From the NCBI RefSeq assembly GCF_037975245.1, contig NC_092566.1, forward strand, positions 2,234,001-2,298,000: DNA of 64,000 nt, in the 5' to 3' direction. Positions 1 to 64,000 of this stretch are shown here, in pieces; position 1 is the stretch's first letter; every line of letters starts with the position of its first letter. The notes under the pieces are model-generated. The model saw only the letters and a program-made list of their open reading frames with translations. It did no database searches and was not told the DNA's origin. The translations under genes and the position numbers were made by a program. The stretch comes from Apostichopus japonicus. Taxonomy: Eukaryota; Echinodermata; Holothuroidea; Aspidochirotida; Stichopodidae.

Positions 1-996
1 ATATGGTGATGTACAACTGAAGCTTATACATCACTATTTAGGCAGTGCACCACCATCAGTTGGCGCGGCGCGTCGAAATGTAAGCAAAAAGGAAATCCTA
101 GATCAGCAAAAATGACACCTCTGGTAACAATAAATCGCAACTAGACAGTTCTTTCCCCCTAAAATTATTAGTATATTGTGCATTGGACCAATCAAGAATA
201 TGTTCAGCACCCACTTTGAAATTCTCCCCGCTGTCCCCACTTCTTCGAGCCCTTGGCAAATATTGGGGGCTGAACATACCTTTACCCCCCCTTTTTTCAT
301 GGGGGATAAGCCCCTCAAGTCCACCGGTTCCGTCGCCACTGAAGTCGCATTGGGTGACTTTTTGGATTTTACAATGCGACTAGGTGCAACATGGAATAAC
401 CTGTGCTGCGAACCATGTGCTAGCTCCAGCTCCAGTTATTCTGCATGATACATGTTACGATGTTAAACACAAAATCGACTTAGATTCAAAACAAATGGCC
501 TATTTGATAGAGCTGTTGTAGGTGAATAATTTCGATTAGGGTTGTGCACATTTGTCTGCAAAACGACAAAAAGGTGAACTAAGGTCTGGGAAAAAGTGGG
601 GGGCAAATGCCCCCTCTTGCCCCCCCCCCCGTAAGCCCGCCTATGACAAACCCTACTGATCCACCAACTGAGCTATCCAACCCTTAGTTGGTGGCAATAC
701 CAATATAGCCATTTCTTGGGGGGGGGGGGCACCAGTCCTGCTACCTTGTATACTGTATGTGTCAGTCAGTTTCCCATTATTCATGTACTTATATTATCAC
801 AGTAATCAGAAGGGGAATGACCTGGGCAGAGGTCAAATCTGTCATGAATCGATTATAACTTTTGTTACAGCAGCTCAGCTCCTTTGGTTAAATTACTGAA
901 TTTAAAACCTGATAATGTTTTGCGATTCTCATCATCCTTTGTGGTTGCATACTCCTATTAGAGATCAATCTGCCCGAGTGTTCTACTTCAGGAAAA
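1..996. other. Non-coding stretch, no gene seen
   Basis: No exon with credible splice sites was found on either strand. The stretch carries several G or C homopolymer runs (near 620, 720) and a box-A-like tRNA fragment on the minus strand near 655-690 with no box B. It lies downstream of the last P450 cassette on the minus strand, so it is probably intron of that gene. Confidence 0.5.
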
Positions 997-1356
997 GTGC
1001 CAAAAAGCAGCAGGAGAATATCTTTTTTTGATACGTTATCATCAGGATCTGGTTTTATTGAGGCTTGCATGTTGAAGAACATGAATGGAAGTACATGTAG
1101 TGCAAAAATTGGGCCAATTGAGGCAATTTTAGACCCTTTCAGGCCTCCCAGGAACAGCGTACGAAAATTGTTTACTACGGAGTATAGAGGTTTGTTACAT
1201 GTGACGAAAACTTCAGGCTCTCAGAGCAAACAAACTGTCATGATACAGAAAATTGATGGTGCCATGAATGGGCAAGTTGTCAGCTATCCGGTGATTGGTA
1301 GCGTTTTAGCTAGTGAAAACTTCTATCTAGACTTGGAGACCACATTAGTTTTGTGA
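997..1356 (+). other. Unrecognised open frame, 119 codons
   Basis: An open frame of 119 codons that I do not recognise. The composition is ordinary for a protein (mixed hydrophobic and charged residues, no low complexity), but there is no domain motif. Just upstream another plus-strand frame is open (about 916-1030) and would join it only by a frameshift, which fits a decayed mobile-element protein better than a host gene. It is antisense to the P450 gene, downstream of cassette V9. It could equally be a chance open frame. Confidence 0.2.
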
Positions 1357-1813
1357 TTTAGTGTGTTAGTCAATATGGCTTGTAATAGGTGTATTCTACC
1401 TTAAACCTTCTTCACTAGCTATATAGTTGAGAGCATACTTTTGTTTTGTAAAGCTGAGCAACCATGCCAGTGAGATGAGAGATGTGTGCTTCGTGTACCA
1501 ACACATTAATGCAAAATTTTGTCTCTGATATATAGTGACAAAAATAAGTAACTTTTGTAGATAATTTCACTAGGTTCCCACTGAAAAACTTTCACAGAAT
1601 AACTTAGAGGTCTGGCAGCAGAAACCAAAAAGCATGTTGTCATCAAGATTACAATACCTCAATAACACTGACTACGTACGTATTTAGATTTAAACAAAGA
1701 CGATTTCTTCAAAGGATTCTAGAGCAAATTTATACAATTTGCCATCTAAACAGATTGATGCACAGACTGAAAACAAGGATGAGATTTAACTATGTCAGTA
1801 TTTATTATCTTAC

Positions 1814-1926
1814 CTCAGCATTACGGCATTCCATAACTTGAATTAAAGCAAAAGGCCCCGCCCAATGGAGGCTGGCACCAGCAGTACGATACTTCTCAGC
1901 CCAGACAGACAACAGCCTAAAGAAAC
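1814..1926 (-). CDS. CYP4V-like P450, alternative exon 2, cassette V9
   Basis: A 113-nt exon flanked by a ctgcag acceptor and a GAG|GTAAGA donor. It enters in phase 1 (two leading bases complete a codon begun by exon 1) and leaves in phase 0. It encodes 38 residues starting GFFRLLSVWAEKYR, then HWAGPFALIQV, and ending RNAE. The pattern FFxxLxxWxxxYR - WxGPxxxxxV - xxAE is that of the second coding exon of CYP4V-type genes (helix A and the beta 1-1/1-2 strands). It is the cassette farthest from exon 1 in this window. No exon 3 was seen in the 1.8 kb downstream. Confidence 0.85.
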
Positions 1927-2129
1927 CTGCAGTATAGTCATTTTACAAATGTCTGACTGAATATTTGATTTATGAGTTTATTAAGGTAAGGTAACTTTTT
2001 AACGGTAGTCCAACGTGTCCAAGACGATAAAATTTCTGTTCTGATGACTAAAATCAGCTATTATTTACACCAAATCAAGATTTATTTTTTAAATTATAGA
2101 TACTTCCTAAATATGTCAAATGATAAATC

Positions 2130-5100
2130 TCTCCTACAGTGTACTGTACATATTGCTGTTCTGGTCACCAAACCTACACATCTGTCCGACAATGTATATA
2201 TTGGTGTTCTATTCACCAAACCTACAAATCTCTCCTACAGTGTACATATTGCTGTTCTATTCACAAACCTACACATCTCTCCTACATTGTACATATTGGT
2301 GTTCTATTCACTGAACCTACATATCTCTCCTACACATCTCTCCTACAGTGTACATATAGGTGTTCTATTCACTAAACCTTCACATCTCTCACACAGTGTA
2401 CATATTGGTGTTCTATTCACCAAACCTACAAATCTCTCCTACAGTGTACATATTGCTGTTCTGGTCACCAAACCTACACATCTGTCCGACAATGTATATA
2501 TTGGTGTTCTATTCACTAAACCTACATATCTCTCCTACAGTGTACATATTGCTGTTCTATTCACAAACCTACACATCTCTCCTACATTGTACATATTGGT
2601 GTTCTATTCACTGAACCTACATATCTCTCCTACACATCTCTTCTACAGTGTACATATAGGTGTTCTATTCACTAAACCTTCACATCTCTCACACAGTGTA
2701 CATATTGGTGTTCTATTCACCAAACCTACACATCTCTCCTACAGTATACATATTACTTTTCTATTCACCAAACCTACACATCTCTCCTACAGTGTACATA
2801 TTGGTGTTCTATTCACTGAACCTACACATCTCTCCTACAGTGTACATATTGGTATTCTAGTCACCAAACCTACACATCTCTCCTACAGTTTACATATTGG
2901 TATTCTAGTCACCAAACCTACACATCTCTCCTACAGTGTATATATTGGTGTTCTATTCACAAACCTACACATCTCTCCTACAGTGTACATATTGTTGTTC
3001 TATTCACCAAACCTACACATCTCTCCTACAGTGTACATATTGGTATTCTAGTCACCAAACCTACCCATCTCTCCTACAGTGTACATATTGGTGTTCTATT
3101 CACCAAACCTACACATCTTTCATACAGTGTACAAATTACTGTTCTATTCACCAAACCTACACATCTCTCCTACAGTGTATATATTGGTGTTCTATTCACA
3201 AACCTACACATCTCTCCTACAGTGTACATATTGTTGTTCTATTCACCAAACCTACACATCTCTCCTACAGTGTACATATTGGTATTCTAGTCACCAAACC
3301 TACCCATCTCTCCTACAGTGTACATATTGGTGTTCTATTCACCAAACCTACACATCTTTCATACAGTGTACAAATTACTGTTCTATTCACAAACCTACAC
3401 ATCTCTCCTACAGCGTACATATTGGTATTCTAGTCACCAAACCTACCCATCTCTCCTACAGTGTACATATTGGTATTCTAGTCACCAAACATAACATCTC
3501 TTCTACTGTGTACATATTGGTGTTCTATTCACCAAACCTACACATCTCTCATACAGTGTACAAATTACTGTTCTATTCACAAAACCTACACATCTCTCCT
3601 ACAGCGTACATATTGGTATTCTAGTCACCAAACCTACCCATCTCTCCTACAGTGTACATATTGGTATTCTAGTCACCAAACATAACATCTCCCCTACTGT
3701 GTACATATTGGTGTTCTATTCACCAAACCTGCACATCTCTCATACAGTGTACAAATTACTGTTCTATTCACCAAACCTACACATCTCTCCTACAGCGTAC
3801 ATATTGGTATTCTAGTCACCAAACCTACCCATCTCTCCTACAGTGTACATATTGGTATTCTAGTCACCAAACATAACATCTCTCCTACTGTGTACATATT
3901 GGTGTTCTATTCACCAAACCTACACATCTCTCATACAGTTTACAAATTACTGTTCTATTCACCAAACCTACACATCTCACCTACAGTGTACATATTGGTA
4001 TTCTAGTCACCAAACATAACATCTCTCCTACTGTGTACATATTGGTGTTCTATTCACCAAACCTAAACATCTCTCATACAGTGTACAAATTACTGTTCTA
4101 TTCACCAAACCTACACATCTCTCCTACAGCATACATATTGGTATTCTAGTCACCAAACCTACACATCTCTCCTACAGTTTACATATTGGTATTCTAGTCA
4201 CCAAACCTACACATCTCTCCTATAGTGTATATATTGGTATTCTAGTCACCAAACATAACATCTCTCCTACTGTGTACATATTGGTGTTCTATTCACCAAA
4301 CCTGCACATCTCTCATACAGTGTACAAATTACTGTTCTATTCACCAAACCTACACATCTCTCCTACAGTGTACATATTGGTATTCTAGTCACCAAACCTA
4401 CACATCTCTCCTACAGTTTACATATTGGTATTCTAGTCACCAAACCTACACATCTCTCCTATAGTGTATATATTGGTATTCTAGTCACCAAACATAACAT
4501 CTCTCCTACTGTGTACATATTGGTGTTCTATTCACCAAACCTGCACATCTCTCATACAGTGTACAAATTACTGTTCTATTCACCAAACCTACACATCTCT
4601 CCTACAGCGTACATATTGGTATTCTAGTCACCAAACCTACCCATCTCTCCTACAGTGTACATATTGGTATTCTAGTCACCAAACATAACATCTCTCCTAC
4701 TGTGTACATATTGGTGTTCTATTCACCAAACCTACACATCTCTCATACAGTTTACAAATTACTGTTCTATTCACCAAACCTACACATCTCTCCTACAGTG
4801 TACATATTGGTATTCTAGTCACCAAACATAACATCTCTCCTACTGTGTACATATTGGTGTTCTATTCACCAAACCTAAACATCTCTCATACAGTGTACAA
4901 ATTACTGTTCTATTCACCAAACCTACACATCTCTCCTACAGCATACATATTGGTATTCTAGTCACCAAACCTACACATCTCTCCTACAGTTTACATATTG
5001 GTATTCTAGTCACCAAACCTACACATCTCTCCTATAGTGTATATATTGGTGTTCTATTCACCAAACCTACACATCTCTCCTACAGTGTACATATTGGTAT

Positions 5101-5335
5101 TCTAGTCACCAAACATAACATTTCTCCTACTGTGTACATATTGGTGTTCTATTCACCAAACCTACACATCTCTCATACAGTGTACAAATTACTGTTCTAT
5201 TCACCAAACCTACACATCTCTCCTACAGCGTACATATTGGTATTCTAGTCACCAAACCTACCCATCTCTCGTACAGTTTACATATTGGTATTCTAGTCAC
5301 CAAACCTACACATCTCTCCTACAGTGTACATATAG
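2130..5335. repeat. 48-bp minisatellite, about 67 copies, with higher-order structure
   Basis: The unit is roughly CCTACACATCTCTCCTACAG followed by TGTACATATTGGTGTTCTAT and TCACCAAA, 48 bp. Variants carry GGTATTCTAGTC instead of GGTGTTCTATTC, or ACATAACATC instead of CCTACACATC. From about 3000 on, groups of four variant units recur about every 191-192 bp (the marker ACAGCGTACAT is near 3410, 3601 and 3794), which is a higher-order repeat. Because 48 is a multiple of three and the basic unit has no plus-strand stop, long open frames appear (for example 2044-3051, 16-residue repeat PTHLSYSVHIGVLFTK). The TCTAG variant introduces stops, so I do not call a protein. It lies in the P450 intron, 200 bp from cassette V9. 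Confidence 0.97.
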
Positions 5336-6535
5336 GTCATTGTCATTTTACTAAATTTTTTTGGACAACCAAATTTGCTGTTCAGACACCAAAATGTAAG
5401 CCCTGATTGTCCGAAGGTTAACCAGAAAATATAATTTTTCCATAAAAAGTTGATTGCTTAACAAACCTGATGGAAAGTTTCTGCATGTTCAGGTGTCAAA
5501 CCTACAACCTTTTAGAATGTCGTATGGCAAACCTTGGTAATATTACTATGTGAAAGCACTTGGTAACAGCAGAACGGATAATATCATCATTGCAATCGAG
5601 CTAGCTGAAAACGGTTTGGTTTTCATTTATTACTTTTACATATTTTAAAATGAATCATTCTGCTGATGATGTAATGTTTCTCCCAAGAAAAGCATATTTA
5701 TGATAAATTAATAAGATTGTATATAAACAAGACAGTATGCTTCAGAACACTAAACTAGTTTAAACTTGATAGAGCATTACAATTTTAATAGGAAACAATA
5801 TAAATTACCTATATCACTGCCCACCCTCCCCCCCCCTTCCCTCCCGCCCCATCTCTTCTATTCTCTTGGTCCAAAAATTTCACTTTTTCACAATTTAGTG
5901 AGATTCCCACAAAGATGACACAGATTTAATTGTTTGGAAGCAGTCATAATGAGACCAAAGTTAACAATCAGTGTATGCATAAACAGTTAGCAGACTTTGA
6001 TGAAATCAAGCTGTGAGCACAAATAAAAAATGAAAGTTTTTCGCAGAATTTTGTTGAATGTCTGATTAAACCAATGAAAAGCTGAACAAAATGATAGGCT
6101 GTCTTATAGTATATCTAGATAAAATGAAATTTTTGAAGACAACCTGGAAATGTTTTGTACATTTTGTCAGAGAGACATCGAGAGCCAAAATGAATCCCAT
6201 GTCCCAACTTTACAGCTCCCTGACCCATCTCCCCCCTTCCCACCCCTGGATTCGGCCATTTTGCTTGTATTCCTATCAAGGGGAAATTCCACTAATATTT
6301 ATCCAGTTACAGTAAACTTGTACTACAAGTGTCACAAACACAAAAACTCTTAATGAAACTAAAGAAAAAGGCTCATATGTCAACATTTCTGGATTAGCTT
6401 TAATCTATGACTCAAGACCATGAGGTCAACTGTACACAGATACTCTGTACTCACAAAAACTATTACTGAAACGGCTTACTGTGCCATCTACGATCATATT
6501 TCACCTTTTGGTGAGAACTACATATTTTGAATTAT
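5336..6535. other. Non-coding stretch, nothing recognised
   Basis: AT-rich intronic sequence between cassettes V8 and V9 of the P450 gene. It contains a C-rich run near 5825-5850. No exon, RNA or terminal-inverted-repeat element was seen. Confidence 0.5.
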
Positions 6536-6735
6536 AATAATAATAATAATGTTTGATTTATATAGCGCTTTATACCAGCAGTAGGTCTCAAAGCGCTTTA
6601 CAGACGTTATATTACCCCTGGTGAATGATAACCTGTCCCAGAGACAATCCCTCCAGTCGGCAGCAGTTATATACTGTGCCCAATGACAAGTTACCTCACA
6701 GGTACCCATTTAACCCCTGGGTGGTATAATGACTT
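6536..6735. repeat. Interspersed repeat with (AAT)n end
   Basis: An (AAT)n run (6536-6551) is followed by TTTATATAGCGCTTTATACC and a second AAAGCGCTTTACAG motif, ending near ACCCCTGGGTGGTAT. This GCGCTTTA-plus-trinucleotide-tail layout resembles LINE or SINE 3' ends common in aquatic animal genomes. Related pieces are near 12475-12555 and 40154-40200. The family was not assigned. Confidence 0.5.
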
Positions 6736-7734
6736 TGTCAGTTTTCCAAGATGATGAAGGAACATATTATTGGTATAAAGAGCAAACATTACCCTTCCTC
6801 TGGCTAATTTTAAGGTGGCCAAAATTCTACCAAATCATCCCACAGAGAAATTTTGTTGGTTCATTAATACTTCACATTGAAACTGTCCCTTGCTAGCTGT
6901 ATAAATAGTTGTAGGGTGAGATATCACATATAAACTGTAACATCACTGTGATATGGGTTGACCGGTCTTTCTACAACATTTACAAAGTGACTTGACTCAA
7001 ACAGATTTGGTCAACCTTCCCCCGAAGAGATATATAATACCGTAACGAGTCCATGAAGATCACTTAAATGACTCGTCCAGACTTTAAGAGGGTGCACAAA
7101 GTCATATCATTCCTAATGTGCTTTATCTGAACTGTTTACAGATCTCTGTAACAAAGTAGTAACACAAACTTAAGAAAGAGCCTGCAAACACACCAGATGA
7201 AATTGCATACTGACACATTAGGTGACTGACTAGTGAAAGGTCCCACCAGTTGGGAAGTTTGGATATTTAGAAAACCAAAGTTAACGTACTTAAATACAAT
7301 TAGTCTGACTTGAAACTTCAAAATGAATTTCAAAAGAATCTCTTCTTCAGTAAATTATGGACAAAATTGTTACTACAAGTAAAGCCACTACTAGTGATCA
7401 ACTCATGGGTACCATTATGATCTCTACTCACAGACCACAGCTTGTCAAGTTTCATGGAACTTGACAGTAGCGATATGATGGTTGTGGCTGCTAACCCCCC
7501 CCCACCCCCCCGCCCCATGAAGGTCACTTGATTATACTTAACAATAACATCCTATCCAACAGCTAACATGTTTACAATCTTGTATCATCATTTCTTTGTC
7601 TCAGGACAAGAAAAAAAAGCTATTTTTGGTGAAGTCTGTATTCAGGAAAGTAAGCCAAAATTCAAAAGGTTTAGCTTTTCCTTCCTACTGATCTTGTGAG
7701 AACTCTCATAATCTCACTCGTTATTAGCAGGACA

Positions 7735-7804
7735 TGATACGTCCAACTCTCTGTACTACCCCATTAATGCTTGTTCTCAGTCACAAAACTACAACACTCT
7801 GCAG
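7735..7804 (+). pseudogene. Non-LTR retrotransposon remnant, upstream half
   Basis: The frame ending NTLQN continues, across the element inserted at 7805, into TATTMIYGRGRRE and LHWVPM at 8282 onward. Together these resemble the LxRVQNAAARLxxGxRR...LHWLPV segment at the C-terminal end of the reverse-transcriptase region in CR1/L2/Jockey-type LINEs. It is decayed and not functional. Confidence 0.5.
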
Positions 7805-8281
7805 CAGGGGTTCCCTAACTGGGGTGCATGAACCCCCAGGGGATTCGTGAGTCCATCCCAGGGGGTTTCTGGAAGTCAAAACTAGAGTACTTTTTGTTGA
7901 ACTATATATCACATACTTTAGTAATGTGCAAAAGTTGTACCTATCAACAAACTCTTTTCGTGTTCCATACGCATATGTTGCCATAGTATTATACCGTGCA
8001 TGTGAAACAGGAGCATCCGTCTCATCGTGTGTGATGGGTGATCGATGCGTGATACAATTCGTGATCTGATCTTGAAGTTTCCAAATAAATATTTGTTCAC
8101 CTCTTGTGTTTTTCCACTGCAATATTACATTATGAACTTTTACGAAGCACTGTTATATACATGTATTATAGTATAATAATGACTCAGATCGTGTCTCGAA
8201 AAGTTGGGGATTCGTGGACAACTCTGACATCCACAGGGGGTTTGTGGGGGGGGGTAAAGTTAGGGAAACCCTGCTCTGCAG
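7797..8281. mobile_element. hAT-like MITE, 469 bp, with 8-bp target duplication
   Basis: The element occupies 7805-8273. The left end CAGGGGTTCCCTAAC matches the reverse complement of the right end GTTAGGGAAACCCTG at 14 of 15 positions. It is flanked on both sides by CTCTGCAG (7797-7804 and 8274-8281), a perfect 8-bp target duplication as expected for the hAT superfamily. No transposase is encoded, so it is non-autonomous. It sits inside a LINE remnant. Confidence 0.88.
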
Positions 8282-8660
8282 AATACTGCTACAACCATGA
8301 TTTATGGCCGTGGAAGGAGGGAATTGATTTCTCTTCCAGTTGTTTTTAAGGAGTTACACTGGGTCCCAATGAAAGATCATATTGTCTTTAAAATCCTGTT
8401 GCTTGTCTTAACGTGTGTTCCCAATACTCTTCCTGGTAAAACAGAAAGAAACCTTATAATTTGTTTCTCTCAAAGCTATCCAGTCTGCCTGTACCACACA
8501 GGTAAATTTCATTTGAGGGTCTCTGCTTTTTAGCGGGCCCGAAGGAACTCCCTATCTATTCCTATCTAAGAGATCAACAAACTTCATAGATTCAAAGCCC
8601 ACTTAAAACTTCTTTTCTAAAATAGTGCTCAGTGAATTTATTTTTTATTTTATTTTTTTG
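8282..8660 (+). pseudogene. Non-LTR retrotransposon remnant, downstream half
   Basis: The frame 8297-8533 contains MIYGRGRRE then KELHWVPMKDHIVFKILLLV, which matches the conserved LHWLPVxxRIxFKILLL motif following the reverse transcriptase of CR1/L2/Jockey-type LINEs. After an in-frame stop, RNSLSIPI...FKAHLKLLF resembles the family's terminal WNSLPxxIR...FKxxLKTxLF motif. There are stops and deletions, so it is a fossil. The upstream portion is cut by the hAT-like MITE at 7805-8273. Confidence 0.65.
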
Positions 8661-8954
8661 TCTCGTTTCTAACCAGTCCACTTTGCACACTTTTGGGTAC
8701 AGATAGTTGGTGGGCTATACAATCCCGAAAGTTGTGAAAAACCGGTCGAAAAACGCTAAGCAAATTTTGCTCCGAAAAATGAAGTATTCTTCCTGGGTGG
8801 TAGATTCAGAAGGAGGGGTAAGTGGGCGGTGCCCAGGGAGCGAGGGCACAGTGCTAAATCGTTCCAATGTGTAGTTAGCTAGATGGGAAAGTTGAATTAT
8901 AGTAGAAGAAACAGGTTAAAGGGCGACACACAGCAACATGTTTTATCTTCTTAC

Positions 8955-9067
8955 CTCGATATTATAGCAGTCGATTGTGGTGACTGTAGGCACAGGTCCA
9001 GTCCAGACTACTATGGTACCGGCCGAGCGAAACACATCAGACCAGGCCTCCATCAGCTTGAAAAACA
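8955..9067 (-). CDS. CYP4V-like P450, alternative exon 2, cassette V8
   Basis: A 113-nt exon with acceptor ttgactgcag and donor GAG|GTAAGA, entry phase 1 and exit phase 0. It encodes 38 residues beginning VFFKLMEAWSDVFR, then VVWTGPVPTV, ending CYNIE. The WTGPVPTV core is very close to the beta 1-1/1-2 segment of CYP4V proteins. It is not part of the large tandem duplication and differs from V7/V4 over its first half, so it is an older, independently diverged copy. No other P450 exon is seen within the 7 kb to V9. Confidence 0.88.
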
Positions 9068-9790
9068 CTGCAGTCAAATATCAGAGGATACAAATGCCCC
9101 TTTGGAAGTATTTTGGTTTACCAAATTAAAAAAATAATTTTTCCTAACCTAAACCTATGTCCAACATATTTGAGTTATCTCTGTAGTTCTGTATCACAAG
9201 TTCTTATTATTTAGTAATTTGATATTTGATTCAATTATTTTTATTTGGGGGGGGCAGGATGGTGTGGGTTGGGGTGCATGGAGAGAGGAAAACTGGCACA
9301 CTTCAAACGGGCAGGTGATGATGATGGTGTTTTGGTGCATACTTCATTATCCATGACAAAATCTGGACAGTGGATTCAACTGAGTTTTTTAGATTAAGTA
9401 AAGGTTATCCAGTCTCTCGCAACCCTACCCCTCCCCGACCCCAGCAAGAAAGAAATTGGTAGATCTGATTGCAAAGAGTATGGGGACATTTTACAAACTA
9501 GAGAGCATAAAATAATAAAACAAATATCAACAACCAACACAAAGAAGTTGCTTTAAATGTGGTTTGAAGACAAAGATGACACTGAACTGCTTCTTGTTTC
9601 ACATATATCAAGATAAAACATATATATATATGTCATCATGAAACTTGACCAAGAAGTTTATTCTATGTCGGAAAATCAACTACTGGGCATCTAATAGGGG
9701 TTAAAACAGTAAGTGTACAGAACTGGTCTAGAACAGTACTGATGTTGTAATGATGGTGTAATGATGTTGTAATGATGTTGGAACAATGTT
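9068..9790. other. Intronic stretch with short simple repeats
   Basis: No exon seen. It includes a G-run (9246-9256), a short (TA)n near 9620 and, at 9738-9790, imperfect copies of a 12-bp GTAATGATGTTG-type repeat leading up to the left boundary of the tandem segmental duplication. Confidence 0.5.
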
Positions 9791-12474
9791 GAAACAATGT
9801 TGTCATGTTGCTGTAATGGTGTTAGTGCATAGAACTGGTCTAGAACAGTAATGATGTTGTCATGATGTTGTAGCTAGAAAAACAGAAATTGCAAATAAAA
9901 CTTTAAATCATGGGTCACAAACCATGAAAGAAAACCTCAATCCATGTTGTCTGTGTGTAATAATTTACCGGATATTAGGCTCCTTTGAGATTATTCCCTT
10001 CATAACAGTGTATTCTTCAAAAATTATCGGAAGGTACAGTATTTAAAACTTTCTTGGTTTGACTTTACTTTGAGCTGATGACCATCAATTGGTTTCTTTT
10101 CCAAGTACTCCAAACATGTACTACATGACCAAAACTGTCCAATATATGTTAATTTCAAACATGCAGCAGACATCCGCCGCTTTTGATAGTGCTTCAAACT
10201 GTACATCAATTGAGAAACAGATCCAGTCAGACACTTCCCTGCCTTTTAAAAAAATCTTTTGAAAATTTGTATCCCTTAAAAGTAATATCCACTTACGTGA
10301 CATTAAATGCGCTCAGATACTTGACCCATGGTTTGACTTATTAATCATGGACATTAGTCACAATACTCCAAAAGGAGGAGCTACAATAAGTTTGCTAACC
10401 TTTTATCCTTCTTGTGGCTTGTGACTTTTGACCTATTTTCTGTAATGTTTATTTGTACCCCTTCTCAAGTTGATTACTAGTCCATGGTTGCTACGGTGCC
10501 TTTTTGAATTATTCTTGAATTCCTTTTGGCCACTTAGAACTTCAAATGATCATGGTAATCTTGTTTTGGAGTAATTTCTTTTTAATATCAACATATGTTT
10601 GTCACCAACTTTCATCAATTTCATGGATTAAAGCCCTCCAGAAAAGATCCATTCAAGGATCATTTCACATTCTGCTAATTATGAGCTTTAAAATGACCTC
10701 TAGTTTCTTAATACCCTTGTAAAACTGTTGTGCCCCCCTACCCCTCCCCTCCCCTCCAACTAACCATATCAGACTAAATCCCTAGTTGAAGAGAACTATA
10801 CTGCAAGGAGTCATCATTGGACCTGCCATGATCCCACATGAACTTTAACCTACTTTCTATGTAAAACGTAACGAAGTCCCCGACATAGACGACTCTCGCA
10901 AGGATCAAGAAAATGGGCTGCGGGTGACAGCCTTTGAACTGATGTATGTATGTGTATGCGTGTGCGTGTATGTGTGCATATATGTATGTAGGCATGATTA
11001 GGCATTTAGGCAGGCAGGTAGGCAGGTGTGGTTGAAAGCATGCATGCAGGCAGGATTGCCGATCGGCAGACAGACACTTGAATAGCAATGGCAATTGAGC
11101 AAAAGTGTAAATGCATGATTTAATGGGACACTATTATCAAACTATTTACCAGTCCTTAATTCGAACCCCGCCACTTTTACCACCCTTTCCTCAGAGGTTT
11201 TGCTTATAACTTGTGGGAAGTGAAAATTAATGTTAACTTATTACTGATTATATAATAAGTTGGTTAAACCTGCATATTGTGTTGAATATTGGTACAATCT
11301 TTTGGTACCTGCAACCCAATAGGCAACAGAAAAACCCAGTTCTTGGGAACATAATCTGTGACTTTACTTTATATAAAGTCCTAAAAAAAAAAATTTGATC
11401 AAATTATAAAAAAAAACCGATACAACGCAATACATTACATTTATGGAACACAGATTTTCTGTACAAGATAAGACAGTGAATAATCCTAATTTGAAGCATC
11501 AAATTAGTGGAACCACATTGGTCTCTTCTCAAACTGTGGGTTATCCAATGTAACAACAGTTTATTATGACATGCCTTGATCAGAATGACACAAAGTAACA
11601 TAATTTTACCCAATGCAAACTTGCTTTTAACCCTCTGACTCTCCGGTAACAAATTTTCTTAATTCAAGACAGTGGCGTACTGAGCTGGGACGGGGGGTGG
11701 GGGGCTGGGGTGGTGGTCCACCCCGGGTATCAGACAGGAGGGTGCCATGCCACAGCCCCCCCACCCCAAAAAGAGAAAAAAAGAGACTGAAATAGGAGAA
11801 ATAAGAATGAGAATTCCTAAACATATAATCAGTTCAAAGCTTTTTGCCAAAGATAGTACCATTTTGCATCTAAGCTTTAAAACAACACTCCCTCCCCTTA
11901 GACCCCTCCCCCAGGGTGACACCCACTGCAGAGGATGACAAAGGAAGGATCCGCCGCGGGTGCCACTTTTCTAGGGGCCATTGGTTCAAGGTCATCACTA
12001 TTGGCCTCAAATTTTAGCTTGCTAAAAAATCCTTGAAGTTTTCAATCATAACTACAGTATGAAATGTTTCCTGAAAGGTAATGAGGACGGTATTGAAGAA
12101 CTTAGCATGCATAGACTCTGGATGTGTGACCTGATTAATTCACTTTGCCTTCGGCTTTGAGTACAGCATTTCTGTATATGTTGCTGTGTTGAACAAATCT
12201 AATCATAATAGTAATTACCTTTGTGATCCATGTTATAGTCATTGCCATCATTGCAGATTATTTTCAAAAAAGTTAAGATCTGATCTTCAAACTCATTCCC
12301 AGCCATTGAGGTGTGTTAAGTAATTAAGTATCCCAGCACGGATAGCTAAGTTTTGAAAATTGAAGTAAAACGCCTTTTGAAGTTTGACCAGTAACTGACT
12401 TTCTAACATATTCTGCGGCTATACTGATCTCCCGAATGTAATGATGCAGTGATTACCAGCATTTACTTTCTTTG

Positions 12475-12555
12475 TAAAGCGCTTTGAGCAGTAACTTTTG
12501 TTTACTGATTTGGCGCTATATAAGTCTCATTTATTATTATTATTATTATTATGTG
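12475..12555. repeat. Retroelement 3'-tail-like insertion with (ATT)n
   Basis: TTGTAAAGCGCTTTGAGC, then GGCGCTATATAAG and an (ATT)n run. This is a common LINE/SINE-type 3' end. It is present in duplication unit 1 and absent at the matching place in unit 2 (around 17262), so it either inserted after the duplication or was lost precisely from unit 2. Confidence 0.5.
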
Positions 12556-12941
12556 AGAGAGTCATAATTAAGGGTTGTTGTAATTTTCTAATGGGAAAAG
12601 CTTTGGACTGAGACATGTATCATCAATTGTGTACATGTCCACCCCATACTAACTGATAGCTTTTACATTCTGCTTCTCTTAAAGCCATTTATAGTTGTGA
12701 CAGTCTACATTTTATACTTACGACAGATTAAATATTATTGATCAAATATGAAAAAAAGATTATAGGATGCTAGGATCAATAAAAGTGGAATGCCTAGCAC
12801 CCAGGAATAACTCCCCCCCCCCCGACACCTGCCGTCCCCATCTCAACCTGTAGTGGGGTCTCTGTAACACGATGAATTGCAATACAAAATAAAAAACCAT
12901 TATTTATTGAGTTATATGTTTCTGTTTTTTCCTCGACTAAC

Positions 12942-13054
12942 CTCAACATCATGAGCCAAAAAAGTACCCACACTTGGAACAGGCCCAGTCCACACTACAA
13001 CAGCACTGTCCTTGCCATAAGTTTCATGTATTTTGGTGGTGAACTTGAAGAATG
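12942..13054 (-). CDS. CYP4V-like P450, alternative exon 2, cassette V7
   Basis: A 113-nt exon with acceptor tggtttccag and donor GAG|GTTAGT, entry phase 1 and exit phase 0. It encodes 38 residues: AFFKFTTKIHETYGKDSAVV, then VWTGPVPSVG and TFLAHDVE. It is the unit-1 sister of V4, differing at three residues (Y/F early, QT/PS after WTGPV) and one silent site. It has complete WxGPxP and VE landmarks of CYP4 exon 2. Confidence 0.88.
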
Positions 13055-13499
13055 CTGGAAACCAATGGTCATTAAAAGGTACAAAACATGGTGGTTGTGA
13101 TTCCCAAAAATGCCCATGTCAGTGGTTCCTCCACCTCTCCCTCCACCGCAAGAACAAAATGTTCTTTGAAATGAGATTGTACAAAATGTTTTTTTTTTCT
13201 TAGGCTTTGAGAGCAAATGACTCCATCCTCAGTTACCAAATGTAGTTGAATACAAGCCGTTAGTGTACATTTAGCAAAAGATCAGTTGCATGTATTGAAA
13301 TATTGCATGTGTGAACAGAATGCATGACTTTTACATGCATAGTGGAGTTAAATGATGCTATATATATGCAGTCAACAAATATAGTCAAATCAAGAGGTAA
13401 ATGATTTTAACATTCCAATAAGTTGCTATCTTTAAAGGATTTCCATTTACTTTAGCACTTTTCAATGGCTAAGAATAAAACTGTGAGAGGTATAAATTA

Positions 13500-14230
13500 G
13501 TGTTTGCACGGGGTACAAGGTACCCACCCGACGCGATACTACCCGGTTCCTAATTTATTCCCCGAATCCTACACAAAGTGTGACTTTTTCTTCTTGCAAA
13601 CCGATGTTAGGCAAGATTTTCCCATTGACTTAGCATGGTGTTAGGCTACCATATGGAAGAAATTGTAAGAATTCTCAGAATTATTATTTCTTCATTCGTT
13701 TATTTCATAGGAGAGACTGACAAGGAAATTTACGAGATGTTACTAATAGATTATAGACGGGATAACTAAAAAATAATAATCGCAAGTGGCTTTTTACTAA
13801 ACGTTTGTTATAAATGCGATCAAATTGTGGATTGCACAATTCCACAGCTGATGCGAACCCTGGGCCTGCATAATAGATAGTAGTAGTAAAAACGGTTTAA
13901 TAGCTACAGTAAATTGGATATTTATATGATCTAATCCAATAGAGGTGGAGAGCAAACATATGCAGCTGCGGCAGTGCGCTGTTAGTAGTGATGTTAATTA
14001 TATGAAGTTATTAACAAGTTAATGAAAGCAACAAAGGCAAATAGAAATTATTGAGGAAGGTTTTATACCTTATCTTACATTTATTTGAACATGAAAACAT
14101 TGTCAGTGGAGAATTCAGTATAGCAGCATATCCAATATGTAATTTCTTGAAAATCGCGATACACAAGGGTAAACAATTGTTTTCTGGTACCCAGATATCC
14201 GACGGGTAACAACTCTCGGGTACCTGGTTC
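13500..14230. mobile_element. TA-target terminal-inverted-repeat element, right end lost
   Basis: The left end GTGTTTGCACGGGG begins directly after TA (13498-13499). Its partner end survives only in duplication unit 2, where GGACCCATGTAAACAC (ending 18456) is followed by TA; the inverted ends match at about 11 of 13 positions. In unit 1 the right end is removed by a deletion between CCC microhomologies (near 14230). In unit 2 the left part is missing. Target preference TA suggests a Tc1/mariner-like element; no transposase was seen. The right boundary is approximate. Confidence 0.45.
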
Positions 14231-14528
14231 CCAAAAGGGGTCAACCCTGACCCTATTTCAAATACAGGCTTTTTCATTATAGACTTGGTAGGGTAAAGAA
14301 GATCACAGACTTGATTGTGTACTGTATGTATCAACTATAAGAAGCAAAGTTATGCAAGTAACAAGGTTACATATTACATGTTTACCTTCAGTGGCACGGT
14401 TTACCTTGAATAAGATGGTTTACTGTACAGATAAGGTGAAGTTATCTTATCAACAAGTTGTTGAAAAAGAGTTAATGGTTACAGTGAGAACCTTTGGTAC
14501 AGTTTATAGAATATCCGTTATTGAGGAG

Positions 14529-14834
14529 AGAATAACGTAAGGTGACCATATTTTGTAAATACGAATCAGGGACAAACTATTGAATGTGGAATGAGCATCC
14601 TGGGAATGGGGTCTAATGAGGGGAAGGACACCCTCCCCCTCCCCCTCCCCCTCCCCTGTGAGAAACAATATGCTAGTCTGGTAGAGCACAGAAATGGCAG
14701 GAAGGTAAATTTTGCAACATTTCTAAATCTGATGTGAATAAAATTTCAGATTTTAAAACATTGGACAAAACAATGGATTCATGGGATAGGGCCTATATCC
14801 ACAAATTGGGGACATCTGGTCACCTTAGAATAAC
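14529..14834. mobile_element. Non-autonomous TIR element with 8-bp target duplication (unit 1 copy)
   Basis: Element 14537-14826 (290 bp), with left end gtAAGGTGACCATAT and right end ATCTGGTCACCTT as inverted repeats. It is flanked by AGAATAAC on both sides (14529-14536, 14827-14834). The 8-bp duplication suggests a hAT-like element. The same insertion is present in unit 2, so it predates the segmental duplication. It contains a CCCTCC run near 14630. Confidence 0.7.
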
Positions 14835-15030
14835 TGCAAGTTCATTAACCATTCTACAGTACATAGAAAACTATTAGCAAAAAAAATCAAATGAAAAAAA
14901 ATCAAATTTGATTTGAATTGCATTTGCAATTACAGCAACTACCCTTCTTAGGTTGGACAAGTCAGTCATAGAAAAGGTAACTAGCCAGTAAGGTACAACA
15001 CCAAAAACCTATCATACTATTAATACTCAC

Positions 15031-15131
15031 TACAGCAAAGTTATCGAAAAATGGACTACCTGTACCTTGGCTCAACACCAAGAACACCTCAGGAAACCAT
15101 AAACCAGTCCCTATCAATTGGTTTAGAGAAG
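15031..15131 (-). CDS. Possible diverged P450 exon 2, cassette V6
   Basis: A 101-nt open segment with acceptor actattgtag and donor GTA|GTGAGT, again entry phase 1 and exit phase 0. It encodes 34 residues starting ASLNQLIGTGLWFPEVFLVL. LWFPEVFLVLS could correspond to the LWLGPxPFVVLS core of CYP4 exon 2, but the FF start and the terminal VE are absent and the exon is four codons short. The polypyrimidine tract is poor. It is probably a decayed or strongly diverged cassette; a chance open segment is possible. Confidence 0.3.
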
Positions 15132-15829
15132 CTACAATAGTCACATATTTCTCAAGTAGGCTGCTCTCACATTATCAGAGCACCCAGAAAATGCCCTGCT
15201 TTACCCACAAATGTTTTGCTTTTGAGATATGTGACAATTCAAGGCTGGTGTCCCACCAGAGGTGGTGGATCTTACAGTTAGTTAAACTGGGCCTGGGGGT
15301 TTTTGGTTACCAACTCAATGGCTAAATGACACTACGTTTGTGCAGTACTTAACAGAATTTGAAATGTAGGGTATGTATACCAAGGAATTACCTCAATCTG
15401 TTGTCATAAAGTATCTTTTGAAGGGTTGTCTGTTGAAGGTCCCCCAAGTAGATCCATCTCTACCATTGCAACAGGTACACACTGCTAAATTACAGGGTTA
15501 CCCTAAACAAGGTGTGTTGGATGACCAAAACATGCAGGTACCAAAGATAGCCCAAAGGAGCTATGAAGAATTTTCTCTCCTTTCCCTTGAGAGTGTCAAA
15601 CTCCTTAATCTAACACAGATAGGGTCTCAAATAAGCTACTGTAAGGCTTCCTGATCCTTGGGTTTCTAAACCCAACTAATCTATCCCAGCACATTCCGAG
15701 AGTGAGAGAACATCTCTAAGAGGGGGGTGGTGAGCTAATGTGCTTATCGGTACACTAATGCATATTATATTCATATTCCAATACCAATCATGTATACTGC
15801 TAATATTAAGCACCGCCCACTGCTCTCAC

Positions 15830-15945
15830 CTCAGCATTATTAGCACTTAAAGTCAAGACTGCAGGCTGCACACTTGAGAAGAGGAGCCTGAATGCACCAA
15901 ACTCTTGATATTCATTCATCCACATTGTCAGTGATCTGAAACATT
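15830..15945 (-). CDS. CYP4V-like P450, alternative exon 2, cassette V5
   Basis: A 116-nt exon with acceptor ttttttgtag and donor GAG|GTGAGA, entry phase 1 and exit phase 0. It encodes 39 residues: ECFRSLTMWMNEYQEFGAFR, then LLFSSVQPAVLTL and SANNAE. It is the unit-1 sister of V2. It differs by replacing the conserved small residue and first Phe (GFF becomes ECF) and R by Q in the EYR motif, which could mean weakened constraint. The WxGP core of other cassettes is replaced by LFSSVQP in both sisters. Confidence 0.75.
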
Positions 15946-17651
15946 CTACAAAAAATGAAACAATGTTGTCATGATGCTGTAGTGATGTTAGTGCACAGAA
16001 CTGGTCTAGAACAGTAATGATGTTGTAATGATTTTGTAGCTAGAAAATCAGAAATTGCAAATAAAACATTAAATCATGGGTCACATACAATGAAATAAAA
16101 CCTCAATCCATGTTGTCTGTGTGTAATAATTTACAGGATATTAACCTAGTTTGAGATCATTCCCTTCACAACAGTGAATTCTCCAAAAATTATCGGAAGC
16201 TAAGAAGAATTTTCTTAGTTTGACTTTACTTTGAGCTGATGACCATCAATTGGCTTCATTTCCAAGTCCTCCAAACATGTGCTACATGACCATGTGCTAC
16301 ATGTGCTAAATAACTAGTTGAAGAGAATTATACTTAAAGGAGTCATCATTGGACCTGCCATGATCCCACATGAACTTTTGTGCCCCCTCCTCCCCCTCCA
16401 ACTAACCATATCAGACAAAATCCCTAGTTGAGGAGTGTTATAAGAGTCATCATTGGACCTGCCATTATTCCACATAAACTTTAACCTACTTTCTATGTAA
16501 AACGTAGATGGAGTCCCTGACATAGACGACTCTCGCAAGGATCAAGAAAATGGGCTGCGGACGACAGCCTTTGAACTGATGTATGTATGTGTATGCATGT
16601 ATGTGTGCATATATGTATGTAGGCATGATTAAGCATTTAGGCAGGCAGGCAGGTGTGGTTGAAAGCATGCATGCAGGCAGGATTGCCGATAGACAGACAG
16701 ACACTTAAGCAATGCCAATTGAGCAAAAGTGTAAATGCATGATTTAATTGAACACTATTATCTAACTATTCACCGATCCTTAACCCCCTTTACCACCCTT
16801 CCCCAGCAGTTTTGCTTATAACTTGTGTGAAGTGAAAATTAATGTTAACTTATTAGTGATTACATTAGTCGGTTAAACCTTCATATTGTGTTGAATATTG
16901 GTGGTGGGTGGGGGGGTGGGGTGGTCCGGGTATCAGTCAGGAGGGTGTCATGCCATAGCCCTCCCCCCCCCAAAAAATGAGAAACAAAATCTAATCATAA
17001 TACCTTTGTGATCCACGTTGAAGTCATTGCCTACATTGCGGATTATTTTCACAAAAGACTTTCCCAGTTAAGCTCTGATCTGCAAACTGATTCCCAGCCA
17101 TTGAGGTGTGTTAAGTAAATAATTAAGTATCTCAGCACGGATAGCTAAGTTTTAAAAATGGAAGTAAAATGCTAGCTGAAGTTTGACCAGTATCTGACTT
17201 TCTAGCATATTCTGCAGCTATAATGATCTCACTAATGTAATGATGCAATGATTACCAGCATGTAAGAGTGTAAAAATTAAGGGTTGTTGTAATTTTCTGA
17301 TGGGATATAGCTTTGGACTCAGACATGTATCATCAATTGTGTACGTTTCCACCCCATACTAACTGATAGCTTTTACATTCTGCTTCTCTTAAAGCCATTT
17401 ATAGTTGTGACAGTCTACATTTTATACTACGACAGATGTAATATTATGAATCAAAAATGAAATAAAGATTATACATAAATGCTAGGATCTTTAAAAGTGG
17501 AATGCCTAGCACCCAGGAATAACCCTCCCCCCCCCTCCACCATCCCCATCTCAAGCTTTAGAGGGGTCTCTGTAACACAATGAATTGCGATACAACAAAA
17601 AAAGGCCCTAATTTATTGAATTACATATGTTTTTGTTTGATCCCGACTTAC

Positions 17652-17764
17652 CTCAACATCATGAGCCAAAAAAGTACCCACAGTTTGAACAGGCCCAGTC
17701 CACACTACAACAGCACTGTCTTTGCCATAAGTTTCATGTATTTTGGTGGTGTACTTGAAGAATG
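17652..17764 (-). CDS. CYP4V-like P450, alternative exon 2, cassette V4
   Basis: A 113-nt exon with acceptor tggtttccag and donor GAG|GTAAGT (the best donor of the array), entry phase 1 and exit phase 0. It encodes 38 residues: AFFKYTTKIHETYGKDSAVV, then VWTGPVQTVG and TFLAHDVE, a good fit to CYP4V exon 2. It is the unit-2 sister of V7. Confidence 0.88.
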
Positions 17765-18792
17765 CTGGAAACCAATGGTCATTAAAAGGTACAAAACATG
17801 GTGGTTGTGATTCCCAAAAATACCAATGTCAGTGGTTCCTCCACCTCTCCCTCCTCCGCAAGAACAAAATGTTCTTTGAAATGAGTTTGTGCAAAATGTT
17901 TTTTTTCTTAGGCTTTGAGAGCAAATGACTCCATCCTCAGTTACCAAATGTAGTTGAATACAAGCCGTTAGTGTATATTTTGCAAATGAGTTGCATGTAT
18001 GGAAATATTGCATGTGTGAACAGCATGCATGACTTTTACATGCATAGTGGAGTTAAATGATACTACTGTATATGCAGTCAACAAGTATGGTCAAATCAAG
18101 AGGTAAATGATTTTAACACTCCAATGAGTTGCTAGCACTTTCCATTCACTTTAGCACTCTTCAATGGCTGAGAATTAGTTAGTAGTGATGTTAATTATAT
18201 GAAGTTTTTAACAAGTTAATGAAAGTAACAAAAGCAAATAGAAATTATTGAGGAAGCTTTTATACCTTATCTTACACTTATTTGAACCTTAAAACATTGT
18301 CAGTGGAGAATATAATTCATTTAGTATAGCATCCAATATGTAATTTCTTGAAAATCGCGATACACGAGGGTAAACAATTTTTTTCGGGTGCCCGGATACC
18401 TGATGGTTAAAGGCTCTCGGGTACCTGGTTCCCGGTTTTTGGACCCATGTAAACACTAGTATAAATCCTATAATATCACCTCAGAACTTCATGGACAAAA
18501 TCCCAAAAGGGGTCAAGCTTGACCCTGTTTCAAATACAGGCTTTTTCATTATAAACTTGGCAGGGTAAAGAAGATCACAGACCTGATCATCGTGTATGTA
18601 TTGACTGTAAGAGTCAAAGTTATGCAAGTAACAAGGTTACATACATGTTTACCTTCAGTGAAATGGTTAACCTTGAATAAGATGGTTTACTGTACAGGTA
18701 AGGTAAAGTGATCTTATCAACAAGTTGTTGAAAAAGAGTTAATGGTTACAGTGAGAACCTTTGGTACAGTTTATAGAATATCCCTTATTGAG

Positions 18793-19086
18793 AGAATAAC
18801 GTATGGTGACCATATTGTGTAAATTATGAATCAGGGACAAACTGTTGAATGTGGAATGAGCAGCATGGGAATGGGGCCTAATGGGAGAGGAAGGGTGTCC
18901 TCCCCCTCCCCTATGGGAAACAAAATACTAGTCTGGTAGAGCACATATATGGCAGGAAGGTAAATTTTGCAACATTTCTAATGATCTGATGTGAATAAAA
19001 TGTCAGATTTTAAGACATTGGGGACAAAACATTGGATTCAGGGACTGTATCCAAAAACTGGGGACATCTGGTTACCTTAGAATAAC
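18793..19086. mobile_element. Non-autonomous TIR element with 8-bp target duplication (unit 2 copy)
   Basis: Element 18801-19078, the same insertion as 14537-14826. Flanking AGAATAAC is present on both sides (18793-18800, 19079-19086). Terminal repeats have decayed slightly (TATGGTGACC against GGTTACCTTA). Confidence 0.65.
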
Positions 19087-19970
19087 TGCAAGTTTATCAA
19101 CCATTCTACAGTACACAGACAACTATTAGCAATAAAAATCAAAATGAAAAAAAATCAAAATTTGATTTAAATTGCATTTGCAATTACAGCAACTGGCCCT
19201 GCCCTTTACACCACATGAATCACATCTCTGTAGCCGATTGTTTTTCCCAGTAGCATTGGAAAATGCTACGCAAACTGGTCAAATGCTATCCAAAGAAGTG
19301 TAGCATTTTTTTCCACACAGGAACCATCATATTTTTATCAGAAGCAATCTTCACAACCTTCAAAATGGCTACACAAATTTTGAACACTAATTTATTCCCT
19401 GCTCTGGGTATGCTTTCTCGTCAGGACACAGTGTGTGTCAATTTGTTTAATGTGCATACAAGATACATTGATGTGTAGATGTCCTTTTTGGCAATCAAAC
19501 CATTCCAAGGACTCAAACTGGTTCAAATCTTACTACTGATTAAAGAAATCATGGACAGACAGATCACAGGTTCACAGTTTTTAGTAGGTTAATTACTTGA
19601 ATGCTATGATAGCAATATTATTAACACAACATAGTCAGAGATTAGTACAGATATTTGAAGACCAAAGGTCAACCAATGAATATTCAAATGATTAACCAGA
19701 GCTTTGGAAGGCTCATAAACAAAACAATGCAACCAATCTAAAGAACCACACTGATCCGTATTATCAGAAATGAACTTAATGTTTTCATAACTTGTCTTCA
19801 TTTGACAAATTAATCTGATCTGAACTGTACAATGCTATGGAAGACCTCTCCGTAAGCACCCCCCACCCCCCCCCCCACCCATGCCTTCTTAGGTTGGGCT
19901 AGTCAGTCATAGAAAGGTAACTAGCCAGTAAGGTACAACACCAAAAACCTATCATACTATTAATACTCAC

Positions 19971-20074
19971 TACAGCAAACAATTGTCGAAAAAATGGACT
20001 ACCTGTACCTTGGCTCGACCCCAGGAACACCTCAGGAAACCATAAACCAGTCTCTATCAATTGGCTAAGAGAAG
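19971..20074 (-). CDS. Possible diverged P450 exon 2, cassette V3
   Basis: The unit-2 sister of V6: 104 nt, same acceptor (attgtag) and donor (GTA|GTGAGT), same phases, 35 residues starting ASLSQLIETGLWFPEVFLGS. It carries a net 3-nt difference from V6 near its 3' end and stays open, so length changes have respected the frame. It has the same weaknesses as V6 (no FF, no VE end, poor pyrimidine tract). Confidence 0.3.
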
Positions 20075-20781
20075 CTACAATAGTAATATATTTCTCAAGT
20101 AGGCTGTTCTCACATTATCAGAAGACCCAGAAAATGCCCTGCTTTACCCACAAATGTTTTGCTTTTGAGATATGTGACAATTCAAGGCTGGTGTCCCACC
20201 AAAGGTGGTGGGTCTTACAGTTAGTTAAACTGAGGGTTTTAAGGTTACCAACTCTAAGGCTAAATGACACTACTTTTGTGCAGTAGCAGAATTTGAAATG
20301 TAGGGTATGTATACCAAGGAATTACCTCAATCTGTTATCATAAAGTATCTTTTGAAGGGTTGCCAAAACAAGTAGATCAATCTCTACCATTGCAAGAGGC
20401 CTGGTGCACACTGCTAAATTACAGGGTTACCCTTGAACAAGGTGTGTTGGATGACCAAAACATGAAGGTACCACTGATAGTCCAAAGGAGCTGAGAAGAA
20501 TTTTCTCTCCTTTCCCTTGGGAGTGTCAAACTCCTTAAGCTAACACGGATAGGATCTCAAATAAGCTACTGTAATGCTTCCTGATCCTGGGTCTCTAAAC
20601 CCAACTATTTCTATCCCAGCACATTTCGAGAGTGAGAGAACCTCTCCAAGAGGGGTTGGTGAGCTAATGCGCTAATCGGTAAACTAATGCAAATCATATT
20701 CATATTCCAATTGAATACTAATCATGTATACTGTATTACCATAGTGGTATACTATATTAAGCACCGCCCCACTGCTCTCAC

Positions 20782-20897
20782 CTCTGCATTATTAGCACTT
20801 AAAGTCAAGACTGCAGGCTGCACACTTGAGAAGAGGAGCCTGAATGCACCAAACTCTCGATATTCATTCATCCACATTGTCAGTGATCTGAAAAATC
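20782..20897 (-). CDS. CYP4V-like P450, alternative exon 2, cassette V2
   Basis: A 116-nt exon with acceptor catttttgtag and donor GAG|GTGAGA, entry phase 1 and exit phase 0. It encodes 39 residues: GFFRSLTMWMNEYREFGAFR, then LLFSSVQPAVLTL and SANNAE. The FFxSLTxWxxEYRE start and the NAE end are typical of CYP4 exon 2, but there is no tryptophan in the beta 1-1 strand. Confidence 0.85.
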
Positions 20898-20910
20898 CTA
20901 CAAAAATGAG

Positions 20911-23259
20911 GAGAAAAAATTAGAACAAGAAAACCTCATGCTCAAAGAGCAGGAAAAGACTACAAAAAAAAACCACACTAAAACCTGGATTAATATCCAA
21001 TGACACAAGGGATTTTCCAGATGTGAAAATGTTTGAGGAATATCAAATTTTCTCTGAGTTTTCCTATTACCTCCTCTCTGACTGGTTTAATTTTATAGAT
21101 GTTGCTGAATATTTAATGGGGATAAGCTGGAAGTATAATCAGCTCATGATAATATGATAAAAAAGCCAAATAGCTTTCTAAAATAGCTTTCTAAAATAGC
21201 TTTCAGAAGCTTCAATGATGCAACTCCTTTTGATATATAGAAGTGTCTTCTAGTTCTGTTTTAAGCAAGCAATGAATGCTACATATATGCAAAGCTACCC
21301 TAGAGTCTTGTTTCAGTTGAGATTCATGTACTTGTTGTGACACCAAATTTTTTTATTCCCATCTTAACCAAAGCTAGTGGAGGTGGTAGTTTGATTCACT
21401 TAGATAAATAATTTCAGAATGAGATGATGACCATTTGATCATGAAAGAAAAATCAGTTTGATAAAGGACCAGAATAGAGTAAAATAGGGAAGATGGTCCA
21501 ATGGGAAGGAAGCCATGCAGCCGTTGACCAATGCACCTTTCATACGGACATCTTGTGACCTGCAAAGTAGAACGGCTTACATAGATGTTACTGAGGAGAA
21601 AGCCCTTAACATCAACAACCGCTGTCCAATCAAATAGCAGAGATTAATGCCAGAAAAGGCCCGACCTTTTATAACTGTCCAAAGTTGTCCGACCATAGGA
21701 CAGAGCTTGACCACTTACAAGTGGCTCACTCTAGTAAAACATGTCCCACCATAGACTAGCTGAGCTTGCTTGCCTGATAGTGGTGCACTCTGCCAAAATC
21801 GCCCAACCATAGGGCTCAGCTTGACCACCTGAAAGTGGCTCACTCTTGTACAACTATCCAACCAAAGGTCCAGCCTTGGCTGCCTGATAGTGGTGCACCC
21901 TGCCATGTCAGTGATCCAACCAAAGGCCCACCTCTGACCTCATTCTGATAAAACTGTACCAAGCTGTTGAAAAGTCCTAATGTTAAATTGGACAGGTCTG
22001 CATACTTGAACAATAACGGAAACACAGAACTTCTAAAGCAATTTCATTTTACTTTAGTCCACCAGAAAAAACTCCCAAGAAATACTGACAATTTCAGAGG
22101 TTTGCCAGCGAAACAAAGCACAATCAGTTACTGTACATTAATGTTTTCATTATGAGCATAACATGTACAACCCCCCTACCTCCCCCCTCCCCCATTAGGA
22201 GTGGTCATACAGCTACTATATTATCTAACTTCATAGATCTGTTTGTTAGGGTTCAGGGATATCCATTTGTGTGTGAGCTCACAACTATACAACTCTGTCA
22301 GAATGTTACAAAGTTCATAACCAACACAGCTCTCAATTGTTACAGGTCAGACTAACAGTACAGTAAAACGATAACATGATTGGGGAAGTAAAGGTGCTCT
22401 CAAAAATGTTCTGTGTGCTTTTCTTGCCTTCCTGTCATAAAAGCTATGTGTGTTTGCGATGAAATGCTTCCCATCAGTCAAACATTTTCAAACACAAAAC
22501 ATGTTACGTAAAATCAGGGTTAAACAAACCTAATTCTAAATCTGGATTATCCAAACCTAATCTTAATCTGTATCCTGAAAATTATCCAAACTCAAAACAA
22601 CTTACAACATTCTTCTGATTATAATTGTGTACTATAGTACTGTACAGATTTCTTCTACTTCAAATATCATTAAACAACAAAAGTGTTTTGTTAACATCAC
22701 AACTACACAACATCTTTTAAACACTTTTTGTTGTTGTTGCAATACTGTATTTCACATTATGATATAAATTCTACCATGTACAGACAATATTAATGGCAAA
22801 CTATACTAAAGTAAAGGAAGTTTACACCTATCTGCTTTTTTTTCAGAACTTAGAAGACCTCCTGTCCTGAACAGTCAAAGATGATCCATATTTTAACATG
22901 TTTTTGGTTCAAAAAGTGAGGTGATTTTTCCTTCTTTTTTTCTTGTGAAAGCAAACATTAGCCCTCATGGAAAGAAATATCCCCCGTGTGAATGTTAATA
23001 TGTGTAAGAATCAAAGTGGAAATATTAATGTAGTTTTAGTCTAATATGGTTAGTTGACAACGGCTAGGTCCTTCTTGGCTAGTGAATGAGTATGTTTAGT
23101 TCAGCTGTGGATTATTTCTAGTCGTCGGGTTACATTGGGTCCGTACGTACAGTATTACACCTACCCTTTAATAGGACAACTGACATCGTAAATATAACTA
23201 GAATGATTTTATTACTTTGTGACCTAATTGTTAAATCTCCTCTCCACCAAAATTCTCAC
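20911..23259. other. P450 intron between V1 and V2
   Basis: No exon seen. It contains a degenerate minisatellite at 21692-21930 and a C-rich run near 22170-22195; otherwise AT-rich unique-looking sequence. Confidence 0.5.
21692..21930. repeat. Degenerate 56/58-bp minisatellite
   Basis: ACCATAGG/ACCAAAGG starts recur at 21692, 21748, 21806, 21861 and 21919 (spacings 56, 58, 55, 58). Alternate units share AAGTGGCTCACTC or GATAGTGGTGCAC, so the true period is a dimer of about 114 bp. Confidence 0.75.
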
Positions 23260-23372
23260 CTCAACACCACCAGGATTTAGAAGAAAAATAATAGGACTAA
23301 ACATCATCTGAAAGCCTATTTGACCGTAGTGTCGATGCTGTTCAGCCCACACCATAAGCTGAGTAAAAAAAG
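23260..23372 (-). CDS. CYP4V-like P450, alternative exon 2, cassette V1
   Basis: A 113-nt exon with acceptor tctgattgcag and donor GAG|GTGAGA, entry phase 1 and exit phase 0. It encodes 38 residues: AFFTQLMVWAEQHRHYGQIG, then FQMMFSPIIFLL and NPGGVE. It is the cassette nearest exon 1 (3.5 kb) and outside the duplicated units. AFF and VE anchors are kept. The core FSP replaces WxGP. Confidence 0.85.
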
Positions 23373-26300
23373 CTGCAATCAGAAATAGAAACTGTCATCA
23401 ACAAAATTTGAAGAAAACAGAGAGAATGAAGAGACAGACTTTACAGAGATACATTACTTTGGCAACCGGAAAGAAAAAGATCCGATGAAAGAATTCCCCA
23501 TACATGATTTTTTAAGTCCAGAAATTGGCAAAATGAGCTATATAAAAGTATCTTGTAAATTTTTATTATATTGTGAAATATGGTCGAGAAGCTCCAATCA
23601 ACATTAGTGTCATTAATTTCCACATTTCCCACAATTCCATAGCATATTATAAAAACTTTGAAAAGAAAAAAAAAGTGTAGTTTTTGGGTAAATAAGTCTC
23701 TTTTCTTTCTTGATGTCGGTTTTCAAATTGCAAAGAACTGAACCCTCTGCAGTCCTTTCATCTTCCATTCATTGCGCAGTCCATTCTTCTAACCTTTTCT
23801 ATTCTATTGGTTGTTTAATTGTATCCTGTTAATTTGCCTGTCACATCTGTCACGTTAACTTGTTTCACCCGTTTCCAGTTTAGTCTGTCTTTGAAGAAAA
23901 TCCTAGCAGGGATCAATATGCCAGACTACCCTTTGAACTTTTATACATCTTAATACCTATGGGAGTCCTTTTTGCAGTAGATAATTTTTACTTTTGTTAA
24001 CATGTTTTAGTTTCTTTCTTTTCCTTTCTTCTAAGGTGACTTACAGTAACTTTTCTCTAATGACCAAGCTGATCCTCTGAGACAACAACTAATATCACCT
24101 AAGTATTTAATCTACTTGTAAATGCAATGTCTGCTGCTAATATCATTTCATGTTTATATTGAACAGGAAAACTCCATTTCCAGGACCATATCCACACATG
24201 TGCATCTTTTAGTTCTGGGACAGATCAAGTGTTACAAATGCCCATAAACAACAGACAACATATTGATTGATTGACTGACCGGTTAATTTATTGACTAATT
24301 GATTGATTGATTTTTTGCAACAAATCTGAATTTGACATACCAAAGAATTTAGACAATTTTTGATCTATTTACTGTAACATTTCATGTTACAAAGTAAAAA
24401 AGTTTCTAGTTAGTTGTTCCTACGAGCTCACTTTCTCTTTGAGTGAATCTTTGAATCTCAAAACGGCTTCTTTGGGCAGTTTTAAGGGAAAGTGAAACTT
24501 TTTTCTTTCTAGGCCTAGATGTCATTTTCTTAGAACCCATACATAGAAATGTTAGATACAAGCAATAGTTTCCCAGGTTCACTGGGAGCTCTGGATTTCA
24601 TTTCCGCATAATTGAAATAGAATGAAACCTGAGACATTGGTTGCCAAATGACAATGTCTTTTGACAAGCAATGCCAGAAGAAAGAACAGTTCACTAATAT
24701 GTATGCTTTCTATAAAATTACATCATAAAAAGGAAAAAACGTTTTTCATTTCCAAATATTTCTGTATTTGATGTAGAGGGACTGTGAGTGGTATTAAATA
24801 CAATCATCAAATCAACCAGGTTATCTGACTTTCTAGCAGTTTTAAAAACTAGTCTTCATTTCAATAACGCACTGTAGAAAAAGAAACGAACCAGACATGT
24901 TAATATTCCACTGCAGCATGAAATTTGATTTTGTTATCTTTTCTGACAAAAAAAGGTAAAGCCATACCATGCTTAAAATGAGAAATAATAGTCATTCAAA
25001 GAAGCACTGTAACCTGTGTTCAGCCGAAAACTTGCAGCTCAGCATGTAATAAGGCAGAAGCAAAAGCCATGTTAAAATAACTTTGCAGTAAAACAAATGA
25101 GACCATATCAATCAAGTACAAAAATTTGTTGACAGCATGTTGGATGTTTATTTTAATTGCACACAAAATACATATTGCATGAAACACAGCTGCATCTAAG
25201 GTTACCAGGGGCCAATAAGTTCTTATGCTTCTTGTAGTGGGAAGTTGGTACAGTATGTCAAGCAAATGTTTGAAGTTGTGATGCAATGGTTGAAGTCTGT
25301 GCTGTAATACTTGAAGTCTGTGATGCAATGGTTGAAGTCATGTTTAAAATGTAATAAACTTGCCACTATTCATGAGAGTTACATATGGCAACTGATGACA
25401 TCACAGAAATGTTTGTGCAACAACAGGGAGGCCTAAGCTGTATATAATAACTTTTGTTGCTAGGCTAGGCTACAAGATAACTTACTTATACACATTATAA
25501 TTAATGTTGGGCCTACTGTAGGCTAGATTTAAGTTTAACGTGTGAGTATTGATTGCTCTCGCTCCTGTAAAAGAACACGGGTTGCTTAATAGTACGGCAA
25601 TCAATACGCTCAATGTACAGCTTAGGCCTCCCTGATACATTTGGAAGGCTAGTCTAGGTTGGTACAATATCCAGGACTTATGGATGGTACAAAAATGTTG
25701 GTCTTCAATTAATGAGATATGTAAGGAAATGACTCCAAAGTTCTATTTGTTTAACAAATGTGCATCTCTCCTGCTTTCTTAATGATCAAGTTAGTTGTCC
25801 AAGAAAAGCCACGTATACTATAAGGTTAATGTCTGAAAACTTGCTCTTGACTCACATTTGGGGACATCAAAGTGCAGTTTTTGGTTGTTTGTTGAGATCA
25901 ATTTTCATCAACATGAATTTTTAAACCTGAGTAGTTTTACATTTAAATCACAAATATTATAACCAAGTCAACTTTTCACATTTTTACACCATTTGTATTA
26001 GAAATTTGTCAATTTTGTATACAGCTGCTATGGAATACCGGCTACTGTATCACTCTAACAGAATATTTAAATTACAATTCTCAGAATATATTAAATATAG
26101 TTTTCTCCCAAACTTGTACATCTTTCTTCAGTTATTTAAAGTTTTTCAGTTATGATATTTCCAAGCAAAACTGGGTCTTAATTTGAAGATAATGACAAAT
26201 GAGTGAAGCAGATACTGAAAGGAATGAATGAGAAACATAGCAGTCTGTGCAATCTTTGTTTGATCCCTTGATCATTCTTTGAATTTGTCATTCTGAAAAA

Positions 26301-26853
26301 CATGATCCGAGGATCAGGAAATTACCAGAGGTCCTCTAAACTTTCAACGTTTACATATCAATGCTATTGTAAGTCAGAAAATAACTTAACATTTGGGGTA
26401 GTTCTTATTACTTTTTACTTTCTTTACAAAATTTTAAAGTGTGCCATTAAACTATATAAACATGAAAGAACTGGAAAATCTTTAAGAGATGGAACATTAA
26501 AAGTGACTATTTTTTTGTATTTTTGTTAAACATATTAAATGCACATAAATTACATAGGATAACCACACATATCAATAGCCAAGTGGAAAATATCTAGTAT
26601 GATTAAATTTTACCCCTTTTCTTTGAGGGGTGGGGTTGAAAACTGACAACTTTTTGAATGAAGTTAATTGAATAGCAGCTAGTGAAACAAGTTTTTTTCA
26701 CATTTATATTATACATTACATAATATGTTACTAATCATTAAGAAAGAATTTGCATCACACCACATACCAGTATCAACAACAGGAATCAAATCCCAGTAGA
26801 TATTTGTAATACTGCCCCCATAGCCCCACCCCTCTGTGGGGTACCACACATAC
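23373..26853. other. P450 intron 1, no gene seen
   Basis: AT-rich intron between exon 1 and cassette V1. Short imperfect repeats (TTGAAGTCTGTGATGCAATGG type) lie at 25270-25340. No other exon or element was recognised. Confidence 0.5.
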
Positions 26854-27019
26854 CTCTGGGATCTGTATCAAACTGGTACGCATTTCCGATGATTGGGTAT
26901 GCTTTGGGACCGGGGAACTTGCTCATGATGTACCATAACTTCATTTGACGAAAGAACAGGTATCCCATCAGAATGCAGACCAGCAAAAAGATGGCTATAA
27001 TGCCGACACCCATTGCCAT
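26854..27019 (-). CDS. Cytochrome P450 family 4 (CYP4V-like), exon 1: membrane anchor and hinge
   Basis: Encodes 55 codons plus one base. Residues 1-4 precede a hydrophobic anchor (about 5-23, GIIAIFLLVCILMGYLFF), then basic residues and the P450 hinge KFPGPKAYPIIGNAYQF (34-50), ending DTDPR. The hinge PFPGPxxxPxxGN is diagnostic of microsomal P450s, and the exon break after it matches CYP4V genes. The start is supported by ACCATGG context; a second ATG is two codons on. The donor is GAG|GTATGT, phase 1. A 5' UTR acceptor (ttcccag) is possible at 27039-27040. This is the only first exon found for the nine downstream cassettes. Confidence 0.9.
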
Positions 27020-27860
27020 GGTAACTGCTTGCTCTTAGCTGGGAATATGCAACAGGGAAATAAAACAAGAATTGAATTTTCATGCTCTGCAGAGCTAAGG
27101 TGTAGCTAGATTTTGATTAATAAGTGTAAAAGCTTTTACAGACTATAACTGACAACGATCAAAAATGACATTACATGAAAGCTGCATCATATCTCAATGA
27201 TTTTGAATATTCACAATATAGGTCTCATATAACTTGTCAAAGATAATTAATACTAGAACCATCAATGAGAACTGAGAATTTCTTAAAATTACTGTTAGAT
27301 TATGAAATGTAGGCAAGTTCCTTGAACCTTATTTCTTTTAAGGATCTTAGTTTCAGTATTTTTCCAAAAATATGCTATCTGAGAGTCGAATGATCGTCAC
27401 AACCCTCAAATTTTCGAAGGAATTTTACTGCCACTCTACAAGTAGCTATCCAAACTGCTATGTAACAACCTATATTTTAAGAATTGACAGTATATTAAAT
27501 TTTGGAACTCAGAACCTTTGGGAAGTACTTTTGTAACTTCTAGCAATTTTATGTCCTAAAATTTGGGCACAATGCTGATGACCTTTAACTACCACTAGTA
27601 CAATTTAAGAATCAATAAAATACATTCTACTTCTCTCTAGATTCACTAAAGAAATTGTTATAATAATTTCAAACAAATGTTAATATTCCTAATCCACCCT
27701 CACCGGGAAGTTAACAGAAATTTAAGATTACCAGTTATAGAGAACAAAAGTTACTACAGGCTGAAGAAGGCCATATGGTACTGCTATGAAAGAGCTGCAT
27801 GTCTAAAACTTAGCAATGCAGCACTTAACATATGTTGTGACACTAATATAACAAGTAAAA

Positions 27861-28229
27861 AGGGTGTGAAGATTCGCGTAAAAAGAAACGTCTAACGCCT
27901 GTAATCTGACCTAGTTTCGAAAGAGGTGTAACAGAAGTGTTAGACACCATCATCGATCCCAGAAAATACACACACACAGCTTGCTACCATATTAGACACT
28001 AGTGTACAGTCAGTACATACAGCTGCGGTCAATACCCACAGCACAGTGTACAAACAATACAGCGATGGACATCTCAGGTCCAGCTTCAGATAACAAGGTA
28101 TCACGTTTCATTACTGTACTGTCTGCATTTTGTAGCGACACGAACAAAACGTCACTTGAAAGTTGAAAGCAACAGAAAGTTAACTTTTTCAGATGGCCGC
28201 ACACAGTTTGGGGCGAGTCTTCAATGCCT
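27861..28229. mobile_element. TTAA-target MITE, copy 1 (369 bp)
   Basis: Starts AGGGTGTGAAGATTCGCG and ends GTCTTCAATGCCT followed by TTAA (28230-28233); the left flank is degenerate (AAAA). The ends are inverted repeats (AGGxxxTGAAGAC). The body is the same as the copy at 41527-41890, where the TTAA duplication is intact. No coding capacity. TTAA targeting is typical of piggyBac-like elements, but the superfamily is inferred. Confidence 0.8.
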
Positions 28230-28277
28230 TTAACATACATGTTGTTACAAGTAATGTAACAAGTAAAACGTACTTAC

Positions 28278-28343
28278 TGCATTTTGACATGGCAAGAGAG
28301 CTTATAATGCAAACAATCAACATAACAACTGTAGCCATTTTAC
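28278..28343 (-). other. Candidate short exon with a hydrophobic N-terminus
   Basis: A 66-nt segment with acceptor tttctctgccag and donor GCA|GTAAGT. After 5 nt it has ATGG and 20 codons reading MATVVMLIVCIISSLAMSKC, then one base (phase 1). This looks like a signal peptide or anchor exon. It could be the first coding exon of an unseen minus-strand gene or an upstream exon of the P450. If spliced to 27038 it would give an upstream frame that ends shortly after, out of frame with the P450. Confidence 0.3.
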
Positions 28344-31300
28344 CTGGCAGAGAAACAAACACATGTGGTAAGAAGAAAACATTGGAAGACAAGTTTTGGT
28401 AAATAGTAATGAGCAACCCACCTGGTCAGTGATAAGGTCTTCCAAGATTATTCACTGAAACAAGCAAATAAGAAGGTTCAGGAAAATGGCACAAGTCAAC
28501 TCCAATACTGGAATGAATGGGAAGAAATTTTGTACTGTTGCAGATCCTCCGATCATTAAGTTGATAATTCTAGCTAGAGATAAGAACAAAGTGTCTTTGT
28601 TAAACTGCTATCACTGAAACAAAATAATAATTAATCATGAGGGAGAAAATCAAACAAAACTAAGATAAGTTGTACTGTCACATGACAGATAACTCCCTAA
28701 TCTTAACAGACATTGGTTTACTGTTTAATTACTGTCATAATTAGGTACAACCTATAACGAGTTACAGGGCAAACTTTGGAACCGGCAAACGAAACAAGGC
28801 AAACAGCAAATAATTATGACTTTGAAATATAAAGCACAAAAAATAAGGCACACCAGTTTCTAAGTTAGGGTGGATAGTATGGTAAAGTCTACATGGGATT
28901 TTGAGAGATTCAAAATTAACACTTAAAAACTGAAAAAGGTGGAACATTTTGAAGAGAACTAAAAATTTTGATTTCTAAGCATAAGACTGACAGAATAGCA
29001 AGTTTCTTTGATTGTTTGTAAAACATTACATATCACACAAGGGATTTCTGTAGATCATGTGAAAATGTGAATCTAAACATTTTCATTGCATTGTTGTGCG
29101 TAGTCAAACTATCATCAGAGACTATAGTACCGAGTACTTCCAAGTATGGAGTAAGCTAGGTGTCCGAGAACTGCTTTTTAGGATCCCAGTATCAAGGACA
29201 AGTGTTCGAGTACCAATCACAATTACTTCTTCATCTGAATACATTTTAAGCTCTTTTCAAGTACTTATCATTTTTAAATATACATGGATTGTATTCTTAA
29301 AACTTTTCCACAATGGTCATTATGTAGTAAACAAATGATATAACAGTTGAATGTGAGGACAATGATTGCATTGTAAAAACTTGTTTGCCAAATTCAGAGT
29401 GTCTCAATGTTATCTGAAATTTTCTGATTATTTGGAATGAATATAGTGGCAGAAGCAAGCAATGTCCCTGATATTTACTGTACACTGGGTTGTTAGTCTA
29501 GAAGGAATAAGTGCTGACATCACACAATTATTTGGTCCATACATTAGCAAGTTGACATACATCACTGTTGCATTCTTTATCTTCGTACAGTCTATGCATA
29601 CATGGCAATACACTAATGTTAGGCTACGTACAGCTCATGATAATAATACTGGGCTCAGTTGAAGTATAAGAGTCAAGTACAATAAAAGGTAACACAATAG
29701 CACCCCAACAGGTTCAAAAAATTATGTGGCTTTCTGTTGTAACATCAGCTTTAGTCTGTACAGACTAGTTTTTCATGTAAGTAGTAGGCTACTCATAAAG
29801 TACTGGTCTGCAATGCAAGTCTCTGTCGTCTGACCCGCACAAATACCCATACATTATATAGCTTTACATGAGCGATATCGAATCAAAAGTGTGATATACG
29901 TCCACATAAGCCAAATGGAAATAAGTTCAAGACTACAACACAGAAGTGCATCCTTATTAAACCAAGGTTTAGTCACAACAAACTTCAAAACTCAGACAGA
30001 TGGCCTCTAGGCAAAACTAGACCTTTAGAACAGTTATAATAGCTGTAACAATAGCTGTAATACTGAGTATTCACACCTCTGTGGGAATACTCAGTTAGTT
30101 TTGAGTACGACATAACCTGACTCGATATAAATAGAATGAAGTTTCATCACATTGCCTACGACAAGGGTTATTTCAACTAATCCCGTAATGATCATTTCGC
30201 AGTTCAACAATGGTAGCGTACAGTAGGCCTAGGCCATCTGACTCAGGGGCGTTTTGTACAACTGCCTCAGTCTACTGTCTAGTTCAGTACTCAAACGTCA
30301 TAATTAGGCCTCAATGATAGTTTTACTAATGTAAGCATAAAATTCGCGAGTAATATATGAACATTCGTATAATTTCCAGCCCATCAGAGGGATAATCGCG
30401 AATTGTTTTGAATAGGAGTGATTTTTTGGCGATGCTAATTTTGTACAGAGAAACAGCGACCGTAACTACGCTAAGCAGAAGTTGGGCAAGAGCCCGATAG
30501 TTTTGTGAATATACGTTCGTGATTAGCCTTGACTGGTCTGCTCAAGTTTGCAGAATTGGGGGCTAAACAGAACACACATCATACTTTAGTATCTTAAATA
30601 AATAAAATTTGTAATACGTTTTGTTTGTAATACACTTAGCTAATATGGGTTTTACTTTGCTGTCCTAACTTACCTGTTGCGCTTCACCTGAGCTTTAGTA
30701 TTATCTGCATTTGGTAAATAGTAGCGCACGTATCGCATCAAGGGTTCAACTGATTCATTTCTACCGAAGCATAGAAACGACATGACTTAACATCAACTGC
30801 TAGGTATGAAAGCGTAGAACTTGCGTTAAATGTAAAATTGTATGGGATGTGTAAACTACCGTTGAATATTCCAGGGAGAGAAATCGAAGTAGCATGGAAC
30901 AGATAGTAGTGGAAAGGAGGGAATCTAAACTATATATAAATATATATATGATCCCTTCCAGCGTAAAGTATGTGACTAGAGCAAATATATTGGTGCAGTT
31001 TGTTACCGAATGTCCTCAGCACCAACTTAAAATGAAGGAAAAATATACCACACTGCTAGTTGAAAACCCCACTCAATGTCTTGCCCCTCACTCAAGATAT
31101 GGTTTATCAAAGGAAACCTATTTTGACTGGCTAAACCTTCAACTAGTCCAGCCTGAAGTAGGATCACAGTAAGAAGTCTTTGCTGTCAATTTGGAAAATG
31201 CTCTTCAAATGCTACCATAATTTTATCATAATTTGCATGTTTCATTTTATCTTTGCAATATAAAATATTATGAGGATGTCTCTTTTGCCTAAAGATTCAG

Positions 31301-31519
31301 AAAATTTTCAGCAATTTTGCTAAGCATTCAACTTCAGTCCTCAGAGATTCCATTTAAAGGTATCTTGCACTCAATAAGAGATTAGTTACTCAACAATAAT
31401 GGCAATGTTGTCTTTAATTGGATATGATGTAATAGTTGACATTTTGTCAGTAAGCTTATCAATAAATCCTTGTGGAAAATGCTCTTTGTACTGGACACAA
31501 ATAAAAGTGCAATATAGTT
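28344..31519. other. Non-coding stretch upstream of the P450 gene
   Basis: No gene recognised on either strand. A 92-codon plus-strand frame at 30894-31172 has no recognisable motif, and I treat it as chance. Confidence 0.4.
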
Positions 31520-31524
31520 ACAAG

Positions 31525-33497
31525 TTTATTAAAGTATAAATTTATTTCGCTACAAAAGAGACAGTTTTAGTAGGCATCTAAAGTCTGATAAGCGCCTTGG
31601 ACTTAATTATGTCACAAGGCCCCCTTTTGAAGTATTATATTTCATTATCAATATCATGAAAGAAAGAATACATTTTTTATTGCATATTTCCTAGCCTCTT
31701 TATTGATCCTGGAGCTGTAGCCCGCCCCTGAGATAACCCACCTCCCCCATCTCTCTCTCGATTTAGGCCTCACATGGAGGGGAAGGGAGAATCTACCCTG
31801 CACAGCAGCTAATTTGTATCAGTCCAATCCAATCAATCCGATCAGAAGCTGACTACAGACTACAAAGTCGGTAGTGACTTAATCACAAATTATCACTAAC
31901 AGTAGTATGAAAAATCATCCTAACCTGTATGGGAATCCCAACACCATCTCACTCATTCCCAGGAAACCCTTCCATTTCTAGTTTTTGTGAACTTTCAAAG
32001 AATAATGCTCTAGCCATAAATTTTCATTCCTCTTTTCCATTGTCTAAAATTTCCTAAAATGTTTTGCAAAAGTGTAGACACACATCAGGAATGCCATGTT
32101 TTTTACATTCAAAGGGTCAAATATGGGAAAATAACTATCCATATAGCTGCACATATATCCAATCCCCTCCCCCTTCTCCCCATTTCCACCCTCCTCCCCT
32201 TCCCCTTCACAATCTGTTATGACATTTGTGCAATTATTCACATACTGAAAGATAGAACCCAGACTAGAACTGTACAAAAGAACATTATATTTCAAACTTT
32301 CATTCACATTTCTCTGCACAACTATGATCACAGACATATCAAATGTAAGTGCAATCTCTTTAAATGCAAACATGCACACAGCATGATATTCTCAAGATAC
32401 CTAACTAGAAATAACATGGCATTACATAACAAAACTGCAAGACCTTTATCATCACTTAAAAAAGGTCAAAATGGTACAAAAATACAAGCTTTTAAAATGT
32501 TATTCAAAAAAATACAGTTCTCTTTCCCCTTGTTTGCATATACTTCCAGCTATTGACAGGTTGACAAAAGTAAGACTTTCCATCAATATATCTAATAGAA
32601 AAACATCTCAAGTTAATAAATTAGGTTACTTTCAACAAGCAAAAGGCCAATCCTTTTCTGATTACTCAACCAATTTCATTGTCCAAACAAACAAAAACAA
32701 TATTGGAATGGGGGTGGGGGAATGAGGGCTTTGTGCTTTGTGATTCTGGGCCACAAAATATTTAACCTGAAAGATAAAGTAACTGTGTTTAAATTTGTGT
32801 AGGAGTCACATTCTACTGGCCTCTTTTATATGGTAAGACTCAAAGGACACTTTGTAAGCAGACAGTGTGTTGACAAGTTGACCTGCTTTTTTTCTCTTTT
32901 CTCTTTCTAGTGTTAGGTAACAGGTTAGAAAAATCTACAAAACAAATTCTTATACTATTTACCCATCTCTGTGAATTAAAAAAAAAGACTTTAGAATTCA
33001 TGTAACTTTGAAAAGATTATTATTACAATGTTACTAATTTTAAAAGCTGTTTTGATAACAACAGATTTTCATAAATTATTAAAACAGCAGCAACAGCAGC
33101 TTTAAACCATTATACTCAGAACATGTTGCTATATTCAAGCTCCAATAGTATTGCATAATTATTTGCAATACCCACTTTGTGCTTTCATTTCTTTAAACAT
33201 GCATAGTTATCTTTAAAAAAATAAGATATCTTTATTAAATTGATGGTGAGCCCATAACCAGAAACTAGAGCACCATGCACAGGTCACCCAACAATCCCCT
33301 GTAGATACCACTGCCAATATATTAAATTGTTCCATCTCTTTCTTTTCTCTACTTTTTTAACATCTCATCTAAAAGTTTCTCTTTTCAAAGTACTTGTTAG
33401 AAAATTAAAAGACCTTCCAAGGCCATTTTCTTTATTGCATATTCGCCAGAAAAATGAAAACAAAATACAAAAAAGGATTCACAAACTCCCTCCATTG
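31525..33497 (-). other. Probable LRRC20 3' UTR
   Basis: Starts immediately after the LRRC20 stop. On the minus strand AATAAA occurs at 31541-31546 and 31525-31530, plausible poly(A) signals for a UTR of about 2 kb. The stretch has no other gene. The extent is inferred only from these hexamers. Confidence 0.35.
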
Positions 33498-36400
33498 TCA
33501 GTCAACATCAGAGAAATTTTCGTCAGCAACAGGCAAAAGGAGCTCAAACTTGGCGGTAGTTGCAAGCTTCTGTTGAAGCTCGTCGTTCAGCGGGTTTCCC
33601 ATCAAGGATACTTTTCTGAGGGCGGGCATGTTGCACAGCTTCTCTACGTCCAGCACTGTAGATTGAATCATGAAACTGCACTTGTTATTACAGTCGAAAC
33701 CAGGCTCAGACGAAGTGCCAGAAATGGGTCATTTTTGTATGTTCTAATCAAATAAATTTATTTGAATATATTTGATTTTTTTTTTACAGCATCACTTTAT
33801 TCCAAATATAGCCAAATCTTACATGTAATTATATGAGCTGTAATGTGGGTCATTTAATCTCTGAGTACGCCTCCCAAAATTTAAAGAGATAAAAATGTTC
33901 AAGATCAAATTAAAGAAAGCAAAGTTTTAGCAAAATAAGCACATGCAAATCATCTATGAAATTTAAATACAATTTTAATTCGGTTTTACTTGCTGTAAGT
34001 CACTCAGCTTTATTGCAAAGTTGAGTCATCTCTTGAAAGTTTCTTTTTTTTGAAAGAGCAACACTCTGTTGATAAGTAGAAAGCTCCATTAACTAAACCA
34101 ATTGAAGTACCAAAGATTACTCACATTAAAATAATTAAAGGACTTGTGTAAAAATACTACTAAAACCTTAAAATCTGTTACCCAATAGAATATCAATTGA
34201 TGAAAAAGAATTATTCCAATTACCCTGAAGATTGCCTTGCCTTGACCCTTTCTTAATCAAAATGTCCCACGATTCCTTTTATGAGGTTATAAAGTTTCAC
34301 TTCACTTCAATTTCTTGAGGTGTCAATATCAATCACACACAAAGTTACTTTTTCTTCTTTATTGATCAAGTTACAGAAATGAACTGCCTTGTTAGGGGTT
34401 TCTACAACAAAATAATGCCAAATTTTTACCAAAATCAAAACAAACTTTAAAATGCACCTAGAAATAGAGAAAAAGGCATCAAGGTTTGCTTTTATTTTAA
34501 TTCTTAACAGTTGGCTAAATCAATTTTTGTACAAACAATGAAGCTCTTTCATGAAGTAAACTTTAATTCTCTTCAGAAAAACTTCCAATAGCTTGTATCC
34601 TTTAGAAATCACCACCAAGAATTACTTGCATTTCATCACAGTGGAAACATGATTTTTGTTTATTACTAAATAATCAAAGAATAATACAAACCTGAAATGT
34701 CGTTATCACTGAGGTCTAAGGTTTGCAGCTTTTCAAGGTTATATAAGGATGCTGGTATCGTGTTTAGCTTATTCTGCGATGCATCCAAATTTACTAATTC
34801 TTGAAGTAAGTTAATATTCTCTGGCAGCTTGTGTAGTTCATTATGTGATATATTTAATTCTGAAAATAAATAAAAAAGACAAACATAATTATTTAAAGAT
34901 AAGATGGAGAAAAAAATACTGTTTAAACGAGACAGAAACTTAATGAAATACTACAGTGCTAACTTTTTTTAAATTGGTAATAATATTAATGAAACAAAAA
35001 AAAAGCACAAGATAAATACAGAAAAATTAATGGAGTCAAAATCTGTTCCTAAGAAAGCACCCCAGGTAGTAAAATTATCAAAGCTCTTCATGTCCCATGA
35101 TCATTAATTCCTGGGTTGATTTTCTTGTCACCCAGTCATAAGGTAATGGTCACCATAGCAGTCATCTTACTTATCCACATACAATATAATCAGGGGCATA
35201 TGAGTGGTTTCTAAAATGAGGGAGTGGTACACTGTGGGCGATTACTGTACCCCCAACCACCCTCCCCCCCCCCAATGGGAGATCCTTAGTAGAAGAAGAG
35301 GACAAGTTCACAGATGCTTTCTTAAAGCAATTTTCGAGCACAAAATACATGTCAAAAATATGACTATTCTGAACATTGTTTGGAATGTATCTTCATCTGC
35401 CTTTTCTTTTACAAAATTATTGAGATCCCTGGCTCCCTACATAGTTTCATATACTGGGTGGAACACAGTTCTCTAGTTACTTGAGTGTATCTGGTAACGA
35501 GTGGTATGTGGTCAAAGAACTGAAGAAAACTTACCAGTTAAAGCATCAAAGTTCTTAGAAAACTTTGAATCCAGCAATTTAAGTTTATTGTGAGATAAAT
35601 TGCACTTTATGAGAGATACATTCCTGACAAGATGATAAACAGCCAGTGGAAAGGATTCCAAGAGACACCGAGATAAATCTGAAGTATAGGGCAAAGTAAC
35701 ATATATATTACAGAAACAGTGGGAACTCTGTCAGTACCAAGAAAGGACATCCCTCACTGAAAGCTAACTGCAAGCTTGTCTGCCCAAGAAATATGAATGG
35801 ATTCAATCTCAACATCAGAAAGCTGGAAAACCAGATAATGCCAAGGAGATGTTAGAGATGGAGAAACAACGCTCCTCCAGTTGTTACCCCTCCTCAATAA
35901 GTAATGGAGAGTTAGTTAATCCTAATCATTTTCTAGTCATGTGATTGACAGGCCTTTTTGTTTGTCTTTTAACTCTTATATTGGTTCCTGTCCACAAGGG
36001 TCAAAGACAGTCTAGAAAATCCTCAGACAAATACACAAATATGTATCACAGTCTTGAGTTGATCATAAGCAATAACAACATTGAGTCTAATAGTTTCTAC
36101 CTATTTTTGAACATCTTCCTACAAATTTCTGAAGACAGTGGATTGAGTTTTGAAAGGAAAATGTAATCAAGTCCTTCTGGAGTGGCACTGAATTCAGTAC
36201 CTCATAGCAACATCTTCTAAATTCATTAAAAAGTCATGACTGCTGGTAATACCAGTTACATGGGGCTGTAACAGCTAGAGGTAACATTTAGCTATAGCAG
36301 ACACCAAGAGAATCCACAGCTTGCTCTAATCCAATTAATGTATGCTATTCAGCTATTGTATCTAAGGGTTGAAAACAATAGCAAAATTACAGCTGGCAAA

Positions 36401-36563
36401 CTCACAAAGCTTCAAAATCTTAATACTTGGATGTTTCACCATCTGTAAAACCTCCCTGGTAAAACTAAGATTTAAAAGTGAAAGACAATATATACTAACC
36501 TAATTGTTGTGTCTCCATAGCATCCTGACATTTAAGGACAACTTTAGCAACACCTGCAGCCAT
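33498..36563 (-). CDS. LRRC20: Leucine-rich repeat-containing protein 20 (LRRC20), 4 coding exons
   Basis: Exons: 36500-36563, 35535-35678, 34692-34859 and 33498-33655, all introns phase 1, total 177 aa plus stop (human protein about 184 aa). Residues 1-21 are MAAGVAKVVLKCQDAMETQQL. Exon 2 carries VYHLVRNVSLIKCNLSHNKL. Exon 3 carries LRRs ELNISHNELHKLPENI, LVNLDASQNKLNTIP and LQTLDLSDNDIS. Exon 4 has VEKLCNMPALRKVSLMGNPL and ends NFSDVD. VYKLxRNVS and VEKLAAMPALRxxNLxxNPLN are hallmarks of LRRC20 rather than other short LRR proteins. Splice sites are standard (GTTAGT, GTAAGT, GTTTGT). The molecular function is not established; probably an intracellular LRR scaffold, as no signal peptide is seen. 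It is divergent with 4E-BP. Confidence 0.92.
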
Positions 36564-38323
36564 TCCTGATGAAAATATGCAATATGACAGGCAACTGATG
36601 TATCTGCTATCAGGATTCCTACTTGAAAAATATATACCAAATGAAATACTTCAGTGTAAGTTGAACTAACAAATATTTTATATCAAAGACATGTTTATGT
36701 TTTGTCCCCACTTTCTCGCTGTGTCGAGTCAACTGTGTATTAATAAAATATTTAAAGAATGGTATATCTTCTGTGTAGAAGACAAACACACAGTGATTGA
36801 AGCTGAACAGTTCACTTACTTCAAAGCCAACTTTCTACTGTGCTTTACTGTTAGTAAACAAGACTGAACATGAGTTAATTCAACTTAAACATTGTGACAT
36901 ATTTTTGGATAGTATCTAAGACCAAGAATGAGCACAGAATTTTTTTAGGGAAATGATCGTTAATCTTTAAGGTCACTGGCGACATTTTTTTCCCCACGAT
37001 TGGCTACGTACATGTTATGGATTCAATTCTTTTTCAGTCCATAGAAATAATCAATTTAATGGAGAATCAGAAAAATCAAATGGGTGAAGTTGACAATTTA
37101 TCCTTTACATTCAACTGGATATCACACAATTTTCGTGTTACATTGGGAGCACCTGTGGGCTATGACATAGCTTGTCAATTGTAGCAGCATGTACCATGTA
37201 GCCAAGGCTTGACTTACCATGACCATTAGGCATACAGTAGGCAGGCGCTAGTATTGGGCACATCCTCCACCCACCTCCCCCTAGTTTCATGACTTTCCTT
37301 TAATAAGTCTGGGAAATCAATATTTCAGTTGATTTCATTGGATAATTGGCTCATACTTCTATGGTTCCTCTGCAGTTCTCCTCTGTTGGTCCTGTTTGTG
37401 TAACACTAACGTTGTAATTTACTTAGACTAGTATTGTATTATTAATATAGACTATTACTAGTAATATAACCAAGTAAGGCCTAACTAACAGGACTAGTAT
37501 GAATGATGTGTGCTCAGGTTTGATTTAAAAGTACAGCAGTTATGCATTATTATCACATACGAAATTATGAACCCATGTCGACTCTCGAGTCAATCTTGAT
37601 CTTACTGGCTATAATATTGTCGCTCTTCTCGGTGACCTTGGCAGGTTTCCAGAATTGCGTCATCGCCAATTACCAGGCATCGCAATCGTAACTTGAGTCA
37701 CGTGGTTTTGTTTACATCGTTACTAACAGACTTCTTTTGCTTGAAGAATTAAATGTATAAATATTAGCTTTAAAAATATATTACATTATTATAATCAACT
37801 GACACTAGTTATCAATCGAATTAATTTTTATATAAAGATTATACTGATGCTATGAGTTTTAACTAAAAGAAATTTTGATGGAGAACATTTGCATGTCCAT
37901 AATTACCTTATGTCTCAAAGTCTGACGATGTGTTTGATAATTTTGAAGACGACGTGCACACTAGTGATATTGATCTTTGCCAATATATCTGTATCCCTAT
38001 TTCCAGAAATATTTGGTCATTTGAAACTATATATGCAAAAAATTCTTTTTTATTATGACATAGGAAGCATAAATTTATTATTTAAATATATATAAATCAG
38101 TAATTATCATCTAAAGTGAATGGAATATTTGTAAATTAATTAATTTAATTAGAACAATATTGATTGTTCACAATGGAAAGCTTCAAGAAGCCTCCCGTTG
38201 CTGCACTCCAACCTAAACACCCCGCAACACTTCGTCAGGAAGTAAAATCCCTTCATGAACATTATTTAGGCAGTACGATTGTTGCTTTTGTTTTCAAAAG
38301 GCAATATTCCGACAAAAGTAACG
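36564..38323. promoter_or_regulatory. Divergent intergenic region of LRRC20 and 4E-BP
   Basis: A 1.76-kb region between two start codons pointing away from each other. It includes a CACGTG E-box (37699-37704) and, 3 bp further, TTGTTTAC (37708-37715), the consensus FOXO/DAF-16 site. FOXO control of 4E-BP is established in Drosophila and mammals; its action here is inferred. No TATA box was assigned and transcription starts were not located. Confidence 0.5.
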
Positions 38324-38343
38324 ATGTCCGCAAAAGTAACTGA
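38173..38343 (+). other. Upstream ORF overlapping the 4E-BP start (56 codons)
   Basis: ATG at 38173 (ACAATGG context) opens a frame of 56 codons beginning MESFKKPPVAALQPKHPATL that stops at 38341-38343, 18 nt past the 4E-BP ATG and in another frame. If it is in the mature mRNA it would repress 4E-BP initiation. A pyrimidine-rich stretch ending AAAAG at 38300 could instead be a 3' splice site, which would remove most of it. No family recognised. Confidence 0.35.
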
Positions 38344-41300
38344 AGCAAATGCTAGTGGTAGCCGAGAAATACCAACAAGAAGGGTGCAGATAAAAGATGC
38401 ATCGCAGATGCCGCACGAGTACAGTACAACCCCCGGTGGTACTATGTTTTCTACGACACCCGGAGGTAGGCCAAGGATTCATTACTCTGATGTTTGCATA
38501 TGTTAACTTGAAATGAATCTAGGACCAATCCGGGTCACATATTCTATATTACTTACACATATTTTGACTCAAACACTTCCAGACATATTAATGGATCCTA
38601 ACACATTACTATGGGCTAGGCTACAACTTAGCAAGTGTAAGAATCTCATCCCAGTTGATTCTGTAATACAATTATGTGATATAGCAAAATCCTATTTAGC
38701 ATGAGCAATTTACCTTAGTCCTTTCTGTCTGAAACACATTAATCATAGCCTCCAAGAACATTGGAAAATATAAACAAATACTTGTTTACATAAACTTGAA
38801 AAGAAGTATTGATGTGTTTTGCTTAGTACTTCTTTTCCCTTGTGGTACGTAGACATGTATCTCTATTCACTCATCTCCTTGCACGCTACAGTATGGATAC
38901 ATTCATACTTCTGACATATCCCCTCCTTTAACTCACTTATTTAATCAAACAAAACATGCAAAACAAAACACAGAACAGGCTTATGATTTCGCGTCTTTAT
39001 TCTAAACGAGTAAATGCCGAACTGATCTAAATTGATACATATTGTACAGAACTGTACAGTACATTAGCCCTTTTTTTCCCATTCTATTTGTAATGTGATC
39101 ACTGTACATAGTGTGTACAATAAACTATATTTTCACTGGTATAACTTATCAGTGTCATCTTAAACAGTTTATTGTTTTGACACTTTATCCAGTTGTATTG
39201 GAATCTGATAACTTGTTTGGATATTTGATGGATGTTCACTTCTCTAGCATCATTTACCTACAGTATTACTGTAGAAATTTCATAAATGTTTATAGTGATT
39301 TGCTGGTACAGGATGGATTAGTTACATCTGGATAATCTCTTCTTAAGCCATTTTCATCTAAAGATGTAATCATATCCAACATTTTTTAATGGAAAGCAAC
39401 ATTGTCATTGTTTGGGTAACTGTGTGAGGTTACTTGAGGTTACCAAATATGGATTCAAGAACTGTGTATATATATTGAATTCAATTCAATCCTTTCAACT
39501 GAAAACAATTTGTTTTCACATTGTCCATATATTTTGTTTTAATGGTAGCTATGTATTGCCTAGATACTGGTACATTTGGGGATCTTAACTTCATCATCAG
39601 ATTGTTCAGTTGGTTCATACTCCGAAAATATTAATAACAGAACAATATTTATTCTGATTGGGAGTGTTGTTGAAGAATTGATTGAAAGATCCTTTCGGTC
39701 CAGATGAAAAATAAAATGCAACACCCCATGTTCCTTCTGCATTAACCCTAGAACACAAATATGCTTAAAGGTTAGCTGTATTGGCCCCAAATATGGTAGA
39801 TATTCAAATATGGTCACCTTTGGTCAAAATTCTTAAACTGATTTTATTACAACCTTCAAAGAATTGTCCTCACTGGGATATTCAGTCATCTTGTGAGTTC
39901 CTTAAAAATGTCTGAGAACAATTTGGAGAGTAAAAACCTCCAGGAAAGTACTTTTTGATAACTTCTAGCAATTATAGGGTGCTACAATTTGGGCCCTATA
40001 TACTGACTACCTTTAAATATTAGAAACATGGTCTCTGCTACTTCAAGTATTTAAACCAACATGGTCTGCATTATACCACCAAAGTAATCAGTGTTGTTGT
40101 GTTGACTATACATACATGTATTAGTGTCTACTGTCCATCAAATATCTTAACATAATAATAATAATAATAATAATTATGAACATTTGTAATGTGCCAGTAT
40201 TTAGTCAAAAAGATGCTCATTGTGCAGTGCAACAACAGTGAGAAACAGCAATTGAAGCAAGTAACAAAGAAAAAGAATGGGATACCAAAAGGTAAACATC
40301 AACTAGAGCAGTAATGTTACTAGAGAAAAAAAGTTTGCGTCCCAAGAAAGAAGTCTTGCGTCCCGATCAAAGACCACTTGCGTTTATTGTATGACATACT
40401 TGCTAGTGTAGTTGTAAAGATGCAATTGTATCACTGCCTATACTTTGTGAACGTTACGCACAATATAAAGGGCAAATGGCTAAGTCCCTTAGCTTTGCTG
40501 TTTGACAGGGGCAGCCTGGCCCGCCCCTCCTTTCGCCCACCCTGCCGTCTCAAACAATTATTCGTAACAATGCTGCTAGAGGTCGTTAAGTTTTTTTTTC
40601 TAGAAAGTTCTAGTTTTTAGAGTAGATTTGAAGACACAAAGAGAAGGAGAGAGCTTTAAGGATTCAGGATGGCACCACAGTTGTAAAGTAGTATTGCATC
40701 ATTGCCACAGCACATTATCATTACAGTATTATGTTGAGAGAGAATATGTAGACAGGTTACTATGGTTCATCCTTGTTATACAGCACTTTCATTGCTGCTG
40801 TACACAGGCGTCTAACAAAATTTAAGCTACATGGAAATTTTTTTATCTTCAAGTGACAATTTGGAATTTTGGACTAGAGTCCAGTTTTGTATTTTTAACA
40901 CCATATTGGTTTAGCAGCCATATCTTTTATTGAAAGGTGGATTAGATATTTACTCAAGTGCAGAGTGAGTCGAAGGTAACAGTTTCACTCAATACTGAAC
41001 TTAAGTAATGCAATGTAACCAGCTGCCTTAAAGCAACTAACTACTGTAGTCTTAAGTATAAGACCTATCAGGAACATTGGGACTAACAAAGTAGTCCTAT
41101 TAGATGAAAAGAGCACTAATGACCCAAAATAACACTTGCAAAGCTTAAAGAAAAGATGCCTCGATAAAGGTATATGTAACCTACTGTAGGCAAAATGGGC
41201 AGCAAATTTGTCAAGCTAGTATTGTTACTGTATACCTGTCAGTCTATTCTACGCCATTGGCTCAGTAATCCATGTGGCTTTCTGCCTTGGCATACCCCTG

Positions 41301-43080
41301 TAGATGGATTGATTTGCTTGGCAAGCTTAAAGAGAAGCCAGCATTGTGCTGATATGCCCGCTTAATGACAGAAAAGTATGCCAAGGAGAGGTTTTCCCTT
41401 AGACCTACCCCTCCCTATAGAACCTCTTTGACTGCAAACTTGTCACAAACAGCACTAGTTGAAGTCTCTGTGATTCTTATTTCTTACTATTACTATTACT
41501 ATATTTCTTATTATTGGCAAGCTTAAAGGGTGTGAAGACCCGCGCAGAAAGAAACGTCTAATGCCGGTTATTTGACCTAGTTTCGACTGAGGTGTAACAG
41601 AAGTGTTAAACACCACCATTGATCCCAGAAAATAAACACACAGCTTGCTACCGTCGGTAATTAGACACTAGTGTACAGTCAGTACAAACAGCTGCTGTCA
41701 ATACCCACAGCACAGTATACAAACAATACAGTGATGGACATCTCAGGTCCAGCTAAAGATAACAATTAAGGTATCACGTTTCATTACTGTCTGCATTTTG
41801 TAGCGACACAAACAAAACGTCACTTGCAAGCAACAGAAAGTTAACTTTTTCAGATGGCCACACACGGTTTGGGGCAAGTCTTCAATGCCTTTAAAGAGAT
41901 GCCAGCATTGGGCTGATACGCCCTCTTAATGACAGAAAAGTATGCCAAGGAGATGTCTTCCCTTAGACCTACCCCTCCCTATAGAACCTCATTGACTGCA
42001 AACTTGTCACATACAGCACTAGTCAGAGTCTCTGTGATTCATATTTCTTACTTAAGCCCTGCTCTCACTTCATTAATTTCCAGGTACTCGGATTATCTAT
42101 GATCGGGATTTCCTGATGCAATTTCGTCAGTCGCCTCTGGCGCAGACCCCTCCCAAGAACTTACCGAATATCCCAGGAGTGACTAACGTGGGTGAGCCAA
42201 CGACTAATGGGAGCGCACAACCACCAAAGCCAAACAGTAACGCAAAAGATGGTGCTATTAGTAAGTACCTCATGACCTTCCCCATCCTGTTTGAAAACTT
42301 TGGCTTGTAGAATCTTTATCAAAGAGTTTTACAAATTACTTTATGGTCATTTTTGCATTAACCTGTTGAGGTCAATCTACACCATTGCTTACTAGTGATG
42401 GGAACGGGAACCCAGGGTACCGACCCAATAAATTACTACCTGGTCTGAGCCATAACCACCCGGTCCGAACATTGGTAAACATCACTATCATGGATGGTTC
42501 TCCATTTTCAGTTACATTTTTATTCAAATTAATAAACATTTTGGTGATATTCCCTTCTATTTTGATTTGTTAATTTGGCAATAATTTGTTACTATTCCCA
42601 CCGAGAAATGTTTTAAACAACTACGCTAGTACGCTGAGTTGGGGTTTAGGTTGGTCCGGTTGGATGAGTAATGGTACCCTGGGATCAACTAAAATTAGCA
42701 GACTGGTACCTGGGAGCAAATTTGTGGCCTGTTCTCATCACTATTTCTCACACCTATGGCCATGCTAGTGGTGCCCTTTGACATTTAGGATTACTGATTT
42801 TATCCATTTCCACTTGTTGATACCTCTTGAGGTCACTCTAGGTTACAGACTTTGTCATCATAGAGTAGAGTCATTCTGACAGCCTCTCTCTTTCCAGCTT
42901 TATTTTCTGCTCTGACTTTCTTTAACAATCAAGAAATGCAGCTATTCTGAGTAACAAGGTGAACGAAATTTATACGTTAGAATATATCAAGTCTGTTATT
43001 TCTGAATTGACATCAAACCTTGTTATATGTTGTTTCTTACAGTTGAGGCGGAGGAGCCCCAGTTTGAGATGGACATTTAA
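38324..43080 (+). CDS. EIF4EBP: Eukaryotic translation initiation factor 4E-binding protein (4E-BP), 3 coding exons
   Basis: Exons: 38324-38465, 42084-42260 and 43043-43080, 118 aa, the usual length for the family. Motifs in order: SREIPTRR (RAIP-type mTORC1 motif, residues 13-20), [18 protein letters not shown] (the paired priming sites T37/T46 of human), [13 protein letters not shown] with the eIF4E-binding YxxxxLphi (YDRDFLM), SPLAQTPP (equivalent of the S65/T70 sites), and the terminal TOS motif FEMDI. All key residues are present, so this is a complete, regulated translational repressor that binds eIF4E and is released by mTORC1 phosphorylation. Donors GTAGGC and GTAAGT; acceptors ttccag and cttacag. 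Intron 1 (3.6 kb) holds a MITE; intron 2 holds another. Confidence 0.96.
40154..40230. repeat. (AAT)n-tailed interspersed repeat fragment
   Basis: An (AAT)n run followed by TTATGAACATTTGTAATGTGCC, similar in layout to the repeat at 6536. Located in 4E-BP intron 1. Family not assigned. Confidence 0.4.
41320..42056. repeat. About 195-bp tandem duplication, second copy split by a MITE
   Basis: GGCAAGCTTAAAGAGAAGCC begins copy 1 (41320-41515). Copy 2 begins GGCAAGCTTAA at 41516 and resumes as TTAAAGAGATGCCAGC at 41891, running to about 42056. Between the two parts lies the 364-bp TTAA-target MITE. Copy 1 therefore acts as the empty site for the insertion in copy 2. Confidence 0.85.
41527..41890. 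mobile_element. TTAA-target MITE, copy 2 (364 bp), with intact target duplication
   Basis: Ends: AGGGTGTGAAGACCCGCGC and (reverse complement of the right end) AGGCATTGAAGACTTGCCCC. It is flanked by TTAA at 41523-41526 and 41891-41894. The paralogous empty site at 41320-41340 has a single TTAA. The body matches 27861-28229. It lies in 4E-BP intron 1, just upstream of exon 2. Confidence 0.9.
42393..42743. mobile_element. TA-target MITE in 4E-BP intron 2 (347 bp)
   Basis: Element 42395-42741. The left end GTGATGGGAACGGG matches the reverse complement of the right end CCTGTTCTCATCAC at 12 of 14 positions, and TA lies outside each end. The ends share GGTACC-rich subterminal sequence with the element at 13500, so the two may be related. 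No ORF. Confidence 0.7.
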
Positions 43081-44530
43081 ACTTATCGAAGTCAGTCTTG
43101 GATTATAGATGGTTTTATTTCATCTCGCTCAGCGACAAGTGATTCCAAGAAACCCCCAGAGATATCACGAAGCAAAGTTTTAATGCTGCAGCTCCGATGC
43201 AAAAGAAAAATAACATTAATCAACAAGTTTAACCCTGTAGTTTATCTCACTGGTGCAATATATGTTCGTTTTCGTTTTTTTCTTTTTCAACCAGCCTGGA
43301 TATTTCAGCTTTGATAAGTATGTTTTTTTCTCCTCTATTTTATGTAAAGAGCATGCATTTATGCACAACATAAACACAGAGGAAATGCTGCTTAAAAATT
43401 GGGAGTTTATTAAAGTGTATGTCAGATTTGCTAGAATTGGGTTGATCAGCTGTGCTCCTTTAAGCACTGAGGCAACATGTTTGCTTAGGTTTGAATGAAA
43501 AGAAAGATCACAAAAAGGGAATGGGCTTACATCGTTATATCGCAATAGATAATGAAAAATAGCATCTTGAACATTCATCTCTAAAATATTTTACAACTTA
43601 GATGGGTCATTCTCTAATTTGCTCTTCTGAAGGAAAATTATTTTTCCCTTTCTTTTTTCTTTTTCATTAAATCTTTTAGCTCAATTTATACCGATACTCA
43701 ATCGATATCTACAATGAGTTCCTGGAACCGACTCCATTGATATTATACGGAACGAGATCGTAAGCAACATTCGTTGCAGATAAACTTGTTATTGGAGGCT
43801 ACTATACAGTAGATAAGATATTGCATATGTCGATGCAAACTACACCTCTAGATGTCTAATTTATTTTGTCCATTCATGGGTTGATTCCATTAAAATCAGT
43901 TGATTTGAAAATAACTGGGAATGTATTCTTATTAGCAGGAATCAACTTTAAAATACCCAACGTTGACTTGTATCACAAAGAATACTGTATGTTGGACCTT
44001 GACTGTTTATTTTTTGGATAGGTTGGGCACATTTTATGCATGTGTTTGTTATAGAATTTCTACTCGGTTGCCATGGTTACCCATGTCTTTAGATTCGATT
44101 CTAGACTGCCCTTTCTAGTTCTTTGATGTCAGTGGTTGCTTGCAATATGATACATGGTAAAGTACTAAAGTGATATTTTCTCAAGTGTAGCCGGTTGCTA
44201 GGACTGTTTTCAAAATGGTGGATGCTTCATGATCCACGCTTTAACTTCCTGACCTTTAAACAAATCTTCTTATCGGATTGTGGACATCAAAACCATATTT
44301 AACATCCAAATTAAAATGCAATTACCAAACAAGTTTCAGATTGCAAAGAAGAAAATGGACAAATCAGTGGTACTAGTTTGGCCTGGCTCAAGTTTTCTGA
44401 TGATAACACATTTGAAAGTCAATTTAAAATGTAGCTCTACGATTTAAGGGAATTCAGAACTTTGTGTGAAATAGTAAGTGTGGGTAATGGTATTATGTTC
44501 ATTGAATATTAATAAAGATTTAAGTACTGC
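43081..44530 (+). other. Probable 4E-BP 3' UTR
   Basis: Follows the 4E-BP stop. The first good poly(A) hexamer is AATAAA at 44511-44516, with another AATAAA near 44700. No gene recognised inside. The extent is inferred. Confidence 0.4.
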
Positions 44531-47500
44531 CATTTGATAGTGTGACAAGGTAGGAAGAGGAATTGTAAACATTTCTAACATCGGGTATGTGAACATAATG
44601 TGATAAACTGCAGAACGATACAAGAGTTTTGGGAATGACTTGTCTCTTTTTCTATAATTCTTTATTCATAGACGCTTCCATGAAAACACAGGAATTCCTG
44701 AATAAAATTTATGGAGATAGACAGTGAATTGGGTTTCCCTGGTGAGTCTGCTTAAAGTAGGGAACATAAACTTTTCCTACTTAAAGGACCTCCAGCTGAT
44801 GAAACAGCCAGTGTCAAAGGTCATCATTATTGATCTCAAATATGCTAGAAAGCCAAATTATGGTCCCTCCTTCTCCAATGTCAACAATCACTTTACTACC
44901 GCCTTCAGGATATTTTTTTTCCCCTCATTGAGACATTGAATTGCCAAATTTTACACTATACAATGTCTGAAGAGTCTGAACCTGTTAACAGGTTTGGAGC
45001 CAATAGCTGATGACTTTGTAAGGTTTTAAGTTTTTGTCTACATTCATCAAAGCTTGTGAAAATTAATGAGTTGGTTCATTCATTTTTTTCCAAATTTGAG
45101 TCTATGAGAAAAAAAAGAAACAAACAAATCATTTTGCCAGAGCTGTGTCGGTGGAGTGTGAAGTTTTAGACTTGCCCAAGTCTTTGAAAGTGACAAGAGT
45201 TTGCGACTATCAATTTACATGCGTCATCTTTGATGATATAAACTGCATACAGAGTAAAGTAGCGGTTCCATATGAGTGATGATGATTGGTAAGATATTGA
45301 TGATTTGTTAGATATTGATGATAGGTTAGATAGGGATATTGATTTTAATCTGGCTTTGAGGTAATTTTTTTTTTTTTTTTTTTGAGTTTGATGTAATATA
45401 CTATATGCAGTATATATACAGTTTTCTTTGGTTGAATGAATGCTCCAGCTTGTGTGCGACAAATTTGGGCATTTTATTGTTATGAAGAAATTAAAACTGT
45501 GCACATAAAAACTAGCTCTACCTCACCTTCACTGCTGAAAGCAAAATACTCGTCCTCTCAGTCAAACAGGATCTTGACTAGTGCAGCTCTCTCTTTTCAA
45601 AAATTTGAGAAAATTGAAATACAATTGGTATAGTTATTGTAAAATTAAAATCACAACATTCCAGAGTCTAAAGGTACATGATTGGTGAAATAACTCTTGG
45701 TGGTCTACTCCCCTCTATCATAATGTTTCTCTAGGTTGCAATTTTTTGAGGGGGGGGGAGGGGTGGCCTTTAAGTCTTTATCGTTTTAAAGCTTTCCAAG
45801 AGGTTTGAACAATACTAATAGTGGGATAATTGTGCTCAATCTGTCTGTTCAAACCACAGATCTGTGTGGTTTGAAAACCAATTGGTTGGTTCCAATTAGT
45901 GATTAAAATTAACTTTTTTGGTACAGAAACAATAAAGAAAATTAATGGTATGTTGAATATGTTGTTCCATTTGTCAGCCTTTGAGATTTTTGACTAGTTC
46001 TATCTTTTCTCATGTGACCCTGTCCTTCCATAGAGTACAATTTAAAGTAACAGCTTAAATAGTTTGAGCGTGGGATAGAAATGATGAATTCTGACATCCC
46101 CTACGATATCCTCAATTCTGACCACAAACTTCTGGTTAGCTTTGCCTGTAGGGTATGACATGGGCTTCCTAGTCAGTTGATAAATCTTTGTGAATTTATT
46201 TGAGAAAAAAAAAATGCTTTCTGTTTAGGTTGGAAATAAATCAGCATGATTATGATAGCTGCCAAAGTAGCAGTGAATACTTGCATTTATGTGTTCTACT
46301 ATGAAAGCTAGTGTGGTTGCCGTTTGTGACAAAAGTTTGTCAAGTTTTGATGTTAAATTGTACATTGTCATATTAAAAACTTGATTTTATATTGAATTTT
46401 GTAATTGGTTATTGATATTAAAACCTTCCATGCAACAGTTAAGATACACTTTTGTTCTGTTATTTAAGCACACAGGCATTCATATCGCATATATGGAGGG
46501 GAAAACAACATTAAAATAACAGCTTTTTTAGTCTAAGATTAAGAACAGCAGATTTATCATTGTCATAACTCCTCTATATAACTCCTCTATCTATATAACT
46601 CTATATAACTTCATCTATATAACTCCTCCAAAGTATCATTTCTCTTTGGTTTTGTATTTTGTGTTATATGTATGTTTCATGATTGTTTTCATACAAAACC
46701 TCATCAAATTTTGTCACAAATGGCACCCCATAGGCTACATGAGGTATTATCACCATACATTATAGTAGTTTAAATAGCCAGTGTCATTGGACTCAACTTT
46801 TAAGATACCTAAATAACCAATCTGTGATATATGTCTCCTTCATTTTTCAATAGAGAATAAAAAGCTGGAAAGTAAATCCAACCAAAATTTATATCCAGTT
46901 ACAACCAGGCCTTATGCGAGGTTCCGTGGGGCAAAAGCCCGGCCCGCACTCAATATAGGGGCCCCGGGAAAATGAAGGATAAAGCATGAGGAAAATTAAA
47001 GAGTGCAAGAATGAGGCCCCATGGGCATAAGTTGTCCCCTGGCCCTCAACACTTGTAGTTACAACCACCAATCTCCCTATGCTGCAGAATTGTAATGCAA
47101 TTGAACAAGAAAGTTCAGGATTTCATTTTTCCATCTTTTATTAACAACAATTGACAGAAACCACAGTCATGAACAAGAGCATGATATGTATAGTTTATGC
47201 TAAAAATTTGGCAAAAGAAAATGAAAAGTAAAGAAATGCACAGGCAAAGATATGTATTGCAGTTTCACCACAATTTCACTCACCACTGGACAATCGTCTG
47301 TCTTTTTGGTGCTATTCAAGCAATTTTAGAAAATTGGCAATGCATTTCAAAGATTTAAAAAAAATTCAAACTCAAATATTTTCAGAGAGATTTACAGTTA
47401 ATATTTTATCGACAAAACATTTCATTCCGGGAGATACTTTAACTAACAACATATTAAAGCTTTTGATTTTAGTTTACAACATATTAAAGCTCACAAGCTT

Positions 47501-48790
47501 CTTATACAAAAAATTTTAATTGGGTATACGAGCTGTAGGGTATGTTCTGTAGGTTCCATGTATATTAATTAAACTAAAAGGCTTAATTGAAGTTAATTAG
47601 CATCCAACAATTGTTGTAAGTAGGTCTTTCCCTTCTCTATACTCTCACATGAACTGCATTGCTGTTTTTGCATCCACTTAAAATACGCTCTTCAACAGAA
47701 ACTGTCAAATTCCATGCAAAATATTGCAAGTCACCTAACTGCTAGAAAATATATTCAAAATTCAAAAAATTACCATTCACCTTATATTGTAATTTTGACT
47801 GTATGGAATGCCAACGGACCCTCAAGTAATTACTAAAGTACTCTGCATAATTGGTCTTTTAAAGGACCAAAAAAAAAGAAGAGAACTTCTTAAAGATTAT
47901 TCTTGTGTCTACGTTTTGACACTTAACTGTATAGCTATTTCATATTGGTTCATTGTAAGTCCTTCAGATGAGTATGATGGAATTGAGCAAAATGTGAACA
48001 CATCATGTGTCAGACTTTTTCCAGCATTGTTTATGACATAAAAGCCGATTTTTTTTGGAGCATTAAAAGCAAGTGAAATGTTTTAACTGGTAGACATATC
48101 GTATACCTGACTTTCAATGACAATCCTGGGTATCTTGTAATTAGCCGATTGAATGATTTCTAAGTATAGAGATGGAAACAGTGTCTGTTTTAAACGCCGA
48201 CCCATTGTGTTAACTTCAGATTTCTTCCAACCACTAGTCCACATTCTACTGATCTATTGCTCTTATTTTATTTATTATTTGGGGAGGGGGCGGGGTAGGG
48301 GGTGGGCAGGGAATTCAGAAATGTTGATAATCCTAGCCCAGCATGATAAATTTCACAAACAGCTTTGTAAACCTTGACCAGATTATGTTACATATTGAAA
48401 CCTATGTGTTTGAGGAGTATTCCTTTACGAGATAATAGTTTGTGGATTTACTTTAGAGGTAAAAAGGTAAACATTGTAAAGATTTTGTTAATAAAAGGAG
48501 CTCTTCCACTTGATATGATCTTTTCTACAAAAATTATTTTTTGTTGTGTTCGGAATTCTTTCAACCATTAAAGGAACTCATGAACCATGTTTCAGCAGTC
48601 TCTTTTTCCCTCCTTTCTCATTCTCTGTTCCTTCACATAACCTCTCCATAGTACCCTTCATCCGCTCCCCCATTCCTTGTCTGTCCTGTTTCTTTCTTTC
48701 CCCTTTTCATCCCTTATACCTCCTTTCCTCTCTTCACCCCTTCTTCTTCCTCCACCATATCCTTTGCCTTCTCCCTCCTCCTCCCCATCC
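44531..48790. other. Non-coding stretch, no gene seen
   Basis: AT-rich, with a poly-T run (45366-45383), a G-rich run (45751-45765), short CTCCTCTATATAA repeats (46566-46625) and a CT-rich stretch from 48590. No exon with credible motifs on either strand. Confidence 0.5.
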
Positions 48791-50217
48791 TTCCCTTCCA
48801 GTGGCGTAGCTACTGGGGGCCGAGGCCCCCCATGAAATCGGCTGGCCCCCACTGGCCCCCCCACTGGGAATGGGGTAAAAAAAAATGTAAAAAAAAAAAC
48901 ACTCATCAGTGCGATTCACTAATATTTTTTGTTCAATAATTTGGGAAATAGAGTTACACAATTTTCTCGTCTGCATCTGGCAGAATAAGAGTAATACAAT
49001 ATCTGTAGTAATCATGAGAATGGTCACACAGCATGGCATGGCGATGCGACGATTGCGACCATACACCATGAACCTTGTTGTGCTGCGCGATATCGATATC
49101 TGCTGAAAATATGTTCAGTGCTTCCACCTAGCGCAACAATCTATCAAAAGATTGGCTCCGTTTGTACTGAGCCGAGGTATCAGGTATTCATATATTGCCT
49201 CGAGTCAAATGAATATATGTCATTGAATATTCCACAAAACAACTTTTTTATGGCCACGAAACTGTCGAAACATGATTTTCCACTACTGGTAGAGATATAA
49301 AATATTGGGAATTCTGAAATTCCTGCAAACATGCGGCTGTGCCTGTTCACTACTCACTACTGTATCGCCTTAAAAAATGATGAGTGGAAATTGTTTCTCC
49401 ATGACCGTATCGTATCGTGGGTATCGAGCGCGTCTGATATATGGTCTGACATTCCGGTATAAGAGTGAATTTCCACTCCATTGGAGTAAATCTTAACTCC
49501 TAATAGAGTTATATTCACTCATATTAGGAGTGAGGGTTAACTCCAATAGAGTTAAATTTCACTCTTAATTTGAAGTGCGCCGAGTGATCACTCCAATGGA
49601 ATGAAATCCACTCATTTGTTTTTAGAGTGTTGCTAGATATATGAAGAAGAAATTTACATACCAATACATGTTATCGGTCATCGATTGGCACAAAACCCCA
49701 GATTCTGATGACAGCTGCCTCAAGAAACCCAATAAATGGCCTAATTAACACCGAGCCACCAATGTGGACCATTACCGAAACATCGATGCGTGTTAGTCTT
49801 CCATCCCCTTCGTCTAATGCTATTTATGTCCACATGTGGGCATATCCTGCAAACCTACCGGTAGCCCACAGGGGTTTGAGTTGGGAGAAAGGCCTTGACA
49901 CCTTGAAACGACAAATGATGCCAACTTCCCTCAAGTTAAAAGTCTGGCTGAGTTGGCAAGGCCAGTCAGCATGAAAGAGAAAAAACTTTTTTTGCATTTC
50001 TGTCACCAAACACATCTTTTTGGTTGCTATTTTGCCTCACAGGTGCCATCTCCTGCGATCTGGGGGGTGCTGAAATCTCAAATTTTCTCTGTACGCTCCG
50101 CGCCAACCAAGGTGGCGCTCCGCTTAGATAGTAACCTTCGCCCCCCCCCCCCCACAAGAAAGAACAGCCCCCATCGCCCCCCACTCAAAAAATCCTAGCT
50201 ACGCAACTGTTCCCTTC
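48791..50217. mobile_element. Non-autonomous hAT-like element, 1.41 kb
   Basis: Element 48799-50209. The left end CAGTGGCGTAGCTA matches the reverse complement of the right end TAGCTACGCAACTG at 13 of 14 positions. The 8-bp target duplication TTCCCTTC lies at 48791-48798 and 50210-50217. It inserted into a CT-rich minisatellite, so the duplication is partly repeat-derived, but the terminal repeats are clear. No transposase recognised. It contains a nested fold-back at about 49460-49620. Confidence 0.8.
49460..49620. mobile_element. Nested palindromic fold-back element
   Basis: The arm AAGAGTGAATTTCCACTCC (from 49460) is roughly the reverse complement of GGAATGAAATCCACTCATT (to 49617). Between them are several short palindromes: ACTCCATTGGAGT (49475-49487), ACTCCTAATAGAGTT, ACTCATATTAGGAGT and GTTAACTCCAATAGAGTTAA. 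Strong hairpin potential, no coding. Confidence 0.65.
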
Positions 50218-50315
50218 TCCCTCCCCATCCTCCTTCCCTTCTCCCTCCCCATCCTCCTTCCCTTCTCCCTCCCCATCATCCTTCCCTTCTCCCTCCCCAT
50301 CCTCCTTCCCTTCCC
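50210..50315. repeat. 24-bp CT-rich minisatellite
   Basis: About four copies of TTCCCTTCTCCCTCCCCATC plus CTCC. The same unit occurs on the left side of the hAT-like element (near 48775-48798), showing that the element landed inside this array. Confidence 0.8.
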
Positions 50316-50574
50316 TAAACTCATCCTGACCCAAGTAGTTACTGCCACATTCTTCCCTTCTACCCATCTAAATATGATGTAGTATTGCTATCCGTTTCCT
50401 TCCCTGCAGCAGAGGATTGAGTTGGCTCTGGGTTATTATAAGGACTTCACCGCTTACCGGATTCCCTCCAACTCTGGTGTGCGTCACTATGTCGCATTTT
50501 CCGGTAGGATTGAAGGTATTGAGTGCACTTATATTGCATAGGATTCGATGGCTAATTGAAAGAGGAATGAGATT

Positions 50575-51360
50575 CTTATTGGCAGGGGCGTAGCGAAGGG
50601 GTTTTTGTTGGGGGGGTGTGGAGAATTTGATTTGCCGACGGATCTGGAAGTGGTGACTGAAATGGGGGAGGGGTCTAAGGGGAGGGGGTGTCCCCCTCCC
50701 CTTTGGCAATTTTTTAGTTTTGAAACGTCCTTAGATGCAATCTGGTGCATATTTTAAGTCAAATTTGATTTGCCGACGGATCTGGAAGTGGTGACTGAAA
50801 TGGGGGAGGGGTCTAAGAGGAAGGGGGTGTCCCCCTCCCCTTTGGCAATTTTTTAGTTTTGAAACGTCCTTAGATGCAATCTGGTGCATATTTTAAGTCA
50901 AATTTGATTTGCCGACGGATCTGGAAGTGGTGACTGAAATGGGGGAGGGGTCTAAGGGGAGGGGGTGTCCCCCTCCCCTTTGGAAAATTTTTAGTTTTGA
51001 AACGTCCTTAGATGCAATCTGGTGTATATTTTAAGTCAAATTTGATTTGCCGACGGATCTGGAAGTGGTGACTGAAATGGGGGAGGGGTCTAAGGGTAGG
51101 GGGTATACCCCTCCCCTTTGGAAAAATTAGTTTGAACGTCCTTAGATGCAATCTGGTGCATATTTTAAGTCAAATTTGGCACGGAAGAAGCTCCCGTTCT
51201 CCTTTTTCTATTCAGCTTTCCTTCTTTCTTCCCCTTCCGCTCTCTTCACCTTTCTCCTTTTGCCGACAGACCCAAAATTTGCCGACAGCGACCAAATTAT
51301 TGGGGGGGTGTGACACCCCCCACACCCCCCCCCCCCGCTCGCTACGCCCCTGCTTATTGA
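50575..51360. mobile_element. Non-autonomous hAT-like element, 770 bp, with internal tandem repeat
   Basis: Element 50583-51352, with perfect 14-bp ends CAGGGGCGTAGCGA and TCGCTACGCCCCTG. Flanks CTTATTGG and CTTATTGA form an 8-bp target duplication with one change. Most of the interior is about 3.8 copies of a 138-139-bp repeat. No transposase. Confidence 0.85.
50625..51178. repeat. 138-139-bp tandem repeat inside the hAT-like element
   Basis: TGCCGACGGATCTGGAAGTG recurs at 50633, 50771, 50910 and 51049. Each unit contains a GGAGGGGGTGTCCCCCTCCC hairpin (one unit degenerate, GGTATACCCC). The last unit is partial. Confidence 0.95.
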
Positions 51361-52036
51361 TTCCTGTTTCCAAATCATTCCCATTTAGGAAAGTAAAAAT
51401 AAATCAGGCTTCAAACCAGTCTTTGAATTCCTCATTTTCCATTGTGAAAGACCATCCCTGAATAAAGTGTAACATGTATATCACAGTCATCAAAAAAGAC
51501 TTTTGAGAAAGGGACCTAGTGACATAATTGGCCCATGGACCCGAATTGAACCCCTCCCCTGGTGGACAAGTTTAATTGGATGTGATCATCTATAACCTTC
51601 CTAGCATTCTTGAGTTTGTATATGTCCGTTCATATTCAAACGATATACTGGTAGATTGTGTGTTGTGATGTTTTCTGTTATAACCCCTCGGCGGTCGTGT
51701 AAGTGGTTACATACAATAATAGCAATATTTTAGTTTTACATTTTCTGACTTTTTTCATGGCCATCGTCTTCTGCCTCTCTTACATTATTTTAAAGGCGGG
51801 AGGGGTGTTTTTGGTGATCCTTTGGCCCGCTCGTCATGCATACGTCCATGTTCAACAACTGTGTGTTGTCTACATACAATACAACGTATATGTGTCTTAT
51901 ACCTCGAATGGAGTTGAGCATTTTGACTCATCTGACGTCATAATAAATATGTTAATTAGGAGACTAACCAACTGTAAACAATAGTAACTATATATATAAC
52001 TATAAATACATATATAAGTACATATTATATATATAC

Positions 52037-52091
<55 letters not shown>

Positions 52092-54110
52092 AAGTCATTC
52101 ATTTCAAATAGTTAAAAATAATAATTTCAAACTGCATTTTCAATATTTTCACTTATGGCCTCATATCAATACGTGTTATCATTTATTTGTAAAAAAAATA
52201 CTTCTTTAAAAAAAAGATCATCTTCTTGTCTTTCTTGTTTCTTTAATGAAGCTGTCCACTCAAATTGAACACGATCATAAAATCTTCCAAGTCATTAGAA
52301 GTTTATGTTTTTTCCCCAGCCTGTTAATAATTTGATCTGTATTTTTTTTTTTCCTGCACTTAACGAGTTAATCTAAAATAATAAAATAAACTGAGCATCA
52401 ACATCGCCGTTATATAACGTTTCAAGGTTTAATGGTTTGTCTCTGAAATCTTTTTAAAATGTCGGACTCTAAATGGACTGATAAATTCACCACTGGTTTT
52501 TAAATTCTACTAAAAATCCTCGTATTTAATAACCTTCAGTTCTAATTACTATGCCTTAGTAATACTAATTTAAAACACAGGGGTAAAGTCCATATACGTT
52601 ATATTGTTGTTATACCAAAACAGATCATTTACATTAGCACTAATGGTTAAGACATGGTTAGTTTTTCTTTGTTGTTTTTCAAATTTTTTTTGTGGGGTTC
52701 TCTTAGCCCGAGCTCTTGATCGTATCAAATAAGAAACGCGTGCACGTTTATTTCTCTTGTACAAATCATCTCCACGGTTTTCACTTACATTTGGTCCAGT
52801 TCACAAAAGTTACGAAATCATTAGTGATTAATTTCATTAAAATCATTCAAACCTCATTAAGTGATTGATTTGATTAAAAGAAAAAGTTGTCGCGAAGACA
52901 CATACATATTAGTACTAATTACAAAGTGAATGTTGCCTCTTCGTGTTACCCAATCATTACAAGCAATGAACACCATGGTTACGTAACATGATTACATGTA
53001 ATCAAAATTAAGAAGAATATATAAAAGATCCATTCATTCCTGGCACCTGTTTCAAAGAAATAAAAAAAAACTGTTTTTTTTTTCTTTTTTAGCAATTCGG
53101 AATATATCATTAAGAAATTATTGTGTTTAAGTCTTTTTAAGCACTATTGTCATACGATCATACAAAAACTCCAATTGTTCTACTTCTAATTGACTACTTC
53201 ATTCTTTTGCCGGTCGGTAACAATCCATCCTAGCGACCCTGCAGGGTCCCAAACTATTTAATACACGTTTCATTAAATTGCAAATTCGCTCTTTGAGAGT
53301 GTCCAAGAAAATTAATGGTTTGAGGAGTGAATTCTTGTGCTTCCTGAGGATAAAACTCGTTAAATTCCGTTCCAACTATAGAGAGTGAAAATATCTTCTA
53401 GTCATAAAGCCACTTTTTGCTTAAACCCAATCTCCGACCACAGTAATATTCATTTTTCAACAAAGTGAAAAAGCACCTCCTATAGTCTCCGAAAGCTTTC
53501 GCAAACCTATACTGAACTTACAAACAAAGACGAAACCTCATCGAATCACAGGTTGCTTCTCATAATGACTGACAGAATTAGCCGAAGTTCTGAATTATAG
53601 TGTAATTTATAGCTTGATCTAGGGAGTTGCCATTTACCTCACTACGTATTATATTATATTGACCATATGTTTTGCCAAGCATTACAATTAACCGTTCATT
53701 CAGGCATGTGTAATTCAGTCACATTCCTGGTACATTATGTATAGCTTAGTTATAGTGACGATTCAACAAGGATCCATCAGTAAATACACTCTATAGCTGA
53801 GAAGTATTATACTGTCATTTGACAAGGAGCACACTTATCTTCGAAGATTATTCCATTTTTCTTCCAAATTTTCAGCGACTCTCCCAAAATTTCTGAGAAC
53901 CCTAAGAACGGTCGCGATCCCGCGAACTTTGAATACCGTGCAACATACATCACCTTCCATTTACAACTTGCAAAGTTGCATTGAAGTCATTTTCTACTCT
54001 TTAAACCCAAATGAGAAAGTTATTTAAATCTTTCGGGAATAAACCAGCACTAGGCCTACTGATTTTAAGACTTCTAACGACTTCTTTTTTGTATTAAAGT
54101 TGGAGTGTCA
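51361..54110. other. Non-coding stretch downstream of the GPCR
   Basis: Very AT-rich, with a (TA)n microsatellite at 52040-52088 and A/T homopolymers. No gene seen. The part nearest 54110 should hold the GPCR 3' UTR. Confidence 0.5.
52040..52088. repeat. (TA)n microsatellite
   Basis: About 24 uninterrupted TA dinucleotides, with shorter TA runs on the left from 51990. Confidence 0.95.
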
Positions 54111-55445
54111 CTAACTCTTTGGGGAGTTTTTCTTGATGTAGTGTCTCTTGAAAATTCGTGGGAAAAGACACGTCTTTCTGTACCTTCCTTGAAAGACTTT
54201 GTACATTAACGGGTTGATTAGGGAATTCAATGACAATATGAGTGCCGCGGCATTATAAAGCTGACCTGAAACTGACGCACCACACATTTGCAGACATGAA
54301 ACCACTTCATACGGTGTCCAACATATAATAAAGACGGAAACATAGGCTGTCAACTTAATCGCTATTCTGCGAAGCTTGGCCATCTCTTCGTAACGTTGTT
54401 TCGACGAATAACGAGAACTGGATAACGATTCACATATTCCTTTCTCATCGGTACTTCCGTCACCTTGGATACGACGGTCAGTTTGTGTAGTATTGTAGGC
54501 TTCGTTGGTTATAACATTTCCAGATTCGCAGTTAATAGTTTGGAGTTCTGTGTCTGCCATAAATGATTTGTTCCTGAATGTTACAACTACTCTACTTTCA
54601 TCAGCTTTACTCTCCGGATTTTGCAACTGAAATTCGGACATGCCTGGAGACGTGTATGTACTGAATACATCATTTTGATAGATGCTCTGTGTTGTTCGGT
54701 GTGACCCAGTAAGCTCAGAGTGTTTCTTGTGAGACATAAATTGCATCCTCTTAAATAATTTCCATGAAAAAGCAACATTAACAACCAGTAAAGTTAAGGA
54801 AGGAAAACAGAAATTGACGGACGTGAAGATGAAAAAGGAGACAGGATTAAAAGTAACGCTGTAGGCTGCACAATCTAGGAAATTCTCTTCGTTTGATCCC
54901 GGTTCTGACTGAGGAATAAGTAACGAAAAATCCACGACTTTGTAAAAAACACAGTAAACGAAGCAAAGACCGAATGACACTAGGTTAATTTTATGTACTC
55001 TGCGCACTGTTTGTGTACGATGATATTTTAGAGGATCGACCACAAGGCGATATCTATCGTAACTAAGTAACACTACTACCAATGCAGATAACAAAATGGG
55101 ATAAAACTTAAAAATGAACCACATATGACATATTGAAGCTGGTATCTCAGGAAAGTCCAATATTCCCCAAACGAATGTTGCAAGCAATATGAGGTAACCA
55201 ACCATGAGATCAGAGATTGCCAGATAGAATAAATAAACATTTACTATGACTTGTCGGACACGCTTCCTCCGAAGGAAAATGTAAATGACATTTGTATTAG
55301 CAGCAATGACTAGAATTCCCAGTAAGCCAAATATATACAAGGAAATAGTGTTTGGTAGGTCTAGCTTAGTCTCCACTGAAGAATGAAAGATAAAACTATA
55401 CGCCAGAGTGTTACTTTCGTTGAAATCCATAATTAAGAGATACAT
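54111..55445 (-). CDS. Rhodopsin-family (class A) GPCR, amine-receptor-like, intronless
   Basis: 444 aa in one exon. Seven membrane segments: TM1 about 34-58, TM2 with LAISDLM (D79), TM3 with C106 and the DRY motif at 130-132 (SYDRYRLVVDPL), C192 in loop 2 pairing with C106, TM5 about 203-228 (P215), a long third intracellular loop (about 229-358), TM6 with FIICWTPY (371-379), and TM7 with NSLINPLMY (407-415, NPxxY variant). The architecture (long ICL3, short tail, CWTPY, NPLMY) is that of histamine/muscarinic-type receptors. However, position 3.32, the amine-binding Asp, is Lys (K113), so the ligand is unlikely to be a classical amine. Met6 (ATTATGG, better context; start 55430) may be the true start; N9 is then an N-glycosylation site (NES). 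Orphan. Confidence 0.93.
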   Translation of the reverse strand: MYLLIMDFNESNTLAYSFIFHSSVETKLDLPNTISLYIFGLLGILVIAANTNVIYIFLRRKRVRQVIVNVYLFYLAISDLMVGYLILLATFVWGILDFPEIPASICHMWFIFKFYPILLSALVVVLLSYDRYRLVVDPLKYHRTQTVRRVHKINLVSFGLCFVYCVFYKVVDFSLLIPQSEPGSNEENFLDCAAYSVTFNPVSFFIFTSVNFCFPSLTLLVVNVAFSWKLFKRMQFMSHKKHSELTGSHRTTQSIYQNDVFSTYTSPGMSEFQLQNPESKADESRVVVTFRNKSFMADTELQTINCESGNVITNEAYNTTQTDRRIQGDGSTDEKGICESLSSSRYSSKQRYEEMAKLRRIAIKLTAYVSVFIICWTPYEVVSCLQMCGASVSGQLYNAAALILSLNSLINPLMYKVFQGRYRKTCLFPRIFKRHYIKKNSPKS

Positions 55446-56430
55446 TCATGTTGCTATCCAATGAATAAATGGTATCACTTTCAAATGAGACACATACACT
55501 ACTTGTTGCAAGTAGCTAAGAAGGTACAGTTGAGATAATCAACATTAGGCAATATTGGATGCATGTAAAGTCACTATCATGTTCTCTGTTTTCCCTTTGC
55601 TTGTAACGTATGTATGTGTGTATGTATGTATGTATATGTGATCTTCCCGCAAGCAGGAACTCGCGAATCCGAAACGTATAAATCCTTTGCTATCGTGTTT
55701 TACTGAAACACACAATGGTGTAGCGTCTCTTCGGCTCTAAATTCATCATAATAAGACTATTCGCAAAGAAGCAAAGACTGGACAGCGTGAATTGATTCCT
55801 ATTCGCAATTTCACGTTATCAACTGATTCCATAGATTCTTCGTAATGAAAAAAAAACAAGCTTGCGTGCTTTCAGTAGGCCTAAGTGCAACAAAGAAATA
55901 TACTCTTAAAGTTTAGGATAATTTTAAAACTTGTTAACCGAAATAATGTACATCGATGTATGACAAGGTTAATAAAAAATTCGCATTTATCATTTAACTA
56001 TTTCAGATGAGAAACCAGACAATTTCGGTTTGATATTTACGCATTTCATCTAAGCAGACAATTAATAAATCAACAGATTCCATTACCACTTATTACCCGC
56101 AGGGTGGAACTTCAAGTCCCTTTCAAAGATACTTTCGATAAGTGTTTCCGGTTTGTCCTAGCAATAAACGGTTTTATCAGCAGTTATTATAACGATTTGT
56201 TCAGTAGAGTTTAATTGACAAAACAAGACGGAGAAACAATCCCAATAAAGAAAGACGTGAAAAAAATTAAACTACTTGCAATTCCTAACATTACGGAAGC
56301 TTAAAAGTGCCATCAACATTAGAAAACTTGCCCCAATAAGTCAACATTTTTTCAGTAAATTGTGTAGATAACAAGATAATATCTTATTAAAAATCAGAAA
56401 AATGTAGGATTGCTCAGTTGCTTTAACTAA
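55446..56430. other. Upstream of the GPCR, no gene seen
   Basis: AT-rich, with a short GTATGTATGT run near 55610-55635. No exon or promoter element could be assigned. Confidence 0.5.
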
Positions 56431-56766
56431 GCAATTAAACAATTTTCTGCAAAATGTTTAATTGACAACTTATCATATGTCGTCAATTCAACAATTTTCG
56501 GCAAAAAGTTCAATTATTCACTTCATTCCATCTGAGCAACTGACAATTTTCTGCAAAATGTGTAATTGACAACTTATCGTATCTCGTCAATTCAACATTT
56601 TTCTGAATAGTGTCAATTGTTCACTTCATTCCAAATGAGCAATTGAACATTTTTCTGCAAAATGTTTAATTGACAACTTATCGTATCTCGTCAATTTAAT
56701 TTTTTTTTTCTGAACATTTTTCAATTGTTCACTTCATTCCAACTGAGCAATTGAACAATTTTCTGC
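56431..56766. repeat. About 105-bp minisatellite, 3.2 copies
   Basis: Units start GCAATT(A/G)AACAATTTTCTGC at 56431, 56536, 56639 and 56747 (spacings 105, 103, 108). Each has AATTGACAACTTATCGTATC and TTCACTTCATTCCA. Confidence 0.88.
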
Positions 56767-56859
56767 ATTGGGTACGAGTCGTAATATATTCTTTAAATAA
56801 TCATATAATTCTTTATATAATTATATTCATTATTAATTATATTCTAATTATACTATATT

Positions 56860-57535
56860 TCTTGTCTATCTAGTATCTAGATCTAGATCTATCTAGATCT
56901 ATCTAGACCTATCTAGATATATCTATCGCACTCTATATCGCACTCTATCTCGCCCTATATCGCACTCTATCGCACTATATATATCGCACTATCGCAATAT
57001 CGAAATATTGCAATATCGCACTATCTCACATCTCTATATATCGCACTATCGCATTATATAAAGGGACTCTATCGCACTATATCGCACTCTATATCGCACT
57101 CTATATCGCACACTATCTAGATCTATCTATGTATATCTATCGAGATCTATCTGATTTCTTCTGCAGATAGATCTAGTATCTAGATCTAGTATCTAGATCT
57201 AGTATCTAGATCTAGTATCTAGATAGATAGATCTAGTATAGTAGCTAGTATAGTATCTATAATGTAGTATCTAATATCTAGTATATATTATCTAGTATAG
57301 TATCTAGTATAGTATTTTGTATCTAGATCTAGTATCTATAATCTAATATGTATCTAGTATCTAGTATAGTATCTAGTATATGGTATCTAGTATAGTATTT
57401 TGTATCTAGTATCTAGATCTAGTATCTAGTATCTATAATCTAATATGTATCTAGTATCTAGTATAGTATCTAGTATCTAGATCTAGTATCTAGTTTGTAG
57501 TATCTAGTTTATAGTATCTAGTATATCTAGTATAT
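56860..57535. repeat. CTAG- and TATCGCACTC-type simple-sequence array
   Basis: Two intermixed short motifs: ATCTAGATCTAGTATCTAG (many BglII/XbaI-like palindromes) and CTATATCGCACTCTATATCG. They cover nearly 680 bp with irregular spacing. No coding potential. Confidence 0.92.
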
Positions 57536-57539
57536 ATAA

Positions 57540-58180
57540 TTATGTGTATAATATTATTATAATAATTATATTATTATATTACAGTGCCTGTAACTTCTTC
57601 ATTGATAAATACTTCAATAATTATATAGAGAGATAGGATCAGTTAATTAACTTTTTAAGTGTACGCATAACATAATAACGCTTATCATAAACAGCCTCGT
57701 ATACTGAAGTTCTTAGAACGAAAGTAAATACTGCCACCAAATTTGATCTCTTAGCCTTTACAATAGTGAATTAACTGTTTCATTCCAAGATAATTAACAT
57801 CTTTCTCTACCTTTACCTCTCTCTATCTCATTTTCCCCTCTCTAGTGTACCTGAACCTAAGGTACGTTGTCCCCATTTCTGCACATTGACACAGGATCAA
57901 GACACTTGTGAGTTTAACTTGCAGCAACATCGCCCAGGAGCGTGTCATGTCCTCGACTGGTAGTATTCGGACGTCGAAGACTTGTTTGGTGCTGGTAGTT
58001 GTTGTTACACCCCGGCTCTATAAATACCTATCTCTACAAACGTACAAAGAAAGTTCCGTATGTTAAAAGTGATAAGATCTTCAAAACTAAAATAACGACT
58101 TCCTGAATTATATAAAATTTTATATAAATACATATTACATAAAACAATTAGATAAATTGAAATTGTAGTGAGTTGGAAAA
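57540..58180. other. Non-coding stretch, nothing recognised
   Basis: AT-rich sequence between the simple array and the tRNA-like cluster. No gene or element seen. Confidence 0.5.
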
Positions 58181-58184
58181 TCCA

Positions 58185-58290
58185 GAACAGTGAAAAAAAC
58201 TTCCAGTCTCGTGTTTCGAACCCGGGCCTCCCGCTTTATATGCGGACACCCTAATCACTTGGCTATGGACGCTGATTGTATGTCCTGAGG
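58185..58290 (-). repeat. tRNA-derived repeat, inverted copy A
   Basis: On the minus strand it reads GCGTCCATAGCCAAGTGATT then GCGGGAGGCCCGGGTTCGAA. Box A and box B (GGTTCGA) are present, but the T-stem is broken (ACACGAG instead of TCCCGG). Flanks (GGACATACAATCA on one side, GGAAGTTTTTTTCACTGTTC on the other) match copy 59113-59225, so the repeat is larger than the tRNA-like part. Probably a SINE or tRNA pseudogene. Confidence 0.65.
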
Positions 58291-58884
58291 TTCGAAACCG
58301 GTAAGTAAGATCGTTATTCCACTGTAGGCGTTATATATGATCACGTGACATTTCTCTATCGATATTTCTACACGAAATATATATTGTCCGTTCAAATCTA
58401 GCTATTTGTTTAAGTAACCAATCTATTTGGTCACAAATTGCAAACGATTCGGTTAAAGGTTAAATCGTCCGATAACGTCTCAGGGATTAAAGGTTAAGAA
58501 AGATGTGGCACGGTGAAAGGGAACCTGGTTCGTGAATATCATTCAAAATTATCATTATCATTTGCACCTGTTTTTCAATAGTTCTATGTTCCAATCGTTT
58601 CATAGCAAATGATAAATTCCAGGCTTGGAAATTTAGGCTATTCATTGGCTACATGCCAGTGGCTTTCGCACTTTGCCAGTAGAAAACAAGCACGGGAATT
58701 GTCCATCCAGCGTAGACCATTGCTACTTCTTATTCATATAAGGGAAATGTCAGTGGAAGTTTGATTTTAGCAAGCAGACTTTTTCATACACTTGCGAAAT
58801 TTTACCAAGTGGCTAAAATGGTGAGTGCCACATCCGGGCGTCTTGGGGTGCCAAATACATACAAAACAAATGCTCACCCAAGCC

Positions 58885-58945
58885 CTGCAAACCACGGTTG
58901 AGCTTGGGTACAGAGCACTAACCGCTGCGCCACGGCAGCTGTTGA
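58885..58945 (-). repeat. tRNA-derived repeat, truncated copy
   Basis: Minus strand GCCGTGGCGCAGCGGTTAGT followed by GCTCTGTACC: box A of a tRNA-like sequence. The same sequence with a box B is at 59028-59110. No T-arm here. Confidence 0.5.
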
Positions 58946-59027
58946 GAAATAATGCTCGTTTTTAATATTTAAAGTTCCTAATGGAAGCAAGAGACCGCAT
59001 GAGAGCGGCAAAAGCAAACTGCCTTCA

Positions 59028-59110
59028 CTGGGATTCGAACCCAGGAGCCAAAAAAAAGTCTTGCTCTTCAGGTACAGAGCACTAACCGCTGCGCCACGAT
59101 AGCTGTTGAG
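59028..59110 (-). repeat. tRNA-derived repeat with boxes A and B
   Basis: Minus strand: ATCGTGGCGCAGCGGTTAGT (box A region) and CCTGGGTTCGAATCCCAG (perfect T-arm, box B). The anticodon region is expanded with a T run, so it cannot form a normal tRNA. Confidence 0.55.
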
Positions 59111-59133
59111 AAATACTGGACATACAATCAGCG

Positions 59134-59206
59134 TCCATAGCCTAGTGGTTAGGGTGTCCGCATATAAAGCGGGAGGCCCGGGTTCGAATCCCGGTAGAGG
59201 CTGGAA
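59134..59206 (+). repeat. tRNA-like sequence / tRNA-derived repeat, copy B
   Basis: Almost a full cloverleaf. T-arm CCGGGTTCGAATCCCGG is perfect. Anticodon stem TCCGC/GCGGG with loop ATATAAA gives anticodon ATA. The D-stem is GCCT/GGGT with wobbles. The acceptor GCGTCCA/TAGAGGC has two mismatches. ATA is not the usual eukaryotic Tyr anticodon (GTA) and there is no intron, so a SINE head or pseudogene is more likely than a working tRNA gene. It is an inverted partner of 58185-58290. Confidence 0.55.
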
Positions 59207-59335
59207 GTTTTTTTTCACTGTTCTTGATTTTCGCAAGCTGACCGAAGTCAGTCTCTTAGATTCATATTTAACGTCAATGATTATGAATTGTCAATTGACA
59301 ACAACTCTGTAACTGGACGATATACATTAATCTTG

Positions 59336-59405
59336 GAGTGACTCGAACTCGGGACCTTATGATTGAAAGGTACCGGCGTTAACCACTGAGCTAACACTCC
59401 TGCTA
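59336..59405 (-). repeat. tRNA-derived sequence, deleted T-arm
   Basis: Minus strand GGAGTGTTAGCTCAGTGGTT ... GAGTTCGAGTCACTCC. The first and last six bases (GGAGTG/CACTCC) pair, and boxes A and B are present, but the 3' half of the T-stem is missing, so this is a pseudogene or SINE fragment. Confidence 0.55.
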
Positions 59406-59409
59406 ACAC

Positions 59410-62400
59410 TCGATCCTCTCTTTGGAACAAAAAATATGTCTGTATCCTAATGCTCAAACCAAACTGTGGTTAAAACCATTGGAGTATTGGTTAAACAGCA
59501 GCATGTTTTCATGTAGATGCGAAAGAATTTAACATCAGTTGTCTTTCTTATGTCATTTTAATGTACCCGTTGAGGATACAATAACTGTCAATGTTCTGTG
59601 TGGCTTCGGTGATATTCGTCGCATCTTAAACGTTTCAGAGGGAATAGTTAAGTTATCGACCATACATATATAAAAGCTACGTCACTAATGTTTTCCACAC
59701 CAGCCTAGTTTCGTTAAATAATAATGTATGGTAACGCTTTTCTTCCTGGTTTATCATCTCACATAAGATGTATGGGTGTGTGTATAGGCCATTATATGCG
59801 TAAGCCGAAGCCGGCTATAGTACGGTTATCATCGCTACTGTCTGCAGGCTGTAATGTGGTTCATGAGATCAACGGCCCTCAATCTATGGGTCTCTCGACC
59901 AAATGTTTGGGTCGCGAGGGATTTTCGAAAGGCTCTGAAATCGTGTCAGAAATCGCGGAAAGTGTTAACTTTAGGTTAAAGCTTTACCGAACGTCGACTA
60001 AGAACTTAAAAATTAACCTCGGTACAGTTCTCCACCGTTATATATCGAGCTTCCGTTTGTAACCTGTGCACTAATCTCATGCTTGAATTGCCTCGTCTTT
60101 AAGCCAAGATCGACAAAACTTGTGGAGTGACAAGGAAGCAGAGCCCCAACTACCGTATTATAGCAACAATATTCCAGTCTCATTGTAATGATAAACTTGG
60201 TCGGGTACGGGGTGGGTGGGGGGGGGGGGGCGGACGGTCGATGGGTCACGGCCGAATGCCAAAAAGTTTGTCTGTGCCTTGGCCTAAAATGGTTGCGGCC
60301 CGCTGGTCTAGATGGCACCAATTTAATAGAGGAAACACTACACTGGAATTAAATTTACCACGTGTATAATAACTACATGGCCTTTATATGTCGCGTATGC
60401 CTATATGTTTCAAATAAACCTATTCATCAAAAGGATGCGTTCTGTCTCTAGAGAGGGACTCTAATTCTTTCTTCTGAATGAGGCATGGACTGGGAGGGAG
60501 GGGGAGGGATCGATAAACGGGTAACAGTCCAAAGAATCAACTGTTTAACATGTTTACACTAAGAAAGAAATTAACAAGGTTAACAGTCAAAGTTGAACGG
60601 CTTAATAATGCATGTTCAATGAGAGAGACCACAGTTATTTCTTTCTTTCTTTAATAATTTGATTTTCCAAAAGAAGAACCCCTCCCCTTCCCCCTGCGGG
60701 CGTCTATGAAAGGTGGTGGTCAGAGGAAGGAACAAATCTAGAAATCAATGGCACTCGTAGAACGAGGAGATCGGAATATAGACAGCACTGTAGAAAAGTA
60801 AGTCCTTGGTACATTCTCAACACATTTTAAAGTTAAGACATAACATAAAAGGTATGTATAAATGATTGGACTAATGCATCATGGTAGGTATAGGTTAGGC
60901 TCGGCAGCAGTACACGTTACTACGAGATCACGACAATGGATCATAGCTGCGTCTAGGATTCTATGCCTTGCACGGTGGATAGAACTTACAGGTTGTTTAC
61001 ATTAATAACAGAACATGATAATATAGGATTGCGTGTATTGTGACTTGAACTCCTGGTCACATATGTCACCCTGGCGTCGATATGCGTCACTCTAACAGTT
61101 CTAGATAGAACAATTTGACACATTTATCAACAAGAAGAATAAAAAGTGTAATGCACCTTTGCAGGTGACCAACAGGGTCTGTTTGATGTACCGAAAATAT
61201 CAAAACAACCCAAAAGGAAATGCCCTCCTAGGCCTTTTACCGGATTGAACAAAATCCTGGAGTGTGTTTACATTTAGGCTGTGGTGAAAAGAGGGTTGCA
61301 AGTATGCACAGTACATTGTAGCTTATACCTTCGCGCTTACCGTATTATAAATACCAGCGGCACACACCTTCATATAAATCATATCTCGTTTATGATGGCA
61401 CTATAGAAAAGGAAATTTGTCGAAAATGAACAAACAATACAGCTTCATTTCGATACAAGTGTAAGCAATAATGTATAACATGGAGATATAATATACTCTA
61501 TTATGTAGTGGCAAATATATGTCCGAGTTTAGTATCGCCAATTATGTAAAAACTCACAGCTTAAATCAATTAAAAGAGCTGGAATTTATTGTTGCACCTG
61601 TAGAACTCAACTTAATTGTTATTATTTCATTAAAACTCAATGTGAAGATGTTCCAGTTATTGTTGAACTTAAAAAATATAAAACTGAGTATCATAAGGCA
61701 TAGTGGCTTTTAAACATGTTCTCAATAACTACACGTAAAAAGGTACAAATAGCAAACCTTAAACATTCAAATCAATGCAGAAGAGATTCTACTTCACAGG
61801 CTCCGAGAATATAAGGGTGGGCCCTGAGTACCATGACGAAAGTCACCAGCCCCCCCCCCCTCATTTTGAAGTCCCCATGTTTTCCTTAACTGTATTATGA
61901 AAGCGAGAACACGTGTATATTTCCCCCAGGCCTCTTCAAGTTAACCCCAGCCCCCGGGATGTAAGCCCTGACCCTTCTCTCTTCAGCCTTGCTTCTGAGT
62001 TTGCAGCATATACCGTAGTATGTCTACGTGATTTGACCATTTAAGAATCCCACTTAGCTACACGTTAGAGAAGAGAAGGGAAATAAATGTCAACACTTTT
62101 GTGCTTTGATTTTGCTGTTTTTTTTTATGTTATTCGAACGAAATCTCCGTGCAACTCAAAACTTTGAATAATATCACGATTTATTTCAAATAATACAGAC
62201 AAAGTCCGAGATATTGTACAATTCCGACTTTTGTCTTTATTCTGTATGACCATATATATATATTTAATACTACTATGGGGAAAGTGCATGTAGGCGATAC
62301 AATAACAAATATCAAATGAAATTAAAGAGTTCATCAACGTTCACATTGTGAAAAAGTTATAGAAGGGTCATGATTGGTTTGATCAATTATCAAAAAGTAA

Positions 62401-64000
62401 TGAACCGCGATATAAGTTTGATTAAATTGTCAAAAATTAGCAAATTAATAACGCAAGTGGCTGCTTTAAAATCGGACAATTCTGACGTTATACGTGAAAA
62501 GAACCCAACATGACCTGATACATGATACTTAACTGATGACGTCATTAAAATGATTTCAATATTCTTTTCTAGTGACTTTGTGTGTCCATTGTTCGGTCAT
62601 AATCCTCTGTCTGTCTGCTATTCTCGACATGTTCTCAATATGTCAATGCACGAGCTATACATCAGGTCAACACCTGCTGTTATTATGAGCTCGAAAGTTA
62701 CATTAATACAAAAATCTGTTTATAATTTCTTGTCGAAAAACATCCGTTCCTTGGATTCACAAACCTTTGCTTTCGCTTTCTGTATAGTCTCATAAAGAAG
62801 TGATATCAACTTGTTGCTATATTTATCCGCTCATCGTTTTTTTTTATTTATTTTTTTATTTCTTGCACGTGATGCTAGTGAAAAAATATGTATATAAAAG
62901 CTGCACGGTAGGAACATACAATAAGGCTACAATTTAAACATACCTTTATTAAAGTTTGATCAGCTTTTCGTGTAGAGTATCTAACATCTGGTAAAGTTTA
63001 TTCATTGGTTTGGAAACCGCATACTATGCATACCCGTATACATCAGGTGTATATGGAGTTAAGAAGTCGTATTGAAGGTAATGTGTCGTCACATCAAAGA
63101 TGTCTTTTTAAGAAAAGTCATGCACCTATAAAATAGAGCCTGGAACGAATATTAAACAACATGGTCCACTCTCAAGGCCCAATCTATTGAGACTGTAACC
63201 ATGTGATAATGACAATGTTACGTCAATTGGTGTATCATGAATCCCTTAGAAAGGGAACAGATACTGGACATGATCTCGGTTAAAGAAATGTTGGTGAGGG
63301 TCACACCAAAGAAAGTAACTTCCAGGACACACATTTCTATCAACTGAAAAAGAATGTGGTATGGCATATACTTCATACAGAGCAAAGGACTTTAGGTACA
63401 TATAAGGGTGTAAGAGAAATGTAAATATATAGAAGAAAATGCGTGAAACAATCTGCTTTCGATGGAATATGTAGGCCCGTACAACATATATGTATAGGCC
63501 CACACAACATATATGGTAGGGTGAACAACATTTGACAAGGTTCATCAACGACCAATCTCCACATATAATATGAATATGCATATTGAATCGATTGGAGAAA
63601 GATAGGTACAAAGTTTAAAAGTCGGTTTAGTATAGATGACACGGCCATGGCAGTATACCGGTATTTAAAATCACATGGCATATATAACATAGCTTCATTT
63701 TATATGTGCAAATACATAGTGGCTGTGATTTCGCTCACATGGTGTCGACATGAAGCTATGCTTAGCTTATACTTTGCATAATGTGAAACGGATGGAAACT
63801 GTTTTTCGCTATATGTAAGGTTTATTATCATTTCAATGTTTACTAAAGTGCACCGTTTTGGGCAAGGAAATGCCGTTTATTCAAACAATCCTGTTGTGAA
63901 ACGGAACGCAATAATGAGGTAAATTGAAGCGCATCATTTGAGGCGTGAATCATGCTGTACATCATTAAAAGGGTGTAACCAACAAAAGCCTTAAATTTGC
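59410..64000. other. Non-coding stretch, no gene seen
   Basis: Only short open frames without recognisable motifs. G-rich runs at 60207-60230 and C-rich runs near 61850. No clear terminal-inverted-repeat element or RNA gene identified. Confidence 0.45.

Follow-up and report, generated by a model that had tools for sequence, protein, structure and literature searches.

A predicted CYP4-type cytochrome P450 gene with an array of eight alternative second exons in the sea cucumber Apostichopus japonicus

P450 families widen by duplicating whole genes. An exon swap within a single gene is described for human CYP4F3 in the portion of PMC12380495 cited here: exon 3 or exon 4 supplies residues 67-114, the two versions being 27% identical, and the swap switches the enzyme between arachidonic acid and leukotriene B4. 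The model in that portion sets the swapped segment at the substrate channel. Clusters of mutually exclusive exons are recognised, according to the section of PMC3228551 used here, by like length, by splice sites and frame, and by homology. Mutually exclusive splicing that alters enzyme specificity is called rare in the cited part of PMC7434440, which names CYP4F3. In the open-access PMC literature, represented mostly by abstracts, we found no P450 in which alternative homologous exons number more than two.

The locus described here resembles CYP4F3 (CYP4F3A/CYP4F3B) in its predicted CYP4 family membership and in an alternative exon that swaps the segment after the N-terminal anchor (PMC12380495, in part). 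However, CYP4F3 is a vertebrate gene with two such exons, a swapped segment of 48 residues and an experimentally shown switch, whereas the present gene is known from sequence and has eight such exons and a segment of 38 or 39 residues, with borders that are not identical. With insect Dscam1 and Mhc it has in common a series of homologous exons that agree in length and frame, of which one is used per mRNA in the insect genes (PMC3228551, in part), but those genes encode adhesion or motor proteins, whereas a metabolic enzyme is predicted here and docking/selector pairing was not found by an exact-word scan. The nematode coq-2 is similar in that mutually exclusive splicing changes enzyme specificity (PMC7434440, in part), but it is a two-way choice (coq-2a/coq-2e) in an enzyme of quinone synthesis. 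We regard the array as an eight-fold version of the CYP4F3 two-exon switch joined with a mutually exclusive exon array, and not as categorically new. Our main reading, to which we give a probability of roughly 0.8, is that the locus would be one CYP4-type P450 gene of ~42 kb, with a common first exon (E1), eight mutually exclusive second exons (cassettes) and a common nine-exon tail.

Gene model and exon-2 cassettes

The window (the whole stretch of DNA that was analysed, 64 kb, C6:2234001-2298000, where C6 is contig NC_092566.1) was examined together with 30 kb of its left flank, into which the minus-strand gene was expected to continue. No N occurs in the resulting 94 kb, and a window position equals the C6 position minus 2234000. 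Exon borders were placed by hand, with open frames, consensus sites and phase as guides, and GT-AG was found at every intron of the gene model (Table 1). The end of the first exon at 26854, as given in an earlier note on this DNA, was confirmed. E1 comprises 55 codons plus one base, begins with an ATG in an ACCATGG context, covers the membrane anchor and the PGP region, and gave a single strong tblastn match in the 94 kb. The single set of exons 3-11 that the same note had predicted to the left of the window was present there: E3-E11 form one complete set of exactly nine exons, left of both the window and the last cassette. Upstream of E1, at about 28280..28340 of the window (-), a short ATG-led stretch resembling a signal peptide ends at a donor-like gtaagt; it has no Pfam match and may belong to another gene or be an additional exon upstream.

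Table 1. Positions of the exons and of the duplicated unit. Positions are those of the window unless prefixed with C6; E is the value from the HMM trained with the lineage of that cassette left out. Each of E3-E11 has splice sites, an open joined frame and one strong tblastn match.
Feature	Position	Strand	Length (nt)	Left-out HMM E	Remarks
E1, first coding exon	26854..27019	-			donor gtatgt; phase 1 out; exact to the base
Cassette V1	23260..23372	-	113	0.0044	
Cassette V2	20782..20897	-	116	1.1e-5	
Cassette V4	17652..17764	-	113	0.0021	
Cassette V5	15830..15945	-	116	0.015	recent V2 copy, 4 differences
Cassette V7	12942..13054	-	113	2.5e-4	recent V4 copy, 4 differences
Cassette V8	8955..9067	-	113	4.2e-10	
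Cassette V9	1814..1926	-	113	2.2e-11	
Cassette V10	C6:2230783-2230895	-		8.9e-11	left of the window
E3	C6:2228538-2228623	-			begins in phase 0
E4	C6:2224993-2225183	-			
E5	C6:2224392-2224461	-			
E6	C6:2223202-2223328	-			
E7	C6:2222647-2222844	-			
E8	C6:2222025-2222127	-			
E9	C6:2221249-2221386	-			
E10	C6:2219822-2220001	-			
E11	C6:2219029-2219189	-			stop TAA
Tandem duplication of a two-cassette unit	9790..20906	-			about 20906..15956 (V2, V4) and 15954..9790 (V5, V7)

Between E1 and E3, all eight cassettes have the same orientation. They agree in length (113 or 116 nt, i.e., 2 mod 3; 8/8), in splice sites and frame (AG acceptor, GT donor, entry in phase 1 and exit in phase 0; 8/8) and, by the left-out HMM, in homology (8/8), which are the features of mutually exclusive clusters listed above. 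A full cassette HMM was run against the 4242 stop-to-stop ORFs that reach 15 residues or more in the six frames of the 94 kb; it recovered the eight, and the next ORF had an E value of 0.41. This HMM was trained on the cassettes themselves, and runs leaving out one lineage at a time were therefore performed over the six lineages. Every cassette (E 2e-11 to 0.015) ranked above the best non-cassette ORF (E 0.16 to 0.72), with the weakest matches being those of V1 (0.0044) and V5 (0.015). The region from E1 to E3 contains 28 open AG-113/116-GT windows, the eight cassettes included, and among intron windows of 113 nt the open fraction is 11.2%. Because open AG/GT windows are common by themselves, it is homology, and not splice sites, that carries the identification of the cassettes.

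The earlier note had counted seven to nine cassettes. Its seven clear ones (V1, V2, V4, V5, V7, V8, and V9) were found where it had placed them, and their splice sites are exact and their phases agree. Its two doubtful ones, V3 and V6, gained no support when the 94 kb were scanned twice with an HMM (E 0.41 and 0.43 for the next-best ORFs). With V10 the count is eight, and since V10 was absent from the list in that note, it represents an independent success of that reading. The intron between V8 and V9 also holds a 48-bp minisatellite of about 63 copies (window 2145..5337).

The donors read GAG/gt in all eight cassettes. Their scores (7.4-10.0) fell inside or exceeded the range of the constitutive exons (4.2-9.3); the scoring matrix was small, with nine sites, and left-out scoring was applied to the constitutive exons but not to the cassettes. 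The pyrimidine content of the acceptors ranged from 0.41 in the pyrimidine-poor V9 to 0.88 in V2.

A single set of remaining exons and the joined reading frame

In tblastn searches of the 94 kb, E1 and E3-E11 were each found once, and the other matches of these queries had E values of 0.19 or worse. Nothing P450-like was detected with these queries between the cassettes, from E1 to V10, in agreement with the earlier claim that no other P450 exon lies among them; a separate downstream exon set for each cassette, which would have spoken against the reading of the cassettes as alternative exons of one gene, was looked for as well and not found, E3-E11 being single in the 94 kb. Elsewhere on the same contig, at C6:4.217-4.251 Mb, three CYP4-like genes (A, B, and C) stand in tandem, and this arrangement lends some plausibility to the idea that the cassettes are the remains of tandem duplications of the whole gene. 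Against this, the same tblastn detects the corresponding exons of these three relatives, with identities of about 41-81%, and would probably have revealed further copies at the array. Whole-gene duplication was rejected, as E1 and E3-E11 are single in the 94 kb with none between cassettes, and we consider it scarcely credible. With the other exons single in the 94 kb, the cassettes do not form part of tandem gene copies.

The eight cassettes were then considered as joined transcripts. E1 followed by one cassette and E3-E11 gave an intact open frame, 510 or 511 residues long, for each of the eight, and the join without a cassette met a stop at residue 60. When two, three or four different cassettes were joined in genomic order, none of the 28, 56 and 70 combinations, respectively, was open; with four cassettes the frame is restored by length, yet a stop was always met. 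Among the joins tried (none, one, two, three and four cassettes, in genomic order), an open frame needs exactly one cassette. The cited part of PMC6071210 argues that decay of wrong joins fails to explain exclusivity for exons that are a multiple of three in length or where a cluster has more than three members; we take this argument to rest on the frame returning. Inclusion of one cassette only in the mature mRNA is predicted from the sequence, and the frame logic agrees with it. The earlier proposal of a multi-isoform array is strengthened by the single tail and the eight open joins, and that each cassette is spliced, one at a time, is what we infer.

The cassette encodes residues 56-93 (56-94 in V2 and V5), so that 38 or 39 residues would be swapped, a segment that we take, from general knowledge of the P450 fold, to be helix A with strands beta 1-1/1-2. 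The V10 isoform, which was the only isoform searched, matched PF00067 over residues 36-502 (E 4.6e-113) and the CYP4B1 structure 5t6q, presumably the rabbit protein (E 3.2e-84); two sequences passed 1e-60, and both were CYP4B1. The I-helix stretch EVDTFMFEGHDTT is identical in the V10 isoform and CYP4B1. This stretch contains the Glu that binds heme in CYP4 omega-hydroxylases, a role described in the portion of PMC12380495 cited here and in general P450 knowledge. The CYP4 label given in the earlier note agrees with the PF00067 and CYP4B1 matches and with the common I-helix stretch, and the assignment of the predicted protein as a CYP4-type cytochrome P450 is supported.

Divergence of the cassettes

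Self-comparison traces the V2, V4 unit and the V5, V7 unit to tandem duplication of a two-cassette unit. The two units are linked by seven self-blastn blocks that are 83.5-90.3% identical counting gaps. In five of the seven blocks (the two left out of the intron comparison contain no cassette), the unit introns differed at 245 of 2868 aligned bases (8.5%), with 38 gap openings. The six cassette lineages are far more distant from each other, with a mean identity of 28.9% (16-42%). The near copies V2/V5 and V4/V7 are what uncollapsed haplotypes or misjoined repeats could leave in an assembly, but introns differing by 8.5% with 38 gap openings, the deep divergence of the six lineages and the lack of any N in the 94 kb make such an artefact highly improbable.

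The exons of the recent pairs (V2/V5 and V4/V7) showed 8 substitutions in 229 bases and no gaps, which is fewer than in the introns (Fisher p 0.005). Six of the eight changes are replacements, at about 181 replacement sites, and two are silent, at about 50 silent sites; the exon rate was below that of the introns at replacement sites (P 0.004), and the difference at silent sites was not significant (P 0.19). The dN/dS of the recent pairs, about 0.8-0.9, is uninformative with 2 silent and 6 replacement changes. Protein-level constraint in these pairs rests on the intron comparison, not on dN/dS, and gene conversion of the exons could be an alternative source of their low divergence. Among the older lineages silent divergence was high, with dS from 0.75 to beyond the limit of the formula. 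At printed precision, pN was below pS in 23 of the 26 between-lineage pairs, which are not independent of each other; pN exceeded pS for V1-V4 and V1-V9, and V1-V7 was a tie.

These data also bear on whether working exons are limited to one or a few of the cassettes, with the others unused or dying copies. The near-neutral replacement/silent ratio in the two recent pairs and the weak acceptor of V9 are what such a decay would give. On the other hand, the frame and splice sites are intact in all eight cassettes despite the low identity and high silent divergence of the lineages, and the recent-pair exons differ less than their introns. Eight intact exons after so much divergence speak against long disuse, and we consider it unlikely that most of the array is idle.

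Control of cassette choice, proposed role and relatives

Under the one-gene, eight-cassette reading, splicing would put one cassette, and with it one helix A/beta 1 segment, into each mRNA. All or most cassettes are probably in use, their choice would be mutually exclusive in vivo, and wrong joins would be lost to nonsense-mediated decay. Tissue or an inducer may govern the choice, and the swapped 38 or 39 residues may alter which substrates enter, as is thought for the CYP4F3 segment. We see an even chance that the locus is an eight-member enzyme family made from one gene, in which splicing would pick among mostly ancient entrance modules by tissue or chemical exposure, with the array still growing by two-cassette units.

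As for how one cassette might be chosen, the inter-cassette introns measure 1.7-7.0 kb, which makes steric exclusion unlikely. A scan for docking/selector pairing with exact 9- and 10-mers, on six cassettes without the recent copies V5 and V7, gave nothing significant; the lowest P among eight tests was 0.07 before correction, and imperfect pairings may exist. No intronic 12-mer common to the six independent cassettes was found within 600 bases. The cited part of PMC3022543 refers to work in which two start sites control the choice of exon in CYP4F3, and by analogy a promoter-linked choice of cassette in the sea cucumber gene is possible.

If the reading is true, the locus would widen the metabolic repertoire by splicing, in place of the usual duplication of P450 genes, and would extend the use of Dscam-style exon arrays to a metabolic enzyme. 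With eight entrance modules on one catalytic body, what the access segment contributes could be told apart from what the rest of the enzyme contributes. Such a natural series would allow a direct test of how strongly helix A and beta 1 determine the substrate choice of a CYP4 enzyme, a question raised by the CYP4F3 forms.

Single cassettes were also used as queries against the whole genome, with E values up to 10 accepted. The V8 search gave seven matches, five in the array and one in exon 2 each of relative A and of a fourth CYP4-like relative, D, at C17:2.01 Mb; it missed V1, V2, and V5. The V2 search gave three matches, all within the array, and missed V1, V4, V7, V8, and V9. No further cassette array was seen genome-wide with V8 and V2, the two cassettes searched by themselves (V10 was also searched within the isoform). 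These two short queries are insensitive, and arrays of distant cassettes elsewhere in the genome are possible.

The relatives A, B, C, and D have one recognisable exon 2 each (stretches L004-L006 and L008), with the phase of the exon-2 acceptor in A being provisional. Exon 2 is 52-59% identical among A, B, and C, compared with the mean of 28.9% for the six cassette lineages of the array gene, and these three genes (L004, L005, and L006; C6:4216501-4249000) have the same exon plan as the array gene. Two of the six relative loci were uninformative: L007, which holds a C17 relative, yielded no exon 2, and the single match in L009 was to exon 10. In relative D, a 100-bp tandem repeat of nine copies (L008, 4953..5855) holds the 3' part of exon 2 together with its donor and yields several partial matches to the cassette HMM. 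These are partial exon copies only, and they could be raw material for new cassettes.

Elsewhere in the window, at 54111..55445 (-), lies an intronless open frame of 444 residues that matches the class A GPCR family (PF00001, E 2e-30).
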